Source: Linyphia triangularis | Taxonomy: Eukaryota; Arthropoda; Arachnida; Araneae; Linyphiidae | Length of the DNA: 64,000 nt | NCBI GenBank assembly: GCA_963978545.1 | Contig: OZ021732.1 | Span: 48,122,059 to 48,186,058, forward strand | Reading direction: 5' to 3' | Shown: piece by piece, positions 1 to 64,000 of the stretch | Layout: each line of letters begins with the position of its first letter | Position numbering within the stretch: position 1 is the stretch's first letter | Position numbers and translations under genes: made by a program | Notes under the pieces: generated by a model | Databases searched by the model: none | The model's input: only the letters and a program-made list of their open reading frames with translations | What the model was told of the DNA's origin: nothing

Positions 1-36
1 TACAGCTCCAATTGATTGGCAACTAAAAGTCATCAA

Positions 37-109
37 CTCACCATGTCTTAGCCGGTTTTAGTGCCTGTCTAGCAAACAGGTGAGGACTATTTTGAATATC
101 TTCGAATCT
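37..109 (+). pseudogene. tRNA-Thr relic psiA (L1)
   Basis: 5' half and anticodon arm of tRNA-Thr remain, with a loop change (CTAGCAA); the T arm and B box are lost. Confidence 0.75.
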
Positions 110-175
110 GAATGTAATTATTATACTACTAATAAGAATAATAAGTATAATCGATTGGTAACGGAAAGTTCCCAT

Positions 176-248
176 GGCACCTTGGCTTAGTTGGAGAAGC
201 GCCTGTCTAGTAAACAGGAGATCACGAGTTCGGATCTCGTCGGTGCCT
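176..248 (+). tRNA. tRNA-Thr(AGT), degenerate
   Basis: L1. 73 nt: one base is missing in the D loop (GGAGAAGC) and the B box is GTTCGGATC. The acceptor 5' strand is GGCACCT, which leaves one mismatch. It is followed by CGT-type spacer without the T6 run, so it may be a pseudogene. Confidence 0.6.
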
Positions 249-379
249 GAATGTTGAAAGCATAAATTTGTTTAAATTCTAAATGTATGCCCAAATATAT
301 TTACGTAAATAAATCTCCACTTAACTATAGTTTTTAATAATACATGCAGCTTAAATTGTTTGCAACTAAAAGTTATCAA

Positions 380-452
380 TGCACCATGGCTTAGCCGGTT
401 AATGTTCCTGTCTAGAAAACAGGTGATGACTATTTTGAATATCTTCGAAGCT
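380..452 (+). pseudogene. tRNA-Thr relic psiA (L2)
   Basis: Diverged psiA copy with anticodon loop CTAGAAA and no usable B box. Confidence 0.7.
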
Positions 453-518
453 AAATGTATTTATTATACTACTAATAAGAATAATAAGTATAATCGATTG
501 GTAGCGGGAAGTTCCCAT

Positions 519-592
519 GGCGCCTTGGCTTAGTTGGTGAAAGCTCCTGTCTAGTAAACAGGAGATCACGAGTTCGAATCTCGTCGGTGCCT
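519..592 (+). tRNA. tRNA-Thr(AGT)
   Basis: L2. Acceptor GGCGCCT has one mismatch at its last pair; D loop GGTGAAAGC. B box GTTCGAATC and T6 terminator are intact. Confidence 0.85.
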
Positions 593-676
593 GAATGTCG
601 AAGGAAATTTTTTGATTATATTCTGAAGGTACGTTAACAACCGCCGCTTCAATTGCTTGGAACTTAAATGTGTCAA

Positions 677-740
677 GGGAGCTGGTTAAAGCACTTGTCT
701 AGTAAACAGGCGATCACGAGTTAGAATATCGTCGGTAAAA
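677..740 (+). pseudogene. tRNA-Thr relic psiB (L2)
   Basis: Lacks the 5' acceptor strand; B box mutated to GTTAGAATA and the 3' end to GGTAAAA. Confidence 0.75.
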
Positions 741-865
741 GAATGTCGAACAAGAATATTTGCTTACATTTTAAATGTATTTCAAAATTGATGTAATTTA
801 TCTCTTTTGACCAATATGCATTGAATTTTAATAAGTATACTCGATTGGTAGCGGAAAGTTAACAC

Positions 866-939
866 GGCGCCGTGGCTTAGTTGGTTAAAGCACCTGTCTT
901 GTAAACAGGAGATCACGAGTTCGAATCTCGTCGGTGCCT
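866..939 (+). tRNA. tRNA-Thr(TGT)
   Basis: L2. Loop CTTGTAA. The acceptor begins GGCGCCG (AGT style) instead of GGCACCG; all stems still pair, with one G-U. Confidence 0.92.
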
Positions 940-1023
940 GAATTTCGAAGGAAATTTTTTGATTATATTCTAAATCTATGTTATCAACCACAGCTCCCTA
1001 TATTGGAAAATAAATATTTCAAA

Positions 1024-1097
1024 GGAGTCGTGGCTTAGCTGGTTAAAGCGCCTGTCTCGTAAACAGGAGATCACCTGTTCAAATCTCGTCGGTGCCT
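1024..1097 (+). tRNA. tRNA-Thr(CGT)
   Basis: L2. Matches the U6 CGT copy (7728), including its T-stem mismatches. Confidence 0.7.
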
Positions 1098-1229
1098 GAA
1101 TGTTGAAAGCAAAATTTTGCTGAAATTCTGAATGTATGCCTAAATAAATTTACTAAAATAAATCTCCTCTTAACTCTACTTTTTAATTATACATACAGCT
1201 CCAATTGATTGGCAACTAAAAGTCATCAA

Positions 1230-1302
1230 CTCACCATGGCTTAGCCGGTTTTAGTGCCTGTCTAGTAAACAGGTGAGGACTATTTTAATATCTTCGAATC
1301 TG
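1230..1302 (+). pseudogene. tRNA-Thr relic psiA (L3)
   Basis: Usual psiA form with a one-base deletion in the lost T-arm region; it precedes the AGT gene at 1368. Confidence 0.7.
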
Positions 1303-1367
1303 AATGTAATTATTATACTACTTATAAGAATAATAAGTATAATCGATTGGTAACGGGAAGTTCACAT

Positions 1368-1441
1368 GGCGCCGTGGCTTAGTTGGTCAAAGCGCCTGTC
1401 TAGTAAACAGGAGATCACGAGTTCGAATATCGTCGGTGCCT
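1368..1441 (+). tRNA. tRNA-Thr(AGT)
   Basis: L3. The last B-box base is changed (GTTCGAATA), which also opens the innermost T-stem pair. It is the last plus-strand gene before the inversion, with its T6 run at the junction. Confidence 0.8.
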
Positions 1442-1463
1442 GAATGTCGAAGGAAATTTTTTC

Positions 1464-1489
1464 GCATGTTTACTAGACAACCAGCTCCC
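1464..1489 (-). pseudogene. Truncated psiB relic at inversion junction
   Basis: Minus-strand psiB with an internal deletion between the D arm and anticodon arm, cut off at the end of its anticodon arm by the junction. Confidence 0.75.
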
Positions 1490-1573
1490 TTGACACATTT
1501 AAGTTAAAAGCAATTGAAGTGGTGGTTGTTAACGTACCTTCAGAATATAATCAAAAAATTTCCTTCGACATTC

Positions 1574-1647
1574 AGGCACCGACGAGATTCGAACTCGTGA
1601 TCTCCTGTTTACTAGACAGGCGCTTTGACCAACTAAGCCACGGCGCC
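1574..1647 (-). tRNA. tRNA-Thr(AGT)
   Basis: M1. Matches the U1 AGT reference (3988) on the opposite strand, with 5' flank and T6 run present. Confidence 0.94.
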
Positions 1648-1918
1648 ATGGGAACTTCCCGTTACCAATCGATTATACTTATTATTCTTATAAGTAGTAT
1701 AATAATTACATTCAGATTCGAAGATATTCAAAATAGTCCTCACCTGTTTACTAGACAGGCACTAAAACCGGCTAAGCCATGGTGAGTTGATGACTTTTAG
1801 TTGCCAATCAATTGGAGCTGTATGTATAATTAAAAAGTAGAGTTAAGAGGAGATTTATTTTAGTAAATTTATTTAGGCATACATTCAGAATTTCAGCAAA
1901 ATCTTGCTTTCAACATTC

Positions 1919-1992
1919 AGGCACCGACGAGATTTGAACAGGTGATCTCCTGTTTACGAGACAGGCGCTTTAACCAGCTAAGCCACGACTCC
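1919..1992 (-). tRNA. tRNA-Thr(CGT)
   Basis: M2, last gene of a 503 bp unit. Matches the U6 CGT copy. Confidence 0.7.
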
Positions 1993-2076
1993 TTTGAAAT
2001 ATTTATTTTCTAATATAGGGAGCTGTGGTTGTTAACATAGATTTAGAATATAATCAAAAAATTTAATTCGAAATTC

Positions 2077-2150
2077 AGGCACTGACGAGATTCGAACTCG
2101 TGATCTCCTGTTTACTAGACAGGAGCTTTGACCAACTAAGCCACGGCGCC
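2077..2150 (-). tRNA. tRNA-Thr(AGT)
   Basis: M2. First gene of a 503 bp unit. One acceptor mismatch (3' strand CAGTGCC) and AAGCTCC after the D loop. Confidence 0.85.
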
Positions 2151-2421
2151 ATGGGAACTTCCCGTTACCAATCGATTATACTTATTATTCTTATTAGTAG
2201 TATAATAATTACATTCAGATTCGAAGATATTCAAAATAGTCCTCACCTGTTTACTAGAAAGGCACTAAAACCGGCTAAGCCATGGTGAGTTGATGACTTT
2301 TAGTTGCCAATCAATTGGAGCTGTATGTATAATTAAAAAGTAGAGTTAAGAGGAGATTTATTTTAGTTAATTTATTTAGGCATACATTCAGAATTTCATC
2401 AAAATTTTGCTTTCAACATTC

Positions 2422-2495
2422 AGGCACCGACGAGATTTGAACAGGTGATCTCCTGTTTACGAGACAGGCGCTTTAACCAGCTAAGCCACGACTCC
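2422..2495 (-). tRNA. tRNA-Thr(CGT)
   Basis: M3, 850 bp unit. Matches the U6 CGT copy. Confidence 0.7.
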
Positions 2496-2579
2496 TTTGA
2501 AATATTTATTTTCCAATATAGGGAGCTGTGGTTGTTAACATAAATTTAGAATATAATCAAAAAATTTACTTCGAAATTC

Positions 2580-2653
2580 AGGCACCGACGAGATTCGAAC
2601 TCGTGATCTCCTGTTTACAAGACAGGTGCTTTAACCAACTAAGCCACGGTGCC
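2580..2653 (-). tRNA. tRNA-Thr(TGT)
   Basis: M3. Matches the U6 TGT reference (7570). Confidence 0.94.
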
Positions 2654-2778
2654 GTGTTAACTTTCCGCTACCAATCGAGTATACTTATTAAAATTCAATG
2701 CATATTGGTCAAAAGAGATAAATTACATCAATTTTGAAATACATTTAAAATGTAAGCAAATATTCTTGTTCGACATTC

Positions 2779-2842
2779 TTTTACCGACGATATTCTAACT
2801 CGTGATCGCCTGTTTACTAGACAAGTGCTTTAACCAGCTCCC
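2779..2842 (-). pseudogene. tRNA-Thr relic psiB (M3)
   Basis: Same form as at 6531, reversed. Confidence 0.75.
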
Positions 2843-2926
2843 TTGACACATTTAAGTTCCAAGCAATTGAAGCGGTGGTTGTTAACGTACCATCAGAATA
2901 TAATCCAAAAATTCCCTTCGACATTC

Positions 2927-3000
2927 AGGCACCGACGAGATTCGAACTCGTGATCTCCTGTTTACTAGACAGGCGCTTCGACCAACTAAGCCACGGCGCC
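2927..3000 (-). tRNA. tRNA-Thr(AGT)
   Basis: M3. GGTCGAAGC D-loop variant; followed by a T5 rather than a T6 run. Confidence 0.92.
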
Positions 3001-3271
3001 ATGGGAACGTCCCGTTACCAATCGATTATACTTATTATTCTTATTAGTAGTATAATAATTACATTCAGTTTCGAAGATATTCAAAATAGTCCTCACCTGT
3101 TTACTTGACAGGAACTAAAACCGGCTAAGACATGGTGAGTTGATGACTTTTAGTTGCCAATCAATTGGAGCTGTATGTATAATTAAAAAGTAGAGTTAAG
3201 AGGAGATTTATTTTAGTAAATTTATTTAGGCATACATTCAGAATTTCAGCAAAATTTTGCTTTCAACATTC

Positions 3272-3345
3272 AGGCACCGACGAGATTTGAACAGGTGATC
3301 TCCTGTTTACGAGACAGGCGCTTTAACCAGCTAAGCCACGACTCC
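3272..3345 (-). tRNA. tRNA-Thr(CGT)
   Basis: M4, whose AGT gene is lost at the junction. Matches the U6 CGT copy. Confidence 0.7.
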
Positions 3346-3428
3346 TTTGAAATATTTATTTTCCAATATAGGGACTGTGGTTGTTAACATAGATTTAGAA
3401 TATAATCAAAAAATTTAATTCGAAATTC

Positions 3429-3502
3429 AGGCACCGACGAGATTCGAACTCGTGATCTCCTGTTTACAAGACAGGTGCTTTAACCAACTAAGCCACGGCG
3501 CC
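3429..3502 (-). tRNA. tRNA-Thr(TGT)
   Basis: M4. AGT-style acceptor GGCGCCG, as at 866. Downstream spacer has a one-base deletion. Confidence 0.92.
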
Positions 3503-3627
3503 GTGTTAACTTTCCGCTACCAATCGAGTATACTTATTAAAATTCAATGCATATTGGTCAAAAGAGATAAATTACATCAATTTTGAAATACATTTAAAAT
3601 GTAAGCAAATATTCTTGTTCGACATTC

Positions 3628-3691
3628 TTTTACCGACGATATTCTAACTCGTGATCGCCTGTTTACTAGACAAGTGCTTTAACCAGCTCCC
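3628..3691 (-). pseudogene. tRNA-Thr relic psiB (M4)
   Basis: Complete psiB copy, the last tRNA-like sequence before the right inversion junction. Confidence 0.75.
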
Positions 3692-3957
3692 TTGACACAT
3701 TTAAGTTCCAAGCAATTGAAGCGGCGGTTGTTAACGTACCTTCAGCGTAATCGATTATATTTATAAATTTACTAAAATAAATCTCCTCTTAACTCTACTT
3801 TTTAATTATACATACAGCTCCAATTGATTGGCAACTAAAAGTCATCAACTCACCATGGCTTAGCCGGTTTTAGTGCCTGTCTAGTAAACAGGTGAGGACT
3901 ATTTTGAATATCTTCGAATCTGAATGTAATTATTATACTACTTATAAGAATAATAAG

Positions 3958-3976
3958 TATAATCGATTGGTAACGG
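3958..3976 (+). promoter_or_regulatory. Upstream TATA/ATTGG element of AGT genes
   Basis: TATAATCGATTGGTAACGG at -30 to -12 of the AGT gene. It is present at the same distance before nearly every AGT gene, and as TATACTCGATTGGTAGCGG before TGT genes (e.g. 7540-7558). ATTGG is a reversed CCAAT motif. CGT genes have only a looser TATATTGG about 25 bp upstream. A role in polymerase III initiation is inferred from position and conservation. Confidence 0.5.
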
Positions 3977-3987
3977 GAAGTTCCCAT

Positions 3988-4061
3988 GGCGCCGTGGCTT
4001 AGTTGGTCAAAGCGCCTGTCTAGTAAACAGGAGATCACGAGTTCGAATCTCGTCGGTGCCT
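3988..4061 (+). tRNA. tRNA-Thr(AGT), reference copy
   Basis: U1. Cytoplasmic threonine tRNA; the AGU anticodon, with A34 normally edited to inosine, reads ACU, ACC and ACA. Acceptor GGCGCCG pairs with CGGTGCC (one G-U). D stem GCTT/AAGC, anticodon stem CCTGT/ACAGG with loop CTAGTAA, and T stem ACGAG/CTCGT all pair. A box TGGCTTAGTTGG and B box GTTCGAATC fit the polymerase III consensus. 74 nt, no intron, no encoded CCA, discriminator T. It closely resembles animal tRNA-Thr(AGU). A T6 run lies 16-21 bases downstream. First AGT gene of the main array. Confidence 0.96.
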
Positions 4062-4076
4062 GAATGTCGAAGGAAA

Positions 4077-4082
4077 TTTTTT
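4077..4082 (+). terminator. Pol III T6 terminator
   Basis: Six T residues at +16 to +21 after the tRNA. The same run follows nearly all AGT and TGT genes. AGT genes with the GGTCGAAGC D loop have T5, and AGT genes of 503 bp units usually have an additional TTTT at +4. Confidence 0.8.
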
Positions 4083-4334
4083 GATTATATTCTGAAGGTA
4101 CGTTAACAACCACCACTTCAATTGCTTTTAACTTAAATGTGTCAAGGGAGCTGGTTAAAGCACTTGTCTAGTAAACATGCGATCACGAGTTAGAATATGG
4201 CCTGTAAAAGAATGTCGAACAAGAATATTTGCTTACATTTTAAATGTATTTCAAAATTGATGTAATTAATCTCTTTTGACCAATATGCATTGAATTTTAA
4301 TAAGTATACTCGATTGGTAGCGGAAAGTTCCCAT

Positions 4335-4408
4335 GGCACCGTGGTTAAGTTGGTTAAAGGACCTGACTTGTAAACAGGAGATCACGAGTTCGAATCTCGT
4401 CGGTGCCT
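4335..4408 (+). tRNA. tRNA-Thr(TGT), degenerate
   Basis: U1. D arm GTTA/AAGG no longer pairs and the anticodon stem has a mismatch next to the loop (CCTGA). Acceptor, T arm and B box are intact. Possible pseudogene; the same form occurs in U8, U10 and U15. Confidence 0.6.
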
Positions 4409-4492
4409 GAATTCCGAAGGAAATTTTTTGATTATATTCTAAATCTATGTTAACAACCACAGCTCCCTATATTGGAAACTAAATATTTCAAA

Positions 4493-4566
4493 GGAGTCGT
4501 GGCTTAGCTGGTTAAAGCGCCTGTCTCGTAAACAGGAGATCACCTGTTCGAATCTCGCCGGTGCCT
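4493..4566 (+). tRNA. tRNA-Thr(CGT)
   Basis: U1. B box GTTCGAATC, with an additional T-stem change (CTCGC). One base is deleted just after the gene. Confidence 0.65.
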
Positions 4567-4836
4567 AATGTTGAAAGCAAAATTTTGCTGAAATTCTGAA
4601 AGTATGCCTAAATAAATTTACTAAAATAAATCTCCTCTTAACTCTACTTTTTAATTATACATACAGCTCCAATTGATTGGCAACTAAAAGTCATCAACTC
4701 ACCATGTCTTAGCCGGTTTTAGTGCCTGTCTAGCAAACAGGTGAGGACTATTTTGAATATCTTCGAATCTGAATGTAATTATTATACTACTAATAAGAAT
4801 AATAAGTATAATCGATTGGTAACGGAAACTTCCCAT

Positions 4837-4910
4837 GGCACCTTGGCTTAGTTGGTCAAAGCGCCTGTCTAGTAAACAGGAGATCACGAGTTCGGATCTC
4901 GTCGGTGCCT
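4837..4910 (+). tRNA. tRNA-Thr(AGT)
   Basis: U2. Acceptor GGCACCT has one mismatch and the B box is GTTCGGATC, as in L1 (176). It is followed by CGT-type spacer, with no TGT or CGT gene before the next AGT gene. Confidence 0.75.
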
Positions 4911-5180
4911 GAATGTTGAAAGCATAAATTTGTTTAAATTCTAAATGTATGCCAAAATATATTTACGTAAATAAATCTCCTCTTAACTATAGTTTTTAAT
5001 AATACATACAGCTTAAATTGTTTGCAACTAAAAGTTATCAATGCACCATGGCTTAGCCGGTTAAAGTTCCTGTCTAGAAAACAGGTGATGACTATTTTGA
5101 ATATCTTCGAAGCTAAATGTATTTATTATACTACTAATAAGAATAATAAGTATAATCGATTGGTAGCGGAAAGTTCCCAT

Positions 5181-5254
5181 GGCGCCGTGGCTTAGTTGGT
5201 GAAAGCTCCTGTCTAGTAAACAGGAGATCACGAGTTCGAATCTCGTCGGTGCCT
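5181..5254 (+). tRNA. tRNA-Thr(AGT)
   Basis: U3. D loop GGTGAAAGC as in L2 (519); acceptor intact here. Confidence 0.92.
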
Positions 5255-5338
5255 GAATGTCGAAGGAAATTTTTTGATTATATTCTGAAGGTACGTTAAC
5301 AACCACCGCTTCAATTGCTTGGAACTTAAATGTGTCAA

Positions 5339-5402
5339 GGGAGCTGGTTAAAGCACTTGTCTAGTAAACAGGCGATCACGAGTTAGAATATCGTCGGTAA
5401 AA
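5339..5402 (+). pseudogene. tRNA-Thr relic psiB (U3)
   Basis: Standard psiB; here the next gene is a chimeric CGT rather than a TGT gene. Confidence 0.75.
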
Positions 5403-5527
5403 GAATGTCGAACAAGAATATTTGCTTACATTTTAAATGTATTTCAAAATTGATGTAATTTATCTCTTTTGACCAATATGCATTGAATTTTAATAAGTAT
5501 ACTCGATTGGTAGCGGAAAGTTCCCTT

Positions 5528-5601
5528 GGCACCGTGGCTTAGCTGGTTAAAGCGCCTGTTTCGTAAACAGGAGATCACCTGTTCGAATCTCGTCGGTGCC
5601 T
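5528..5601 (+). tRNA. tRNA-Thr(CGT), chimeric
   Basis: U3. 5' flank and acceptor GGCACCG of a TGT gene joined to the body of a CGT gene (loop TTCGTAA, ACCTG T-stem strand). The acceptor pairs fully, unlike other CGT genes. The join lies within the tRNA and deletes one 158 bp module. Confidence 0.75.
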
Positions 5602-5870
5602 GAATGTCGAAAGCAAAATTTTGCTGAAATTCTGAATGTATGCCTAAATAAATTTACTAAATTAAATCTCCTCTTAACTCTACTTTTTAATTATACATAC
5701 AGATCCAATTGATTGGCAACTAAAAGTCATCAACTCACCATGGCTTAGCCGGTTTAGTGCCTGTCTAGTAAACAGGTGAGAACTATTTTGAATATCTTCG
5801 AATCTGAATGTAATTATTATACTACTAATAAGAATAATAAGTATAATCGATTTTAACGGGAAGTTCCCAT

Positions 5871-5944
5871 GGGGCCGTGGCTTAGTTGGTCAAAGCGCCT
5901 GTCTAGTAAACAGGAGATCACGAGTTCGAATCTCGTCGGTGCCT
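5871..5944 (+). tRNA. tRNA-Thr(AGT)
   Basis: U4, 503 bp unit. Acceptor GGGGCCG has one mismatch. The upstream element is damaged (CGATTTTAACGG). Confidence 0.8.
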
Positions 5945-6027
5945 GAATTTCGAATTAAATTTTTTGATTATATTCTAAATCTATGTTAACAACCACAGTC
6001 CCTATATTGGAAAATAAATATTTCAAA

Positions 6028-6101
6028 GGAGTCGTGGCTTAGCTGGTTAAAGCGCCTGTCTCGTAAACAGGAGATCACCTGTTCAAATCTCTTTGGTGCC
6101 T
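6028..6101 (+). tRNA. tRNA-Thr(CGT), degenerate
   Basis: U4. 3' T-stem strand altered (CTCTT) and the first acceptor 3' base changed (TGGTGCC). Probable pseudogene. Confidence 0.5.
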
Positions 6102-6233
6102 GAATGTTGAAAGCAAAATTTTGCTGAAATTCTGAATGTATGCCTAAATAAATTTACTAAAATAAATCTCCTCTTAACTCTACTTTTTAATTATACATAC
6201 AGCTCCAATTGATTGGCAACTAAAAGTCATCAA

Positions 6234-6306
6234 CTCACCATGGCTTAGCCGGTTTTAGTGCCTGTCTAGTAAACAGGTGAGGACTATTTTGAATATCTTT
6301 GAATCT
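6234..6306 (+). pseudogene. tRNA-Thr relic psiA (representative)
   Basis: A box region TGGCTTAGCCGG and a perfect anticodon hairpin CCTGT-CTAGTAA-ACAGG survive. The acceptor strands do not pair and the T arm has decayed (TTTTGAATA in place of the B box). A copy lies 139 to 67 bases before nearly every AGT gene, so any copy can be found from the AGT start. Many units, including most 503 bp ones, have CCTTT in the hairpin; 1008 bp units mostly have loop CAAGTAA. Confidence 0.8.
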
Positions 6307-6372
6307 GAATGTAATTATTATACTACTAATAAGAATAATAAGTATAATCGATTGGTAACGGGAAGTTCCCAT

Positions 6373-6446
6373 GGCGACGTGGCTTAGTTGGTCAAAGCGC
6401 CTGTCTAGTAAACAGGAGATCACGAGTTCGAATCTCGTCGGTGCCT
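6373..6446 (+). tRNA. tRNA-Thr(AGT)
   Basis: U5, 850 bp. Acceptor GGCGACG has one mismatch. Confidence 0.87.
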
Positions 6447-6530
6447 GAATGTCGAAAGAAATTTTTTGATTATATTCTGAAGGTACGTTAACAACCACCG
6501 CTTCAAATCCTTGGAACTTAAATGTGTCAA

Positions 6531-6594
6531 GGGAGCTGGTTAAAGCACTTGTCTAGTAAACAGGCGATCACGAGTTAGAATATCGTCGGTAAAA
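6531..6594 (+). pseudogene. tRNA-Thr relic psiB (representative)
   Basis: Aligns with tRNA-Thr from AGCTGGTT in the D loop to the 3' end. The acceptor 5' strand and D-stem 5' half are missing, the B box is GTTAGAATA, and the 3' end GGTGCCT has become GGTAAAA. The loop still reads CTAGTAA. A copy lies at +158 to +221 from the AGT start in every unit that has a TGT slot; a variant with ACATGC and ATGGCCTG occurs before the degenerate TGT genes. Confidence 0.8.
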
Positions 6595-6719
6595 GAATGT
6601 CGAACAAGAATATTTGCTTACATTTTAAATGTATTTCAAAATTGATGTAATTTATCTCTTTTGACCAATATGCATTGAATTTTAATAAGTATACTCGATT
6701 GGTAGCGGAAAGTTAACAC

Positions 6720-6793
6720 GGCACCGTGGTTTAGTTGGTTAAAGCACCTGTCTTGTAAACAGGAGATCACGAGTTCGAATCTCGTCGGTGCCT
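6720..6793 (+). tRNA. tRNA-Thr(TGT)
   Basis: U5. One D-stem change (GTTT) leaves a G-U pair; otherwise as U6. Confidence 0.92.
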
Positions 6794-6877
6794 GAATTTC
6801 GAAGGAAATTTTTTGATTATATTCTAAATCTATGTTAACAACCACAGCTCCCTATATTGGAAAATAAATATTTCAAA

Positions 6878-6951
6878 GGAGTCGTGGCTTAGCTGGTTAA
6901 AGCGCCTGTCTCGTAAACAGGAGATCACCTGTTCAAATCTCGTCGGTGAAT
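6878..6951 (+). tRNA. tRNA-Thr(CGT), degenerate
   Basis: U5. The 3' acceptor strand is damaged (CGGTGAA). Confidence 0.5.
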
Positions 6952-7222
6952 GAATGTTGAAAGCAAAATTTTGCTGAAATTCTGAATGTATACCTAAATA
7001 AATTTACTAAAATAAATCTCCTTTTAATTCTACATTTTAATTATACATACAGCTCCAATTGATTGGCAACTAAAAGTCATCAACTCACCATGTCTTAGCC
7101 GGTTTTAGTTCCTGTCAAGTAAACAGGTGAGGACTATTTTGAATATCTTCGAAACTGAATGTAATTATTATACTACTAATAAGAATAATAAGTATAATCG
7201 ATTGGTAACGGGACGTTCCCAT

Positions 7223-7296
7223 GGCGCCGTGGCTTAGTTGGTCGAAGCGCCTGTCTAGTAAACAGGAGATCACGAGTTCGAATCTCGTCGGTGCCT
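7223..7296 (+). tRNA. tRNA-Thr(AGT)
   Basis: U6, 850 bp. GGTCGAAGC D-loop variant; T5 terminator. Confidence 0.93.
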
Positions 7297-7539
7297 GAAT
7301 ATCGAAGGGAATTTTTGGATTATATTCTGATGGTACGTTAACAACCACCGCTTCAATTGCTTGGAACTTAAATGTGTCAAGGGAGCTGGTTAAAGCACTT
7401 GTCTAGTAAACAGGCGATCACGAGTTAGAATATCGTCGGTAAAAGAATGTCGAACAAGAATATTTGCTTACATTTTAAATGTATTTCAAAATTGATGTAA
7501 TTTATCTCTTTTGACCAATATGCATTGAATTTTAATAAG

Positions 7540-7558
7540 TATACTCGATTGGTAGCGG
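7540..7558 (+). promoter_or_regulatory. Upstream TATA/ATTGG element of TGT genes
   Basis: TATACTCGATTGGTAGCGG at -30 to -12, the TGT-gene counterpart of the AGT element at 3958. Confidence 0.5.
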
Positions 7559-7569
7559 AAAGTTAACAC

Positions 7570-7643
7570 GGCACCGTGGCTTAGTTGGTTAAAGCACCTG
7601 TCTTGTAAACAGGAGATCACGAGTTCGAATCTCGTCGGTGCCT
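7570..7643 (+). tRNA. tRNA-Thr(TGT), reference copy
   Basis: U6. Cytoplasmic threonine tRNA expected to read ACA and ACG. Acceptor GGCACCG pairs perfectly with CGGTGCC; D stem GCTT/AAGC, anticodon stem CCTGT/ACAGG with loop CTTGTAA, T stem ACGAG/CTCGT. A box TGGCTTAGTTGG and B box GTTCGAATC intact; T6 at +16. Preceded by psiB and followed 158 bp on by the CGT gene. Confidence 0.96.
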
Positions 7644-7727
7644 GAATTTCGAAGTAAATTTTTTGATTATATTCTAAATCTATGTTAACAACCACAGCTC
7701 CCTATATTGGAAAATAAATATTTCAAA

Positions 7728-7801
7728 GGAGTCGTGGCTTAGCTGGTTAAAGCGCCTGTCTCGTAAACAGGAGATCACCTGTTCAAATCTCGTCGGTGCC
7801 T
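7728..7801 (+). tRNA. tRNA-Thr(CGT), reference copy
   Basis: U6. Loop CTCGTAA gives anticodon CGU, reading ACG. D arm GCTT/AAGC and anticodon arm are perfect and the A box is TGGCTTAGCTGG. Acceptor GGAGTCG against CGGTGCC has one A-G mismatch and two G-U pairs. T stem ACCTG against CTCGT has two mismatches. B box GTTCAAATC still fits the consensus. Nearly all CGT genes here share these defects. T4 at +18 may terminate. It may be a weakly expressed gene or a relic family; the isoacceptor identity is clear. Confidence 0.72.
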
Positions 7802-7818
7802 GAATGTTGAAAGCAAAA

Positions 7819-7822
7819 TTTT
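7819..7822 (+). terminator. T4 run after CGT gene
   Basis: Four T residues at +18 to +21, often within the palindrome AGCAAAATTTTGCT. It is weaker than the T6 run after AGT and TGT genes. Confidence 0.5.
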
Positions 7823-8072
7823 GATGAAATTCTGAATGTATGCCTAAATAAATTTACTAAAATAAATCTCCTCTTAACTCTACTTTTTAATTATACATAC
7901 AGCTCCAATTGATTGGCAACTAAAAGTCATCAACTCACCATGGCTTAGCCGGTTTTAGTGCCTTTCTAGTAAACAGGTGAGGACTATTTTGAATATCTTC
8001 GAATCTGAATGTAATTATTATACTACTAATAAGAATAATAAGTATAATCGATTGGTAACGGGAAGTTCCCAT

Positions 8073-8146
8073 GGCGCCGTGGCTTAGTTGGTCAAAGCGC
8101 CTGTCTAGTAAACAGGAGATCACGAGTTCGAATCTCGTCGGTGCCT
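8073..8146 (+). tRNA. tRNA-Thr(AGT)
   Basis: U7, 503 bp unit. Body matches U1; downstream spacer is TGT type. Confidence 0.94.
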
Positions 8147-8230
8147 GAATTTCGAATTAAATTTTTTGATTATATTCTAAATCTATGTTAACAACCACAG
8201 CTCCCTATATTAGAAAATAAATATTTCAAA

Positions 8231-8304
8231 GGAGTCGTGGCTTAGCTGGTTAAAGCGCCTGTCTCGTAAACAGGAGATCACCTGTTCAAATCTCGTCGGT
8301 GCCT
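8231..8304 (+). tRNA. tRNA-Thr(CGT)
   Basis: U7. Matches U6 CGT; 158 bp after AGT. Confidence 0.7.
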
Positions 8305-8575
8305 GAATGTTGAAAGCAAAATTTTGCTGAAATTCTGAATGTATGCCTAAATAAATTTACTAAAATAAATCTCCTCTTAACTCTACTTTTTAATTATACA
8401 TACAGCTCCAATTGATTGGCAACTAAAAGTCATCAACTCACCATGGCTTAGCCGGTTTTAGTGCCTGTCTAGTAAACAGGTGAGGACTATTTTGAATATC
8501 TTCGAATCTGAATGTAATTATTATACTACTTATAAGTATAATAAGTATAATCGATTGGTAACGGGAAGTTCCCAT

Positions 8576-8649
8576 GGCGCCGTGGCTTAGTTGGTCAAAG
8601 CGCCTGTCTAGTAAACAGGAGATCACGAGTTCGAATCTCGTCGGTGCCT
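8576..8649 (+). tRNA. tRNA-Thr(AGT)
   Basis: U8, 850 bp. Matches U1. Confidence 0.95.
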
Positions 8650-8922
8650 GAATGTCGAAGGAAATTTTTTGATTATATTCTGAAGGTACGTTAACAACCA
8701 CCACTTCAATTGCTTTTAACTTAAATGTGTCAAGGGAGCTGGTTAAAGCACTTGTCTAGTAAACATGCGATCACGAGTTAGAATATGGCCTGTAAAAGAA
8801 TGTCGAACAAGAATATTTGCTTACATTTTAAATGTATTTCAAAATTGATGTAATTAATCTCTTTTGACCAATATGCATTGAATTTTAATAAGTATACTCG
8901 ATTGGTAGCGGAAAGTTCCCAT

Positions 8923-8996
8923 GGCACCGTGGTTAAGTTGGTTAAAGGACCTGACTTGTAAACAGGAGATCACGAGTTCGAATCTCTTCGGGGCCT
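8923..8996 (+). tRNA. tRNA-Thr(TGT), degenerate
   Basis: U8. D arm and CCTGA stem as in U1, plus T-stem CTCTT and acceptor CGGGGCC. Confidence 0.5.
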
Positions 8997-9080
8997 GAAT
9001 TCCGAAGGAAATTTTTTGATTATATTCTAAATCTATGTTAACAACCACAGCTCCCTATATTGGAAACTAAATATTTCAAA

Positions 9081-9154
9081 GGAGTCGTGGCTTAGCTGGT
9101 TAAAGCGCCTGTCTCGTAAACAGGAGATCACCTGTTCAAATCTCGTCGGTGCCT
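9081..9154 (+). tRNA. tRNA-Thr(CGT)
   Basis: U8. Matches U6 CGT. Confidence 0.7.
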
Positions 9155-9425
9155 GAATGTTGAAAGCAAAATTTTGCTGAAATTCTGAATGTATGCCTAA
9201 ATAAATTTACTAAAATAAATCTCCTCTTAACTCTACTTTTTAATTATACATACAGCTCCAATTGATTGGCAACTAAAAGTCATCAACTCACCATGTCTTA
9301 GCCGGTTTTAGTGCCTGTCAAGTAAACAGGTGAGGACTATTTTGAATATCTTCGAATCTGAATGTAATTATTATACTACTAATAAGAATAATAAGTATAA
9401 TCGATTGGTAACGGGAAGTTCCCAT

Positions 9426-9499
9426 GGCGCCGTGGCTTAGTTGGTCGAAGCGCCTGTCTAGTAAACAGGAGATCACGAGTTCGAATCTCGTCGGTGCCT
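9426..9499 (+). tRNA. tRNA-Thr(AGT)
   Basis: U9, first 1008 bp unit. GGTCGAAGC variant. Confidence 0.93.
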
Positions 9500-9772
9500 G
9501 AATGTCGAAGGGAATTTTTGGATTATATTCTGATGGTACGTTAACAACCACCGCTTCAATTGCTTGGAACTTAAATGTGTCAAGGGAGCTGGTTAAAGCA
9601 CTTGTCTAGTAAACAGGCGATCACGAGTTAGAATATCGTCGGTAAAAGAATGTCGAACAAGAATATTTGCTTACATTTTAAATGTATTTCAAAATTGATG
9701 TAATTTATCTCTTTTGACCAATATGCATTGAATTTTAATAAGTATACTCGATTGGTAGCGGAAAGTTCCCAC

Positions 9773-9846
9773 GGCACCGTGGATTAGTTGGTTAAGGCAC
9801 CTGTTTTGTAAACAGGAGATCACGAGTTCGAATCTCGTCGGTGCCT
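9773..9846 (+). tRNA. tRNA-Thr(TGT)
   Basis: U9. D-stem mismatch (GATT), loop TTTGTAA, TTAAGGC after the D loop. Confidence 0.82.
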
Positions 9847-9930
9847 GAATTTCGAAGGAAATTTTTTGATTATATTCTAAATCTATGTTAACAACCACAG
9901 CTCCCTATATTGGAAAATAACTATTTCAAA

Positions 9931-10004
9931 GGAGTCGTGGCTTAGTTGGTTAATGCTCCTGTCTTGTAAACAGGAGATCACGAGTTCGAATCTCGTCGGT
10001 GCCT
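9931..10004 (+). tRNA. tRNA-Thr(TGT), slot T' chimera
   Basis: U9. CGT-type acceptor GGAGTCG on a TGT body; also TTAATGCTCC after the D loop. Confidence 0.75.
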
Positions 10005-10088
10005 GAATTTCGAATTAAATTTTTTGATTATATTCTAAATCTATGTTAACAACCACAGCTCCCTATATTGGAAAATAAATATTTCAAA

Positions 10089-10162
10089 GGAGTCGTGGCT
10101 TAGCTGGTTAAAGCGCCTGTCTCGTAAACAGGAGATCACCTGTTCGAATCTCGTCGGTGCCT
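10089..10162 (+). tRNA. tRNA-Thr(CGT)
   Basis: U9. B box GTTCGAATC, otherwise as U6. Confidence 0.73.
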
Positions 10163-10433
10163 GAATGTTGAAAGCAAAATTTTGCTGAAATTCTGAATGT
10201 ATGCCTAAATAAATTTACTAAAATAAATCTCCTCTTAACTCTACTTTTTAATTATACATACAGCTCCAATTGATTGGCAACTAAAAGTCATCAACTCACC
10301 ATGGCTTAGCCGGTTTTAGTGCCTGTCTAGTAAACAGGTGAGGACTATTTTGAATATCTTCGAATCTGAATGTAATTATTATACTACTTATAAGAATAAT
10401 AAGTATAATCGATTGGTAACGGGAAGTTCCCAT

Positions 10434-10507
10434 GGCGCCGTGGCTTAGTTGGTCAAAGCGCCTGTCTAGTAAACAGGAGATCACGAGTTCGAATCTCGTC
10501 GGTGCCT
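10434..10507 (+). tRNA. tRNA-Thr(AGT)
   Basis: U10, 850 bp. Matches U1. Confidence 0.95.
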
Positions 10508-10780
10508 GAATGTCGAAGGAAATTTTTTGATTATATTCTGAAGGTACGTTAACAACCACCACTTCAATTGCTTTTAACTTAAATGTGTCAAGGGAGCTGG
10601 TTAAAGCACTTGTCTAGTAAACATGCGATCACGAGTTAGAATATGGCCTGTAAAAGAATGTCGAACAAGAATATTTGCTTACATTTTAAATGTATTTCAA
10701 AATTGATGTAATTAATCTCTTTTGACCAATATGCATTGAATTTTAATAAGTATACTCGATTGGTAGCGGAAAGTTCCCAT

Positions 10781-10854
10781 GGCACCGTGGTTAAGTTGGT
10801 TAAAGGACCTGACTTGTAAACAGGAGATCACGAGTTCGAATCTCGTCGGTGCCT
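10781..10854 (+). tRNA. tRNA-Thr(TGT), degenerate
   Basis: U10. Same D-arm and CCTGA lesions as U1. Confidence 0.6.
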
Positions 10855-10938
10855 GAATTCCGAAGGAAATTTTTTGATTATATTCTAAATCTATGTTAAC
10901 AACCACAGCTCCCTATATTGGAAACTAAATATTTCAAA

Positions 10939-11012
10939 GGAGTCGTGGCTTAGCTGGTTAAAGCGCCTGTCTCGTAAACAGGAGATCACCTGTTCAAATC
11001 TCGTCGGTGCCT
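10939..11012 (+). tRNA. tRNA-Thr(CGT)
   Basis: U10. Matches U6 CGT. Confidence 0.7.
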
Positions 11013-11283
11013 GAATGTTGAAAGCAAAATTTTGCTGAAATTCTGAATGTATGCCTAAATAAATTTACTAAAATAAATCTCCTCTTAACTCTACTTTTTA
11101 ATTATACATACAGCTCCAATTGATTGGCAACTAAAAGTCATCAACTCACCATGTCTTAGCCGGTTTTAGTGCCTGTCAAGTAAACAGGTGAGGACTATTT
11201 TGAATATCTTCGAATCTGAATGTAATTATTATACTACTAATAAGAATAATAAGTATAATCGATTGGTAACGGGACGTTCCCAT

Positions 11284-11357
11284 GGCGCCGTGGCTTAGTT
11301 GGTCGAAGCGCCTGTCTAGTAAACAGGAGATCACGAGTTCGAATCTCGTCGGTGCCT
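11284..11357 (+). tRNA. tRNA-Thr(AGT)
   Basis: U11, 1008 bp. GGTCGAAGC variant. Confidence 0.93.
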
Positions 11358-11630
11358 GAATGTCGAAGGGAATTTTTGGATTATATTCTGATGGTACGTT
11401 AACAACCACCGCTTCAATTGCTTGGAACTTAAATGTGTCAAGGGAGCTGGTTAAAGCACTTGTCTAGTAAACAGGCGATCACGAGTTAGAATATCGTCGG
11501 TAAAAGAATGTCGAACAAGAATATTTGCTTACATTTTAAATGTATTTCAAAATTGATGTAATTTATCTCTTTTGACCAATATGCATTGAATTTTAATAAG
11601 TATACTCGATTGGTAGCGGAAAGTTCCCAC

Positions 11631-11704
11631 GGCACCGTGGATTAGTTGGTTAAAGCACCTGTTTTGTAAACAGGAGATCACCAGTTCGAATCTCGTCGGT
11701 GCCT
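11631..11704 (+). tRNA. tRNA-Thr(TGT)
   Basis: U11. GATT D stem, TTTGTAA loop, T stem ACCAG with one mismatch. Confidence 0.8.
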
Positions 11705-11788
11705 GAATTTCGAAGGAAATTTTTTGATTATATTCTAAATCTATGTTAACAACCACAGCTCCCTATATTGGAAAATAACTATTTCAAA

Positions 11789-11862
11789 GGAGTCGTGGCT
11801 TAGTTGGTTAAAGCACCTGTCTTGTAAACAGGAGATCACGAGTTCGAATCTCGTCGGTGCCT
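11789..11862 (+). tRNA. tRNA-Thr(TGT), slot T' reference chimera
   Basis: U11. Acceptor 5' strand GGAGTCG and 5' flank of a CGT gene are joined to the body of a TGT gene from the D loop on (AGTTGG, loop CTTGTAA). T stem ACGAG/CTCGT pairs fully and the B box is perfect, so only the acceptor is weakened. This extra copy is what makes 1008 bp units. Confidence 0.82.
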
Positions 11863-11946
11863 GAATTTCGAATTAAATTTTTTGATTATATTCTAAATCT
11901 ATGTTAACAACCACAGCTCCCTATATTGGAAAATAAATATTTCAAA

Positions 11947-12020
11947 GGAGTCGTGGCTTAGCTGGTTAAAGCGCCTGTCTCGTAAACAGGAGATCACCTG
12001 TTCGAATCTCGTCGGTGCCT
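11947..12020 (+). tRNA. tRNA-Thr(CGT)
   Basis: U11. B box GTTCGAATC. Confidence 0.73.
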
Positions 12021-12291
12021 GAATGTTGAAAGCAAAATTTTGCTGAAATTCTGAATGTATGCCTAAATAAATTTACTAAAATAAATCTCCTCTTAACTCT
12101 ACTTTTTAATTATACATACAGCTCCAATTGATTGGCAACTAAAAGTCATCAACTCACCATGGCTTTGCCGGTTTTAGTGCCTGTCTAGTAAACAGGTGAG
12201 GACTATTTTGAATATCTTTGAATCTGAATGTAATTATTTTACTACTAATAAGAATAATAAGTATAATCGATTGGTAACGGGAAGTAACCAT

Positions 12292-12365
12292 GGCGCCGTG
12301 GCTTAGTTGGTCAAAGCGCCTGTCTAGTAAACATGAGATCACGAGTTCGAATCTCGTCGGTGCCT
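12292..12365 (+). tRNA. tRNA-Thr(AGT)
   Basis: U12, 850 bp. Anticodon stem ACATG has one mismatch, shared with U17 and U20. Confidence 0.85.
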
Positions 12366-12638
12366 GAATGTCGAAGGAAATTTTTTGATTATATTCTGAA
12401 GGTCCGTTAACAACCACCGCTTCAATTGCTTGGAACTTAAATGTGTCAAGGGAGCTGGTTAAAGCACTTGTCTAGTAAACAGGCGATCTCGAGTTAGAAT
12501 ATCGTCGGTAAAAGAATGTCGAACAAGAATATTTGCTTACATTTTAAATGTATTTCAAAATTGATGTAATTTATCTCTTTTGACCAATATGCAATGAATT
12601 TTAATAAGTATACTCGATTGGTAGCGGAAAGTTAACAC

Positions 12639-12712
12639 GGCACCGTGGCTTAGTTGGTTAAAGCACCTGTCTTGTAAACAGGAGATTACGAGTTCGAATC
12701 TCGTCGGTGCCT
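12639..12712 (+). tRNA. tRNA-Thr(TGT)
   Basis: U12. Variable loop AGATT; all stems pair. Confidence 0.93.
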
Positions 12713-12796
12713 GAATTTCGAAGGACATTTTTTGATTATATTCTAAATCTATGTCAACAACCACAACTCCCTATATTGGAAAATAAATATTTCAAA

Positions 12797-12870
12797 GGTG
12801 TCTTGGCTTAGCTGGTTAAAGCGACTGTCTCGTAAACAGGAGATCACCTGTTCAAATCTCGTCGGTGCCT
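12797..12870 (+). tRNA. tRNA-Thr(CGT), degenerate
   Basis: U12. Acceptor GGTGTCT and anticodon stem ACTGT, each adding a mismatch. Confidence 0.5.
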
Positions 12871-13141
12871 GAATGTTGAAAGCAAAATTTTGCTGAAATT
12901 CTGAATGTATGCCTAAATAAATTTACTAAAATAAATCTCCTCTTAACTCTACTTTTTAATTATACATACAGCTCCAATTGATTGGCAACTAAAAGTCATC
13001 AACTCAATATGGCTTAGCCGGTTTTAGTGCCTGTCTAGTAAACAGGTGAGAACTATTTTGAATATCTTCGAATCTGAATGTAATTATTATACTACTAATA
13101 AGAATAATAAGTATAATCGATTGGTAACGGGAAGTTCCCAT

Positions 13142-13215
13142 GGCGCCGTGGCTTAGTTGGTCAAAGCGCCTGTCTAGTAAACAGGAGATCACGAGTTCGA
13201 ATCTCGTCGGTGCCT
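13142..13215 (+). tRNA. tRNA-Thr(AGT)
   Basis: U13, 850 bp. Matches U1. Confidence 0.95.
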
Positions 13216-13488
13216 GAATGTCGAAGGAAATTTTTTGATTATATTCAGAAGGTACGTTAACAACCACCGCTTCAATTGCTTGGAACTTAAATGTGTCAAG
13301 GGAGCTGGTTAAAGCACTTGTCTAGTAAACATGCGATCACGAGTTAGAATATGGCCTGTAAAAGAATGTCGAACAAGAATATTTGCTTACATTTTAAATG
13401 TATTTCAAAATTGATGTAATTAATCTCTTTTGACCAATATGCATTGAATTTTAATAAGTATACTCGATTGGTAGCGGAAAGTTCCCAT

Positions 13489-13562
13489 GGCACCATGGTT
13501 AAGTTGGTTAAAGGACCTGTCTTGTAAACAGGAGATCACGAGTTCGAATCTCGTCGGTGCCT
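13489..13562 (+). tRNA. tRNA-Thr(TGT), degenerate
   Basis: U13. GTTA/AAGG D arm; acceptor GGCACCA; anticodon stem intact. Confidence 0.62.
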
Positions 13563-13646
13563 GAATTTCGAAGGAAATTTTTTGATTATATTCTAAATCT
13601 ATGTTAACAACCACAGCTCCCTATATTGGAAAATAAATATTTCAAA

Positions 13647-13720
13647 GGAGTCGTGGCTTAGCTGGTTAAAGCGCCTGTCTCGTAAACAGGAGATCACCTG
13701 TTCAAATCTCGTCGGTGCCT
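13647..13720 (+). tRNA. tRNA-Thr(CGT)
   Basis: U13. Matches U6 CGT. Confidence 0.7.
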
Positions 13721-13991
13721 GAATGTTGAAAGCAAAATTTTGCTGAAATTCTGAATGTATGCCTAAATAAATTTACTAAAATAAATCTCCTCTTAACTCT
13801 ACTTTTTAATTATACATACAGCTCCAATTGATTGGCAACTAAAAGTCATCAACTCGCCATGGCTTAGCCGGTTTTAGTGCCTGTCTAGTAAACAGGTGAG
13901 GACTATTTTGAATATCTTTGAATCTGAATGTAATTATTATACTACTAATAAGAATAATAAGTATAATCGATTGGTAACGGGAAGTTCCCAT

Positions 13992-14065
13992 GGCGCCGTG
14001 GTTTAGTTGGTCAAAGCGCCTGTCTAGTAAACAGGAGATCACGAGTTCGAATCTCGTCGGTGCCT
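13992..14065 (+). tRNA. tRNA-Thr(AGT)
   Basis: U14, 850 bp. D stem GTTT leaves one G-U. Confidence 0.93.
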
Positions 14066-14338
14066 GAATGTCGAAGGAAATTTTTTGATTATATTCTGAA
14101 GGTACGTTAACAACCACCGCTTCAATTGCTTGGAACTTAAATGTGTCAAGGGAGCTGGTTAAAGCACTTGTCTAGTAAACAGGCGATCACGAGTTAGAAT
14201 ATCCTCGGTAAAAGAATGTCGAACAAGAATATTTGCTTATATTTTAAATGTATTTCAAAATTGATGTAATTTATCTCTTTTGACCAATATGCATTGAATT
14301 TTAATAAGTATACTCGATTGGTAGCGGAAAGTTAACAC

Positions 14339-14412
14339 GGCACCGTGGCTTAGTTGGTTAAAGCACCTGTCTTGTAAACAGGAGATCACGAGTTCGAATC
14401 TCGTCGGTGCCT
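14339..14412 (+). tRNA. tRNA-Thr(TGT)
   Basis: U14. Matches U6 TGT. Confidence 0.95.
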
Positions 14413-14496
14413 GAATTTCGAAGTAAATTTTTTGATTATATTCTAAATCTATGTTAACAACCACAGCTCCCTATATTGGAAAATAAATATTTCAAA

Positions 14497-14570
14497 GGAG
14501 TCGTGGCTTAGCTGGTTAAAGCGCCTGTCTCGTAAACAGGAGATCACCTGTTCAAATCTCGTCGGTGCCT
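14497..14570 (+). tRNA. tRNA-Thr(CGT)
   Basis: U14. Matches U6 CGT. Confidence 0.7.
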
Positions 14571-14841
14571 GAATGTTGAAAGCAAAATTTTGATGAAATT
14601 CTGAATGTATGCCTAAATAAATTTACTAAAATAAATCTCCTCTTAACTCTACTTTTTAATTATACATACAGCTCCAATTGATTGGCAACTAAAAGTCATC
14701 AACTCACCATGGCTTAGCCGGTTTTAGTGCCTTTCTAGTAAACAGGTGAGGACTATTTTGAATATCTTCGAATCTGAATGTAATTATTATACTACTAATA
14801 AGAATAATAAGTATAATCGATTGGTAACGGGAAGTTCCCAT

Positions 14842-14915
14842 GGCGCCGTGGCTTAGTTGGTCAAAGCGCCTGTCTAGTAAACAGGAGATCACGAGTTCGA
14901 ATCTCGTCGGTGCCT
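14842..14915 (+). tRNA. tRNA-Thr(AGT)
   Basis: U15, 850 bp. Matches U1. Confidence 0.95.
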
Positions 14916-15188
14916 GAATGTCGAAGGAAATTTTTTGATTATATTCTGAAGGTACGTTAACAACCACCACTTCAATTGCTTTTAACTTAAATGTGTCAAG
15001 GGAGCTGGTTAAAGCACTTGTCTAGTATACATGCGATCACGAGTTAGAATATGGCCTGTAAAAGAATGTCGAACAAGAATATTTGCTTACATTTTAAATG
15101 TATTTCAAAATTGATGTAATTAATCTCTTTTGACCAATATGCATTGAATTTTAATAATTATACTCGATTGGTAGCGGAAAGTTCCCAT

Positions 15189-15262
15189 GGCACCGTGGTT
15201 AAGTTGGTTAAAGGACCTGACTTGTAAACAGGAGATCACGAGTTCGAATCTCGTCGGTGCCT
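15189..15262 (+). tRNA. tRNA-Thr(TGT), degenerate
   Basis: U15. D-arm and CCTGA lesions as U1. Confidence 0.6.
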
Positions 15263-15346
15263 GAATTTCGAAGGAAATTTTTTGATTATATTCTAAATCT
15301 ATGTTAACAACCACAGCTCCCTATATTGGAAACTAAATATTTCAAA

Positions 15347-15420
15347 GGAGTCGTGGCTTAGCTGGTTAAAGCGCCTGTCTCGTAAACAGGAGATCACCTG
15401 TTCAAATCTCGTCGGTGCCT
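15347..15420 (+). tRNA. tRNA-Thr(CGT)
   Basis: U15. Matches U6 CGT. Confidence 0.7.
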
Positions 15421-15691
15421 GAATGTTGAAAGCAAAATTTTGCTGAAATTCTGAATGTATGCCTAAATAAATTTACTAAAATAAATCTCCTCTTAACTCT
15501 ACTTTTTAATTATACATACAGCTCCAATTGATTGGCAACTAAAAGTCATCAACTCACCATGTCTTAGCCGGTTTTAGTGCCTGTCAAGTAAACAGGTGAG
15601 GACTATTTTGAATATCTTCGAATCTGAATGTAATTATTATACTACTAATAAGAATAATAAGTATAATCGATTGGTAACGGCAAGTTCCCAT

Positions 15692-15765
15692 GGCGCCGTG
15701 GCTTAGTTGGTCGAAGCGCCTGTCTAGTAAACAGGAGATCACGAGTTCGAATCTCGTCGGTGCCT
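15692..15765 (+). tRNA. tRNA-Thr(AGT)
   Basis: U16, 1008 bp. GGTCGAAGC variant. Confidence 0.93.
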
Positions 15766-16038
15766 GAATGTCGAAGGGAATTTTTGGATTATATTCTGAT
15801 GGTACGTTAACAACCACCGCTTCAATTGCTTGGAACTTAAATGTGTCAAGGGAGCTGGTTAAAGCACTTGTCTAGTAAACAGGCGATCACGAGTTAGAAT
15901 ATCGTCGGTAAAAGAATGTCGAACAAGAATATTTGCTTACATTTTAAATGTATTTCAAAATTGATGTAATTTATCTCTTTTGACCAATATGCATTGAATT
16001 TTAATAAGTATACTCGATTGGTAGCGGAAAGTTAACAC

Positions 16039-16112
16039 GGCACCGTGGATTAGTTGGTTAAAGCACCTGTTTTGTAAACAGGAGATCACGAGTTCGAATC
16101 TCGTCGGTGCCT
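16039..16112 (+). tRNA. tRNA-Thr(TGT)
   Basis: U16. GATT D stem; TTTGTAA loop. Confidence 0.85.
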
Positions 16113-16196
16113 GAATTTCGAAGGAAATTTTTTGATTATATTCTAAATCTATGTTAACAACCACAGCTCCCTATATTGGAAAATAACTATTTCAAA

Positions 16197-16270
16197 GGAG
16201 TCGTGGCTTAGTTGGTTAAAGCACCTGTCTTGTAAACAGGAGATCACGAGTTCGAATCTCGTCGGTGCCT
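16197..16270 (+). tRNA. tRNA-Thr(TGT), slot T' chimera
   Basis: U16. Matches U11 T'. Confidence 0.82.
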
Positions 16271-16354
16271 GAATTTCGAATTAAATTTTTTGATTATATT
16301 CTAAATCTATGTTAACAACCACAGCTCCCTATATTGGAAAATAAATATTTCAAA

Positions 16355-16428
16355 GGAGTCGTGGCTTAGCTGGTTAAAGCGCCTGTCTCGTAAACAGGAG
16401 ATCACCTGTTCGAATCTCGTCGGTGCCT
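16355..16428 (+). tRNA. tRNA-Thr(CGT)
   Basis: U16. B box GTTCGAATC. Confidence 0.73.
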
Positions 16429-16699
16429 GAATGTTGCAAGCAAAATTTTGCTGAAATTCTGAATGTATGCCTAAATAAATTTACTAAAATAAATCTCCTC
16501 TTAACTCTACTTTTTAATTATACATACAGCTCCAATTGATTGGCAACTAAAAGTCATCAACTCACCATGGCTTAGCCGGTTTTAGTGCCTGTCTAGTAAA
16601 CAGGTGAGGACTATTTTGAATATCTTTGAATCTGAATGTAATTATTATACTACTAATAAGAATAATAAGTATAATCGATTGGTAACGGGAAGTAACCAT

Positions 16700-16773
16700 G
16701 GCGCCGTGGCTTAGTTGGTCAAAGCGCCTGTCTAGTAAACATGAGATCACGAGTTCGAATCTCGTCGGTGCCT
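16700..16773 (+). tRNA. tRNA-Thr(AGT)
   Basis: U17, 850 bp. ACATG anticodon-stem mismatch. Confidence 0.85.
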
Positions 16774-17046
16774 GAATGTCGAAGGAAATTTTTTGATTAT
16801 ATTCTGAAGGTCCGTTAACAACCACCGCTTCAATTGCTTGGAACTTAAATGTGTCAAGGGAGCTGGTTAAAGCACTTGTCTAGTAAACAGGCGATCTCGA
16901 GTTAGAATATCGTCGGTAAAAGAATGTCGAACAAGAATATTTGCTTACATTTTAAATGTATTTCAAAATTGATGTAATTTATCTCTTTTGACCAATATGC
17001 AATGAATTTTAATAAGTATACTCGATTGGTAGCGGAAAGTTAACAC

Positions 17047-17120
17047 GGCACCGTGGCTTAGTTGGTTAAAGCACCTGTCTTGTAAACAGGAGATTACGAG
17101 TTCGAATCTCGTCGGTGCCT
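17047..17120 (+). tRNA. tRNA-Thr(TGT)
   Basis: U17. Variable loop AGATT. Confidence 0.93.
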
Positions 17121-17204
17121 GAATTTCGAAGGACATTTTTTGATTGTATTCTAAATCTATGTCAACAACCACAACTCCCTATATTGGAAAATAAATATTT
17201 CAAA

Positions 17205-17278
17205 GGTGTCTTGGCTTAGCTGGTTAAAGCGCCTGTCTCGTAAACAGGAGATCACCTGTTCAAATCTCGTCAGTGCCT
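17205..17278 (+). tRNA. tRNA-Thr(CGT), degenerate
   Basis: U17. Acceptor GGTGTCT against CAGTGCC no longer pairs at its inner end. Same form in U20, U28, U54, U60 and U65. Confidence 0.5.
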
Positions 17279-17549
17279 GAATGTTGAAAGCAAAATTTTG
17301 CTGAAATTCTGAATGTATGCCTAAATAAATTTACTAAAATAAATCTCCTCTTAACTCTACTTTTTAAATATACATACAGCTCCAATTGATTGGCAACTAA
17401 AAGTCATCAACTCACCATGGCTTAGCCGGTTTTAGTGCCTGTCTAGTAAACAGGTGAGGACTATTTTGAATATCTTTGAATCTGAATGTAATTATTATAC
17501 TACTAATAAGAATAATAAGTATAATCGATTGGTAACGGGAAGTTCCCAT

Positions 17550-17623
17550 GGCGCCGTGGCTTAGTTGGTCAAAGCGCCTGTCTAGTAAACAGGAGATCAC
17601 GAGTTCGAATCTCGTCGGTGCCT
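17550..17623 (+). tRNA. tRNA-Thr(AGT)
   Basis: U18, 850 bp. Matches U1. Confidence 0.95.
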
Positions 17624-17896
17624 GAATGTCGAAGGAAATTTTTTGATTATATTCTGAAGGTACGTTAACAACCACCGCTTCAATTGCTTGGAACTTAAAT
17701 GTGTCAAGGGAGCTGGTTAAAGCACTTGTCTAGTAAACAGGCGATCACGAGTTAGAATATCCTCGGTAAAAGAATGTCGAACAAGAATATTTGCTTACAT
17801 TTTAAATGTATTTCAAAATTGATGTAATTTATCTCTTTTGACCAATATGCATTGAATTTTAATAAGTATACTCGATTGGTAGCGGAAAGTTAACAC

Positions 17897-17970
17897 GGCA
17901 CCGTGGCTTAGTTGGTTAAAGCACCTGTCTTGTAAACAGGAGATCACGAGTTCGAATCTCGTCGGTGCCT
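17897..17970 (+). tRNA. tRNA-Thr(TGT)
   Basis: U18. Matches U6 TGT. Confidence 0.95.
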
Positions 17971-18054
17971 GAATTTCGAAGTAAATTTTTTGATTATATT
18001 CTAAATCTATGTTAACAACCACAGCTCCCTATATTGGAAAATAAATATTTCAAA

Positions 18055-18128
18055 GGAGTCGTGGCTTAGCTGGTTAAAGCGCCTGTCTCGTAAACAGGAG
18101 ATCACCTGTTCAAATCTCGTCGGTGCCT
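18055..18128 (+). tRNA. tRNA-Thr(CGT)
   Basis: U18. Matches U6 CGT. Confidence 0.7.
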
Positions 18129-18399
18129 GAATGTTGAAAGCAAAATTTTGCTGAAATTCTGAATGTATGCCTAAATAAATTTACTAAAATAAATCTCCTC
18201 TTAACTCTACTTTTTAATTATACATACAGCTCCAATTGATTGGCAACTAAAAGTCATCAACTCACCATGTCTTAGCCGGTTTTAGTGCCTGTCAAGTAAA
18301 CAGGTGAGGACTATTTTGAATATCTTCGAATCTGAATGTAATTATTATACTACTAATAAGAATAATAAGTATAATCGATTGGTAACGGCAAGTTCCCAT

Positions 18400-18473
18400 G
18401 GCGCCGTGGCTTAGTTGGTCGAAGCGCCTGTCTAGTAAACAGGAGATCACGAGTTCGAATCTCGTCGGTGCCT
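18400..18473 (+). tRNA. tRNA-Thr(AGT)
   Basis: U19, 1008 bp. GGTCGAAGC variant. Confidence 0.93.
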
Positions 18474-18746
18474 GAATGTCGAAGGGAATTTTTGGATTAT
18501 ATTCTGATGGTACGTTAACAACCACCGCTTCAATTGCTTGGAACTTAAATGTGTCAAGGGAGCTGGTTAAAGCACTTGTCTAGTAAACAGGCGATCACGA
18601 GTTAGAATATCGTCGGTAAAAGAATGTCGAACAAGAATATTTGCTTACATTTTAAATGTATTTCAAAATTGATGTAATTTATCTCTTTTGACCAATATGC
18701 ATTGAATTTTAATAAGTATACTCGATTGGTAGCGGAAAGTTAACAC

Positions 18747-18820
18747 GGCACCGTGGATTAGTTGGTTAAAGCACCTGTTTTGTAAACAGGAGATCACGAG
18801 TTCGAATCTCGTCGGTGCCT
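18747..18820 (+). tRNA. tRNA-Thr(TGT)
   Basis: U19. GATT D stem; TTTGTAA loop. Confidence 0.85.
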
Positions 18821-18904
18821 GAATTTCGAAGGAAATTTTTTGATTATATTCTAAATCTATGTTAACAACCACAGCTCCCTATATTGGAAAATAACTATTT
18901 CAAA

Positions 18905-18978
18905 GGAGTCGTGGCTTAGTTGGTTAAAGCACCTGTCTTGTAAACAGGAGATCACGAGTTCGAATCTCGTCGGTGCCT
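18905..18978 (+). tRNA. tRNA-Thr(TGT), slot T' chimera
   Basis: U19. Matches U11 T'. Confidence 0.82.
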
Positions 18979-19062
18979 GAATTTCGAATTAAATTTTTTG
19001 ATTATATTCTAAATCTATGTTAACAACCACAGCTCCCTATATTGGAAAATAAATATTTCAAA

Positions 19063-19136
19063 GGAGTCGTGGCTTAGCTGGTTAAAGCGCCTGTCTCGTA
19101 AACAGGAGATCACCTGTTCGAATCTCGTCGGTGCCT
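19063..19136 (+). tRNA. tRNA-Thr(CGT)
   Basis: U19. B box GTTCGAATC. Confidence 0.73.
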
Positions 19137-19407
19137 GAATGTTGCAAGCAAAATTTTGCTGAAATTCTGAATGTATGCCTAAATAAATTTACTAAAATAA
19201 ATCTCCTCTTAACTCTACTTTTTAATTATACATACAGCTCCAATTGATTGGCAACTAAAAGTCATCAACTCACCATGGCTTAGCCGGTTTTAGTGCCTGT
19301 CTAGTAAACAGGTGAGGACTATTTTGAATATCTTTGAATCTGAATGTAATTATTATACTACTAATAAGAATAATAAGTATAATCGATTGGTAACGGGAAG
19401 TAACCAT

Positions 19408-19481
19408 GGCGCCGTGGCTTAGTTGGTCAAAGCGCCTGTCTAGTAAACATGAGATCACGAGTTCGAATCTCGTCGGTGCCT
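19408..19481 (+). tRNA. tRNA-Thr(AGT)
   Basis: U20, 850 bp. ACATG anticodon-stem mismatch. Confidence 0.85.
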
Positions 19482-19754
19482 GAATGTCGAAGGAAATTTT
19501 TTGATTATATTCTGAAGGTCCGTTAACAACCACCGCTTCAATTGCTTGGAACTTAAATGTGTCAAGGGAGCTGGTTAAAGCACTTGTCTAGTAAACAGGC
19601 GATCTCGAGTTAGAATATCGTCGGTAAAAGAATGTCGAACAAGAATATTTGCTTACATTTTAAATGTATTTCAAAATTGATGTAATTTATCTCTTTTGAC
19701 CAATATGCAATGAATTTTAATAAGTATACTCGATTGGTAGCGGAAAGTTAACAC

Positions 19755-19828
19755 GGCACCGTGGCTTAGTTGGTTAAAGCACCTGTCTTGTAAACAGGAG
19801 ATTACGAGTTCGAATCTCGTCGGTGCCT
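19755..19828 (+). tRNA. tRNA-Thr(TGT)
   Basis: U20. Variable loop AGATT. Confidence 0.93.
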
Positions 19829-19912
19829 GAATTTCGAAGGACATTTTTTGATTGTATTCTAAATCTATGTCAACAACCACAACTCCCTATATTGGAAAAT
19901 AAATATTTCAAA

Positions 19913-19986
19913 GGTGTCTTGGCTTAGCTGGTTAAAGCGCCTGTCTCGTAAACAGGAGATCACCTGTTCAAATCTCGTCAGTGCCT
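19913..19986 (+). tRNA. tRNA-Thr(CGT), degenerate
   Basis: U20. Acceptor lesions as U17. Confidence 0.5.
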
Positions 19987-20257
19987 GAATGTTGAAAGCA
20001 AAATTTTGCTGAAATTCTGAATGTATGCCTAAATAAATTTACTAAAATAAATCTCCTCTTAACTCTACTTTTTAAATATACATACAGCTCCAATTGATTG
20101 GCAACTAAAAGTCATCAACTCACCATGGCTTAGCCGGTTTTAGTGCCTGTCTAGTAAACAGGTGAGGACTATTTTGAATATCTTTGAATCTGAATGTAAT
20201 TATTATACTACTAATAAGAATAATAAGTATAATCGATTGGTAACGGGAAGTTCCCAT

Positions 20258-20331
20258 GGCGCCGTGGCTTAGTTGGTCAAAGCGCCTGTCTAGTAAACAG
20301 GAGATCACGAGTTCGAATCTCGTCGGTGCCT
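20258..20331 (+). tRNA. tRNA-Thr(AGT)
   Basis: U21, 850 bp. Matches U1. Confidence 0.95.
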
Positions 20332-20604
20332 GAATGTCGAAGGAAATTTTTTGATTATATTCTGAAGGTACGTTAACAACCACCGCTTCAATTGCTTGGA
20401 ACTTAAATGTGTCAAGGGAGCTGGTTAAAGCACTTGTCTAGTAAACAGGCGATCACGAGTTAGAATATCCTCGGTAAAAGAATGTCGAACAAGAATATTT
20501 GCTTACATTTTAAATGTATTTCAAAATTGATGTAATTTATCTCTTTTGACCAATATGCATTGAATTTTAATAAGTATACTCGATTGGTAGCGGAAAGTTA
20601 ACAC

Positions 20605-20678
20605 GGCACCGTGGCTTAGTTGGTTAAAGCACCTGTCTTGTAAACAGGAGATCACGAGTTCGAATCTCGTCGGTGCCT
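20605..20678 (+). tRNA. tRNA-Thr(TGT)
   Basis: U21. Matches U6 TGT. Confidence 0.95.
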
Positions 20679-20762
20679 GAATTTCGAAGTAAATTTTTTG
20701 ATTATATTCTAAATCTATGTTAACAACCACAGCTCCCTATATTGGAAAATAAATATTTCAAA

Positions 20763-20836
20763 GGAGTCGTGGCTTAGCTGGTTAAAGCGCCTGTCTCGTA
20801 AACAGGAGATCACCTGTTCAAATCTCGTCGGTGCCT
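20763..20836 (+). tRNA. tRNA-Thr(CGT)
   Basis: U21. Matches U6 CGT. Confidence 0.7.
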
Positions 20837-21107
20837 GAATGTTGAAAGCAAAATTTTGATGAAATTCTGAATGTATGCCTAAATAAATTTACTAAAATAA
20901 ATCTCCTCTTAACTCTACTTTTTAATTATACATACAGCTCCAATTGATTGGCAACTAAAAGTCATCAACTCACCATGGCTTAGCCGGTTTTAGTGCCTTT
21001 CTAGTAAACAGGTGAGGACTATTTTGAATATCTTCGAATCTGAATGTAATTATTATACTACTAATAAGAATAATAAGTATAATCGATTGGTAACGGGAAG
21101 TTCCCAT

Positions 21108-21181
21108 GGCGCCGTGGCTTAGTTGGTCAAAGCGCCTGTCTAGTAAACAGGAGATCACGAGTTCGAATCTCGTCGGTGCCT
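21108..21181 (+). tRNA. tRNA-Thr(AGT)
   Basis: U22, 850 bp. Matches U1. Confidence 0.95.
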
Positions 21182-21454
21182 GAATGTCGAAGGAAATTTT
21201 TTGATTATATTCTGAAGGTACGTTAACAACCACCGCTTCAATTGCTTGGAACTTAAATGTGTCAAGGGAGCTGGTTAAAGCACTTGTCTAGTAAACATGC
21301 GATCACGAGTTAGAATATGGCCTGTAAAAGAATGTCGAACAAGAATATTTGCTTACATTTTAAATGTATTTCAAAATTGATTTAATTAATCTCTTTTGAC
21401 CAATATGCATTGAATTTTAATAAGTATACTCGATTGGTAGCGGAAAGTTCCCAT

Positions 21455-21528
21455 GGCACCATGGTTAAGTTGGTCAAAGCGCCTGTCTAGTAAACAGGAG
21501 ATCACGAGTTCGAATCTCGTCGGTGCCT
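21455..21528 (+). tRNA. tRNA-Thr(AGT) in the TGT slot, chimeric
   Basis: U22. 5' part of a degenerate TGT gene (GGCACCA, GTTAAG) joined to an AGT body (GGTCAAAGCGCC, loop CTAGTAA), followed by TGT spacer. This suggests conversion of the anticodon arm by a neighbouring AGT gene. Same event in U30. Confidence 0.65.
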
Positions 21529-21612
21529 GAATTTCGAAGGAAATTTTTTGATTATATTCTAAATCTATGTTAACAACCACAGCTCCCTATATTGGAAAAT
21601 AAATATTTCAAA

Positions 21613-21686
21613 GGAGTCGTGGCTTAGCTGGTTAAAGCGCCTGTCTCGTAAACAGGAGATCACCTGTTCAAATCTCGTCGGTGCCT
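21613..21686 (+). tRNA. tRNA-Thr(CGT)
   Basis: U22. Matches U6 CGT. Confidence 0.7.
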
Positions 21687-21957
21687 GAATGTTGAAAGCA
21701 AAATTTTGCTGAAATTCTGAATGTATGCCTAAATAAATTTACTAAAATAAATCTCCTCTTAACTCTACTTTTTAATTATACATACAGCTCCAATTGATTG
21801 GCAACTAAAAGTCATCAACTCGCCATGGCTTAGCCGGTTTTAGTGCCTGTCTAGTAAACAGGTGAGGACTATTTTGAATATCTTTGAATCTGAATGTAAT
21901 TATTATACTACTAATAAGAATAATAAGTATAATCGATTGGTAACGGGAAGTTCCCAT

Positions 21958-22031
21958 GGCGCCGTGGCTTAGTTGGTCAAAGCGCCTGTCTAGTAAACAG
22001 GAGATCACGAGTTCGAATCTCGTCGGTTCCT
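21958..22031 (+). tRNA. tRNA-Thr(AGT)
   Basis: U23, 850 bp. 3' strand CGGTTCC gives one acceptor mismatch; shared with U29, U31, U43, U48, U55, U61 and U66. Confidence 0.87.
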
Positions 22032-22304
22032 GAATGTCGAAGGAAATTTTTTGATTATATTCTGAAGGTACGTTAACAACCACCGCTTCAATTGCTTGGA
22101 ACTTAAATGTGTCAAGGGAGCTGGTTAAAGCACTTGTCTAGTAAACAGGCGATCACGAGTTAGAATATCCTCGGTAAAAGAATGTCGAACAAGAATATTT
22201 GCTTACATTTTAAATGTATTTCAAAATTGATGTAATTTATCTCTTTTGACCAATATGCATTGAATTTTAATAAGTATACTCGATTGGTAGCGGAAAGTTA
22301 ACAC

Positions 22305-22378
22305 GGCACCGTGGCTTAGTTGGTTAAAGCACCTGTCTTGTAAACAGGAGATCACGAGTTCGAATCTCGTCGGTGCCT
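22305..22378 (+). tRNA. tRNA-Thr(TGT)
   Basis: U23. Matches U6 TGT. Confidence 0.95.
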
Positions 22379-22462
22379 GAATTTCGAAGTAAATTTTTTG
22401 ATTATATTCTAAATCTATGTTAACAACCACAGCTCCCTATATTGGAAAATAAATATTTCAAA

Positions 22463-22536
22463 GGAGTCGTGGCTTAGCTGGTTAAAGCGCCTGTCTCGTA
22501 AACAGCAGATCACCTGTTCAAATCTCGTCGGTGCCT
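22463..22536 (+). tRNA. tRNA-Thr(CGT)
   Basis: U23. Anticodon stem ACAGC adds one mismatch. Confidence 0.6.
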
Positions 22537-22807
22537 GAATGTTGAAAGCAAAATTTTGATGAAATTCTGAATGTATGCCTAAATAAATTTACTAAAATAA
22601 ATCTCCTCTTAACTCTACTTTTTAATTATACATACAGCTCCAATTGATTGGCAACTAAAAGTCATCAACTCACCATGGCTTAGCCGGTTTTAGTGCCTTT
22701 CTAGTAAACAGGTGAGGACTATTTTGAATATCTTCGAATCTGAATGTAATTATTATACTACTAATAAGAATAATAAGTATAATCGATTGGTAACGGGAAG
22801 TTCCCAT

Positions 22808-22881
22808 GGCGCCGTGGCTTAGTTGGTCAAAGCGCCTGTCTAGTAAACAGGAGATCACGAGTTCGAATCTCGTCGGTGCCT
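22808..22881 (+). tRNA. tRNA-Thr(AGT)
   Basis: U24, 850 bp. Matches U1. Confidence 0.95.
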
Positions 22882-23154
22882 GAATGTCGAAGGAAATTTT
22901 TTGATTATATTCTGAAGGTACGTTAACAACCACCGCTTCAATTGCTTGGAACTTAAATGTGTCAAGGGAGCTGGTTAAAGCACTTGTCTAGTAAACATGC
23001 GATCACGAGTTAGAATATGGCCTGTAAAAGAATGTCGAACAAGAATATTTGCTTACATTTTAAATGTATTTCAAAATTGATGTAATTAATCTCTTTTGAC
23101 CAATATGCATTGAATTTTAATAAGTATACTCGATTGGTAGCGGAAAGTTCCCAT

Positions 23155-23228
23155 GGCACCATGGTTAAGTTGGTTAAAGGACCTCTCTTGTAAACAGGAG
23201 ATCACGAGTTCGAATCTCGTCGGTGCCT
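23155..23228 (+). tRNA. tRNA-Thr(TGT), degenerate
   Basis: U24. GTTA/AAGG D arm, GGCACCA acceptor and CCTCT anticodon stem. Same form in U32, U49 and U56. Confidence 0.55.
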
Positions 23229-23312
23229 GAATTTCGAAGGAAATTTTTTGATTATATTCTAAATCTATGTTAACAACCACAGCTCCCTATATTGGAAAAT
23301 AAATATTTCAAA

Positions 23313-23386
23313 GGAGTCGTGGCTTAGCTGGTTAAAGCGCCTGTCTCGTAAACAGGAGATCACCTGTTCAAATCTCGTCGGTGCCT
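23313..23386 (+). tRNA. tRNA-Thr(CGT)
   Basis: U24. Matches U6 CGT. Confidence 0.7.
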
Positions 23387-23657
23387 GAATGTTGAAAGCA
23401 AAATTTTGCTGAAATTCTGAATGTATGCCTAAATAAATTTACTAAAATAAATCTCCTCTTAACTCTACTTTTTAATTATACATTCAGCTCCAATTGATTG
23501 GCAACTAAAAGTCATCAACTCGCCATGGCTTAGCCGGTTTTAGTGCCTGTCTAGTAAACAGGTGAGGACTATTTTGAATATCTTTGAATCTGAATGTAAT
23601 TATTATACTACTAATAAGAATAATAAGTATAATCGATTGGTAACGGGAAGTTCCCAT

Positions 23658-23731
23658 GGCGCCGTGGCTTAGTTGGTCAAAGCGCCTGTCTAGTAAACAG
23701 GAGATCACGAGTTCGAATCTCGTCGGTGCCT
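23658..23731 (+). tRNA. tRNA-Thr(AGT)
   Basis: U25, 850 bp. Matches U1. Confidence 0.95.
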
Positions 23732-24004
23732 GAATGTCGAAGGAAATTTTTTGATTATATTCTGAAGGTACGTTAACAACCACCGCTTCAATTGCTTGGA
23801 ACTTAAATGTGTCAAGGGAGCTGGTTAAAGCACTTGTCTAGTAAACAGGCGATCACGAGTTAGAATATCCTCGGTAAAAGAATGTCGAACAAGAATATTT
23901 GCTTACATTTTAAATGTATTTTAAAATTGATGTAATTTATCTCTTTTGACCAATATGCATTGAATTTTAATAAGTATACTCGATTGGTAGCGGAAAGTTA
24001 ACAC

Positions 24005-24078
24005 GGCACCGTGGCTTAGTTGGTTAAAGCACCTGTCTTGTAAACAGGAGATCACGAGTTCGAATCTCGTCGGTGCCT
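24005..24078 (+). tRNA. tRNA-Thr(TGT)
   Basis: U25. Matches U6 TGT. Confidence 0.95.
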
Positions 24079-24162
24079 GAATTTCGAAGTAAATTTTTTG
24101 ATTATATTCTAAATCTATGTTAACAACCACAGCTCCCTATATTGGAAAATAAATATTTCAAA

Positions 24163-24236
24163 GGAGTCGTGGCTTAGCTGGTTAAAGCGCCTGTCTCGTA
24201 AACAGGAGATCACCTGTTCAAATCTCGTCGGTGCCT
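24163..24236 (+). tRNA. tRNA-Thr(CGT)
   Basis: U25. Matches U6 CGT. Confidence 0.7.
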
Positions 24237-24507
24237 GAATGTTGAAAGCAAAATTTTGATGAAATTCTGAATGTATGCCTAAATAAATTTACTAAAATAA
24301 ATCTCCTCTTAACTCTACTTTTTAATTATACATACAGCTCCAATTGATTGGCAACTAAAAGTCATCAACTCACCATGGCTTAGCCGGTTTTAGTGCCTTT
24401 CTAGTAAACAGGTGAGGACTATTTTGAATATCTTCGAATCTGAATGTAATTATTATACTACTAATAAGAATAATAAGTATAATCGATTGGTAACGGGAAG
24501 TTCCCAT

Positions 24508-24581
24508 GGCGCCGTGGCTTAGTTGGTCAAAGCGCCTGTCTAGTAAACAGGAGATCACGAGTTCGAATCTCGTCGGTGCCT
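24508..24581 (+). tRNA. tRNA-Thr(AGT)
   Basis: U26, 503 bp unit. Body matches U1; additional TTTT at +4. Confidence 0.94.
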
Positions 24582-24665
24582 GAATTTTGAATTAAATTTT
24601 TTGATTATATTCTAAATCTATGTTAACAACCACAGCTCCCTATATTAGAAAATAAATATTTCAAA

Positions 24666-24739
24666 GGAGTCGTGGCTTAGCTGGTTAAAGCGCCTGTCTC
24701 GTAAACAGGAGATCACCTGTTCAAATCTCGTCGGTGCCT
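24666..24739 (+). tRNA. tRNA-Thr(CGT)
   Basis: U26. Matches U6 CGT. Confidence 0.7.
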
Positions 24740-25010
24740 GAATGTTGAAAGCAAAATTTTGCTGAAATTCTGAATGTATGCCTAAATAAATTTACTAAAA
24801 TAAATCTCCTCTTAACTCTACTTTTTAATTATACATACAGCTCCAATTGATTGGCAACTAAAAGTCATCAACTCACCATGGCTTAGCCGGTTTTAGTGCC
24901 TTTCTAGTAAACAGGTGAGGACTATTTTGAATATCTTCGAATCTGAATGTAATTATTATACTACTAATAAGAATAATAAGTATAATCGATTGGTAACGGG
25001 AAGTTCCCAT

Positions 25011-25084
25011 GGCGCCGTGGCTTAGTTGGTCGAAGCGCCTGTCTAGTAAACAGGAGATCACGAGTTCGAATCTCGTCGGTGCCT
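25011..25084 (+). tRNA. tRNA-Thr(AGT)
   Basis: U27, 1008 bp. GGTCGAAGC variant. Confidence 0.93.
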
Positions 25085-25357
25085 GAATGTCGAAGGGAAT
25101 TTTTGGATTATATTCTGATGGTACGTTAACAACCACCGCTTCAATTGCTTGGAACTTAAATGTGTCAAGGGAGCTGGTTAAAGCACTTGTCTAGTAAACA
25201 GGCGATCACGAGTTAGAATATCGTCGGTAAAAGAATGTCGAACAAGAATATTTGCTTACATTTTAAATGTATTTCAAAATTGATGTAATTTATCTCTTTT
25301 GACCAATATGCATTGAATTTTAATAAGTATACTCGATTGGTAGCGGAAAGTTCCCAC

Positions 25358-25431
25358 GGCACCGTGGATTAGTTGGTTAAAGCACCTGTTTTGTAAACAG
25401 GAGATCACGAGTTCGAATCTGGTCGGTGCCT
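25358..25431 (+). tRNA. tRNA-Thr(TGT)
   Basis: U27. GATT D stem, TTTGTAA loop, and T-stem 3' strand CTGGT (one G-G mismatch). Same form in U40, U53, U59 and U64. Confidence 0.78.
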
Positions 25432-25515
25432 GAATTTCGAAGGAAATTTTTTGATTATATTCTAAATCTATGTTAACAACCACAGCTCCCTATATTGGAA
25501 AATAAATATTTCAAA

Positions 25516-25589
25516 GGAGTCGTGGCTTAGTTGGTTAAAGCACCTGTCTTGTAAACAGGAGATCACGAGTTCGAATCTCGTCGGTGCCT
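25516..25589 (+). tRNA. tRNA-Thr(TGT), slot T' chimera
   Basis: U27. Matches U11 T'. Confidence 0.82.
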
Positions 25590-25673
25590 GAATTTCGAAT
25601 TAAATTTTTTGATTATATTCTAAATCTATGTTAACAACCACAGCTCACTATATTGGAAAATAAATATTTCAAA

Positions 25674-25747
25674 GGAGTCGTGGCTTAGCTGGTTAAAGCG
25701 CCTGTCTCGTAAACAGGAGATCACCTGTTCGAATCTCGTCGGTGCCT
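25674..25747 (+). tRNA. tRNA-Thr(CGT)
   Basis: U27. B box GTTCGAATC. Confidence 0.73.
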
Positions 25748-26018
25748 GAATGTTGAAAGCAAAATTTTGCTGAAATTCTGAATGTATGCCTAAATAAATT
25801 TACTAAAATAAATCTCCTCTTAACTCTACTTTTTAATTATACATACAGCTCCAATTGATTGGCAACTAAAAGTCATCAACTCACCATGGCTTAGCCGGTT
25901 TTAGTGCCTGTCTAGTAAACAGGTGAGGACTATTTTGAATATCTTTGAATCTGAATGTAATTATTATACTACTAATAAGAATAATAAGTATAATCGATTG
26001 GTAACGGGAAGTAACCAT

Positions 26019-26092
26019 GGCGCCGTGGCTTAGTTGGTCAAAGCGCCTGTCTAGTAAACAGGAGATCACGAGTTCGAATCTCGTCGGTGCCT
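26019..26092 (+). tRNA. tRNA-Thr(AGT)
   Basis: U28, 850 bp. Body matches U1; 5' flank GAAGTAACC. Confidence 0.95.
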
Positions 26093-26365
26093 GAATGTCG
26101 AAGGAAATTTTTTGATTATATTCTGAAGGTCCGTTAACAACCACCGCTTCAATTGCTTGGAACTTAAATGTGTCAAGGGAGCTGGTTAAAGCACTTGTCT
26201 AGTAAACAGGCGATCTCGAGTTAGAATATCGTCGGTAAAAGAATGTCGAACAAGAATATTTGCTTACATTTTAAATGTATTTCAAAATTGATGTAATTTA
26301 TCTCTTTTGACCAATATGCAATGAATTTTAATAAGTATACTCGATTGGTAGCGGAAAGTTAACAC

Positions 26366-26439
26366 GGCACCGTGGCTTAGTTGGTTAAAGCACCTGTCTT
26401 GTAAACAGGAGATTACGAGTTCGAATCTCGTCGGTGCCT
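26366..26439 (+). tRNA. tRNA-Thr(TGT)
   Basis: U28. Variable loop AGATT. Confidence 0.93.
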
Positions 26440-26523
26440 GAATTTCGAAGGACATTTTTTGATTGTATTCTAAATCTATGTCAACAACCACAACTCCCTA
26501 TATTGGAAAATAAATATTTCAAA

Positions 26524-26597
26524 GGTGTCTTGGCTTAGCTGGTTAAAGCGCCTGTCTCGTAAACAGGAGATCACCTGTTCAAATCTCGTCAGTGCCT
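26524..26597 (+). tRNA. tRNA-Thr(CGT), degenerate
   Basis: U28. Acceptor lesions as U17. Confidence 0.5.
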
Positions 26598-26868
26598 GAA
26601 TGTTGAAAGCAAAATTTTGCTGAAATTCTGAATGTATGCCTAAATAAATTTACTAAAATAAATCTCCTCTTAACTCTACTTTTTAATTATACATACAGCT
26701 CCAATTGATTGGCAACTAAAAGTCATCAACTCGCCATGGCTTAGCCGGTTTTAGTGCCTGTCTAGTAAACAGGTGAGGACTATTTTGAATATCTTTGAAT
26801 CTGAATGTAATTATTATACTACTAATAAGAATAATAAGTATAATCGATTGGTAACGGGAAGTTCCCAT

Positions 26869-26942
26869 GGCGCCGTGGCTTAGTTGGTCAAAGCGCCTGT
26901 CTAGTAAACAGGAGATCACGAGTTCGAATCTCGTCGGTTCCT
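26869..26942 (+). tRNA. tRNA-Thr(AGT)
   Basis: U29, 850 bp. CGGTTCC acceptor mismatch. Confidence 0.87.
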
Positions 26943-27215
26943 GAATGTCGAAGGAAATTTTTTGATTATATTCTGAAGGTACGTTAACAACCACCGCTTC
27001 AATTGCTTGGAACTTAAATGTGTCAAGGGAGCTGGTTAAAGCACTTGTCTAGTAAACAGGCGATCACGAGTTAGAATATCCTCGGTAAAAGAATGTCGAA
27101 CAAGAATATTTGCTTACATTTTAAATGTATTTCAAAATTGATGTAATTTATCTCTTTTGACCAATATGCATTGAATTTTAATAAGTATACTCGATTGGTA
27201 GCGGAAAGTTAACAC

Positions 27216-27289
27216 GGCACCGTGGCTTAGTTGGTTAAAGCACCTGTCTTGTAAACAGGAGATCACGAGTTCGAATCTCGTCGGTGCCT
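27216..27289 (+). tRNA. tRNA-Thr(TGT)
   Basis: U29. Matches U6 TGT. Confidence 0.95.
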
Positions 27290-27373
27290 GAATTTCGAAG
27301 TAAATTTTTTGATTATATTCTAAATCTATGTTAACAACCACAGCTCCCTATATTGGAAAATAAATATTTCAAA

Positions 27374-27447
27374 GGAGTCGTGGCTTAGCTGGTTAAAGCG
27401 CCTGTCTCGTAAACAGGAGATCACCTGTTCAAATCTCGTCGGTGCCT
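27374..27447 (+). tRNA. tRNA-Thr(CGT)
   Basis: U29. Matches U6 CGT. Confidence 0.7.
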
Positions 27448-27717
27448 GAATGTTGAAAGCAAAATTTTGATGAAATTCTGAATGTATGCCTAAATAAATT
27501 TACTAAAATAAATCTCCTCTTAACTCTACTTTTTAATTATACATACAGCTCCAATTGATTGGCAACTAAAAGTCATCAACTCACCATGGCTTAGCCGGTT
27601 TAGTGCCTTTCTAGTAAACAGGTGAGGACTATTTTGAATATCTTCGAATCTGAATGTAATTATTATACTACTAATAAGAATAATAAGTATAATCGATTGG
27701 TAACGGGAAGTTCCCAT

Positions 27718-27791
27718 GGCGCCGTGGCTTAGTTGGTCAAAGCGCCTGTCTAGTAAACAGGAGATCACGAGTTCGAATCTCGTCGGTGCCT
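27718..27791 (+). tRNA. tRNA-Thr(AGT)
   Basis: U30, 850 bp. Body matches U1; its psiA has lost one T, so the start is 849 bp after U29. Confidence 0.95.
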
Positions 27792-28064
27792 GAATGTCGA
27801 AGGAAATTTTTTGATTATATTCTGAAGGTACGTTAACAACCACCGCTTCAATTGCTTGGAACTTAAATGTGTCAAGGGAGCTGGTTAAAGCACTTGTCTA
27901 GTAAACATGCGATCACGAGTTAGAATATGGCCTGTAAAAGAATGTCGAACAAGAATATTTGCTTACATTTTAAATGTATTTCAAAATTGATTTAATTAAT
28001 CTCTTTTGACCAATATGCATTGAATTTTAATAAGTATACTCGATTGGTAGCGGAAAGTTCCCAT

Positions 28065-28138
28065 GGCACCATGGTTAAGTTGGTCAAAGCGCCTGTCTAG
28101 TAAACAGGAGATCACGAGTTCGAATCTCGTCGGTGCCT
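28065..28138 (+). tRNA. tRNA-Thr(AGT) in the TGT slot, chimeric
   Basis: U30. Same chimera as U22 (21455). Confidence 0.65.
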
Positions 28139-28222
28139 GAATTTCGAAGGAAATTTTTTGATTATATTCTAAATCTATGTTAACAACCACAGCTCCCTAT
28201 ATTGGAAAATAAATATTTCAAA

Positions 28223-28296
28223 GGAGTCGTGGCTTAGCTGGTTAAAGCGCCTGTCTCGTAAACAGGAGATCACCTGTTCAAATCTCGTCGGTGCCT
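28223..28296 (+). tRNA. tRNA-Thr(CGT)
   Basis: U30. Matches U6 CGT. Confidence 0.7.
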
Positions 28297-28567
28297 GAAT
28301 GTTGAAAGCAAAATTTTGCTGAAATTCTGAATGTATGCCTAAATAAATTTACTAAAATAAATCTCCTCTTAACTCTACTTTTTAATTATACATACAGCTC
28401 CAATTGATTGGCAACTAAAAGTCATCAACTCGCCATGGCTTAGCCGGTTTTAGTGCCTGTCTAGTAAACAGGTGAGGACTATTTTGAATATCTTTGAATC
28501 TGAATGTAATTATTATACTACTAATAAGAATAATAAGTATAATCGATTGGTAACGGGAAGTTCCCAT

Positions 28568-28641
28568 GGCGCCGTGGCTTAGTTGGTCAAAGCGCCTGTC
28601 TAGTAAACAGGAGATCACGAGTTCGAATCTCGTCGGTTCCT
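28568..28641 (+). tRNA. tRNA-Thr(AGT)
   Basis: U31, 850 bp. CGGTTCC acceptor mismatch. Confidence 0.87.
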
Positions 28642-28914
28642 GAATGTCGAAGGAAATTTTTTGATTATATTCTGAAGGTACGTTAACAACCACCGCTTCA
28701 ATTGCTTGGAACTTAAATGTGTCAAGGGAGCTGGTTAAAGCACTTGTCTAGTAAACAGGCGATCACGAGTTAGAATATCCTCGGTAAAAGAATGTCGAAC
28801 AAGAATATTTGCTTACATTTTAAATGTATTTCAAAATTGATGTAATTTATCTCTTTTGACCAATATGCATTGAATTTTAATAAGTATACTCGATTGGTAG
28901 CGGAAAGTTAACAC

Positions 28915-28988
28915 GGCACCGTGGCTTAGTTGGTTAAAGCACCTGTCTTGTAAACAGGAGATCACGAGTTCGAATCTCGTCGGTGCCT
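28915..28988 (+). tRNA. tRNA-Thr(TGT)
   Basis: U31. Matches U6 TGT. Confidence 0.95.
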
Positions 28989-29072
28989 GAATTTCGAAGT
29001 AAATTTTTTGATTATATTCTAAATCTATGTTAACAACCACAGCTCCCTATATTGGAAAATAAATATTTCAAA

Positions 29073-29146
29073 GGAGTCGTGGCTTAGCTGGTTAAAGCGC
29101 CTGTCTCGTAAACAGGAGATCACCTGTTCAAATCTCGTCGGTGCCT
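29073..29146 (+). tRNA. tRNA-Thr(CGT)
   Basis: U31. Matches U6 CGT. Confidence 0.7.
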
Positions 29147-29417
29147 GAATGTTGAAAGCAAAATTTTGATGAAATTCTGAATGTATGCCTAAATAAATTT
29201 ACTAAAATAAATCTCCTCTTAACTCTACTTTTTAATTATACATACAGCTCCAATTGATTGGCAACTAAAAGTCATCAACTCACCATGGCTTAGCCGGTTT
29301 TAGTGCCTTTCTAGTAAACAGGTGAGGACTATTTTGAATATCTTCGAATCTGAATGTAATTATTATACTACTAATAAGAATAATAAGTATAATCGATTGG
29401 TAACGGCAAGTTCCCAT

Positions 29418-29491
29418 GGCGCCGTGGCTTAGTTGGTCAAAGCGCCTGTCTAGTAAACAGGAGATCACGAGTTCGAATCTCGTCGGTGCCT
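29418..29491 (+). tRNA. tRNA-Thr(AGT)
   Basis: U32, 850 bp. Body matches U1; 5' flank GCAAGTTCC. Confidence 0.95.
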
Positions 29492-29764
29492 GAATGTCGA
29501 AGGAAATTTTTTGATTATATTCTGAAGGTACGTTAACAACCACCGCTTCAATTGCTTGGAACTTAAATGTGTCAAGGGAGCTGGTTAAAGCACTTGTCTA
29601 GTAAACATGCGATCACGAGTTAGAATATGGCCTGTAAAAGAATGTCGAACAAGAATATTTGCTTACATTTTAAATGTATTTCAAAATTGATGTAATTAAT
29701 CTCTTTTGACCAATATGCATTGAATTTTAATAAGTATACTCGATTGGTAGCGGAAAGTTCCCAT

Positions 29765-29838
29765 GGCACCATGGTTAAGTTGGTTAAAGGACCTCTCTTG
29801 TAAACAGGAGATCACGAGTTCGAATCTCGTCGGTGCCT
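29765..29838 (+). tRNA. tRNA-Thr(TGT), degenerate
   Basis: U32. Lesions as U24. Confidence 0.55.
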
Positions 29839-29922
29839 GAATTTCGAAGGAAATTTTTTGATTATATTCTAAATCTATGTTAACAAATACAGCTCCCTAT
29901 ATTGGAAAATAAATATTTCAAA

Positions 29923-29996
29923 GGAGTCGTGGCTTAGCTGGTTAAAGCGCCTGTCTCGTAAACAGGAGATCACCTGTTCAAATCTCGTCGGTGCCT
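29923..29996 (+). tRNA. tRNA-Thr(CGT)
   Basis: U32. Matches U6 CGT. Confidence 0.7.
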
Positions 29997-30267
29997 GAAT
30001 GTTGAAAGCAAAATTTTGCTGAAATTCTGAATGTATGCCTAAATAAATTTACTAAAATAAATCTCCTCTTAACTCTACTTTTTAATTATACATTCAGCTA
30101 AAATTGATTGGCAACTAAAAGTCATCAACTCGCCATGGCTTAGCCGGTTTTAGTGCCTGTCTAGTAAACAGGTGAGGACTATTTTGAATATCTTTGAATC
30201 TGAATGTAATTATTATACTACTAATAAGAATAATAAGTATAATCGATTGGTAACGGGAAGTTCCCAT

Positions 30268-30341
30268 GGCGCCGTGGCTTAGTTGGTCAAAGCGCCTGTC
30301 TAGTAAACAGGAGATCACGAGTTCGAATCTCGTCGGTGCCT
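30268..30341 (+). tRNA. tRNA-Thr(AGT)
   Basis: U33, 850 bp. Matches U1. Confidence 0.95.
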
Positions 30342-30614
30342 GAATGTCGAAGGAAATTTTTTGATTATATTCTGAAGGTACGTTAACAACCACCGCTTCA
30401 ATTGCTTGGAACTTAAATGTGTCAAGGGAGCTGGTTAAAGCACTTGTCTAGTAAACAGGCGATCACGAGTTAGAATATCCTCGGTAAAAGAATGTCGAAC
30501 AAGAATATTTGCTTACATTTTAAATGTATTTTAAAATTGATGTAATTTATCTCTTTTGACCAATATGCATTGAATTTTAATAAGTATACTCGATTGGTAG
30601 CGGAAAGTTAACAC

Positions 30615-30688
30615 GGCACCGTGGCTTAGTTGGTTAAAGCACCTGTCTTGTAAACAGGAGATCACGAGTTCGAATCTCGTCGGTGCCT
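30615..30688 (+). tRNA. tRNA-Thr(TGT)
   Basis: U33. Matches U6 TGT. Confidence 0.95.
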
Positions 30689-30772
30689 GAATTTCGAAGT
30701 AAATTTTTTGATTATATTCTAAATCTATGTTAACAACCACAGCTCCCTATATTGGAAAATAAATATTTCAAA

Positions 30773-30846
30773 GGAGTCGTGGCTTAGCTGGTTAAAGCGC
30801 CTGTCTCGTAAACAGGAGATCACCTGTTCAAATCTCGTCGGTGCCT
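30773..30846 (+). tRNA. tRNA-Thr(CGT)
   Basis: U33. Matches U6 CGT. Confidence 0.7.
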
Positions 30847-31117
30847 GAATGTTGAAAGCAAAATTTTGATGAAATTCTGAATGTATGCCTAAATAAATTT
30901 ACTAAAATAAATCTCCTCTTAACTCTACTTTTTAATTATACATACAGCTCCAATTGATTGGCAACTAAAAGTCATCAACTCACCATGGCTTAGCCGGTTT
31001 TAGTGCCTTTCTAGTAAACAGGTGAGGACTATTTTGAATATCTTCGAATCTGAATGTAATTATTATACTACTAATAAGAATAATAAGTATAATCGATTGG
31101 TAACGGGAAGTTCCCAT

Positions 31118-31191
31118 GGCGCCGTGGCTTAGTTGGTCAAAGCGCCTGTCTAGTAAACAGGAGATCACGAGTTCGAATCTCGTCGGTGCCT
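31118..31191 (+). tRNA. tRNA-Thr(AGT)
   Basis: U34, 503 bp unit, first of two in a row. Confidence 0.94.
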
Positions 31192-31275
31192 GAATTTTGA
31201 ATTAAATTTTTTGATTATATTCTAAATCTATGTTAACAACCACAGCTCCCTATATTAGAAAATAAATATTTCAAA

Positions 31276-31349
31276 GGAGTCGTGGCTTAGCTGGTTAAAG
31301 CGCCTGTCTCGTAAACAGGAGATCACCTGTTCAAATCTCGTCGGTGCCT
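31276..31349 (+). tRNA. tRNA-Thr(CGT)
   Basis: U34. Matches U6 CGT. Confidence 0.7.
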
Positions 31350-31620
31350 GAATGTTGAAAGCAAAATTTTGCTGAAATTCTGAATGTATGCCTAAATAAA
31401 TTTACTAAAATAAATCTCCTCTTAACTCTACTTTTTAATTATACATACAGCTCCAATTGATTGGCAACTAAAAGTCATCAACTCACCATGGCTTAGCCGG
31501 TTTTAGTGCCTTTCTAGTAAACAGGTGAGGACTATTTTGAATATCTTCGAATCTGAATGTAATTATTATACTACTAATAAGAATAATAAGTATAATCGAT
31601 TGGTAACGGGAAGTTCCCAT

Positions 31621-31694
31621 GGCGCCGTGGCTTAGTTGGTCAAAGCGCCTGTCTAGTAAACAGGAGATCACGAGTTCGAATCTCGTCGGTGCCT
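31621..31694 (+). tRNA. tRNA-Thr(AGT)
   Basis: U35, 503 bp unit. Confidence 0.94.
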
Positions 31695-31778
31695 GAATTT
31701 TGAATTAAATTTTTTGATTATATTCTAAATCTATGTTAACAACCACAGCTCCCTATATTAGAAAATAAATATTTCAAA

Positions 31779-31852
31779 GGAGTCGTGGCTTAGCTGGTTA
31801 AAGCGCCTGTCTCGTAAACAGGAGATCACCTGTTCAAATCTCGTCGGTGCCT
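31779..31852 (+). tRNA. tRNA-Thr(CGT)
   Basis: U35. Matches U6 CGT. Confidence 0.7.
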
Positions 31853-32123
31853 GAATGTTGAAAGCAAAATTTTGCTGAAATTCTGAATGTATGCCTAAAT
31901 AAATTTACTAAAATAAATCTCCTCTTAACTCTACTTTTTAATTATACATTCAGCTCCAATTGATTGGCAACTAAAAGTCATCAACTCGCCATGGCTTAGC
32001 CGGTTTTAGTGCCTGTCTAGTAAACAGGTGAGGACTATTTTGAATATCTTTGAATCTGAATGTAATTATTATACTACTAATAAGAATAATAAGTATAATC
32101 GATTGGTAACGGGAAGTTCCCAT

Positions 32124-32197
32124 GGCGCCGTGGCTTAGTTGGTCAAAGCGCCTGTCTAGTAAACAGGAGATCACGAGTTCGAATCTCGTCGGTGCCT
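32124..32197 (+). tRNA. tRNA-Thr(AGT)
   Basis: U36, 850 bp. Matches U1. Confidence 0.95.
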
Positions 32198-32470
32198 GAA
32201 TGTCGAAGGAAATTTTTTGATTATATTCTGAAGGTACGTTAACAACCACCGCTTCAATTGCTTGGAACTTAAATGTGTCAAGGGAGCTGGTTAAAGCACT
32301 TGTCTAGTAAACAGGCGATCACGAGTTAGAATATCCTCGGTAAAAGAATGTCGAACAAGAATATTTGCTTACATTTTAAATGTATTTTAAAATTGATGTA
32401 ATTTATCTCTTTTGACCAATATGCATTGAATTTTAATAAGTATACTCGATTGGTAGCGGAAAGTTAACAC

Positions 32471-32544
32471 GGCACCGTGGCTTAGTTGGTTAAAGCACCT
32501 GTCTAGTAAACAGGAGATCACGAGTTCGAATCTCGTCGGTGCCT
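32471..32544 (+). tRNA. tRNA-Thr(AGT) in the TGT slot, chimeric
   Basis: U36. TGT 5' half (GGCACCG, GGTTAAAGCACC) with AGT loop CTAGTAA, then the spacer of a 503 bp unit. It reads as a crossover between a TGT gene and a 503-type AGT gene at the shared anticodon stem. All stems pair. Confidence 0.82.
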
Positions 32545-32628
32545 GAATTTTGAATTAAATTTTTTGATTATATTCTAAATCTATGTTAACAACCACAGCT
32601 CCCTATATTAGAAAATAAATATTTCAAA

Positions 32629-32702
32629 GGAGTCGTGGCTTAGCTGGTTAAAGCGCCTGTCTCGTAAACAGGAGATCACCTGTTCAAATCTCGTCGGTGC
32701 CT
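32629..32702 (+). tRNA. tRNA-Thr(CGT)
   Basis: U36. Matches U6 CGT. Confidence 0.7.
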
Positions 32703-32973
32703 GAATGTTGAAAGCAAAATTTTGCTGAAATTCTGAATGTATGCCTAAATAAATTTACTAAAATAAATCTCCTCTTAACTCTACTTTTTAATTATACATT
32801 CAGCTCCAATTGATTGGCAACTAAAAGTCATCAACTCGCCATGGCTTAGCCGGTTTTAGTGCCTGTCTAGTAAACAGGTGAGGACTATTTTGAATATCTT
32901 TGAATCTGAATGTAATTATTATACTACTAATAAGAATAATAAGTATAATCGATTGGTAACGGGAAGTTCCCAT

Positions 32974-33047
32974 GGCGCCGTGGCTTAGTTGGTCAAAGCG
33001 CCTGTCTAGTAAACAGGAGATCACGAGTTCGAATCTCGTCGGTGCCT
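32974..33047 (+). tRNA. tRNA-Thr(AGT)
   Basis: U37, 850 bp. Matches U1. Confidence 0.95.
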
Positions 33048-33320
33048 GAATGTCGAAGGAAATTTTTTGATTATATTCTGAAGGTACGTTAACAACCACC
33101 GCTTCAATTGCTTGGAACTTAAATGTGTCAAGGGAGCTGGTTAAAGCACTTGTCTAGTAAACAGGCGATCACGAGTTAGAATATCCTCGGTAAAAGAATG
33201 TCGAACAAGAATATTTGCTTACATTTTAAATGTATTTTAAAATTGATGTAATTTATCTCTTTTGACCAATATGCATTGAATTTTAATAAGTATACTCGAT
33301 TGGTAGCGGAAAGTTAACAC

Positions 33321-33394
33321 GGCACCGTGGCTTAGTTGGTTAAAGCACCTGTCTTGTAAACAGGAGATCACGAGTTCGAATCTCGTCGGTGCCT
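33321..33394 (+). tRNA. tRNA-Thr(TGT)
   Basis: U37. Matches U6 TGT. Confidence 0.95.
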
Positions 33395-33478
33395 GAATTT
33401 CGAAGTAAATTTTTTGATTATATTCTAAATCTATGTTAACAACCACAGCTCCCTATATTGGAAAATAAATATTTCAAA

Positions 33479-33552
33479 GGAGTCGTGGCTTAGCTGGTTA
33501 AAGCGCCTGTCTCGTAAACAGGAGATCACCTGTTCAAATCTCGTCGGTGCCT
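33479..33552 (+). tRNA. tRNA-Thr(CGT)
   Basis: U37. Matches U6 CGT. Confidence 0.7.
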
Positions 33553-33823
33553 GAATGTTGAAAGCAAAATTTTGATGAAATTCTGAATGTATGCCTAAAT
33601 AAATTTACTAAAATAAATCTCCTCTTAACTCTACTTTTTAATTATACATACAGCTCCAATTGATTGGCAACTAAAAGTCATCAACTCACCATGGCTTAGC
33701 CGGTTTTAGTGCCTTTCTAGTAAACAGGTGAGGACTATTTTGAATATCTTCGAATCTGAATGTAATTATTATACTACTAATAAGAATAATAAGTATAATC
33801 GATTGGTAACGGGAAGTTCCCAT

Positions 33824-33897
33824 GGCGCCGTGGCTTAGTTGGTCAAAGCGCCTGTCTAGTAAACAGGAGATCACGAGTTCGAATCTCGTCGGTGCCT
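33824..33897 (+). tRNA. tRNA-Thr(AGT)
   Basis: U38, 503 bp unit. Confidence 0.94.
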
Positions 33898-33981
33898 GAA
33901 TTTTGAATTAAATTTTTTGATTATATTCTAAATCTATGTTAACAACCACAGCTTCCTATATTAGAAAATAAATATTTCAAA

Positions 33982-34055
33982 GGAGTCGTGGCTTAGCTGG
34001 TTAAAGCGCCTGTCTCGTAAACAGGAGATCACCTGTTCAAATCTCGTCGGTTCCT
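33982..34055 (+). tRNA. tRNA-Thr(CGT)
   Basis: U38. 3' strand CGGTTCC; otherwise as U6. Confidence 0.65.
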
Positions 34056-34326
34056 GAATGTTGAAAGCAAAATTTTGCTGAAATTCTGAATGTATGCCTA
34101 AATAAATTTACTAAAATAAATCTCCTCTTAACTCTACTTTTTAATTATACATACAGCTCCAATTGATTGGCAACTAAAAGTCATCAACTCACCATGGCTT
34201 AGCCGGTTTTAGTGCCTTTCTAGTAAACAGGTGAGGACTATTTTGAATATCTTCGAATCTGAATGTAATTATTATACTACTAATAAGAATAATAAGTATA
34301 ATCGATTGGTAACGGGAAGTTCCCAT

Positions 34327-34400
34327 GGCGCCGTGGCTTAGTTGGTCAAAGCGCCTGTCTAGTAAACAGGAGATCACGAGTTCGAATCTCGTCGGTGCCT
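34327..34400 (+). tRNA. tRNA-Thr(AGT)
   Basis: U39, 503 bp unit. Confidence 0.94.
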
Positions 34401-34484
34401 GAATTTTGAATTAAATTTTTTGATTATATTCTAAATCTATGTTAACAACCACAGCTCCCTATATTAGAAAATAAATATTTCAAA

Positions 34485-34558
34485 GGAGTCGTGGCTTAGC
34501 TGGTTAAAGCGCCTGTCTCGTAAACAGGAGATCACCTGTTCAAATCTCGTCGGTGCCT
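34485..34558 (+). tRNA. tRNA-Thr(CGT)
   Basis: U39. Matches U6 CGT. Confidence 0.7.
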
Positions 34559-34829
34559 GAATGTTGAAAGCAAAATTTTGCTGAAATTCTGAATGTATGC
34601 CTAAATAAATTTACTAAAATAAATCTCCTCTTAACTCTACTTTTTAATTATACATACAGCTCCAATTGATTGGCAACTAAAAGTCATCAACTCACCATGG
34701 CTTAGCCGGTTTTAGTGCCTGTCTAGTAAACAGGTGAGGACTATTTTGAATATCTTCGAATCTGAATGTAATTATTATACTACTTATAAGAATAATAAGT
34801 ATAATCGATTGGTAACGGGAAGTTCCCAT

Positions 34830-34903
34830 GGCGCCGTGGCTTAGTTGGTCAAAGCGCCTGTCTAGTAAACAGGAGATCACGAGTTCGAATCTCGTCGGTG
34901 CCT
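34830..34903 (+). tRNA. tRNA-Thr(AGT)
   Basis: U40, 1008 bp. Matches U1, unlike other 1008 bp units, whose AGT has GGTCGAAGC. Confidence 0.95.
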
Positions 34904-35176
34904 GAATGTCGAAGGAAATTTTTTGATTATATTCTGAAGGTACGTTACCAACCACCGCTTCAATTGCTTGGAACTTAAATGTGTCAAGGGAGCTGGTTAA
35001 AGCACTTGTCTAGTAAACATGCGATCACGAGTTAGAATATGGCCTGTAAAAGAATGTCGAACAAGAATATTTGCTTACATTTTAAATGTATTTCGAAATT
35101 GATGTAATTAATCTCTTTTGACCAATATGCATTGAATTTTAATAAGTATACTCGATTGGTAGCGGAAAGTTCCCAC

Positions 35177-35250
35177 GGCACCGTGGATTAGTTGGTTAAA
35201 GCACCTGTTTTGTAAACAGGAGATCACGAGTTCGAATCTGGTCGGTGCCT
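35177..35250 (+). tRNA. tRNA-Thr(TGT)
   Basis: U40. Lesions as U27 (GATT, CTGGT). Confidence 0.78.
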
Positions 35251-35334
35251 GAATTTCGAAGGAAATTTTTTGATTATATTCTAAATCTATGTTAACAACC
35301 ACAGCTCCCTATATTGGAAAATAAATATTTCAAA

Positions 35335-35408
35335 GGAGTCGTGGCTTAGTTGGTTAAAGCACCTGTCTTGTAAACAAGAGATCACGAGTTCGAATCTCGT
35401 CGGTGCCT
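35335..35408 (+). tRNA. tRNA-Thr(TGT), slot T' chimera
   Basis: U40. As U11 T' with an ACAAG anticodon-stem mismatch. Confidence 0.72.
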
Positions 35409-35492
35409 GAATTTCGAATTAAATTTTTTGATTATATTCTAAATCTATGTTAACAACCACAGCTCACTATATTGGAAAATAAATATTTCAAA

Positions 35493-35566
35493 GGAGTCGT
35501 GGCTTAGCTGGTTAAAGCGCCTGTCTCGTAAACAGGAGATCACCTGTTCGAATCTCGTCGGTGCCT
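35493..35566 (+). tRNA. tRNA-Thr(CGT)
   Basis: U40. B box GTTCGAATC. Confidence 0.73.
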
Positions 35567-35837
35567 GAATGTTGAAAGCAAAATTTTGCTGAAATTCTGA
35601 ATGTATGCCTAAATAAATTTACTAAAATAAATCTCCTCTTAACTCTACTTTTTAATTATACATACAGCTCCAATTGATTGGCAACTAAAAGTCATCAACT
35701 CACCATGGCTTAGCCGGTTTTAGTGCCTGTCTAGTAAACAGGTGAGGACTATTTTGAATATCTTTGAATCTGAATGTAATTATTATACTACTAATAAGAA
35801 TAATAAGTATAATCGATTGGTAACGGGAAGTAACCAT

Positions 35838-35911
35838 GGCGCCGTGGCTTAGTTGGTCAAAGCGCCTGTCTAGTAAACAGGAGATCACGAGTTCGAATCT
35901 CGTCGGTGCCT
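35838..35911 (+). tRNA. tRNA-Thr(AGT)
   Basis: U41, 850 bp. Body matches U1. Confidence 0.95.
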
Positions 35912-36184
35912 GAATGTCGAAGGAAATTTTTTGATTATATTCTGAAGGTCCGTTAACAACCACCGCTTCAATTGCTTGGAACTTAAATGTGTCAAGGGAG
36001 CTGGTTAAAGCACTTGTCTAGTAAACAGGCGATCTCGAGTTAGAATATCGTCGGTAAAAGAATGTCGAACAAGAATATTTGCTTACATTTTAAATGTATT
36101 TCAAAATTGATGTAATTTATCTCTTTTGACCAATATGCAATGAATTTTAATAAGTATACTCGATTGGTAGCGGAAAGTTAACAC

Positions 36185-36258
36185 GGCACCGTGGCTTAGT
36201 TGGTTAAAGCACCTGTCTTGTAAACAGGAGATTACGAGTTCGAATCTCGTCGGTGCCT
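36185..36258 (+). tRNA. tRNA-Thr(TGT)
   Basis: U41. Variable loop AGATT. Confidence 0.93.
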
Positions 36259-36342
36259 GAATTTCGAAGGACATTTTTTGATTGTATTCTAAATCTATGT
36301 CAACAACCACAACTCCCTATATTGGAAAATAAATATTTCAAA

Positions 36343-36416
36343 GGTGTCTTGGCTTAGCTGGTTAAAGCGCCTGTCTCGTAAACAGGAGATCACCTGTTCA
36401 AATCTCGTCGGTGCCT
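36343..36416 (+). tRNA. tRNA-Thr(CGT), degenerate
   Basis: U41. Acceptor GGTGTCT, but with the normal 3' strand CGGTGCC, unlike U17. Confidence 0.55.
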
Positions 36417-36687
36417 GAATGTTGAAAGCAAAATTTTGATGAAATTCTGAATGTATGCCTAAATAAATTTACTAAAATAAATCTCCTCTTAACTCTACTT
36501 TTTAATTATACATACAGCTCCAATTGATTGGCAACTAAAAGTTATCAACTCACCATGGCTTAGCCGGTTTTAGTGCCTTTCTAGTAAACAGGTGAGGACT
36601 ATTTTGAATATCTTCGAATCTGAATGTAATTATTATACTACTAATAAGAATAATAAGTATAATCGATTGGTAACGGGAAGTTCCCAT

Positions 36688-36761
36688 GGCGCCGTGGCTT
36701 AGTTGGTCAAAGCGCCTGTCTAGTAAACAGGAGATCACGAGTTCGAATCTCGTCGGTGCCT
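36688..36761 (+). tRNA. tRNA-Thr(AGT)
   Basis: U42, 503 bp unit. Body matches U1; spacer GAATTTCGAAGG of the full TGT type, so this short unit may be an independent junction. Shared with U47. Confidence 0.94.
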
Positions 36762-36845
36762 GAATTTCGAAGGAAATTTTTTGATTATATTCTAAATCTA
36801 TGTTAACAACCACAGCTCCCTATATTGGAAAATAAATATTTCAAA

Positions 36846-36919
36846 GGAGTCGTGGCTTAGCTGGTTAAAGCGCCTGTCTCGTAAACAGGAGATCACCTGT
36901 TCAAATCTCGTCGGTGCCT
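36846..36919 (+). tRNA. tRNA-Thr(CGT)
   Basis: U42. Matches U6 CGT. Confidence 0.7.
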
Positions 36920-37190
36920 GAATGTTGAAAGCAAAATTTTGCTGAAATTCTGAATGTATGCCTAAATAAATTTACTAAAATAAATCTCCTCTTAACTCTA
37001 CTTTTTAATTATACATACAGCTCCAATTGATTGGCAACTAAAAGTCATCAACTCGCCATGGCTTAGCCGGTTTTAGTGCCTGTCTAGTAAACAGGTGAGG
37101 ACTATTTTGAATATCTTTGAATCTGAATGTAATTATTATACTACTAATAAGAATAATAAGTATAATCGATTGGTAACGGGAAGTTCCCAT

Positions 37191-37264
37191 GGCGCCGTGG
37201 CTTAGTTGGTCAAAGCGCCTGTCTAGTAAACAGGAGATCACGAGTTCGAATCTCGTCGGTTCCT
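37191..37264 (+). tRNA. tRNA-Thr(AGT)
   Basis: U43, 850 bp. CGGTTCC acceptor mismatch. Confidence 0.87.
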
Positions 37265-37537
37265 GAATGTCGAAGGAAATTTTTTGATTATATTCTGAAG
37301 GTACGTTAACAACCACCGCTTCAATTGCTTGGAACTTAAATGTGTCAAGGGAGCTGGTTAAAGCACTTGTCTAGTAAACAGGCGATCACGAGTTAGAATA
37401 TCCTCGGTAAAAGAATGTCGAACAAGAATATTTGCTTACATTTTAAATGTATTTCAAAATTGATGTAATTTATCTCTTTTGACCAATATGCATTGAATTT
37501 TAATAAGTATACTCGATTGGTAGCGGAAAGTTAACAC

Positions 37538-37611
37538 GGCACCGTGGCTTAGTTGGTTAAAGCACCTGTCTTGTAAACAGGAGATCACGAGTTCGAATCT
37601 CGTCGGTGCCT
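37538..37611 (+). tRNA. tRNA-Thr(TGT)
   Basis: U43. Matches U6 TGT. Confidence 0.95.
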
Positions 37612-37695
37612 GAATTTCGAAGTAAATTTTTTGATTATATTCTAAATCTATGTTAACAACCACAGCTCCCTATATTGGAAAATAAATATTTCAAA

Positions 37696-37769
37696 GGAGT
37701 CGTGGCTTAGCTGGTTAAAGCGCCTGTCTCGTAAACAGGAGATCACCTGTTCAAATCTCGTCGGTGCCT
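37696..37769 (+). tRNA. tRNA-Thr(CGT)
   Basis: U43. Matches U6 CGT. Confidence 0.7.
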
Positions 37770-38040
37770 GAATGTTGAAAGCAAAATTTTGATGAAATTC
37801 TGAATGTATGCCTAAATAAATTTACTAAAATAAATCTCCTCTTAACTCTACTTTTTAATTATACATACAGCTCCAATTGATTGGCAACTAAAAGTCATCA
37901 ACTCACCATGGCTTAGCCGGTTTTAGTGCCTTTCTAGTAAACAGGTGAGGACTATTTTGAATATCTTCGAATCTGAATGTAATTATTATACTACTAATAA
38001 GAATAATAAGTATAATCGATTGGTAACGGGAAGTTCCCAT

Positions 38041-38114
38041 GGCGCCGTGGCTTAGTTGGTCAAAGCGCCTGTCTAGTAAACAGGAGATCACGAGTTCGAA
38101 TCTCGTCGGTGCCT
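38041..38114 (+). tRNA. tRNA-Thr(AGT)
   Basis: U44, 503 bp unit. Confidence 0.94.
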
Positions 38115-38198
38115 GAATTTTGAATTAAATTTTTTGATTATATTCTAAATCTATGTTAACAACCACAGCTCCCTATATTAGAAAATAAATATTTCAAA

Positions 38199-38272
38199 GG
38201 AGTCGTGGCTTAGCTGGTTAAAGCGCCTGTCTCGTAAACAGGAGATCACCTGTTCAAATCTCGTCGGTGCCT
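38199..38272 (+). tRNA. tRNA-Thr(CGT)
   Basis: U44. Matches U6 CGT. Confidence 0.7.
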
Positions 38273-38543
38273 GAATGTTGAAAGCAAAATTTTGCTGAAA
38301 TTCTGAATGTATGCCTAAATAAATTTACTAAAATAAATCTCCTCTTAACTCTACTTTTTAATTATACATACAGCTCCAATTGATTGGCAACTAAAAGTCA
38401 TCAACTCACCATGGCTTAGCCGGTTTTAGTGCCTGTCTAGTAAACAGGTGAGGACTATTTTGAATATCTTCGAATCTGAATGTAATTATTATACTACTTA
38501 TAAGAATAATAAGTATAATCGATTGGTAACGGGAAGTTCCCAT

Positions 38544-38617
38544 GGCGCCGTGGCTTAGTTGGTCAAAGCGCCTGTCTAGTAAACAGGAGATCACGAGTTC
38601 GAATCTCGTCGGTGCCT
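38544..38617 (+). tRNA. tRNA-Thr(AGT)
   Basis: U45, 850 bp. Matches U1. Confidence 0.95.
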
Positions 38618-38890
38618 GAATGTCGAAGGAAATTTTTTGATTATATTCTGAAGGTACGTTACCAACCACCGCTTCAATTGCTTGGAACTTAAATGTGTCA
38701 AGGGAGCTGGTTAAAGCACTTGTCTAGTAAACATGCGATCACGAGTTAGAATATGGCCTGTAAAAGAATGTCGAACAAGAATATTTGCTTACATTTTAAA
38801 TGTATTTCGAAATTGATGTAATTAATCTCTTTTGACCAATATGCATTGAATTTTAATAAGTATACTCGATTGGTAGCGGAAAGTTCCCAT

Positions 38891-38964
38891 GGCACCGTGG
38901 TTAAGTTGGTTAAAGGACCTGTCTTGTAAACAGGAGATCACGAGTTCGAATCTCGTCGGTGCCT
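38891..38964 (+). tRNA. tRNA-Thr(TGT), degenerate
   Basis: U45. GTTA/AAGG D arm only; acceptor, anticodon and T arms intact. Same form in U52, U63 and U68. Confidence 0.65.
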
Positions 38965-39048
38965 GAATTTCGAAGGAAATTTTTTGATTATATTCTAAAT
39001 CTATGTTAACAACCACAGCTCCCTATATTGGAAAATAAATATTTCAAA

Positions 39049-39122
39049 GGAGTCGTGGCTTAGCTGGTTAAAGCGCCTGTCTCGTAAACAGGAGATCACC
39101 TGTTCAAATCTCGTCGGTGCCT
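39049..39122 (+). tRNA. tRNA-Thr(CGT)
   Basis: U45. Matches U6 CGT. Confidence 0.7.
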
Positions 39123-39393
39123 GAATGTTGAAAGCAAAATTTTGCTGAAATTCTGAATGTATGCCTAAATAAATTTACTAAAATAAATCTCCTCTTAACT
39201 CTACTTTTTAATTATACATACAGCTCCAATTGATTGGCAACTAAAAGTCATCAACTCACCATGGCTTAGCCGGTTTTAGTGCCTTTCTAGTAAACAGGTG
39301 AGGACTATTTTGAATATCTTCGAATCTGAATGTAATTATTATACTACTAATAAGAATAATAAGTATAATCGATTGGTAACGGGAAGTTCCCAT

Positions 39394-39467
39394 TACGCCG
39401 TGGCTTAGTTGGTCGAAGCGCCTGTCTAGTAAACAGGAGATCACGAGTTCGAATCTCGTCGGTGCCT
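39394..39467 (+). tRNA. tRNA-Thr(AGT), acceptor-damaged
   Basis: U46, 850 bp. The first two bases GG are TA (TACGCCG), so the two outer acceptor pairs are lost. Boxes and terminator are intact, so it may be transcribed but poorly matured. Same lesion in U53. Confidence 0.65.
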
Positions 39468-39740
39468 GAATGTCGAAGGGAATTTTTGGATTATATTCTG
39501 ATGGTACGTTAACAACCACCGCTTCAATTGCTTGGAACTTAAATGTGTCAAGGGAGCTGGTTAAAGCACTTGTCTAGTAAACAGGCGATCACGAGTTAGA
39601 ATATCGTCGGTAAAAGAATGTCGAACAAGAATATTTGCTTACATTTTAAATGTATTTCAAAATTGATGTAATTTATCTCTTTTGACCAATATGTATTGAA
39701 TTTTAATAAGTATACTCGATTGGTAGCGGAAAGTTAACAC

Positions 39741-39814
39741 GGCACCGTGGCTTAGTTGGTTAAAGCACCTGTCTTGTAAACAGGAGATCACGAGTTCGAA
39801 TCTCGTCGGTGCCT
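39741..39814 (+). tRNA. tRNA-Thr(TGT)
   Basis: U46. Matches U6 TGT. Confidence 0.95.
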
Positions 39815-39898
39815 GAATTTCGAAGTAAATTTTTTGATTATATTCTAAATCTATGTTAACAACCACAGCTCCCTATATTGGAAAATAAATATTTCAAA

Positions 39899-39972
39899 GG
39901 AGTCGTGGCTTAGCTGGTTAAAGCGCCTGTCTCGTAAACAGGAGATCACCTGTTCAAATCTCGTCGGTGCCT
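39899..39972 (+). tRNA. tRNA-Thr(CGT)
   Basis: U46. Matches U6 CGT. Confidence 0.7.
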
Positions 39973-40243
39973 GAATGTTGAAAGCAAAATTTTGATGAAA
40001 TTCTGAATGTATGCCTAAATAAATTTACTAAAATAAATCTCCTCTTAACTCTACTTTTTAATTATACATACAGCTCCAATTGATTGGCAACTAAAAGTCA
40101 TCAACTCACCATGGCTTAGCCGGTTTTAGTGCCTTTCTAGTAAACAGGTGAGGACTATTTTGAATATCTTCGAATCTGAATGTAATTATTATACTACTAA
40201 TAAGAATAATAAGTATAATCGATTGGTAACGGGAAGTTCCCAT

Positions 40244-40317
40244 GGCGCCGTGGCTTAGTTGGTCAAAGCGCCTGTCTAGTAAACAGGAGATCACGAGTTC
40301 GAATCTCGTCGGTGCCT
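40244..40317 (+). tRNA. tRNA-Thr(AGT)
   Basis: U47, 503 bp unit like U42. Confidence 0.94.
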
Positions 40318-40401
40318 GAATTTCGAAGGAAATTTTTTGATTATATTCTAAATCTATGTTAACAACCACAGCTCCCTATATTGGAAAATAAATATTTCAA
40401 A

Positions 40402-40475
40402 GGAGTCGTGGCTTAGCTGGTTAAAGCGCCTGTCTCGTAAACAGGAGATCACCTGTTCAAATCTCGTCGGTGCCT
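40402..40475 (+). tRNA. tRNA-Thr(CGT)
   Basis: U47. Matches U6 CGT. Confidence 0.7.
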
Positions 40476-40746
40476 GAATGTTGAAAGCAAAATTTTGCTG
40501 AAATTCTGAATGTATGCCTAAATAAATTTACTAAAATAAATCTCCTCTTAACTCTACTTTTTAATTATACATACAGCTCCAATTGATTGGCAACTAAAAG
40601 TCATCAACTCGCCATGGCTTAGCCGGTTTTAGTGCCTGTCTAGTAAACAGGTGAGGACTATTTTGAATATCTTTGAATCTGAATGTAATTATTATACTAC
40701 TAATAAGAATAATAAGTATAATCGATTGGTAACGGGAAGTTCCCAT

Positions 40747-40820
40747 GGCGCCGTGGCTTAGTTGGTCAAAGCGCCTGTCTAGTAAACAGGAGATCACGAG
40801 TTCGAATCTCGTCGGTTCCT
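40747..40820 (+). tRNA. tRNA-Thr(AGT)
   Basis: U48, 850 bp. CGGTTCC acceptor mismatch. Confidence 0.87.
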
Positions 40821-41093
40821 GAATGTCGAAGGAAATTTTTTGATTATATTCTGAAGGTACGTTAACAACCACCGCTTCAATTGCTTGGAACTTAAATGTG
40901 TCAAGGGAGCTGGTTAAAGCACTTGTCTAGTAAACAGGCGATCACGAGTTAGAATATCCTCGGTAAAAGAATGTCGAACAAGAATATTTGCTTACATTTT
41001 AAATGTATTTCAAAATTGATGTAATTTATCTCTTTTGACCAATATGCATTGAATTTTAATAAGTATACTCGATTGGTAGCGGAAAGTTAACAC

Positions 41094-41167
41094 GGCACCG
41101 TGGCTTAGTTGGTTAAAGCACCTGTCTTGTAAACAGGAGATCACGAGTTCGAATCTCGTCGGTGCCT
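41094..41167 (+). tRNA. tRNA-Thr(TGT)
   Basis: U48. Matches U6 TGT. Confidence 0.95.
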
Positions 41168-41251
41168 GAATTTCGAAGTAAATTTTTTGATTATATTCTA
41201 AATCTATGTTAACAACCACAGCTCCCTATATTGGAAAATAAATATTTCAAA

Positions 41252-41325
41252 GGAGTCGTGGCTTAGCTGGTTAAAGCGCCTGTCTCGTAAACAGGAGATC
41301 ACCTGTTCAAATCTCGTCGGTGCCT
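41252..41325 (+). tRNA. tRNA-Thr(CGT)
   Basis: U48. Matches U6 CGT. Confidence 0.7.
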
Positions 41326-41596
41326 GAATGTTGAAAGCAAAATTTTGATGAAATTCTGAATGTATGCCTAAATAAATTTACTAAAATAAATCTCCTCTTA
41401 ACTCTACTTTTTAATTATACATACAGCTCCAATTGATTGGCAACTAAAAGTCATCAACTCACCATGGCTTAGCCGGTTTTAGTGCCTTTCTAGTAAACAG
41501 GTGAGGACTATTTTGAATATCTTCGAATCTGAATGTAATTATTATACTACTAATAAGAATAATAAGTATAATCGATTGGTAACGGGAAGTTCCCAT

Positions 41597-41670
41597 GGCG
41601 CCGTGGCTTAGTTGGTCAAAGCGCCTGTCTAGTAAACAGGAGATCACGAGTTCGAATCTCGTCGGTGCCT
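41597..41670 (+). tRNA. tRNA-Thr(AGT)
   Basis: U49, 850 bp. Matches U1. Confidence 0.95.
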
Positions 41671-41943
41671 GAATGTCGAAGGAAATTTTTTGATTATATT
41701 CTGAAGGTACGTTAACAACCACCGCTTCAATTGCTTGGAACTTAAATGTGTCAAGGGAGCTGGTTAAAGCACTTGTCTAGTAAACATGCGATCACGAGTT
41801 AGAATATGGCCTGTAAAAGAATGTCGAACAAGAATATTTGCTTACATTTTAAATGTATTTCAAAATTGATGTAATTAATCTCTTTTGACCAATATGCATT
41901 GAATTTTAATAAGTATACTCGATTGGTAGCGGAAAGTTCCCAT

Positions 41944-42017
41944 GGCACCATGGTTAAGTTGGTTAAAGGACCTCTCTTGTAAACAGGAGATCACGAGTTC
42001 GAATCTCGTCGGTGCCT
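41944..42017 (+). tRNA. tRNA-Thr(TGT), degenerate
   Basis: U49. Lesions as U24. Confidence 0.55.
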
Positions 42018-42101
42018 GAATTTCGAAGGAAATTTTTTGATTATATTCTAAATCTATGTTAACAACCACAGCTCCCTATATTGGAAAATAAATATTTCAA
42101 A

Positions 42102-42175
42102 GGAGTCGTGGCTTAGCTGGTTAAAGCGCCTGTCTCGTAAACAGGAGATCACCTGTTCAAATCTCGTCGGTGCCT
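42102..42175 (+). tRNA. tRNA-Thr(CGT)
   Basis: U49. Matches U6 CGT. Confidence 0.7.
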
Positions 42176-42446
42176 GAATGTTGAAAGCAAAATTTTGCTG
42201 AAATTCTGAATGTATGCCTAAATAAATTTACTAAAATAAATCTCCTCTTAACTCTACTTTTTAATTATACATTCAGCTCCAATTGATTGGCAACTAAAAG
42301 TCATCAACTCGCCATGGCTTAGCCGGTTTTAGTGCCTGTCTAGTAAACAGGTGAGGACTATTTTGAATATCTTTGAATCTGAATGTAATTATTATACTAC
42401 TAATAAGAATAATAAGTATAATCGATTGGTAACGGGAAGTTCCCAT

Positions 42447-42520
42447 GGCGCCGTGGCTTAGTTGGTCAAAGCGCCTGTCTAGTAAACAGGAGATCACGAG
42501 TTCGAATCTCGTCGGTGCCT
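42447..42520 (+). tRNA. tRNA-Thr(AGT)
   Basis: U50, 850 bp. Matches U1. Confidence 0.95.
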
Positions 42521-42793
42521 GAATGTCGAAGGAAATTTTTTGATTATATTCTGAAGGTACGTTAACAACCACCGCTTCAATTGCTTGGAACTTAAATGTG
42601 TCAAGGGAGCTGGTTAAAGCACTTGTCTAGTAAACAGGCGATCACGAGTTAGAATATCCTCGGTAAAAGAATGTCGAACAAGAATATTTGCTTACATTTT
42701 AAATGTATTTTAAAATTGATGTAATTTATCTCTTTTGACCAATATGCATTGAATTTTAATAAGTATACTCGATTGGTAGCGGAAAGTTAACAC

Positions 42794-42867
42794 GGCACCG
42801 TGGCTTAGTTGGTTAAAGCACCTGTCTTGTAAACAGGAGATCACGAGTTCGAATCTCGTCGGTGCCT
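42794..42867 (+). tRNA. tRNA-Thr(TGT)
   Basis: U50. Matches U6 TGT. Confidence 0.95.
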
Positions 42868-42951
42868 GAATTTCGAAGTAAATTTTTTGATTATATTCTA
42901 AATCTATGTTAACAACCACAGCTCCCTATATTGGAAAATAAATATTTCAAA

Positions 42952-43025
42952 GGAGTCGTGGCTTAGCTGGTTAAAGCGCCTGTCTCGTAAACAGGAGATC
43001 ACCTGTTCAAATCTCGTCGGTGCCT
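42952..43025 (+). tRNA. tRNA-Thr(CGT)
   Basis: U50. Matches U6 CGT. Confidence 0.7.
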
Positions 43026-43296
43026 GAATGTTGAAAGCAAAATTTTGATGAAATTCTGAATGTATGCCTAAATAAATTTACTAAAATAAATCTCCTCTTA
43101 ACTCTACTTTTTAATTATACATACAGCTCCAATTGATTGGCAACTAAAAGTCATCAACTCACCATGGCTTAGCCGGTTTTAGTGCCTTTCTAGTAAACAG
43201 GTGAGGACTATTTTGAATATCTTCGAATCTGAATGTAATTATTATACTACTAATAAGAATAATAAGTATAATCGATTGGTAACGGGAAGTTCCCAT

Positions 43297-43370
43297 GGCG
43301 CCGTGGCTTAGTTGGTCAAAGCGCCTGTCTAGTAAACAGGAGATCACGAGTTCGAATCTCGTCGGTGCCT
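43297..43370 (+). tRNA. tRNA-Thr(AGT)
   Basis: U51, 503 bp unit. Confidence 0.94.
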
Positions 43371-43454
43371 GAATTTTGAATTAAATTTTTTGATTATATT
43401 CTAAATCTATGTTAACAACCACAGCTCCCTATATTAGAAAATAAATATTTCAAA

Positions 43455-43528
43455 GGAGTCGTGGCTTAGCTGGTTAAAGCGCCTGTCTCGTAAACAGGAG
43501 ATCACCTGTTCAAATCTCGTCGGTGCCT
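43455..43528 (+). tRNA. tRNA-Thr(CGT)
   Basis: U51. Matches U6 CGT. Confidence 0.7.
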
Positions 43529-43799
43529 GAATGTTGAAAGCAAAATTTTGCTGAAATTCTGAATGTATGCCTAAATAAATTTACTAAAATAAATCTCCTC
43601 TTAACTCTACTTTTTAATTATACATACAGCTCCAATTGATTGGCAACTAAAAGTCATCAACTCACCATGGCTTAGCCGGTTTTAGTGCCTGTCTAGTAAA
43701 CAGGTGAGGACTATTTTGAATATCTTCGAATCTGAATGTAATTATTATACTACTTATAAGAATAATAAGTATAATCGATTGGTAACGGGAAGTTCCCAT

Positions 43800-43873
43800 G
43801 GCGCCGTGGCTTAGTTGGTCAAAGCGCCTGTCTAGTAAACAGGAGATCACGAGTTCGAATCTCGTCGGTGCCT
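43800..43873 (+). tRNA. tRNA-Thr(AGT)
   Basis: U52, 850 bp. Matches U1. Confidence 0.95.
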
Positions 43874-44146
43874 GAATGTCGAAGGAAATTTTTTGATTAT
43901 ATTCTGAAGGTACGTTACCAACCACCGCTTCAATTGCTTGGAACTTAAATGTGTCAAGGGAGCTGGTTAAAGCACTTGTCTAGTAAACATGCGATCACGA
44001 GTTAGAATATGGCCTGTAAAAGAATGTCGAACAAGAATATTTGTTTACATTTTAAATGTATTTCGAAATTGATGTAATTAATCTCTTTTGACCAATATGC
44101 ATTGAATTTTAATAAGTATACTCGATTGGTAGCGGAAAGTTCCCAT

Positions 44147-44220
44147 GGCACCGTGGTTAAGTTGGTTAAAGGACCTGTCTTGTAAACAGGAGATCACGAG
44201 TTCGAATCTCGTCGGTGCCT
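44147..44220 (+). tRNA. tRNA-Thr(TGT), degenerate
   Basis: U52. D-arm lesion as U45. Confidence 0.65.
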
Positions 44221-44304
44221 GAATTTCGAAGGAAATTTTTTGATTATATTCTAAATCTATGTTAACAACCACAGCTCCCTATATTGGAAAATAAATATTT
44301 CAAA

Positions 44305-44378
44305 GGAGTCGTGGCTTAGCTGGTTAAAGCGCCTGTCTCGTAAACAGGAGATCACCTGTTCAAATCTCGTCGGTGCCT
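44305..44378 (+). tRNA. tRNA-Thr(CGT)
   Basis: U52. Matches U6 CGT. Confidence 0.7.
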
Positions 44379-44649
44379 GAATGTTGAAAGCAAAATTTTG
44401 CTGAAATTCTGAATGTATGCCTAAATAAATTTACTAAAATAAATCTCCTCTTAACTCTACTTTTTAATTATACATACAGCTCCAATTGATTGGCAACTAA
44501 AAGTCATCAACTCACCATGGCTTAGCCGGTTTTAGTGCCTTTCTAGTAAACAGGTGAGGACTATTTTGAATATCTTCGAATCTGAATGTAATTATTATAC
44601 TACTAATAAGAATAATAAGTATAATCGATTGGTAACGGGAAGTTCCCAT

Positions 44650-44723
44650 TACGCCGTGGCTTAGTTGGTCGAAGCGCCTGTCTAGTAAACAGGAGATCAC
44701 GAGTTCGAATCTCGTCGGTGCCT
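44650..44723 (+). tRNA. tRNA-Thr(AGT), acceptor-damaged
   Basis: U53, 1008 bp. TACGCCG acceptor as in U46, 5256 bp away. Confidence 0.65.
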
Positions 44724-44996
44724 GAATGTCGAAGGGAATTTTTGGATTATATTCTGATGGTACGTTAACAACCACCGCTTCAATTGCTTGGAACTTAAAT
44801 GTGTCAAGGGAGCTGGTTAAAGCACTTGTCTAGTAAACAGGCGATCACGAGTTAGAATATCGTCGGTAAAAGAATGTCGAACAAGAATATTTGCTTACAT
44901 TTTAAATGTATTTCAAAATTGATGTAATTTATCTCTTTTGACCAATATGCATTGAATTTTAATAAGTATACTCGATTGGTAGCGGAAAGTTCCCAC

Positions 44997-45070
44997 GGCA
45001 CCGTGGATTAGTTGGTTAAAGCACCTGTTTTGTAAACAGGAGATCACGAGTTCGAATCTGGTCGGTGCCT
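44997..45070 (+). tRNA. tRNA-Thr(TGT)
   Basis: U53. Lesions as U27. Confidence 0.78.
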
Positions 45071-45154
45071 GAATTTCGAAGGAAATTTTTTGATTATATT
45101 CTAAATCTATGTTAACAACCACAGCTTCCTATATTGGAAAATAAATATTTCAAA

Positions 45155-45228
45155 GGAGTCGTGGCTTAGTTGGTTAAAGCACCTGTCTTGTAAACAGGAG
45201 ATCACGAGTTCGAATCTCGTCGGTGCCT
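45155..45228 (+). tRNA. tRNA-Thr(TGT), slot T' chimera
   Basis: U53. Matches U11 T'. Confidence 0.82.
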
Positions 45229-45312
45229 GAATTTCGAATTAAATTTTTTGATTATATTCTAAATCTATGTTAACAACCACAGCTCACTATATTGGAAAAT
45301 AAATATTTCAAA

Positions 45313-45386
45313 GGAGTCGTGGCTTAGCTGGTTAAAGCGCCTGTCTCGTAAACAGGAGATCACCTGTCCGAATCTCGTCGGTGCCT
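45313..45386 (+). tRNA. tRNA-Thr(CGT)
   Basis: U53. B box GTCCGAATC departs from the consensus. Confidence 0.6.
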
Positions 45387-45657
45387 GAATGTTGAAAGCA
45401 AAATTTTGCTGAAATTCTGAATGTATGCCTAAATAAATTTACTAAAATAAATCTCCTCTTAACTCTACTTTTTAATTATACATACAGCTCCAATTGATTG
45501 GCAACTAAAAGTCATCAACTCACCATGGCTTAGCCGGTTTTAGTGCCTGTCTAGTAAACAGGTGAGGACTATTTTGAATATCTTTGAATCTGAATGTAAT
45601 TATTATACTACTAATAAGAATAATAAGTATAATCGATTGGTAACGGGAAGTAACCAT

Positions 45658-45731
45658 GGCGCCGTGGCTTAGTTGGTCAAAGCGCCTGTCTAGTAAACAG
45701 GAGATCACGAGTTCGAATCTCGTCGGTGCCT
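45658..45731 (+). tRNA. tRNA-Thr(AGT)
   Basis: U54, 850 bp. Body matches U1. Confidence 0.95.
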
Positions 45732-46004
45732 GAATGTCGAAGGAAATTTTTTGATTATATTCTGAAGGTCCGTTAACAACCACCGCTTCAATTGCTTGGA
45801 ACTTAAATGTGTCAAGGGAGCTGGTTAAAGCACTTGTCTAGTAAACAGGCGATCTCGAGTTAGAATATCGTCGGTAAAAGAATGTCGAACAAGAATATTT
45901 GCTTACATTTTAAATGTATTTCAAAATTGATGTAATTTATCTCTTTTGACCAATATGCAATGAATTTTAATAAGTATACTCGATTGGTAGCGGAAAGTTA
46001 ACAC

Positions 46005-46078
46005 GGCACCGTGGCTTAGTTGGTTAAAGCACCTGTCTTGTAAACAGGAGATTACGAGTTCGAATCTCGTCGGTGCCT
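46005..46078 (+). tRNA. tRNA-Thr(TGT)
   Basis: U54. Variable loop AGATT. Confidence 0.93.
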
Positions 46079-46162
46079 GAATTTCGAAGGACATTTTTTG
46101 ATTGTATTCTAAATCTATGTCAACAACCACAACTCCCTATATTGGAAAATAAATATTTCAAA

Positions 46163-46236
46163 GGTGTCTTGGCTTAGCTGGTTAAAGCGCCTGTCTCGTA
46201 AACAGGAGATCACCTGTTCAAATCTCGTCAGTGCCT
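46163..46236 (+). tRNA. tRNA-Thr(CGT), degenerate
   Basis: U54. Acceptor lesions as U17. Confidence 0.5.
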
Positions 46237-46507
46237 GAATGTTGAAAGCAAAATTTTGCTGAAATTCTGAATGTATGCCTAAATAAATTTACTAAAATAA
46301 ATCTCCTCTTAACTCTACTTTTTAATTATACATACAGCTCCAATTGATTGGCAACTAAAAGTCATCAACTCGCCATGGCTTAGCCGGTTTTAGTGCCTGT
46401 CTAGTAAACAGGTGAGGACTATTTTGAATATCTTTGAATCTGAATGTAATTATTATACTACTAATAAGAATAATAAGTATAATCGATTGGTAACGGGAAG
46501 TTCCCAT

Positions 46508-46581
46508 GGCGCCGTGGCTTAGTTGGTCAAAGCGACTGTCTAGTAAACAGGAGATCACGAGTTCGAATCTCGTCGGTTCCT
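46508..46581 (+). tRNA. tRNA-Thr(AGT)
   Basis: U55, 850 bp. CGGTTCC acceptor mismatch plus ACTGT anticodon-stem mismatch. Confidence 0.78.
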
Positions 46582-46854
46582 GAATGTCGAAGGAAATTTT
46601 TTGATTATATTCTGAAGGTACGTTAACAACCACCGCTTCAATTGCTTGGAACTTAAATGTGTCAAGGGAGCTGGTTAAAGCACTTGTCTAGTAAACAGGC
46701 GATCACGAGTTAGAATATCCTCGGTAAAAGAATGTCGAACAAGAATATTTGCTTACATTTTAAATGTATTTTAAAATTGATGTAATTTATCTCTTTTGAC
46801 CAATATGCATTGAATTTTAATAAGTATACTCGATTGGTAGCGGAAAGTTAACAC

Positions 46855-46928
46855 GGCACCGTGGCTTAGTTGGTTAAAGCACCTGTCTTGTAAACAGGAG
46901 ATCACGAGTTCGAATCTCGTCGGTGCCT
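46855..46928 (+). tRNA. tRNA-Thr(TGT)
   Basis: U55. Matches U6 TGT. Confidence 0.95.
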
Positions 46929-47012
46929 GAATTTCGAAGTAAATTTTTTGATTATATTCTAAATCTATGTTAACAACCACAGCTCCCTATATTGGAAAAT
47001 AAATATTTCAAA

Positions 47013-47086
47013 GGAGTCGTGGCTTAGCTGGTTAAAGCGCCTGTCTCGTAAACAGGAGATCACCTGTTCAAATCTCGTCGGTGCCT
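47013..47086 (+). tRNA. tRNA-Thr(CGT)
   Basis: U55. Matches U6 CGT. Confidence 0.7.
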
Positions 47087-47357
47087 GAATGTTGAAAGCA
47101 AAATTTTGATGAAATTCTGAATGTATGCCTAAATAAATTTACTAAAATAAATCTCCTCTTAACTCTACTTTTTAATTATACATACAGCTCCAATTGATTG
47201 GCAACTAAAAGTCATCAACTCACCATGGCTTAGCCGGTTTTAGTGCCTTTCTAGTAAACAGGTGAGGACTATTTTGAATATCTTCGAATCTGAATGTAAT
47301 TATTATACTACTAATAAGAATAATAAGTATAATCGATTGGTAACGGGAAGTTCCCAT

Positions 47358-47431
47358 GGCGCCGTGGCTTAGTTGGTCAAAGCGCCTGTCTAGTAAACAG
47401 GAGATCACGAGTTCGAATCTCGTCGGTGCCT
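47358..47431 (+). tRNA. tRNA-Thr(AGT)
   Basis: U56, 850 bp. Matches U1. Confidence 0.95.
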
Positions 47432-47704
47432 GAATGTCGAAGGAAATTTTTTGATTATATTCTGAAGGTACGTTAACAACCACCGCTTCAATTGCTTGGA
47501 ACTTAAATGTGTCAAGGGAGCTGGTTAAAGCACTTGTCTAGTAAACATGCGATCACGAGTTAGAATATGGCCTGTAAAAGAATGTCGAACAAGAATATTT
47601 GCTTACATTTTAAATGTATTTCAAAATTGATGTAATTAATCTCTTTTGACCAATATGCATTGAATTTTAATAAGTATACTCGATTGGTAGCGGAAAGTTC
47701 CCAT

Positions 47705-47778
47705 GGCACCATGGTTAAGTTGGTTAAAGGACCTCTCTTGTAAACAGGAGATCACGAGTTCGAATCTCGTCGGTGCCT
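47705..47778 (+). tRNA. tRNA-Thr(TGT), degenerate
   Basis: U56. Lesions as U24. Confidence 0.55.
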
Positions 47779-47862
47779 GAATTTCGAAGGAAATTTTTTG
47801 ATTATATTCTAAATCTATGTTAACAACCACAGCTCCCTATATTGGAAAATAAATATTTCAAA

Positions 47863-47936
47863 GGAGTCGTGGCTTAGCTGGTTAAAGCGCCTGTCTCGTA
47901 AACAGGAGATCACCTGTTCAAATCTCGTCGGTGCCT
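47863..47936 (+). tRNA. tRNA-Thr(CGT)
   Basis: U56. Matches U6 CGT. Confidence 0.7.
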
Positions 47937-48207
47937 GAATGTTGAAAGCAAAATTTTGCTGAAATTCTGAATGTATGCCTAAATAAATTTACTAAAATAA
48001 ATCTCCTCTTAACTCTACTTTTTAATTATACATTCAGCTCCAATTGATTGGCAACTAAAAGTCATCAACTCGCCATGGCTTAGCCGGTTTTAGTGCCTGT
48101 CTAGTAAACAGGTGAGGACTATTTTGAATATCTTTGAATCTGAATGTAATTATTATACTACTAATAAGAATAATAAGTATAATCGATTGGTAACGGGAAG
48201 TTCCCAT

Positions 48208-48281
48208 GGCGCCGTGGCTTAGTTGGTCAAAGCGCCTGTCTAGTAAACAGGAGATCACGAGTTCGAATCTCGTCGGTGCCT
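48208..48281 (+). tRNA. tRNA-Thr(AGT)
   Basis: U57, 850 bp. Body matches U1; one spacer change before the T6 run. Confidence 0.95.
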
Positions 48282-48554
48282 GAATGTCGAAGGACATTTT
48301 TTGATTATATTCTGAAGGTACGTTAACAACCACCGCTTCAATTGCTTGGAACTTAAATGTGTCAAGGGAGCTGGTTAAAGCACTTGTCTAGTAAACAGGC
48401 GATCACGAGTTAGAATATCCTCGGTAAAAGAATGTCGAACAAGAATATTTGCTTACATTTTAAATGTATTTTAAAATTGATGTAATTTATCTCTTTTGAC
48501 CAATATGCATTGAATTTTAATAAGTATACTCGATTGGTAGCGGAAAGTTAACAC

Positions 48555-48628
48555 GGCACCGTGGCTTAGTTGGTTAAAGCACCTGTCTTGTAAACAGGAG
48601 ATCACGAGTTCGAATCTCGTCGGTGCCT
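48555..48628 (+). tRNA. tRNA-Thr(TGT)
   Basis: U57. Matches U6 TGT. Confidence 0.95.
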
Positions 48629-48712
48629 GAATTTCGAAGTAAATTTTTTGATTATATTCTAAATCTATGTTAACAACCACAGCTCCCTATATTGGAAAAT
48701 AAATATTTCAAA

Positions 48713-48786
48713 GGAGTCGTGGCTTAGCTGGTTAAAGCGCCTGTCTCGTAAACAGGAGATCACCTGTTCAAATCTCGTCGGTGCCT
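48713..48786 (+). tRNA. tRNA-Thr(CGT)
   Basis: U57. Matches U6 CGT. Confidence 0.7.
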
Positions 48787-49057
48787 GAATGTTGAAAGCA
48801 AAATTTTGATGAAATTCTGAATGTATGCCTAAATAAATTTACTAAAATAAATCTCCTCTTAACTCTACTTTTTAATTATACATACAGCTCCAATTGATTG
48901 GCAACTAAAAGTCATCAACTCACCATGGCTTAGCCGGTTTTAGTGCCTTTCTAGTAAACAGGTGAGGACTATTTTGAATATCTTCGAATCTGAATGTAAT
49001 TATTATACTACTAATAAGAATAATAAGTATAATCGATTGGTAACGGGAAGTTCCCAT

Positions 49058-49131
49058 GGCGCCGTGGCTTAGTTGGTCAAAGCGCCTGTCAAGTAAACAG
49101 GAGATCACGAGTTCGAATCTCGTCGGTGCCT
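49058..49131 (+). tRNA. tRNA-Thr(AGT), U33 lost
   Basis: U58, 850 bp. Anticodon loop CAAGTAA: the near-universal T33 is A. Decoding by this copy should be impaired. Confidence 0.8.
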
Positions 49132-49404
49132 GAATGTCGAAGGAAATTTTTTGATTATATTCTGAAGGTACGTTACCAACCACCGCTTCAATTGCTTGGA
49201 ACTTAAATGTGTCAAGGGAGCTGGTTAAAGCACTTGTCTAGTAAACATGCGATCACGAGTTAGAATATGGCCTGTAAAAGAATGTCGAACAAGAATATTT
49301 GCTTACATTTTAAATGTATTTCGAAATTGATGTAATTAATCTCTTTTGACCAATATGCATTGAATTTTAATAAGTATACTCGATTGGTAGCGGAAAGTTC
49401 CCAT

Positions 49405-49478
49405 GGCACCGTGGTTAAGTTGGTTACAGGACCTGTCTTGTAAACAGGAGATCACGAGTTCGAATCTCGTCGGTGCCT
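49405..49478 (+). tRNA. tRNA-Thr(TGT), degenerate
   Basis: U58. D arm as U45 with a further change (GGTTACAGG). Confidence 0.55.
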
Positions 49479-49562
49479 GAATTTCGAAGGAAATTTTTTG
49501 ATTATATTCTAAATCTATGTTAACAACCACAGCTCCCTATATTGGAAAATAAATATTTCAAA

Positions 49563-49636
49563 GGAGTCGTGGCTTAGCTGGTTAAAGCGCCTGTCTCGTA
49601 AACAGGAGATCACCTGTTCAAATCTCGTCGGTGCCT
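49563..49636 (+). tRNA. tRNA-Thr(CGT)
   Basis: U58. Matches U6 CGT. Confidence 0.7.
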
Positions 49637-49907
49637 GAATGTTGAAAGCAAAATTTTGCTGAAATTCTGAATGTATGCCTAAATAAATTTACTAAAATAA
49701 ATCTCCTCTTAACTCTACTTTTTAATTATACATACAGCTCCAATTGATTGGCAACTAAAAGTCATCAACTCACCATGGCTTAGCCGGTTTTAGTGCCTTT
49801 CTAGTAAACAGGTGAGGACTATTTTGAATATCTTCGAATCTGAATGTAATTATTATACTACTAATAAGAATAATAAGTATAATCGATTGGTAACGGGAAG
49901 TTCCCAT

Positions 49908-49981
49908 GGCGCCGTGGCTTAGTTGGTCGAAGCGCCTGTCTAGTAAACAGGAGATCACGAGTTCGAATCTCGTCGGTGCCT
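49908..49981 (+). tRNA. tRNA-Thr(AGT)
   Basis: U59, 1008 bp. GGTCGAAGC variant. Confidence 0.93.
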
Positions 49982-50254
49982 GAATGTCGAAGGGAATTTT
50001 TGGATTATATTCTGATGGTACGTTAACAACCACCGCTTCAATTGCTTGGAACTTAAATGTGTCAAGGGAGCTGGTTAAAGCACTTGTCTAGTAAACAGGC
50101 GATCACGAGTTAGAATATCGTCGGTAAAAGAATGTCGAACAAGAATATTTGCTTACATTTTAAATGTATTTCAAAATTGATGTAATTTATCTCTTTTGAC
50201 CAATATGCATTGAATTTTAATAAGTATACTCGATTGGTAGCGGAAAGTTCCCAC

Positions 50255-50328
50255 GGCACCGTGGATTAGTTGGTTAAAGCACCTGTTTTGTAAACAGGAG
50301 ATCACGAGTTCGAATCTGGTCGGTGCCT
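50255..50328 (+). tRNA. tRNA-Thr(TGT)
   Basis: U59. Lesions as U27. Confidence 0.78.
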
Positions 50329-50412
50329 GAATTTCGAAGGAAATTTTTTGATTATATTCTAAATCTATGTTAACAACCACAGCTCCCTATATTGGAAAAT
50401 AAATATTTCAAA

Positions 50413-50486
50413 GGAGTCGTGGCTTAGTTGGTTAAAGCACCTGTCTTGTAAACAGGAGATCACGAGTTCGAATCTCGTCGGTGCCT
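50413..50486 (+). tRNA. tRNA-Thr(TGT), slot T' chimera
   Basis: U59. Matches U11 T'. Confidence 0.82.
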
Positions 50487-50570
50487 GAATTTCGAATTAA
50501 ATTTTTTGATTATATTCTAAATCTATGTTAACAACCACAGCTCACTATATTGGAAAATAAATATTTCAAA

Positions 50571-50644
50571 GGAGTCGTGGCTTAGCTGGTTAAAGCGCCT
50601 GTCTCGTAAACAGGAGATCACCTGTTCGAATCTCGTCGGTGCCT
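50571..50644 (+). tRNA. tRNA-Thr(CGT)
   Basis: U59. B box GTTCGAATC. Confidence 0.73.
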
Positions 50645-50915
50645 GAATGTTGAAAGCAAAATTTTGCTGAAATTCTGAATGTATGCCTAAATAAATTTAC
50701 TAAAATAAATCTCCTCTTAACTCTACTTTTTAATTATACATACAGCTCCAATTGATTGGCAACTAAAAGTCATCAACTCACCATGGCTTAGCCGGTTTTA
50801 GTGCCTGTCTAGTAAACAGGTGAGGACTATTTTGAATATCTTTGAATCTGAATGTAATTATTATACTACTAATAAGAATAATAAGTATAATCGATTGGTA
50901 ACGGGAAGTAACCAT

Positions 50916-50989
50916 GGCGCCGTGGCTTAGTTGGTCAAAGCGCCTGTCTAGTAAACAGGAGATCACGAGTTCGAATCTCGTCGGTGCCT
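50916..50989 (+). tRNA. tRNA-Thr(AGT)
   Basis: U60, 850 bp. Body matches U1. Confidence 0.95.
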
Positions 50990-51262
50990 GAATGTCGAAG
51001 GAAATTTTTTGATTATATTCTGAAGGTCCGTTAACAACCACCGCTTCAATTGCTTGGAACTTAAATGTGTCAAGGGAGCTGGTTAAAGCACTTGTCTAGT
51101 AAACAGGCGATCTCGAGTTAGAATATCGTCGGTAAAAGAATGTCGAACAAGAATATTTGCTTACATTTTAAATGTATTTCAAAATTGATGTAATTTATCT
51201 CTTTTGACCAATATGCAATGAATTTTAATAAGTATACTCGATTGGTAGCGGAAAGTTAACAC

Positions 51263-51336
51263 GGCACCGTGGCTTAGTTGGTTAAAGCACCTGTCTTGTA
51301 AACAGGAGATTACGAGTTCGAATCTCGTCGGTGCCT
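51263..51336 (+). tRNA. tRNA-Thr(TGT)
   Basis: U60. Variable loop AGATT. Confidence 0.93.
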
Positions 51337-51420
51337 GAATTTCGAAGGACATTTTTTGATTGTATTCTAAATCTATGTCAACAACCACAACTCCCTATAT
51401 TGGAAAATAAATATTTCAAA

Positions 51421-51494
51421 GGTGTCTTGGCTTAGCTGGTTAAAGCGCCTGTCTCGTAAACAGGAGATCACCTGTTCAAATCTCGTCAGTGCCT
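51421..51494 (+). tRNA. tRNA-Thr(CGT), degenerate
   Basis: U60. Acceptor lesions as U17. Confidence 0.5.
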
Positions 51495-51765
51495 GAATGT
51501 TGAAAGCAAAATTTTGCTGAAATTCTGAATGTATGCCTAAATAAATTTACTAAAATAAATCTCCTCTTAACTCTACTTTTTAATTATACATACAGCTCCA
51601 ATTGATTGGCAACTAAAAGTCATCAACTCGCCATGGCTTAGCCGGTTTTAGTGCCTGTCTAGTAATCAGGTGAGGACTATTTTGAATATCTTTGAATCTG
51701 AATGTAATTATTATACTACTAATAAGAATAATAAGTATAATCGATTGGTAACGGGAAGTTCCCAT

Positions 51766-51839
51766 GGCGCCGTGGCTTAGTTGGTCAAAGCGCCTGTCTG
51801 GTAAACAGGAGATCACGAGTTCGAATCTCGTCGGTTCCT
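51766..51839 (+). tRNA. tRNA-Thr(GGT), anticodon variant of AGT gene
   Basis: U61, 850 bp. Loop CTGGTAA gives anticodon GGU, from one A-to-G change in an AGT gene that also has the CGGTTCC acceptor mismatch. GGU would still read ACC and ACU. Eukaryotic nuclear genomes normally use AGU here. The duplicate unit U66 retains AGT, so the change is recent or a sequencing error. Confidence 0.8.
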
Positions 51840-52112
51840 GAATGTCGAAGGAAATTTTTTGATTATATTCTGAAGGTACGTTAACAACCACCGCTTCAAT
51901 TGCTTGGAACTTAAATGTGTCAAGGGAGCTGGTTAAAGCACTTGTCTAGTAAACAGGCGATCACGAGTTAGAATATCCTCGGTAAAAGAATGTCGAACAA
52001 GAATATTTGCTTACATTTTAAATGTATTTTAAAATTGATGTAATTTATCTCTTTTGACCAATATGCATTGAATTTTAATAAGTATACTCGATTGGTAGCG
52101 GAAAGTTAACAC

Positions 52113-52186
52113 GGCACCGTGGCTTAGTTGGTTAAAGCACCTGTCTTGTAAACAGGAGATCACGAGTTCGAATCTCGTCGGTGCCT
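52113..52186 (+). tRNA. tRNA-Thr(TGT)
   Basis: U61. Matches U6 TGT. Confidence 0.95.
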
Positions 52187-52270
52187 GAATTTCGAAGTAA
52201 ATTTTTTGATTATATTCTAAATCTATGTTAACAACCACAGCTCCCTATATTGGAAAATAAATATTTCAAA

Positions 52271-52344
52271 GGAGTCGTGGCTTAGCTGGTTAAAGCGCCT
52301 GTCTCGTAAACAGGAGATCACCTGTTCAAATCTCGTCGGTGCCT
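52271..52344 (+). tRNA. tRNA-Thr(CGT)
   Basis: U61. Matches U6 CGT. Confidence 0.7.
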
Positions 52345-52615
52345 GAATGTTGAAAGCAAAATTTTGATGAAATTCTGAATGTATGCCTAAATAAATTTAC
52401 TAAAATAAATCTCCTCTTAACTCTACTTTTTAATTATACATACAGCTCCAATTGATTGGCAACTAAAAGTCATCAACTCACCATGGCTTAGCCGGTTTTA
52501 GTGCCTTTCTAGTAAACAGGTGAGGACTATTTTGAATATCTTCGAATCTGAATGTAATTATTATACTACTAATAAGAATAATAAGTATAATCGATTGGTA
52601 ACGGGAAGTTCCCAT

Positions 52616-52689
52616 GGCGCCGTGGCTTAGTTGGTCAAAGCGCCTGTCTAGTAAACAGGAGATCACGAGTTCGAATCTCGTCGGTGCCT
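52616..52689 (+). tRNA. tRNA-Thr(AGT)
   Basis: U62, 503 bp unit. Confidence 0.94.
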
Positions 52690-52773
52690 GAATTTTGAAT
52701 TAAATTTTTTGATTATATTCTAAATCTATGTTAACAACCACAGCTCCCTATATTAGAAAATAAATATTTCAAA

Positions 52774-52847
52774 GGAGTCGTGGCTTAGCTGGTTAAAGCG
52801 CCTGTCTCGTAAACAGGAGATCACCTGTTCAAATCTCGTCGGTGCCT
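52774..52847 (+). tRNA. tRNA-Thr(CGT)
   Basis: U62. Matches U6 CGT. Confidence 0.7.
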
Positions 52848-53118
52848 GAATGTTGAAAGCAAAATTTTGCTGAAATTCTGAATGTATGCCTAAATAAATT
52901 TACTAAAATAAATCTCCTCTTAACTCTACTTTTTAATTATACATACAGCTCCAATTGATTGGCAACTAAAAGTCATCAACTCACCATGGCTTAGCCGGTT
53001 TTAGTGCCTGTCTAGTAAACAGGTGAGGACTATTTTGAATATCTTCGAATCTGAATGTAATTATTATACTACTTATAAGAATAATAAGTATAATCGATTG
53101 GTAACGGGAAGTTCCCAT

Positions 53119-53192
53119 GGCGCCGTGGCTTAGTTGGTCAAAGAGCCTGTCTAGTAAACAGGAGATCACGAGTTCGAATCTCGTCGGTGCTT
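53119..53192 (+). tRNA. tRNA-Thr(AGT)
   Basis: U63, 850 bp. AAGAGCC after the D stem and 3' end CGGTGCTT, giving a G-U outer acceptor pair. Confidence 0.85.
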
Positions 53193-53465
53193 GAATGTCG
53201 AAGGAAATTTTTTGATTATATTCTGAAGGTACGTTACCAACCACCGCTTCAATTGCTTGGAACTTAAATGTGTCAAGGGAGCTGGTTAAAGCACTTGTCT
53301 AGTAAACATGCGATCACGAGTTAGAATATGGCCTGTAAAAGAATGTCGAACAAGAATATTTGCTTACATTTTAAATGTATTTCGAAATTGATGTAATTAA
53401 TCTCTTTTGACCAATATGCATTGAATTTTAATAAGTATACTCGATTGGTAGCGGAAAGTTCCCAT

Positions 53466-53539
53466 GGCACCGTGGTTAAGTTGGTTAAAGGACCTGTCTT
53501 GTAAACAGGAGATCACGAGTTCGAATCTCGTCGGTGCCT
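53466..53539 (+). tRNA. tRNA-Thr(TGT), degenerate
   Basis: U63. D-arm lesion as U45. Confidence 0.65.
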
Positions 53540-53623
53540 GAATTTCGAAGGAAATTTTTTGATTATATTCTAAATCTATGTTAACAACCACAGCTCCCTA
53601 TATTGGAAAATAAATATTTCAAA

Positions 53624-53697
53624 GGAGTCGTGGCTTAGCTGGTTAAAGCGCCTGTCTCGTAAACAGGAGATCACCTGTTCAAATCTCGTCGGTGCCT
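53624..53697 (+). tRNA. tRNA-Thr(CGT)
   Basis: U63. Matches U6 CGT. Confidence 0.7.
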
Positions 53698-53968
53698 GAA
53701 TGTTGAAAGCAAAATTTTGCTGAAATTCTGAATGTATGCCTAAATAAATTTACTAAAATAAATCTCCTCTTAACTCTACTTTTTAATTATACATACAGCT
53801 CCAATTGATTGGCAACTAAAAGTCATCAACTCACCATGGCTTAGCCGGTTTTAGTGCCTTTCTAGTAAACAGGTGAGGACTATTTTGAATATCTTCGAAT
53901 CTGAATGTAATTATTATACTACTAATAAGAATAATAAGTATAATCGATTGGTAACGGGAAGTTCCCAT

Positions 53969-54042
53969 GGCGCCGTGGCTTAGTTGGTCGAAGCGCCTGT
54001 CTAGTAAACAGGAGATCACGAGTTCGAATCTCGTCGGTGCCT
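53969..54042 (+). tRNA. tRNA-Thr(AGT)
   Basis: U64, 1008 bp. GGTCGAAGC variant. Confidence 0.93.
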
Positions 54043-54315
54043 GAATGTCGAAGGGAATTTTTGGATTATATTCTGATGGTACGTTAACAACCACCGCTTC
54101 AATTGCTTGGAACTTAAATGTGTCAAGGGAGCTGGTTAAAGCACTTGTCTAGTAAACAGGCGATCACGAGTTAGAATATCGTCGGTAAAAGAATGTCGAA
54201 CAAGAATATTTGCTTACATTTTAAATGTATTTCAAAATTGATGTAATTTATCTCTTTTGACCAATATGCATTGAATTTTAATAAGTATACTCGATTGGTA
54301 GCGGAAAGTTCCCAC

Positions 54316-54389
54316 GGCACCGTGGATTAGTTGGTTAAAGCACCTGTTTTGTAAACAGGAGATCACGAGTTCGAATCTGGTCGGTGCCT
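54316..54389 (+). tRNA. tRNA-Thr(TGT)
   Basis: U64. Lesions as U27. Confidence 0.78.
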
Positions 54390-54473
54390 GAATTTCGAAG
54401 GAAATTTTTTGATTATATTCTAAATCTATGTTAACAACCACAGCTCCCTATATTGGAAAATAAATATTTCAAA

Positions 54474-54547
54474 GGAGTCGTGGCTTAGTTGGTTAAAGCA
54501 CCTGTCTTGTAAACAGGAGATCACGAGTTCGAATCTCGTCGGTGCCT
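54474..54547 (+). tRNA. tRNA-Thr(TGT), slot T' chimera
   Basis: U64. Matches U11 T'. Confidence 0.82.
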
Positions 54548-54631
54548 GAATTTCGAATTAAATTTTTTGATTATATTCTAAATCTATGTTAACAACCACA
54601 GCTCACTATATTGGAAAATAAATATTTCAAA

Positions 54632-54705
54632 GGAGTCGTGGCTTAGCTGGTTAAAGCGCCTGTCTCGTAAACAGGAGATCACCTGTTCGAATCTCGTCGG
54701 TGCCT
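54632..54705 (+). tRNA. tRNA-Thr(CGT)
   Basis: U64. B box GTTCGAATC. Confidence 0.73.
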
Positions 54706-54976
54706 GAATGTTGAAAGCAAAATTTTGCTGAAATTCTGAATGTATGCCTAAATAAATTTACTAAAATAAATCTCCTCTTAACTCTACTTTTTAATTATAC
54801 ATACAGCTCCAATTGATTGGCAACTAAAAGTCATCAACTCACCATGGCTTAGCCGGTTTTAGTGCCTGTCTAGTAAACAGGTGAGGACTATTTTGAATAT
54901 CTTTGAATCTGAATGTAATTATTATACTACTAATAAGAATAATAAGTATAATCGATTGGTAACGGGAAGTAACCAT

Positions 54977-55050
54977 GGCGCCGTGGCTTAGTTGGTCAAA
55001 GCGCCTGTCTAGTAAACAGGAGATCACGAGTTCGAATCTCGTCGGTGCCT
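54977..55050 (+). tRNA. tRNA-Thr(AGT)
   Basis: U65, 850 bp. Body matches U1. Confidence 0.95.
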
Positions 55051-55323
55051 GAATGTCGAAGGAAATTTTTTGATTATATTCTGAAGGTCCGTTAACAACC
55101 ACCGCTTCAATTGCTTGGAACTTAAATGTGTCAAGGGAGCTGGTTAAAGCACTTGTCTAGTAAACAGGCGATCTCGAGTTAGAATATCGTCGGTAAAAGA
55201 ATGTCGAACAAGAATATTTGCTTACATTTTAAATGTATTTCAAAATTGATGTAATTTATCTCTTTTGACCAATATGCAATGAATTTTAATAAGTATACTC
55301 GATTGGTAGCGGAAAGTTAACAC

Positions 55324-55397
55324 GGCACCGTGGCTTAGTTGGTTAAAGCACCTGTCTTGTAAACAGGAGATTACGAGTTCGAATCTCGTCGGTGCCT
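55324..55397 (+). tRNA. tRNA-Thr(TGT)
   Basis: U65. Variable loop AGATT. Confidence 0.93.
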
Positions 55398-55481
55398 GAA
55401 TTTCGAAGGACATTTTTTGATTGTATTCTAAATCTATGTCAACAACCACAACTCCCTATATTGGAAAATAAATATTTCAAA

Positions 55482-55555
55482 GGTGTCTTGGCTTAGCTGG
55501 TTAAAGCGCCTGTCTCGTAAACAGGAGATCACCTGTTCAAATCTCGTCAGTGCCT
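55482..55555 (+). tRNA. tRNA-Thr(CGT), degenerate
   Basis: U65. Acceptor lesions as U17. Confidence 0.5.
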
Positions 55556-55826
55556 GAATGTTGAAAGCAAAATTTTGCTGAAATTCTGAATGTATGCCTA
55601 AATAAATTTACTAAAATAAATCTCCTCTTAACTCTACTTTTTAATTATACATACAGCTCCAATTGATTGGCAACTAAAAGTCATCAACTCGCCATGGCTT
55701 AGCCGGTTTTAGTGCCTGTCTAGTAATCAGGTGAGGACTATTTTGAATATCTTTGAATCTGAATGTAATTATTATACTACTAATAAGAATAATAAGTATA
55801 ATCGATTGGTAACGGGAAGTTCCCAT

Positions 55827-55900
55827 GGCGCCGTGGCTTAGTTGGTCAAAGCGCCTGTCTAGTAAACAGGAGATCACGAGTTCGAATCTCGTCGGTTCCT
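55827..55900 (+). tRNA. tRNA-Thr(AGT)
   Basis: U66, 850 bp. CGGTTCC acceptor mismatch; duplicate of U61 with anticodon AGT kept. Confidence 0.87.
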
Positions 55901-56173
55901 GAATGTCGAAGGAAATTTTTTGATTATATTCTGAAGGTACGTTAACAACCACCGCTTCAATTGCTTGGAACTTAAATGTGTCAAGGGAGCTGGTTAAAGC
56001 ACTTGTCTAGTAAACAGGCGATCACGAGTTAGAATATCCTCGGTAAAAGAATGTCGAACAAGAATATTTGCTTACATTTTAAATGTATTTTAAAATTGAT
56101 GTAATTTATCTCTTTTGACCAATATGCATTGAATTTTAATAAGTATACTCGATTGGTAGCGGAAAGTTAACAC

Positions 56174-56247
56174 GGCACCGTGGCTTAGTTGGTTAAAGCA
56201 CCTGTCTTGTAAACAGGAGATCACGAGTTCGAATCTCGTCGGTGCCT
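56174..56247 (+). tRNA. tRNA-Thr(TGT)
   Basis: U66. Matches U6 TGT. Confidence 0.95.
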
Positions 56248-56331
56248 GAATTTCGAAGTAAATTTTTTGATTATATTCTAAATCTATGTTAACAACCACA
56301 GCTCCCTATATTGGAAAATAAATATTTCAAA

Positions 56332-56405
56332 GGAGTCGTGGCTTAGCTGGTTAAAGCGCCTGTCTCGTAAACAGGAGATCACCTGTTCAAATCTCGTCGG
56401 TGCCT
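56332..56405 (+). tRNA. tRNA-Thr(CGT)
   Basis: U66. Matches U6 CGT. Confidence 0.7.
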
Positions 56406-56676
56406 GAATGTTGAAAGCAAAATTTTGATGAAATTCTGAATGTATGCCTAAATAAATTTACTAAAATAAATCTCCTCTTAACTCTACTTTTTAATTATAC
56501 ATACAGCTCCAATTGATTGGCAACTAAAAGTCATCAACTCACCATGGCTTAGCCGGTTTTAGTGCCTTTCTAGTAAACAGGTGAGGACTATTTTGAATAT
56601 CTTCGAATCTGAATGTAATTATTATACTACTAATAAGAATAATAAGTATAATCGATTGGTAACGGGAAGTTCCCAT

Positions 56677-56750
56677 GGCGCCGTGGCTTAGTTGGTCAAA
56701 GCGCCTGTCTAGTAAACAGGAGATCACGAGTTCGAATCTCGTCGGTGCCT
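56677..56750 (+). tRNA. tRNA-Thr(AGT)
   Basis: U67, 503 bp unit. Confidence 0.94.
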
Positions 56751-56834
56751 GAATTTTGAATTAAATTTTTTGATTATATTCTAAATCTATGTTAACAACC
56801 ACAGCTCCCTATATTAGAAAATAAATATTTCAAA

Positions 56835-56908
56835 GGAGTCGTGGCTTAGCTGGTTAAAGCGCCTGTCTCGTAAACAGGAGATCACCTGTTCAAATCTCGT
56901 CGGTGCCT
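56835..56908 (+). tRNA. tRNA-Thr(CGT)
   Basis: U67. Matches U6 CGT. Confidence 0.7.
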
Positions 56909-57179
56909 GAATGTTGAAAGCAAAATTTTGCTGAAATTCTGAATGTATGCCTAAATAAATTTACTAAAATAAATCTCCTCTTAACTCTACTTTTTAATTA
57001 TACATACAGCTCCAATTGATTGGCAACTAAAAGTCATCAACTCACCATGGCTTAGCCGGTTTTAGTGCCTGTCTAGTAAACAGGTGAGGACTATTTTGAA
57101 TATCTTCGAATCTGAATGTAATTATTATACTACTTATAAGAATAATAAGTATAATCGATTGGTAACGGGAAGTTCCCAT

Positions 57180-57253
57180 GGCGCCGTGGCTTAGTTGGTC
57201 AAAGCGCCTGTCTAGTAAACAGGAGATCACGAGTTCGAATCTCGTCGGTGCCT
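57180..57253 (+). tRNA. tRNA-Thr(AGT)
   Basis: U68, 850 bp. Matches U1. Confidence 0.95.
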
Positions 57254-57526
57254 GAATGTCGAAGGAAATTTTTTGATTATATTCTGAAGGTACGTTACCA
57301 ACCACCGCTTCAATTGCTTGGAACTTAAATGTGTCAAGGGAGCTGGTTAAAGCACTTGTCTAGTAAACATGCGATCACGAGTTAGAATATGGCCTGTAAA
57401 AGAATGTCGAACAAGAATATTTGCTTACATTTTAAATGTATTTCGAAATTGATGTAATTAATCTCTTTTGACCAATATGCATTGAATTTTAATAAGTATA
57501 CTCGATTGGTAGCGGAAAGTTCCCAT

Positions 57527-57600
57527 GGCACCGTGGTTAAGTTGGTTAAAGGACCTGTCTTGTAAACAGGAGATCACGAGTTCGAATCTCGTCGGTGCCT
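57527..57600 (+). tRNA. tRNA-Thr(TGT), degenerate
   Basis: U68. D-arm lesion as U45. Confidence 0.65.
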
Positions 57601-57684
57601 GAATTTCGAAGGAAATTTTTTGATTATATTCTAAATCTATGTTAACAACCACAGCTCCCTATATTGGAAAATAAATATTTCAAA

Positions 57685-57758
57685 GGAGTCGTGGCTTAGC
57701 TGGTTAAAGCGCCTGTCTCGTAAACAGGAGATCACCTGTTCAAATCTCGTCGGTGCCT
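57685..57758 (+). tRNA. tRNA-Thr(CGT)
   Basis: U68. Matches U6 CGT. Confidence 0.7.
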
Positions 57759-58029
57759 GAATGTTGAAAGCAAAATTTTGCTGAAATTCTGAATGTATGC
57801 CTAAATAAATTTACTAAAATAAATCTCCTCTTAACTCTACTTTTTAATTATACATACAGCTCCAATTGATTGGCAACTAAAAGTCATCAACTCACCATGG
57901 CTTAGCCGGTTTTAGTGCCTTTCTAGTAAACAGGTGAGGACTATTTTGAATATCTTCGAATCTGAATGTAATTATTATACTACTAATAAGAATAATAAGT
58001 ATAATCGATTGGTAACGGGAAGTTCCCAT

Positions 58030-58103
58030 GGCGCCGTGGCTTAGTTGGTCGAAGCGCCTGTCTAGTAAACAGGAGATCACGAGTTCGAATCTCGTCGGTG
58101 CCT
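58030..58103 (+). tRNA. tRNA-Thr(AGT)
   Basis: U69, 1008 bp. GGTCGAAGC variant. Confidence 0.93.
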
Positions 58104-58376
58104 GAATGTCGAAGGGAATTTTTGGATTATATTCTGATGGTACGTTAACAACCACCGCTTCAATTGCTTGGAACTTAAATGTGTCAAGGGAGCTGGTTAA
58201 AGCACTTGTCTAGTAAACAGGCGATCACGAGTTAGAATATCGTCGGTAAAAGAATGTCGAACAAAAATATTTGCTTACATTTTAAATGTATTTCAAAATT
58301 GATGTAATTTATCTCTTTTGACCAATATGCATTGAATTTTAATAAGTATACTCGATTGGTAGCGGAAAGTTCCCAC

Positions 58377-58450
58377 GGCACCGTGGATTAGTTGGTTAAA
58401 GCACCTGTTTTGTAAACAGGAGATCACTAGTTCGAATCTGGTCGGTGCCT
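58377..58450 (+). tRNA. tRNA-Thr(TGT)
   Basis: U69. As U27, but the T stem is ACTAG/CTGGT: the G-G mismatch has become a G-U pair, so the stem closes again. Confidence 0.83.
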
Positions 58451-58534
58451 GAATTTCGAAGGAAATTTTTTGATTATATTCTAAATCTATGTTAACAACC
58501 ACAGCTCCCTATATTGGAAAATAAATATTTCAAA

Positions 58535-58608
58535 GGAGTCGTGGCTTAGTTGGTTAAAGCACCTGTCTTGTAAACAGGAGATCACGAGTTCGAATCTCGT
58601 CGGTGCCT
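58535..58608 (+). tRNA. tRNA-Thr(TGT), slot T' chimera
   Basis: U69. Matches U11 T'. Confidence 0.82.
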
Positions 58609-58692
58609 GAATTTCGAATTAAATTTTTTGATTATATTCTAAATCTATGTTAACAACCACAGCTCACTATATTGGAAAATAAATATTTCAAA

Positions 58693-58766
58693 GGAGTCGT
58701 GGCTTAGCTGGTTAAAGCGCCTGTCTCGTAAACAGGAGATCACCTGTTCGAATCTCGTCGGTGCCT
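58693..58766 (+). tRNA. tRNA-Thr(CGT)
   Basis: U69. B box GTTCGAATC. Confidence 0.73.
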
Positions 58767-59037
58767 GAATGTTGAAAGCAAAATTTTGCTGAAATTCTGA
58801 ATGTATGCCTAAATAAATTTACTAAAATAAATCTCCTCTTAACTCTACTTTTTAATTATACATACAGCTCCAATTGATTGGCAACTAAAAGTCATCAACT
58901 CACCATGGCTTAGCCGGTTTTAGTGCCTGTCTAGTAAACAGGTGAGGACTATTTTGAATATCTTTGAATCTGAATGTAATTATTATACTACTAATAAGAA
59001 TAATAAGTATAATCGATTGGTAACGGGAAGTAACCAT

Positions 59038-59111
59038 GGCGCCGTGGCTTAGTTGGTCAAAGCGCCTGTCTAGTAAACAGGAGATCACGAGTTCGAATCT
59101 CGTCGGTGCCT
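59038..59111 (+). tRNA. tRNA-Thr(AGT)
   Basis: U70, 850 bp. Body matches U1; from here on spacers diverge more. Confidence 0.95.
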
Positions 59112-59384
59112 GAATGTCGAAGGAAATTTTTTGATTATATTCTGAAAGTACGTTAACAACCACAGCTTCAATTGCTTGGAACTTAAATGTGGCAAGGGAG
59201 CTGGTTAAAGCACTTGTCTAGTAAACAGGCGATCACGAGTTGGAATATCGTCGGTAAAAGAATGTCGAACAAGAATATTTGCTTACATTTTAAATGTATT
59301 TCAAAATTGATGTAATTTATCTCTTTTGACCAATATGCATTGAATTTTAATAAGTATACTCGATTGGTAGAGGAAAGTTCCCAC

Positions 59385-59458
59385 GGCACCGTGGCTTAGT
59401 TGGTTAAAGCACCTGTCTTGTAAACAGGAGATCACGAGTTCGAATTTCGTCGGTGCCT
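59385..59458 (+). tRNA. tRNA-Thr(TGT)
   Basis: U70. T-stem 3' strand TTCGT with B box GTTCGAATT; the last box base is lost. Confidence 0.8.
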
Positions 59459-59542
59459 GAATTTCGATGGAAATTTTTTGATTATATTCTAAATCTATGT
59501 TAATAACCACAGCTCCCTATATTGGAAAATAAATATTTCATA

Positions 59543-59616
59543 GGAGTCTTGGCTTAGCTGGTTAAAGCGACTGTCTCGTAAACAGGAAATCACCTGTTCG
59601 AATTTCGTCGGTGCCT
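59543..59616 (+). tRNA. tRNA-Thr(CGT), degenerate
   Basis: U70. GGAGTCT acceptor, ACTGT anticodon stem, GTTCGAATT B box. Confidence 0.5.
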
Positions 59617-59887
59617 GAATGTTGAAAGCAAAATTTTGCTGAAATTCTGAATGTATGCCTAAATAAATTTACTAAAATAAATCTCCTCTTAACTCTACTT
59701 TTTAATTATACATACAGCTCCAATTGATTGGCAACTAAAAGTCATCAACTCACCATGGCTTAGCCGGTTTTAGTGCCTGTCTAGTAAACAGGTGAGGACT
59801 ATTTTGAATATCTTCGAATCTGAATGTAATTATTATACTACTAATAAGAATAATAAGTATAATAGATTGGTAACGGGAAGTTCCCAT

Positions 59888-59961
59888 GGCGCCAAGGCCT
59901 AGTTGTTCAAAGCGCCTGTCTAGTAAACAGAAGATCACGAGTTCGAATCTCGTCGGTGCCT
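59888..59961 (+). tRNA. tRNA-Thr(AGT), degenerate
   Basis: U71, 850 bp. Acceptor GGCGCCA, A box AGGCCTAGTTGT and anticodon stem ACAGA; several mismatches. Confidence 0.6.
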
Positions 59962-60234
59962 GAATGTCGAAGGGAATTTTTGGATTATATTCTGATGGTA
60001 CGTTAACAACCACCGCTTCAATTGCTTGGAACTTAAATGTGTCAAGGGAGCTGGTTAAAGCACTTGTCTAGTAAACAGGCGATCACGAGTTAGAATATCG
60101 TCGGTAAAAGAATGTCGAACAAGAATATTTGCTTACATTTTAAATGTATTTCAAAATTGATGTAATTTATCTCTTTTGACCAATATGCATTGAATTTTAA
60201 TAAGTATACTCGATTGGTAGCGGAAAGTTCCCAC

Positions 60235-60308
60235 GGCACCGTGGATTAGTTGGTTAAAGCACCTGTTTTGTAAACAGGAGATCACGAGTTCGAATCTCGT
60301 CGGTGCCT
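60235..60308 (+). tRNA. tRNA-Thr(TGT)
   Basis: U71. GATT D stem, TTTGTAA loop; T stem intact. Confidence 0.85.
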
Positions 60309-60392
60309 GAATTTCGAAGGAAATTTTTTGATTTTATTCTAAATCTATGTTAACAACCACAGCTCCCTATATTGGAAAATAAATATTTCAAA

Positions 60393-60466
60393 GGAGTCGT
60401 GGCTTAGTTGGTTAAAGCACCTGTCTTGTAAACAGGAAATCACGAGTTCGAATCTCGTCAGTGCCT
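60393..60466 (+). tRNA. tRNA-Thr(TGT), chimera in the CGT slot
   Basis: U71. T'-like gene (GGAGTCG acceptor, TGT body, 3' strand CAGTGCC) followed directly by CGT-type spacer. The unit has lost its CGT gene by a join within or just after the tRNA. Confidence 0.72.
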
Positions 60467-60737
60467 GAATGTTGAAAGCAAAATTTTGCTGAAATTCTGA
60501 ATGTATGCCTAAATAAATTTACTAAAATAAATCTCCTCTTAACTCTACTTTTTAATTATACATACAGCTCCAATTGATTGGCAACTAAAAGTCATCAACT
60601 CACCATGGCTTAGCCGGTTTTAGTGCCTGTCTAGTAAACAGGTGAGAACTATTTTGAATATCTTCGAATCTGAATGTAATTATTATACTACTAATAAGAA
60701 TAATAAGTATAATCGATTGGTAAAGGGAAGTTCCCAT

Positions 60738-60811
60738 TTCGCCGTGGCTTAGTTGGTTAAAGCGCCTGTCTAGTAAACAGGAGATCACGAGTTCGAATCT
60801 CGTCGGTGCCT
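60738..60811 (+). tRNA. tRNA-Thr(AGT), acceptor-damaged
   Basis: U72, 503 bp. Begins TTCGCCG, losing the two outer acceptor pairs; D loop GGTTAAAGC. Confidence 0.65.
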
Positions 60812-60895
60812 GAATTTCGAATTAAATTTTTTGATTATATTCTAAATCTATGTTAACAACCACAGCTCCCTATATTGGAAAATAAATATTTCAAA

Positions 60896-60969
60896 GGAGT
60901 CGTGGCTTAGCTGGTTAAAGCGCCTGTCTCGTAAACAGGAGATCACCTGTTCGAATCTCGTCGGTGCCT
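60896..60969 (+). tRNA. tRNA-Thr(CGT)
   Basis: U72. B box GTTCGAATC. Confidence 0.73.
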
Positions 60970-61240
60970 GAATGTTGAAAGCAAAATTTTGCTGAAATTC
61001 TGAATGTATGCCTAAATAAATTTACTAAAATAAATCTCCTCTTAACTCTACTTTTTAATTATACATACAGCTCCAATTGATTGGCAACTAAAAGTCATCA
61101 ACTCACCGTGGCTTAGCCGGTTTTAGTGCCTGTCTAGTAAACAGGTGAGGACTATTTTGAATATTTTTGAATCTGAATGTAATTATTATACTACTAATAA
61201 GAATAATAAGTATAATCGATTGGTAACGGGAAGTTCCCAT

Positions 61241-61314
61241 GGCGCCGTGGCTTAGTTGGTCAAAGCGCCTGTCTAGTAAACAGGAGATCACGTGTTCGAA
61301 TCTCGTCGGTGCCT
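61241..61314 (+). tRNA. tRNA-Thr(AGT)
   Basis: U73, 850 bp. T stem ACGTG has one mismatch. Confidence 0.87.
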
Positions 61315-61587
61315 GAATGTCGAAGGAAATTTTTTGATTATATTCTGAAGGTCCGTTAACAACCACCGCTTCAATTGCTTGGAACTTAAATGTGTCAAGG
61401 GAGCTGGTTAAAGCACTTGTCTAGTAAACAGGCGATCACGAGTTAGAATATCGTCGGTAAAAGAATGTCGAACAAGAATATTTGCTTACATTTTAAATGT
61501 ATTTCAAAATTGATGTAATTTATCTCTTTTGACCAATATGCATTGAATTTTAATAAGTATACTCGATTGGTAGCGGAAAGTTCCCAC

Positions 61588-61661
61588 GGCACCGTGGCTT
61601 AGTTGGTTAAAGCACCTGTCTTGTAAACAGGAGATCACGAGTTCGAATCTCGTCGGTGCCT
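61588..61661 (+). tRNA. tRNA-Thr(TGT)
   Basis: U73. Matches U6 TGT. Confidence 0.95.
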
Positions 61662-61745
61662 GAATTTCGATGGAAATTTTTTGATTATATTCTAAATCTG
61701 TGTTAATAACCAACGCTCCCTATATTGGAAAATAAATATTTCATA

Positions 61746-61819
61746 GGAGTCTTGGCTTAGCTGGTTAAAGCGACTGTCTCGTAAAGAGGAAATCACCTGT
61801 TCGAATTTCGTCGGTGCCT
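61746..61819 (+). tRNA. tRNA-Thr(CGT), degenerate
   Basis: U73. As U70 with a further change after the loop (AAAGAGG). Confidence 0.45.
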
Positions 61820-62090
61820 GAATGTTGAAAGCAAAATTTTGCTTAAATTCTGAATGTATGCCTAAATAAATTTACTAAAATAAATCTCCTCTTAACTCTA
61901 CTTTTTAATTATACATACAGCTCCAATTGATTAACAACTAAAAGTCATCAACTCACCATGGCTTAGCCGGTTTTAGTGCCTGTCTAGTAAACAGGTGAGG
62001 ACTATTTTGAATATCTTCGAATCTGAATGTAATTATTATACTACTAATAAGAATAATAAGTATAATCGATTGGTAACGGGAAGTTCCCAT

Positions 62091-62164
62091 GGCGCCGTGG
62101 CCTAGTTGTTCAAAGCGCCTGTCTAGTAAACAGAAGATCACGAGTTCGAATCTCGTCGGTGCCT
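62091..62164 (+). tRNA. tRNA-Thr(AGT)
   Basis: U74, the unit with the SINE. A box TGGCCTAGTTGT and ACAGA anticodon stem, close to U71. Confidence 0.75.
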
Positions 62165-62248
62165 GAATGTCGAAGGAAATTTTTTGATTATATTCTGAAG
62201 GTACGTTAACAACCACCGCTTCAATTGCTTGGAACTTAAATGTGTCAA

Positions 62249-62312
62249 GGGAGCTTGTTAAAGCACTTGTCTAGTAAACAGGCGATCACGAGTTAGAATA
62301 TCCTCGGTAAAA
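62249..62312 (+). pseudogene. tRNA-Thr relic psiB (U74)
   Basis: Last tRNA-like sequence before the SINE insertion; carries the ATCCTCGG variant. Confidence 0.75.
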
Positions 62313-62341
62313 GAATGTCGAACAAGAATATTTGCTTATAT

Positions 62342-62355
62342 TTTAAATGTATTTC
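62342..62355 (+). repeat. Target-site duplication, left copy
   Basis: TTTAAATGTATTTC, identical to 62537-62550. Other units have this sequence once, which fixes the insertion boundaries. Confidence 0.92.
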
Positions 62356-62536
62356 GCCGACCAAACGGTATAGTGGTTAGAGTGCTAGCTTCTAGACCGC
62401 GAGGTTGCGGGTTCGAGTCCCGTGTTGGCATGGGTGTTTGTAAGTGTATGTTGGCTTGTCTAATGACGAATTTTTCGGCGCATTATAGCCCTCGTGTTGC
62501 TGACGGCGCCAGATAATCTGAATACAACCAACCAAC
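62356..62536 (+). mobile_element. tRNA-derived SINE insertion
   Basis: 181 bp element in the spacer between psiB and the TGT gene of U74, absent from every other unit seen. Its 5' 75 bases (62356-62430) resemble a tRNA: acceptor GCCGACC against TGTTGGC, an A-box-like TATAGTGGTTAG, and T arm GCGGG-TTCGAGT-CCCGT holding a perfect B box. The anticodon stem does not pair, so no isotype can be assigned. An unrelated body follows, with GGCGC and GCGCC able to pair, ending in an AACCAACCAAC tail. The 14 bp duplication indicates LINE-mediated insertion. I cannot name the SINE family. Confidence 0.9.
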
Positions 62537-62550
62537 TTTAAATGTATTTC
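62537..62550 (+). repeat. Target-site duplication, right copy
   Basis: Perfect 14 bp repeat of 62342-62355, after which the normal unit sequence resumes. Confidence 0.92.
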
Positions 62551-62632
62551 AAAATTGATGTAATTAATTTCTTTTGACCAATATGCATTGAATTTTAATA
62601 AGTATACTCGATTGGTAGCGGAAAGTTAACAC

Positions 62633-62706
62633 GGCACCGTGGCTTAGTTGGTTAAAGCACATGTCTTGTAAACAGGAGATCACGAGTTCGAATCTCTTCG
62701 GTGCCT
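62633..62706 (+). tRNA. tRNA-Thr(TGT), degenerate
   Basis: U74, downstream of the SINE. Anticodon stem CATGT and T stem CTCTT each have one mismatch; boxes intact. Confidence 0.7.
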
Positions 62707-62790
62707 GAATTTCGAAGGAAATTTTTTGATTATATTCTAAATCTATGTTAACAACTACAGCTCCCTATATTGGAAAATAAATATTTCAAA

Positions 62791-62864
62791 GGAGTCGTGG
62801 CTTAGCTGGTTAAAGCGCCTGTCTCGTAAACAGGAGATCACCTGTTCGAAACTCGTTGGTGCCT
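62791..62864 (+). tRNA. tRNA-Thr(CGT)
   Basis: U74. GTTCGAAAC B box and TGGTGCC 3' strand. Confidence 0.6.
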
Positions 62865-63135
62865 GAATGTTGAAAGCAGAATTTTGCTGAAATTCTAAAT
62901 GTATGCCTAAATAAATTTACTTAAATAAATCTCCTCTTAACTCTACTTTTTAATTATACATACAGCTCCAATTGATTGGCAACTAAAAGTCATCAACTCA
63001 CCATGACTTAGCCGGTTTTAGTGCCTGTCTAGTAAACAGGTGAGGACTATTTTGAATATCTTCGAATCTGAATGTAATTATTATACTACTAATAAGAATA
63101 ATAAGTATAATCGCTTGGTAAGGGGAAGTTCCCAT

Positions 63136-63209
63136 GGCGCCGTGGCTTAGTTGGTCAAAGCGCCTGTCTAGTAAACAGGAGATCACGAGTTCGAATCTCG
63201 TCGGTGCCT
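63136..63209 (+). tRNA. tRNA-Thr(AGT)
   Basis: U75, 503 bp unit. Body matches U1; upstream element CGCTTGGTAAGG. Confidence 0.93.
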
Positions 63210-63293
63210 GAATTTCGAATTAAATTTTTTGATTATATTCTAAATCTATGTTAACAACCACAGCTCCCTATATTAGAAAATAAATATTTCAAA

Positions 63294-63367
63294 GGAGTCG
63301 TGGCTTAGCTGGTTAAAGCGCCTGTCTCGTAAACAGGAGATCACCTGTTCAAATCTCGTCGGTGCCT
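63294..63367 (+). tRNA. tRNA-Thr(CGT)
   Basis: U75. Matches U6 CGT. Confidence 0.7.
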
Positions 63368-63638
63368 GAATGTTGAAAGCAAAATTTTGCTGAAATTCTG
63401 AATGTATGCCTAAATAAATTTACTAAAATAAATCTCCTCTTAACTCTACTTTTTAATTATACATACAGCTCCAATTGATTGGCAACTAAAAGTCATCAAC
63501 TCACCATGGCTTAGCCGGTTTTAGTGCCTGTCTAGTAAACAGGTGAGGACTATTTTGAATATCTTCGAATCTGAATGTAATTATTATACTACTTATAAGA
63601 ATAATAAGTATAATCGATTGGTAACGGGAAGTTTCCAT

Positions 63639-63712
63639 GGCACCGTGGCTTAGTTGGTCAAAGCGCCTGTCTAGTAAACAGGAGATCACGAGTTCGAATC
63701 TCGTCGGTGCCT
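63639..63712 (+). tRNA. tRNA-Thr(AGT)
   Basis: U76. TGT-style acceptor GGCACCG on an AGT body; pairs perfectly. Confidence 0.94.
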
Positions 63713-63796
63713 GAATGTCGAAGGAAATTTTTTGATTATATTCTGAAGGTACGTTAACAACCACCGCTTCAATTGCTTGGAACTTAAATGTGTCAA

Positions 63797-63860
63797 GGGA
63801 GCTGGTTAAAGCACTTGTCTAGTAAACATGCGATCACGAGTTAGAATATGGCCTGTAAAA
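63797..63860 (+). pseudogene. tRNA-Thr relic psiB (U76)
   Basis: ACATGC/ATGGCCTG variant, the form that precedes degenerate TGT genes. Confidence 0.75.
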
Positions 63861-63985
63861 GAATGTCGAACAAGAATATTTGCTTACATTTTAAATGTAT
63901 TTTAAAATTGATGTAATTAATCTCTTTTGACCAATATGCATTGAATTTTAATAAGTATACTCGATTGGTAGCGGAAAGTTCCCAT

Positions 63986-64000
63986 GGCACCGTGGTTAAG
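63986..64000 (+). tRNA. tRNA-Thr(TGT), cut by window end
   Basis: U76. Only GGCACCGTGGTTAAG is present; the start matches the degenerate TGT class of U45. The array continues beyond the window. Confidence 0.7.

Follow-up and report, generated by a model that had tools for sequence, protein, structure and literature searches.

A tRNA-Thr array in the spider Linyphia triangularis, probably satellite DNA derived from tRNA genes

In the sheetweb spider Linyphia triangularis, tRNA-Thr genes and their degenerate relatives make up almost the whole of a tandem array of at least 610 kb on chromosome 11. Its appearance is that of tRNA genes on their way to becoming satellite DNA, and not that of a response to an unusual threonine requirement. 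The window analysed here, a stretch of 64,000 bases, lies in the interior of this array (1..64000, plus strand). We give a probability of roughly 60% to the reading that the array is a tRNA-gene-derived satellite grown by unequal exchange and conversion, in which a minority of copies has retained competent promoters and is, for the most part, probably silent or redundant. Satellite-like expansion had been named as the alternative in the original prediction and is supported by the presence of an 850-bp higher-order repeat and of many degenerate modules.

All 221 tRNA calls made by ARAGORN in the window are tRNA-Thr (83 AGT, 69 TGT, 68 CGT and one GGT; 213 on the plus and 8 on the minus strand), which bears out the predicted Thr-only array, for which 232 copies had been counted. 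With nhmmer and profiles of the five module types, 376 Thr-like modules are found, many of which belong to two degenerate types. The expectation that both window ends reside inside the array and that the true copy number is larger also holds, as the array occupies at least 47.930-48.540 Mb of chromosome 11 (C13). Exact anticodon-arm matches reach their left limit at C13:47,930,332; on the other side, array sequence persists at 48,540,000 with 88% identity and without a tRNA call and is absent at 48,580,000. In a wider region of 264 kb, 658 of 686 tRNA calls are for Thr, and the 28 others comprise 17 Lys, 2 Ala, 1 Met, 1 Asn and 7 calls with an undetermined anticodon. A 21-base pattern of the Thr anticodon arm has 1,378 matches genome-wide versus none for the reversed pattern, which excludes a chance origin, and up to 1,368 exact matches are situated on C13 or later contigs. 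A module flank pattern matches 781 times in the genome (reversed control: 2), six times on C1-C12 and otherwise on C13 or later contigs. By this search the array is nearly confined to one locus and a dispersed tRNA-derived SINE is ruled out.

The higher-order repeat of the array measures 850 bp and contains five modules that have diverged from each other, in the order AGT, pseudo-A, TGT, CGT, pseudo-B. In an example unit at 12292..13141, which like all its modules is read on the plus strand, a tRNA-Thr(AGT) body detected by ARAGORN (12292..12365) is followed by pseudo-A, a degenerate module that has lost its acceptor stem (12440..12513; consensus body about 76% identical to the AGT body), by a tRNA-Thr(TGT) body with 75.9 bits in the Rfam tRNA model and a T6 run next to it (12639..12712), by a tRNA-Thr(CGT)-like module scoring 36.2 bits in this copy (12797..12870) and by pseudo-B, which is degenerate in its T-arm (13003..13076; consensus body about 73% identical to the AGT body). 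The commonest form of the CGT module has three broken pairs. For an alignment of units, 47 of 51 long matches were entered and two were then removed at less than 93% identity; two minus-strand matches, one match of 75.6% identity and one of 849 bp had been left out at entry. Identity to the first consensus is 97.3-99.5% for the 45 aligned units and the module bodies inside one unit are 73-95% alike, so that units resemble each other more than their monomers do, as in satellites with higher-order repeats. Longer super-units are apparent at offsets of about 1.7, 4.06 and 9.3 kb.

Rearrangement and insertion have left their marks as well. A block at 1460..3745 is inverted (minus strand) and 98.7% identical to a plus-strand block at about 6477-8770. 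An exact fold-back artefact at window position 1460 was rejected, because the left neighbour is matched only piecewise, at 94.9-98.2%. One non-array insertion was identified in the window, a tRNA-headed SINE of 181 bp in a spacer (62356..62536, plus strand) with 14-bp target duplications, TTTAAATGTATTTC, at 62342-62355 and 62537-62550. Big tandem arrays are hard to assemble, and the assembled array could exceed the real one in length. We regard this as extremely improbable, since the assembly is reported to rest on PacBio HiFi reads of about 63x, with QV 59.5 and a contig N50 of 6.25 Mb (PMC11904403), the 264 kb are free of any N, and a looped assembly would hardly be a source of units lying 0.5-2.7% off the consensus, of distinct super-units, of transposable element insertions and of inversions.

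The copies had been counted as tRNA-Thr. Their threonine identity stands, while intactness applies to about one quarter of the modules. Among the 352 window modules tested for pairing, which were required to have a CTNGTAA loop and to match at 40 or more of 74 bases (as compared with 376 from nhmmer), 89 form a fully paired cloverleaf with 21 pairs, namely 57 AGT and 32 TGT. None of the 76 CGT modules in the window is fully paired; in the 180 kb on the left side of the array, full pairing is found in 59 of 132 CGT copies. With the Rfam tRNA model, TGT modules in the first 14 kb reach up to 75.9 bits, AGT modules 70.9 bits and CGT modules mostly about 48 bits. In the five regions examined there are 234 fully paired copies, of which 225 have a T-run of at least four behind them. 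Both promoter boxes (A and B), a complete set of pairs and a terminator close by are combined in 86 of the 352 modules (56 AGT, 30 TGT), and the other 266 lack at least one of these features of a nuclear tRNA gene.

These 86 modules are one reason to consider, by analogy with Xenopus, a stage- or tissue-specific Pol III array that would be silent in most cells and switched on jointly in oocytes, early embryos or glands for bulk supply of tRNA. The oocyte- or embryo-specific array is the main rival to the satellite reading; we consider it possible but unlikely, given that pairing is incomplete in three quarters of the window modules tested and that recent Thr copies are without consistent constraint on the tRNA body. 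In the 45 aligned units, body diversity amounts to 0.0155 for AGT, 0.0372 for TGT, 0.0242 for CGT, 0.0358 for pseudo-A and 0.0284 for pseudo-B versus 0.0182 for the spacers, meaning that among recent units AGT bodies are slightly below spacers. Larger module sets, restricted to full-length ungapped segments (654 of 1,337), are similarly mixed (AGT 0.0211 versus spacers 0.0248). Of 21 private mutations in the bodies of AGT and TGT modules, 13 disrupt a pair, against an expected 47%.

Over longer times the picture is a different one. The bodies of the AGT and TGT module types are 95% identical as compared with 76% upstream and 85% downstream, and in arrays of Lys and Arg tRNA genes of the same genome diversity is 2.1-fold and 3.7-fold lower in bodies than in spacers, respectively. 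On these grounds selection, or conversion anchored in the body, may have protected some tRNAs over longer times, and this conservation in AGT, TGT, Lys and Arg modules speaks for the stage-specific array, as does the parallel occurrence of the Lys and Arg arrays themselves. For mixed AGT and TGT modules, the ratio of body to spacer diversity is 0.54 in the window and 0.73 in the left 180 kb.

Two further signals were considered and set aside. Private mutations number 30 per 222 sites in tRNA-type bodies versus 41 per 628 (2.07-fold raw, p 0.005); this excess would fit transcription-associated mutation, but stratified by base composition the rate ratio falls to 1.5 with a one-sided p of 0.053, and the signal is not claimed. 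CpG is not depleted in the array (observed/expected 1.09), which gives no sign of dense germline methylation. As a clue to methylation this value is uninformative, because four non-array pieces span 0.83 to 1.19.

No other 20-base stretch in the window varies as little (0.007) as body positions 41-60, which comprise the 3' anticodon stem, the variable loop and the 5' half of the T-arm. Such a pattern is in line with a structural role, in which thousands of TFIIIC-binding sites would serve as chromatin boundary, in clustering or as fork barrier and promoters rather than products would be kept. In the left 180 kb, however, these positions are not the least variable (0.066 versus 0.043 just downstream of the body), and the two degenerate modules pseudo-A and pseudo-B, in which the standard B-box sequence has been lost, are nevertheless amplified in almost all units, which renders a structural role improbable.

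The Thr array has counterparts. Arrays in a similar style are formed by Lys tRNA genes on chromosome 9 (at least 372 kb) and by Arg tRNA genes on chromosome 10 (at least 65 kb), and three is a lower bound for the number of arrayed isotypes in the genome. It is these arrays on two other chromosomes that favour the satellite over the threonine-need reading. Dispersed genes were also observed, namely 12 Lys anticodon-arm matches on C1-C9 and, outside the array, six intact Thr(AGT) genes with unrelated flanks, four of them identical and two differing by one base. From these dispersed genes the AGT consensus of the array is one base apart, the commonest array form having C21 and the dispersed genes T.

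The original prediction had suggested that the array could serve a very high threonine demand (Thr-rich mucin, silk or adhesive), which would mean a large need for threonyl-tRNA on account of threonine-rich secretions such as silk glue. The host is a silk-making spider, aggregate-gland glue is rich in threonine, and the anticodons AGT, TGT and CGT are all present, the last in fully paired form in the left part. Even so, this idea is weakened and in our view highly improbable: the Lys and Arg arrays indicate that the phenomenon is not specific to threonine, Thr(AGT) genes are also present in dispersed form, full pairing is missing from most tested modules and constraint on recent copies is not consistent, although older module types do show conserved bodies. 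Furthermore, tRNA level is described as not predicted by copy number in zebrafish (PMC11574265), and an excess of tRNA-Thr and tRNA-Ser in oyster as unmatched by proteome composition (PMC9679248). A bolder and distinctly doubtful proposal is that chromosome-specific Pol III mega-arrays for single amino acids (Thr on chromosome 11, Lys on 9, Arg on 10 and perhaps more) act as separately tunable tRNA banks, the copy number of which drifts by unequal exchange and which are switched on as whole arrays in oocytes, embryos or glands. If this were true, AGT, TGT and the intact CGT copies of the left part would make the Thr array a full set for threonine decoding.

For the tRNA-derived satellite we envisage the following course. 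An ordinary tRNA-Thr gene with its flanks would have been tandemly multiplied on one autosome, the monomers would then have diverged into five module types, and five-module blocks would have been re-amplified, giving rise to the 850-bp repeat, longer super-units, inversions and retrotransposon insertions. Unequal crossing-over and gene conversion are the probable drivers, and changes of the first anticodon base may have been tolerated because all of them still mean threonine. Judging from promoter and terminator sequence, intact AGT and TGT copies can presumably be transcribed by Pol III. The bulk of the array probably adds little to the tRNA pool, either because it is silenced like the clusters of zebrafish chromosome 4 and Arabidopsis, which are precedents for silent tRNA clusters (PMC11574265, PMC10701932), or because it is redundant, with dispersed Thr genes covering the supply. 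The tRNA-Lys and tRNA-Arg genes of the spider would be subject to the same process.

We thus have an animal case in which at least three different tRNA genes have given rise to separate satellite-like arrays, one with clear higher-order structure, that still contain recognisable genes. It offers a direct way to ask whether the supply of a tRNA is set by the number of its genes, by what means Pol III genes within a satellite are kept silent or put to use, and whether functional and broken modules can persist next to each other under concerted evolution. Caution is also called for with tRNA scans: where counts are high, as with several hundred Thr genes in oyster and clam, the arrangement should be checked before demand is inferred. 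Going by search listings, no description of such arrays was found in the literature searched, and tRNA is not mentioned in the main text of the Linyphia genome paper.

The oocyte-type tRNA arrays of Xenopus have a unit of 3.18 kb that covers several amino acids, unlike the spider array, with which they share the tandem arrangement of Pol III genes in an animal genome (likeness after PMC11500080). That known arrays mix amino acids, as had been stated, is too strong, since one-amino-acid clusters are described for Arabidopsis (PMC10701932) and single-tRNA units, e.g. [R-TCT], for Entamoeba (PMC2652664). The Arabidopsis tRNA-Pro, Tyr-Tyr-Ser and tRNA-Cys clusters resemble the spider array in being tandem, in comprising one or two amino acids and in containing pseudogenes and appearing silenced, but are reported to reach a maximum of 27 units in almost 40 kb (PMC10701932) versus at least 610 kb and three Thr anticodons per unit in the spider. 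Entamoeba likewise has tRNA genes in tandem units; in E. histolytica, however, almost all tRNA genes are arrayed, short tandem repeats lie between them and, according to the same account, there are no clear pseudogenes (PMC2652664), whereas the spider has dispersed genes and many degenerate modules. The megacluster on zebrafish chromosome 4 is similar in that a single chromosome carries thousands of predicted tRNA genes (5,227 of 8,676; PMC11574265), but adjacent tDNA pairs in zebrafish are mostly for different amino acids (PMC2888827), while each spider array is essentially for one. The human tRNA VNTR at 1q23.3 is also a copy-variable tandem tRNA repeat and differs in its 7.3-kb unit and 9-43 copies (PMC4041453). 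Scallop satellites (PMC5874043) were judged not relevant. The closest frame is that of homogeneous tDNA clusters, in which tDNAs for one amino acid are less than 1000 nt apart (Bermudez-Santana et al. 2010, PMC2888827). The array falls within this definition and shares with such clusters the single amino acid, the mostly parallel orientation and a spacing far below 1000 nt, all listed spacings in the window (370 of 375 neighbouring pairs) being at most 242 nt. Exceptional clusters are reported with 50 or more members (PMC2888827); with up to 1,368 arm matches and a higher-order repeat, the spider array is an extreme new form of homogeneous tRNA gene clusters.

The threonine tRNA array is built from an 850-bp higher-order repeat, in which five modules, each a tRNA-Thr-like body with its flank, follow one another in the order AGT, pseudo-A, TGT, CGT and pseudo-B, as established by comparing one unit with the window by Blast (an example of the unit lies at 12292..13141, plus strand); in part of the units a module is missing or duplicated. 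ARAGORN called 221 tRNA genes in the 64 kb, every one of them for threonine (anticodons AGT 83, TGT 69, CGT 68 and GGT 1), and nhmmer with the five module types found 376 threonine-tRNA-like modules there and 1,259 across a wider stretch of 264 kb in one piece. Because of these three results, the original prediction of an array of threonine-tRNA cassettes holds, except that many modules are degenerate. Changes of the first anticodon base are the rule and all still specify threonine, whereas another or an undetermined anticodon is found in only 28 of 686 tRNA calls in the 264 kb.

The window has 352 modules carrying a CTNGTAA loop; 57 AGT and 32 TGT copies among them are fully paired at all 21 base pairs, compared with 20 of 236 AGT, 31 of 121 TGT and 59 of 132 CGT copies in the 180 kb of the array left of the window, the AGT counts including the pseudo modules that carry the AGT loop. 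None of the 76 CGT copies in the window is fully paired, and the commonest CGT form has three broken pairs. Downstream of 225 of 234 fully paired copies from five regions including the window, a run of at least four T lies within 60 bases (commonest length T6, commonest distance 15 bases), and Rfam tRNA scores reach 75.9 in the first 14 kb of the window. In principle, the array could be transcribed.

The window (C13:48122059-48186058) belongs to an assembly of 1.349 Gb in 369 contigs; its COX1, on contig C369, matches Linyphia triangularis with 100% identity over 98%. The published genome description of this spider gives 1,349.10 Mb in total and 76.63, 91.63 and 91.91 Mb for chromosomes 11, 9 and 10, sizes that fit contigs C13, C10 and C12 (PMC11904403). 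From COX1 and these sizes we infer that the host is L. triangularis and that the array, on contig C13, sits on autosome 11. An exact 21-base threonine anticodon-arm pattern has 1,378 matches genome-wide (reversed control 0); the ten on C1-C12 appear to be a complete count, leaving as many as 1,368 for C13 and the contigs after it. The first array match on C13 is at 47,930,332, and 450-bp samples at 48.30, 48.36, 48.48, 48.50, 48.52 and 48.54 Mb all contain array sequence, that at 48.36 Mb with an Ile-type anticodon within a threonine module and that at 48.54 Mb without a tRNA call, while a 450-bp sample at 48.58 Mb contains none. Pattern start and right-hand samples together give a length of at least 610 kb.

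Among the parts read, the array is interrupted by gaps of 5.8, 10.2 and 21.8 kb, and some 15.5 kb near C13:47.938-47.954 Mb hold neither modules nor pattern matches. LTR-like direct repeats bound two gaps (98.1% and 99.5% identity). An LTR retrotransposon at C13:48019699-48026600, with 99.5% identical LTR-like repeats, contains an open Gypsy-type ORF of 1,247 aa, for which the best named relatives come from orb-weaver spiders; a run of ORFs in a gap of the left part (C13:47942109-47946299) may represent an element of the Polinton or adintovirus type. Between C13:48.068 and 48.088 Mb, about 20 kb of array sequence are inverted.

A motif in the downstream flank of the modules matches the genome at 781 places (reversed control 2), six of which are on C1-C12, and the module is therefore a local satellite; an identity as a SINE was rejected on this count. 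A SINE of 181 bp, whose head resembles a tRNA and which has a target duplication of 14 bp, does reside in the window (62356-62536, plus strand), and since the first look at the genome gave 185,289 tRNA candidates, tRNA-headed SINEs may be abundant. COX1-like chromosomal matches (C4:56130191-56131126, C10:70750066-70750317 and C3:95327957-95328106) are probably nuclear copies of mitochondrial DNA. Four of the ten anticodon-arm matches outside C13 represent one identical intact tRNA-Thr(AGT) with unrelated flanks, from which the array AGT consensus differs by a single base, two are this dispersed body altered by one change, and the remaining four, decayed or hybrid, each have an array-type downstream flank. 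In one hybrid (C8:6240586-6240906) the Thr(AGT) body is intact up to the T-arm and is followed by the 3' acceptor end and flank of module pseudo-A. Given the intact dispersed copies with unrelated flanks, an ordinary AGT gene set exists outside the array. For TGT, the pattern matched once on C1-C12, in a decayed copy, and for CGT not at all, although genes with a different anticodon stem would escape it.

Two further arrays, whose spans come from samples and not from continuous reading, were encountered. Two pieces of C10 (8.0 and 7.0 kb) yielded 55 tRNA calls, 54 for lysine and one Thr-anticodon variant; this tRNA-Lys(TTT) array, with a unit of about 221 bp, begins at C10:54,843,055, extends to 55,215,500 or further (at least 372 kb) and was not seen in samples at 54.82 and 55.24 Mb. 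For the lysine anticodon arm, a pattern search gave 1,135 matches against none for the reversed control; 12 of the matches fall on C1-C9. On C12, 9.0 kb yielded 35 calls, 32 Arg(TCG) and three Leu-anticodon variants; the tRNA-Arg(TCG) array (C12:27.340-27.405 Mb, unit about 224 bp, with some Leu(TAG)-anticodon variants) reaches at least to 27.340 Mb on the left, and its modules are lacking in a sample at 27.42 Mb.

On a short time scale, a selection signal on the threonine bodies is absent or faint. In 45 aligned units, pi is 0.0182 for spacers, slightly above the AGT body (0.0155) and below the other four (TGT 0.0372, CGT 0.0242, pseudo-A 0.0358, pseudo-B 0.0284); larger sets are likewise mixed, and of 21 private mutations in the bodies of AGT and TGT, 13 disrupt a base pair, against 47% expected. 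On a longer time scale such a signal is present. The AGT and TGT consensus bodies share 95% identity, their flanks 76-85%; compared with AGT, the pseudo-A body reaches 76% and its downstream flank 66%, and pseudo-B 73% and 61%. The body-to-spacer diversity ratio of mixed threonine modules is 0.54 for the window, compared with 0.73 for the left 180 kb, and diversity is 2.1 times (Lys) and 3.7 times (Arg) lower in bodies than in spacers. Part of this conservation could stem from conversion anchored in the body.

The most economical account is a satellite that unequal exchange and conversion have built up from a tRNA gene, and in which intact and broken modules have come to stand side by side in one repeat unit, and we put the probability that the array is a redundant satellite at roughly 60%. 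It is not new in kind, because one-amino-acid tRNA clusters are already known. In open-licence papers we found no description of an array this long whose higher-order repeat combines three isoacceptors with two degenerate modules, occurring alongside separate arrays for other amino acids. High tRNA-Thr counts occur in bivalves (flat oyster 339, hard clam 791), those of the flat oyster without specific clustering according to the pertinent section of that study (PMC9679248). In zebrafish, methylation is nearly complete in clusters that hold thousands of tRNA genes, the majority of predicted tRNA genes are inaccessible and tRNA level is not predicted by copy number (PMC11574265); Arabidopsis clusters are largely silenced as described in excerpts of the corresponding work (PMC10701932). 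A stage-specific use of the spider array, which we regard as rather unlikely, would find its precedent in Xenopus, where oocyte-specific tRNA arrays are described, in the part of the source considered, as activated at zygotic genome activation (PMC11500080), opposite to the silenced clusters of zebrafish and Arabidopsis.
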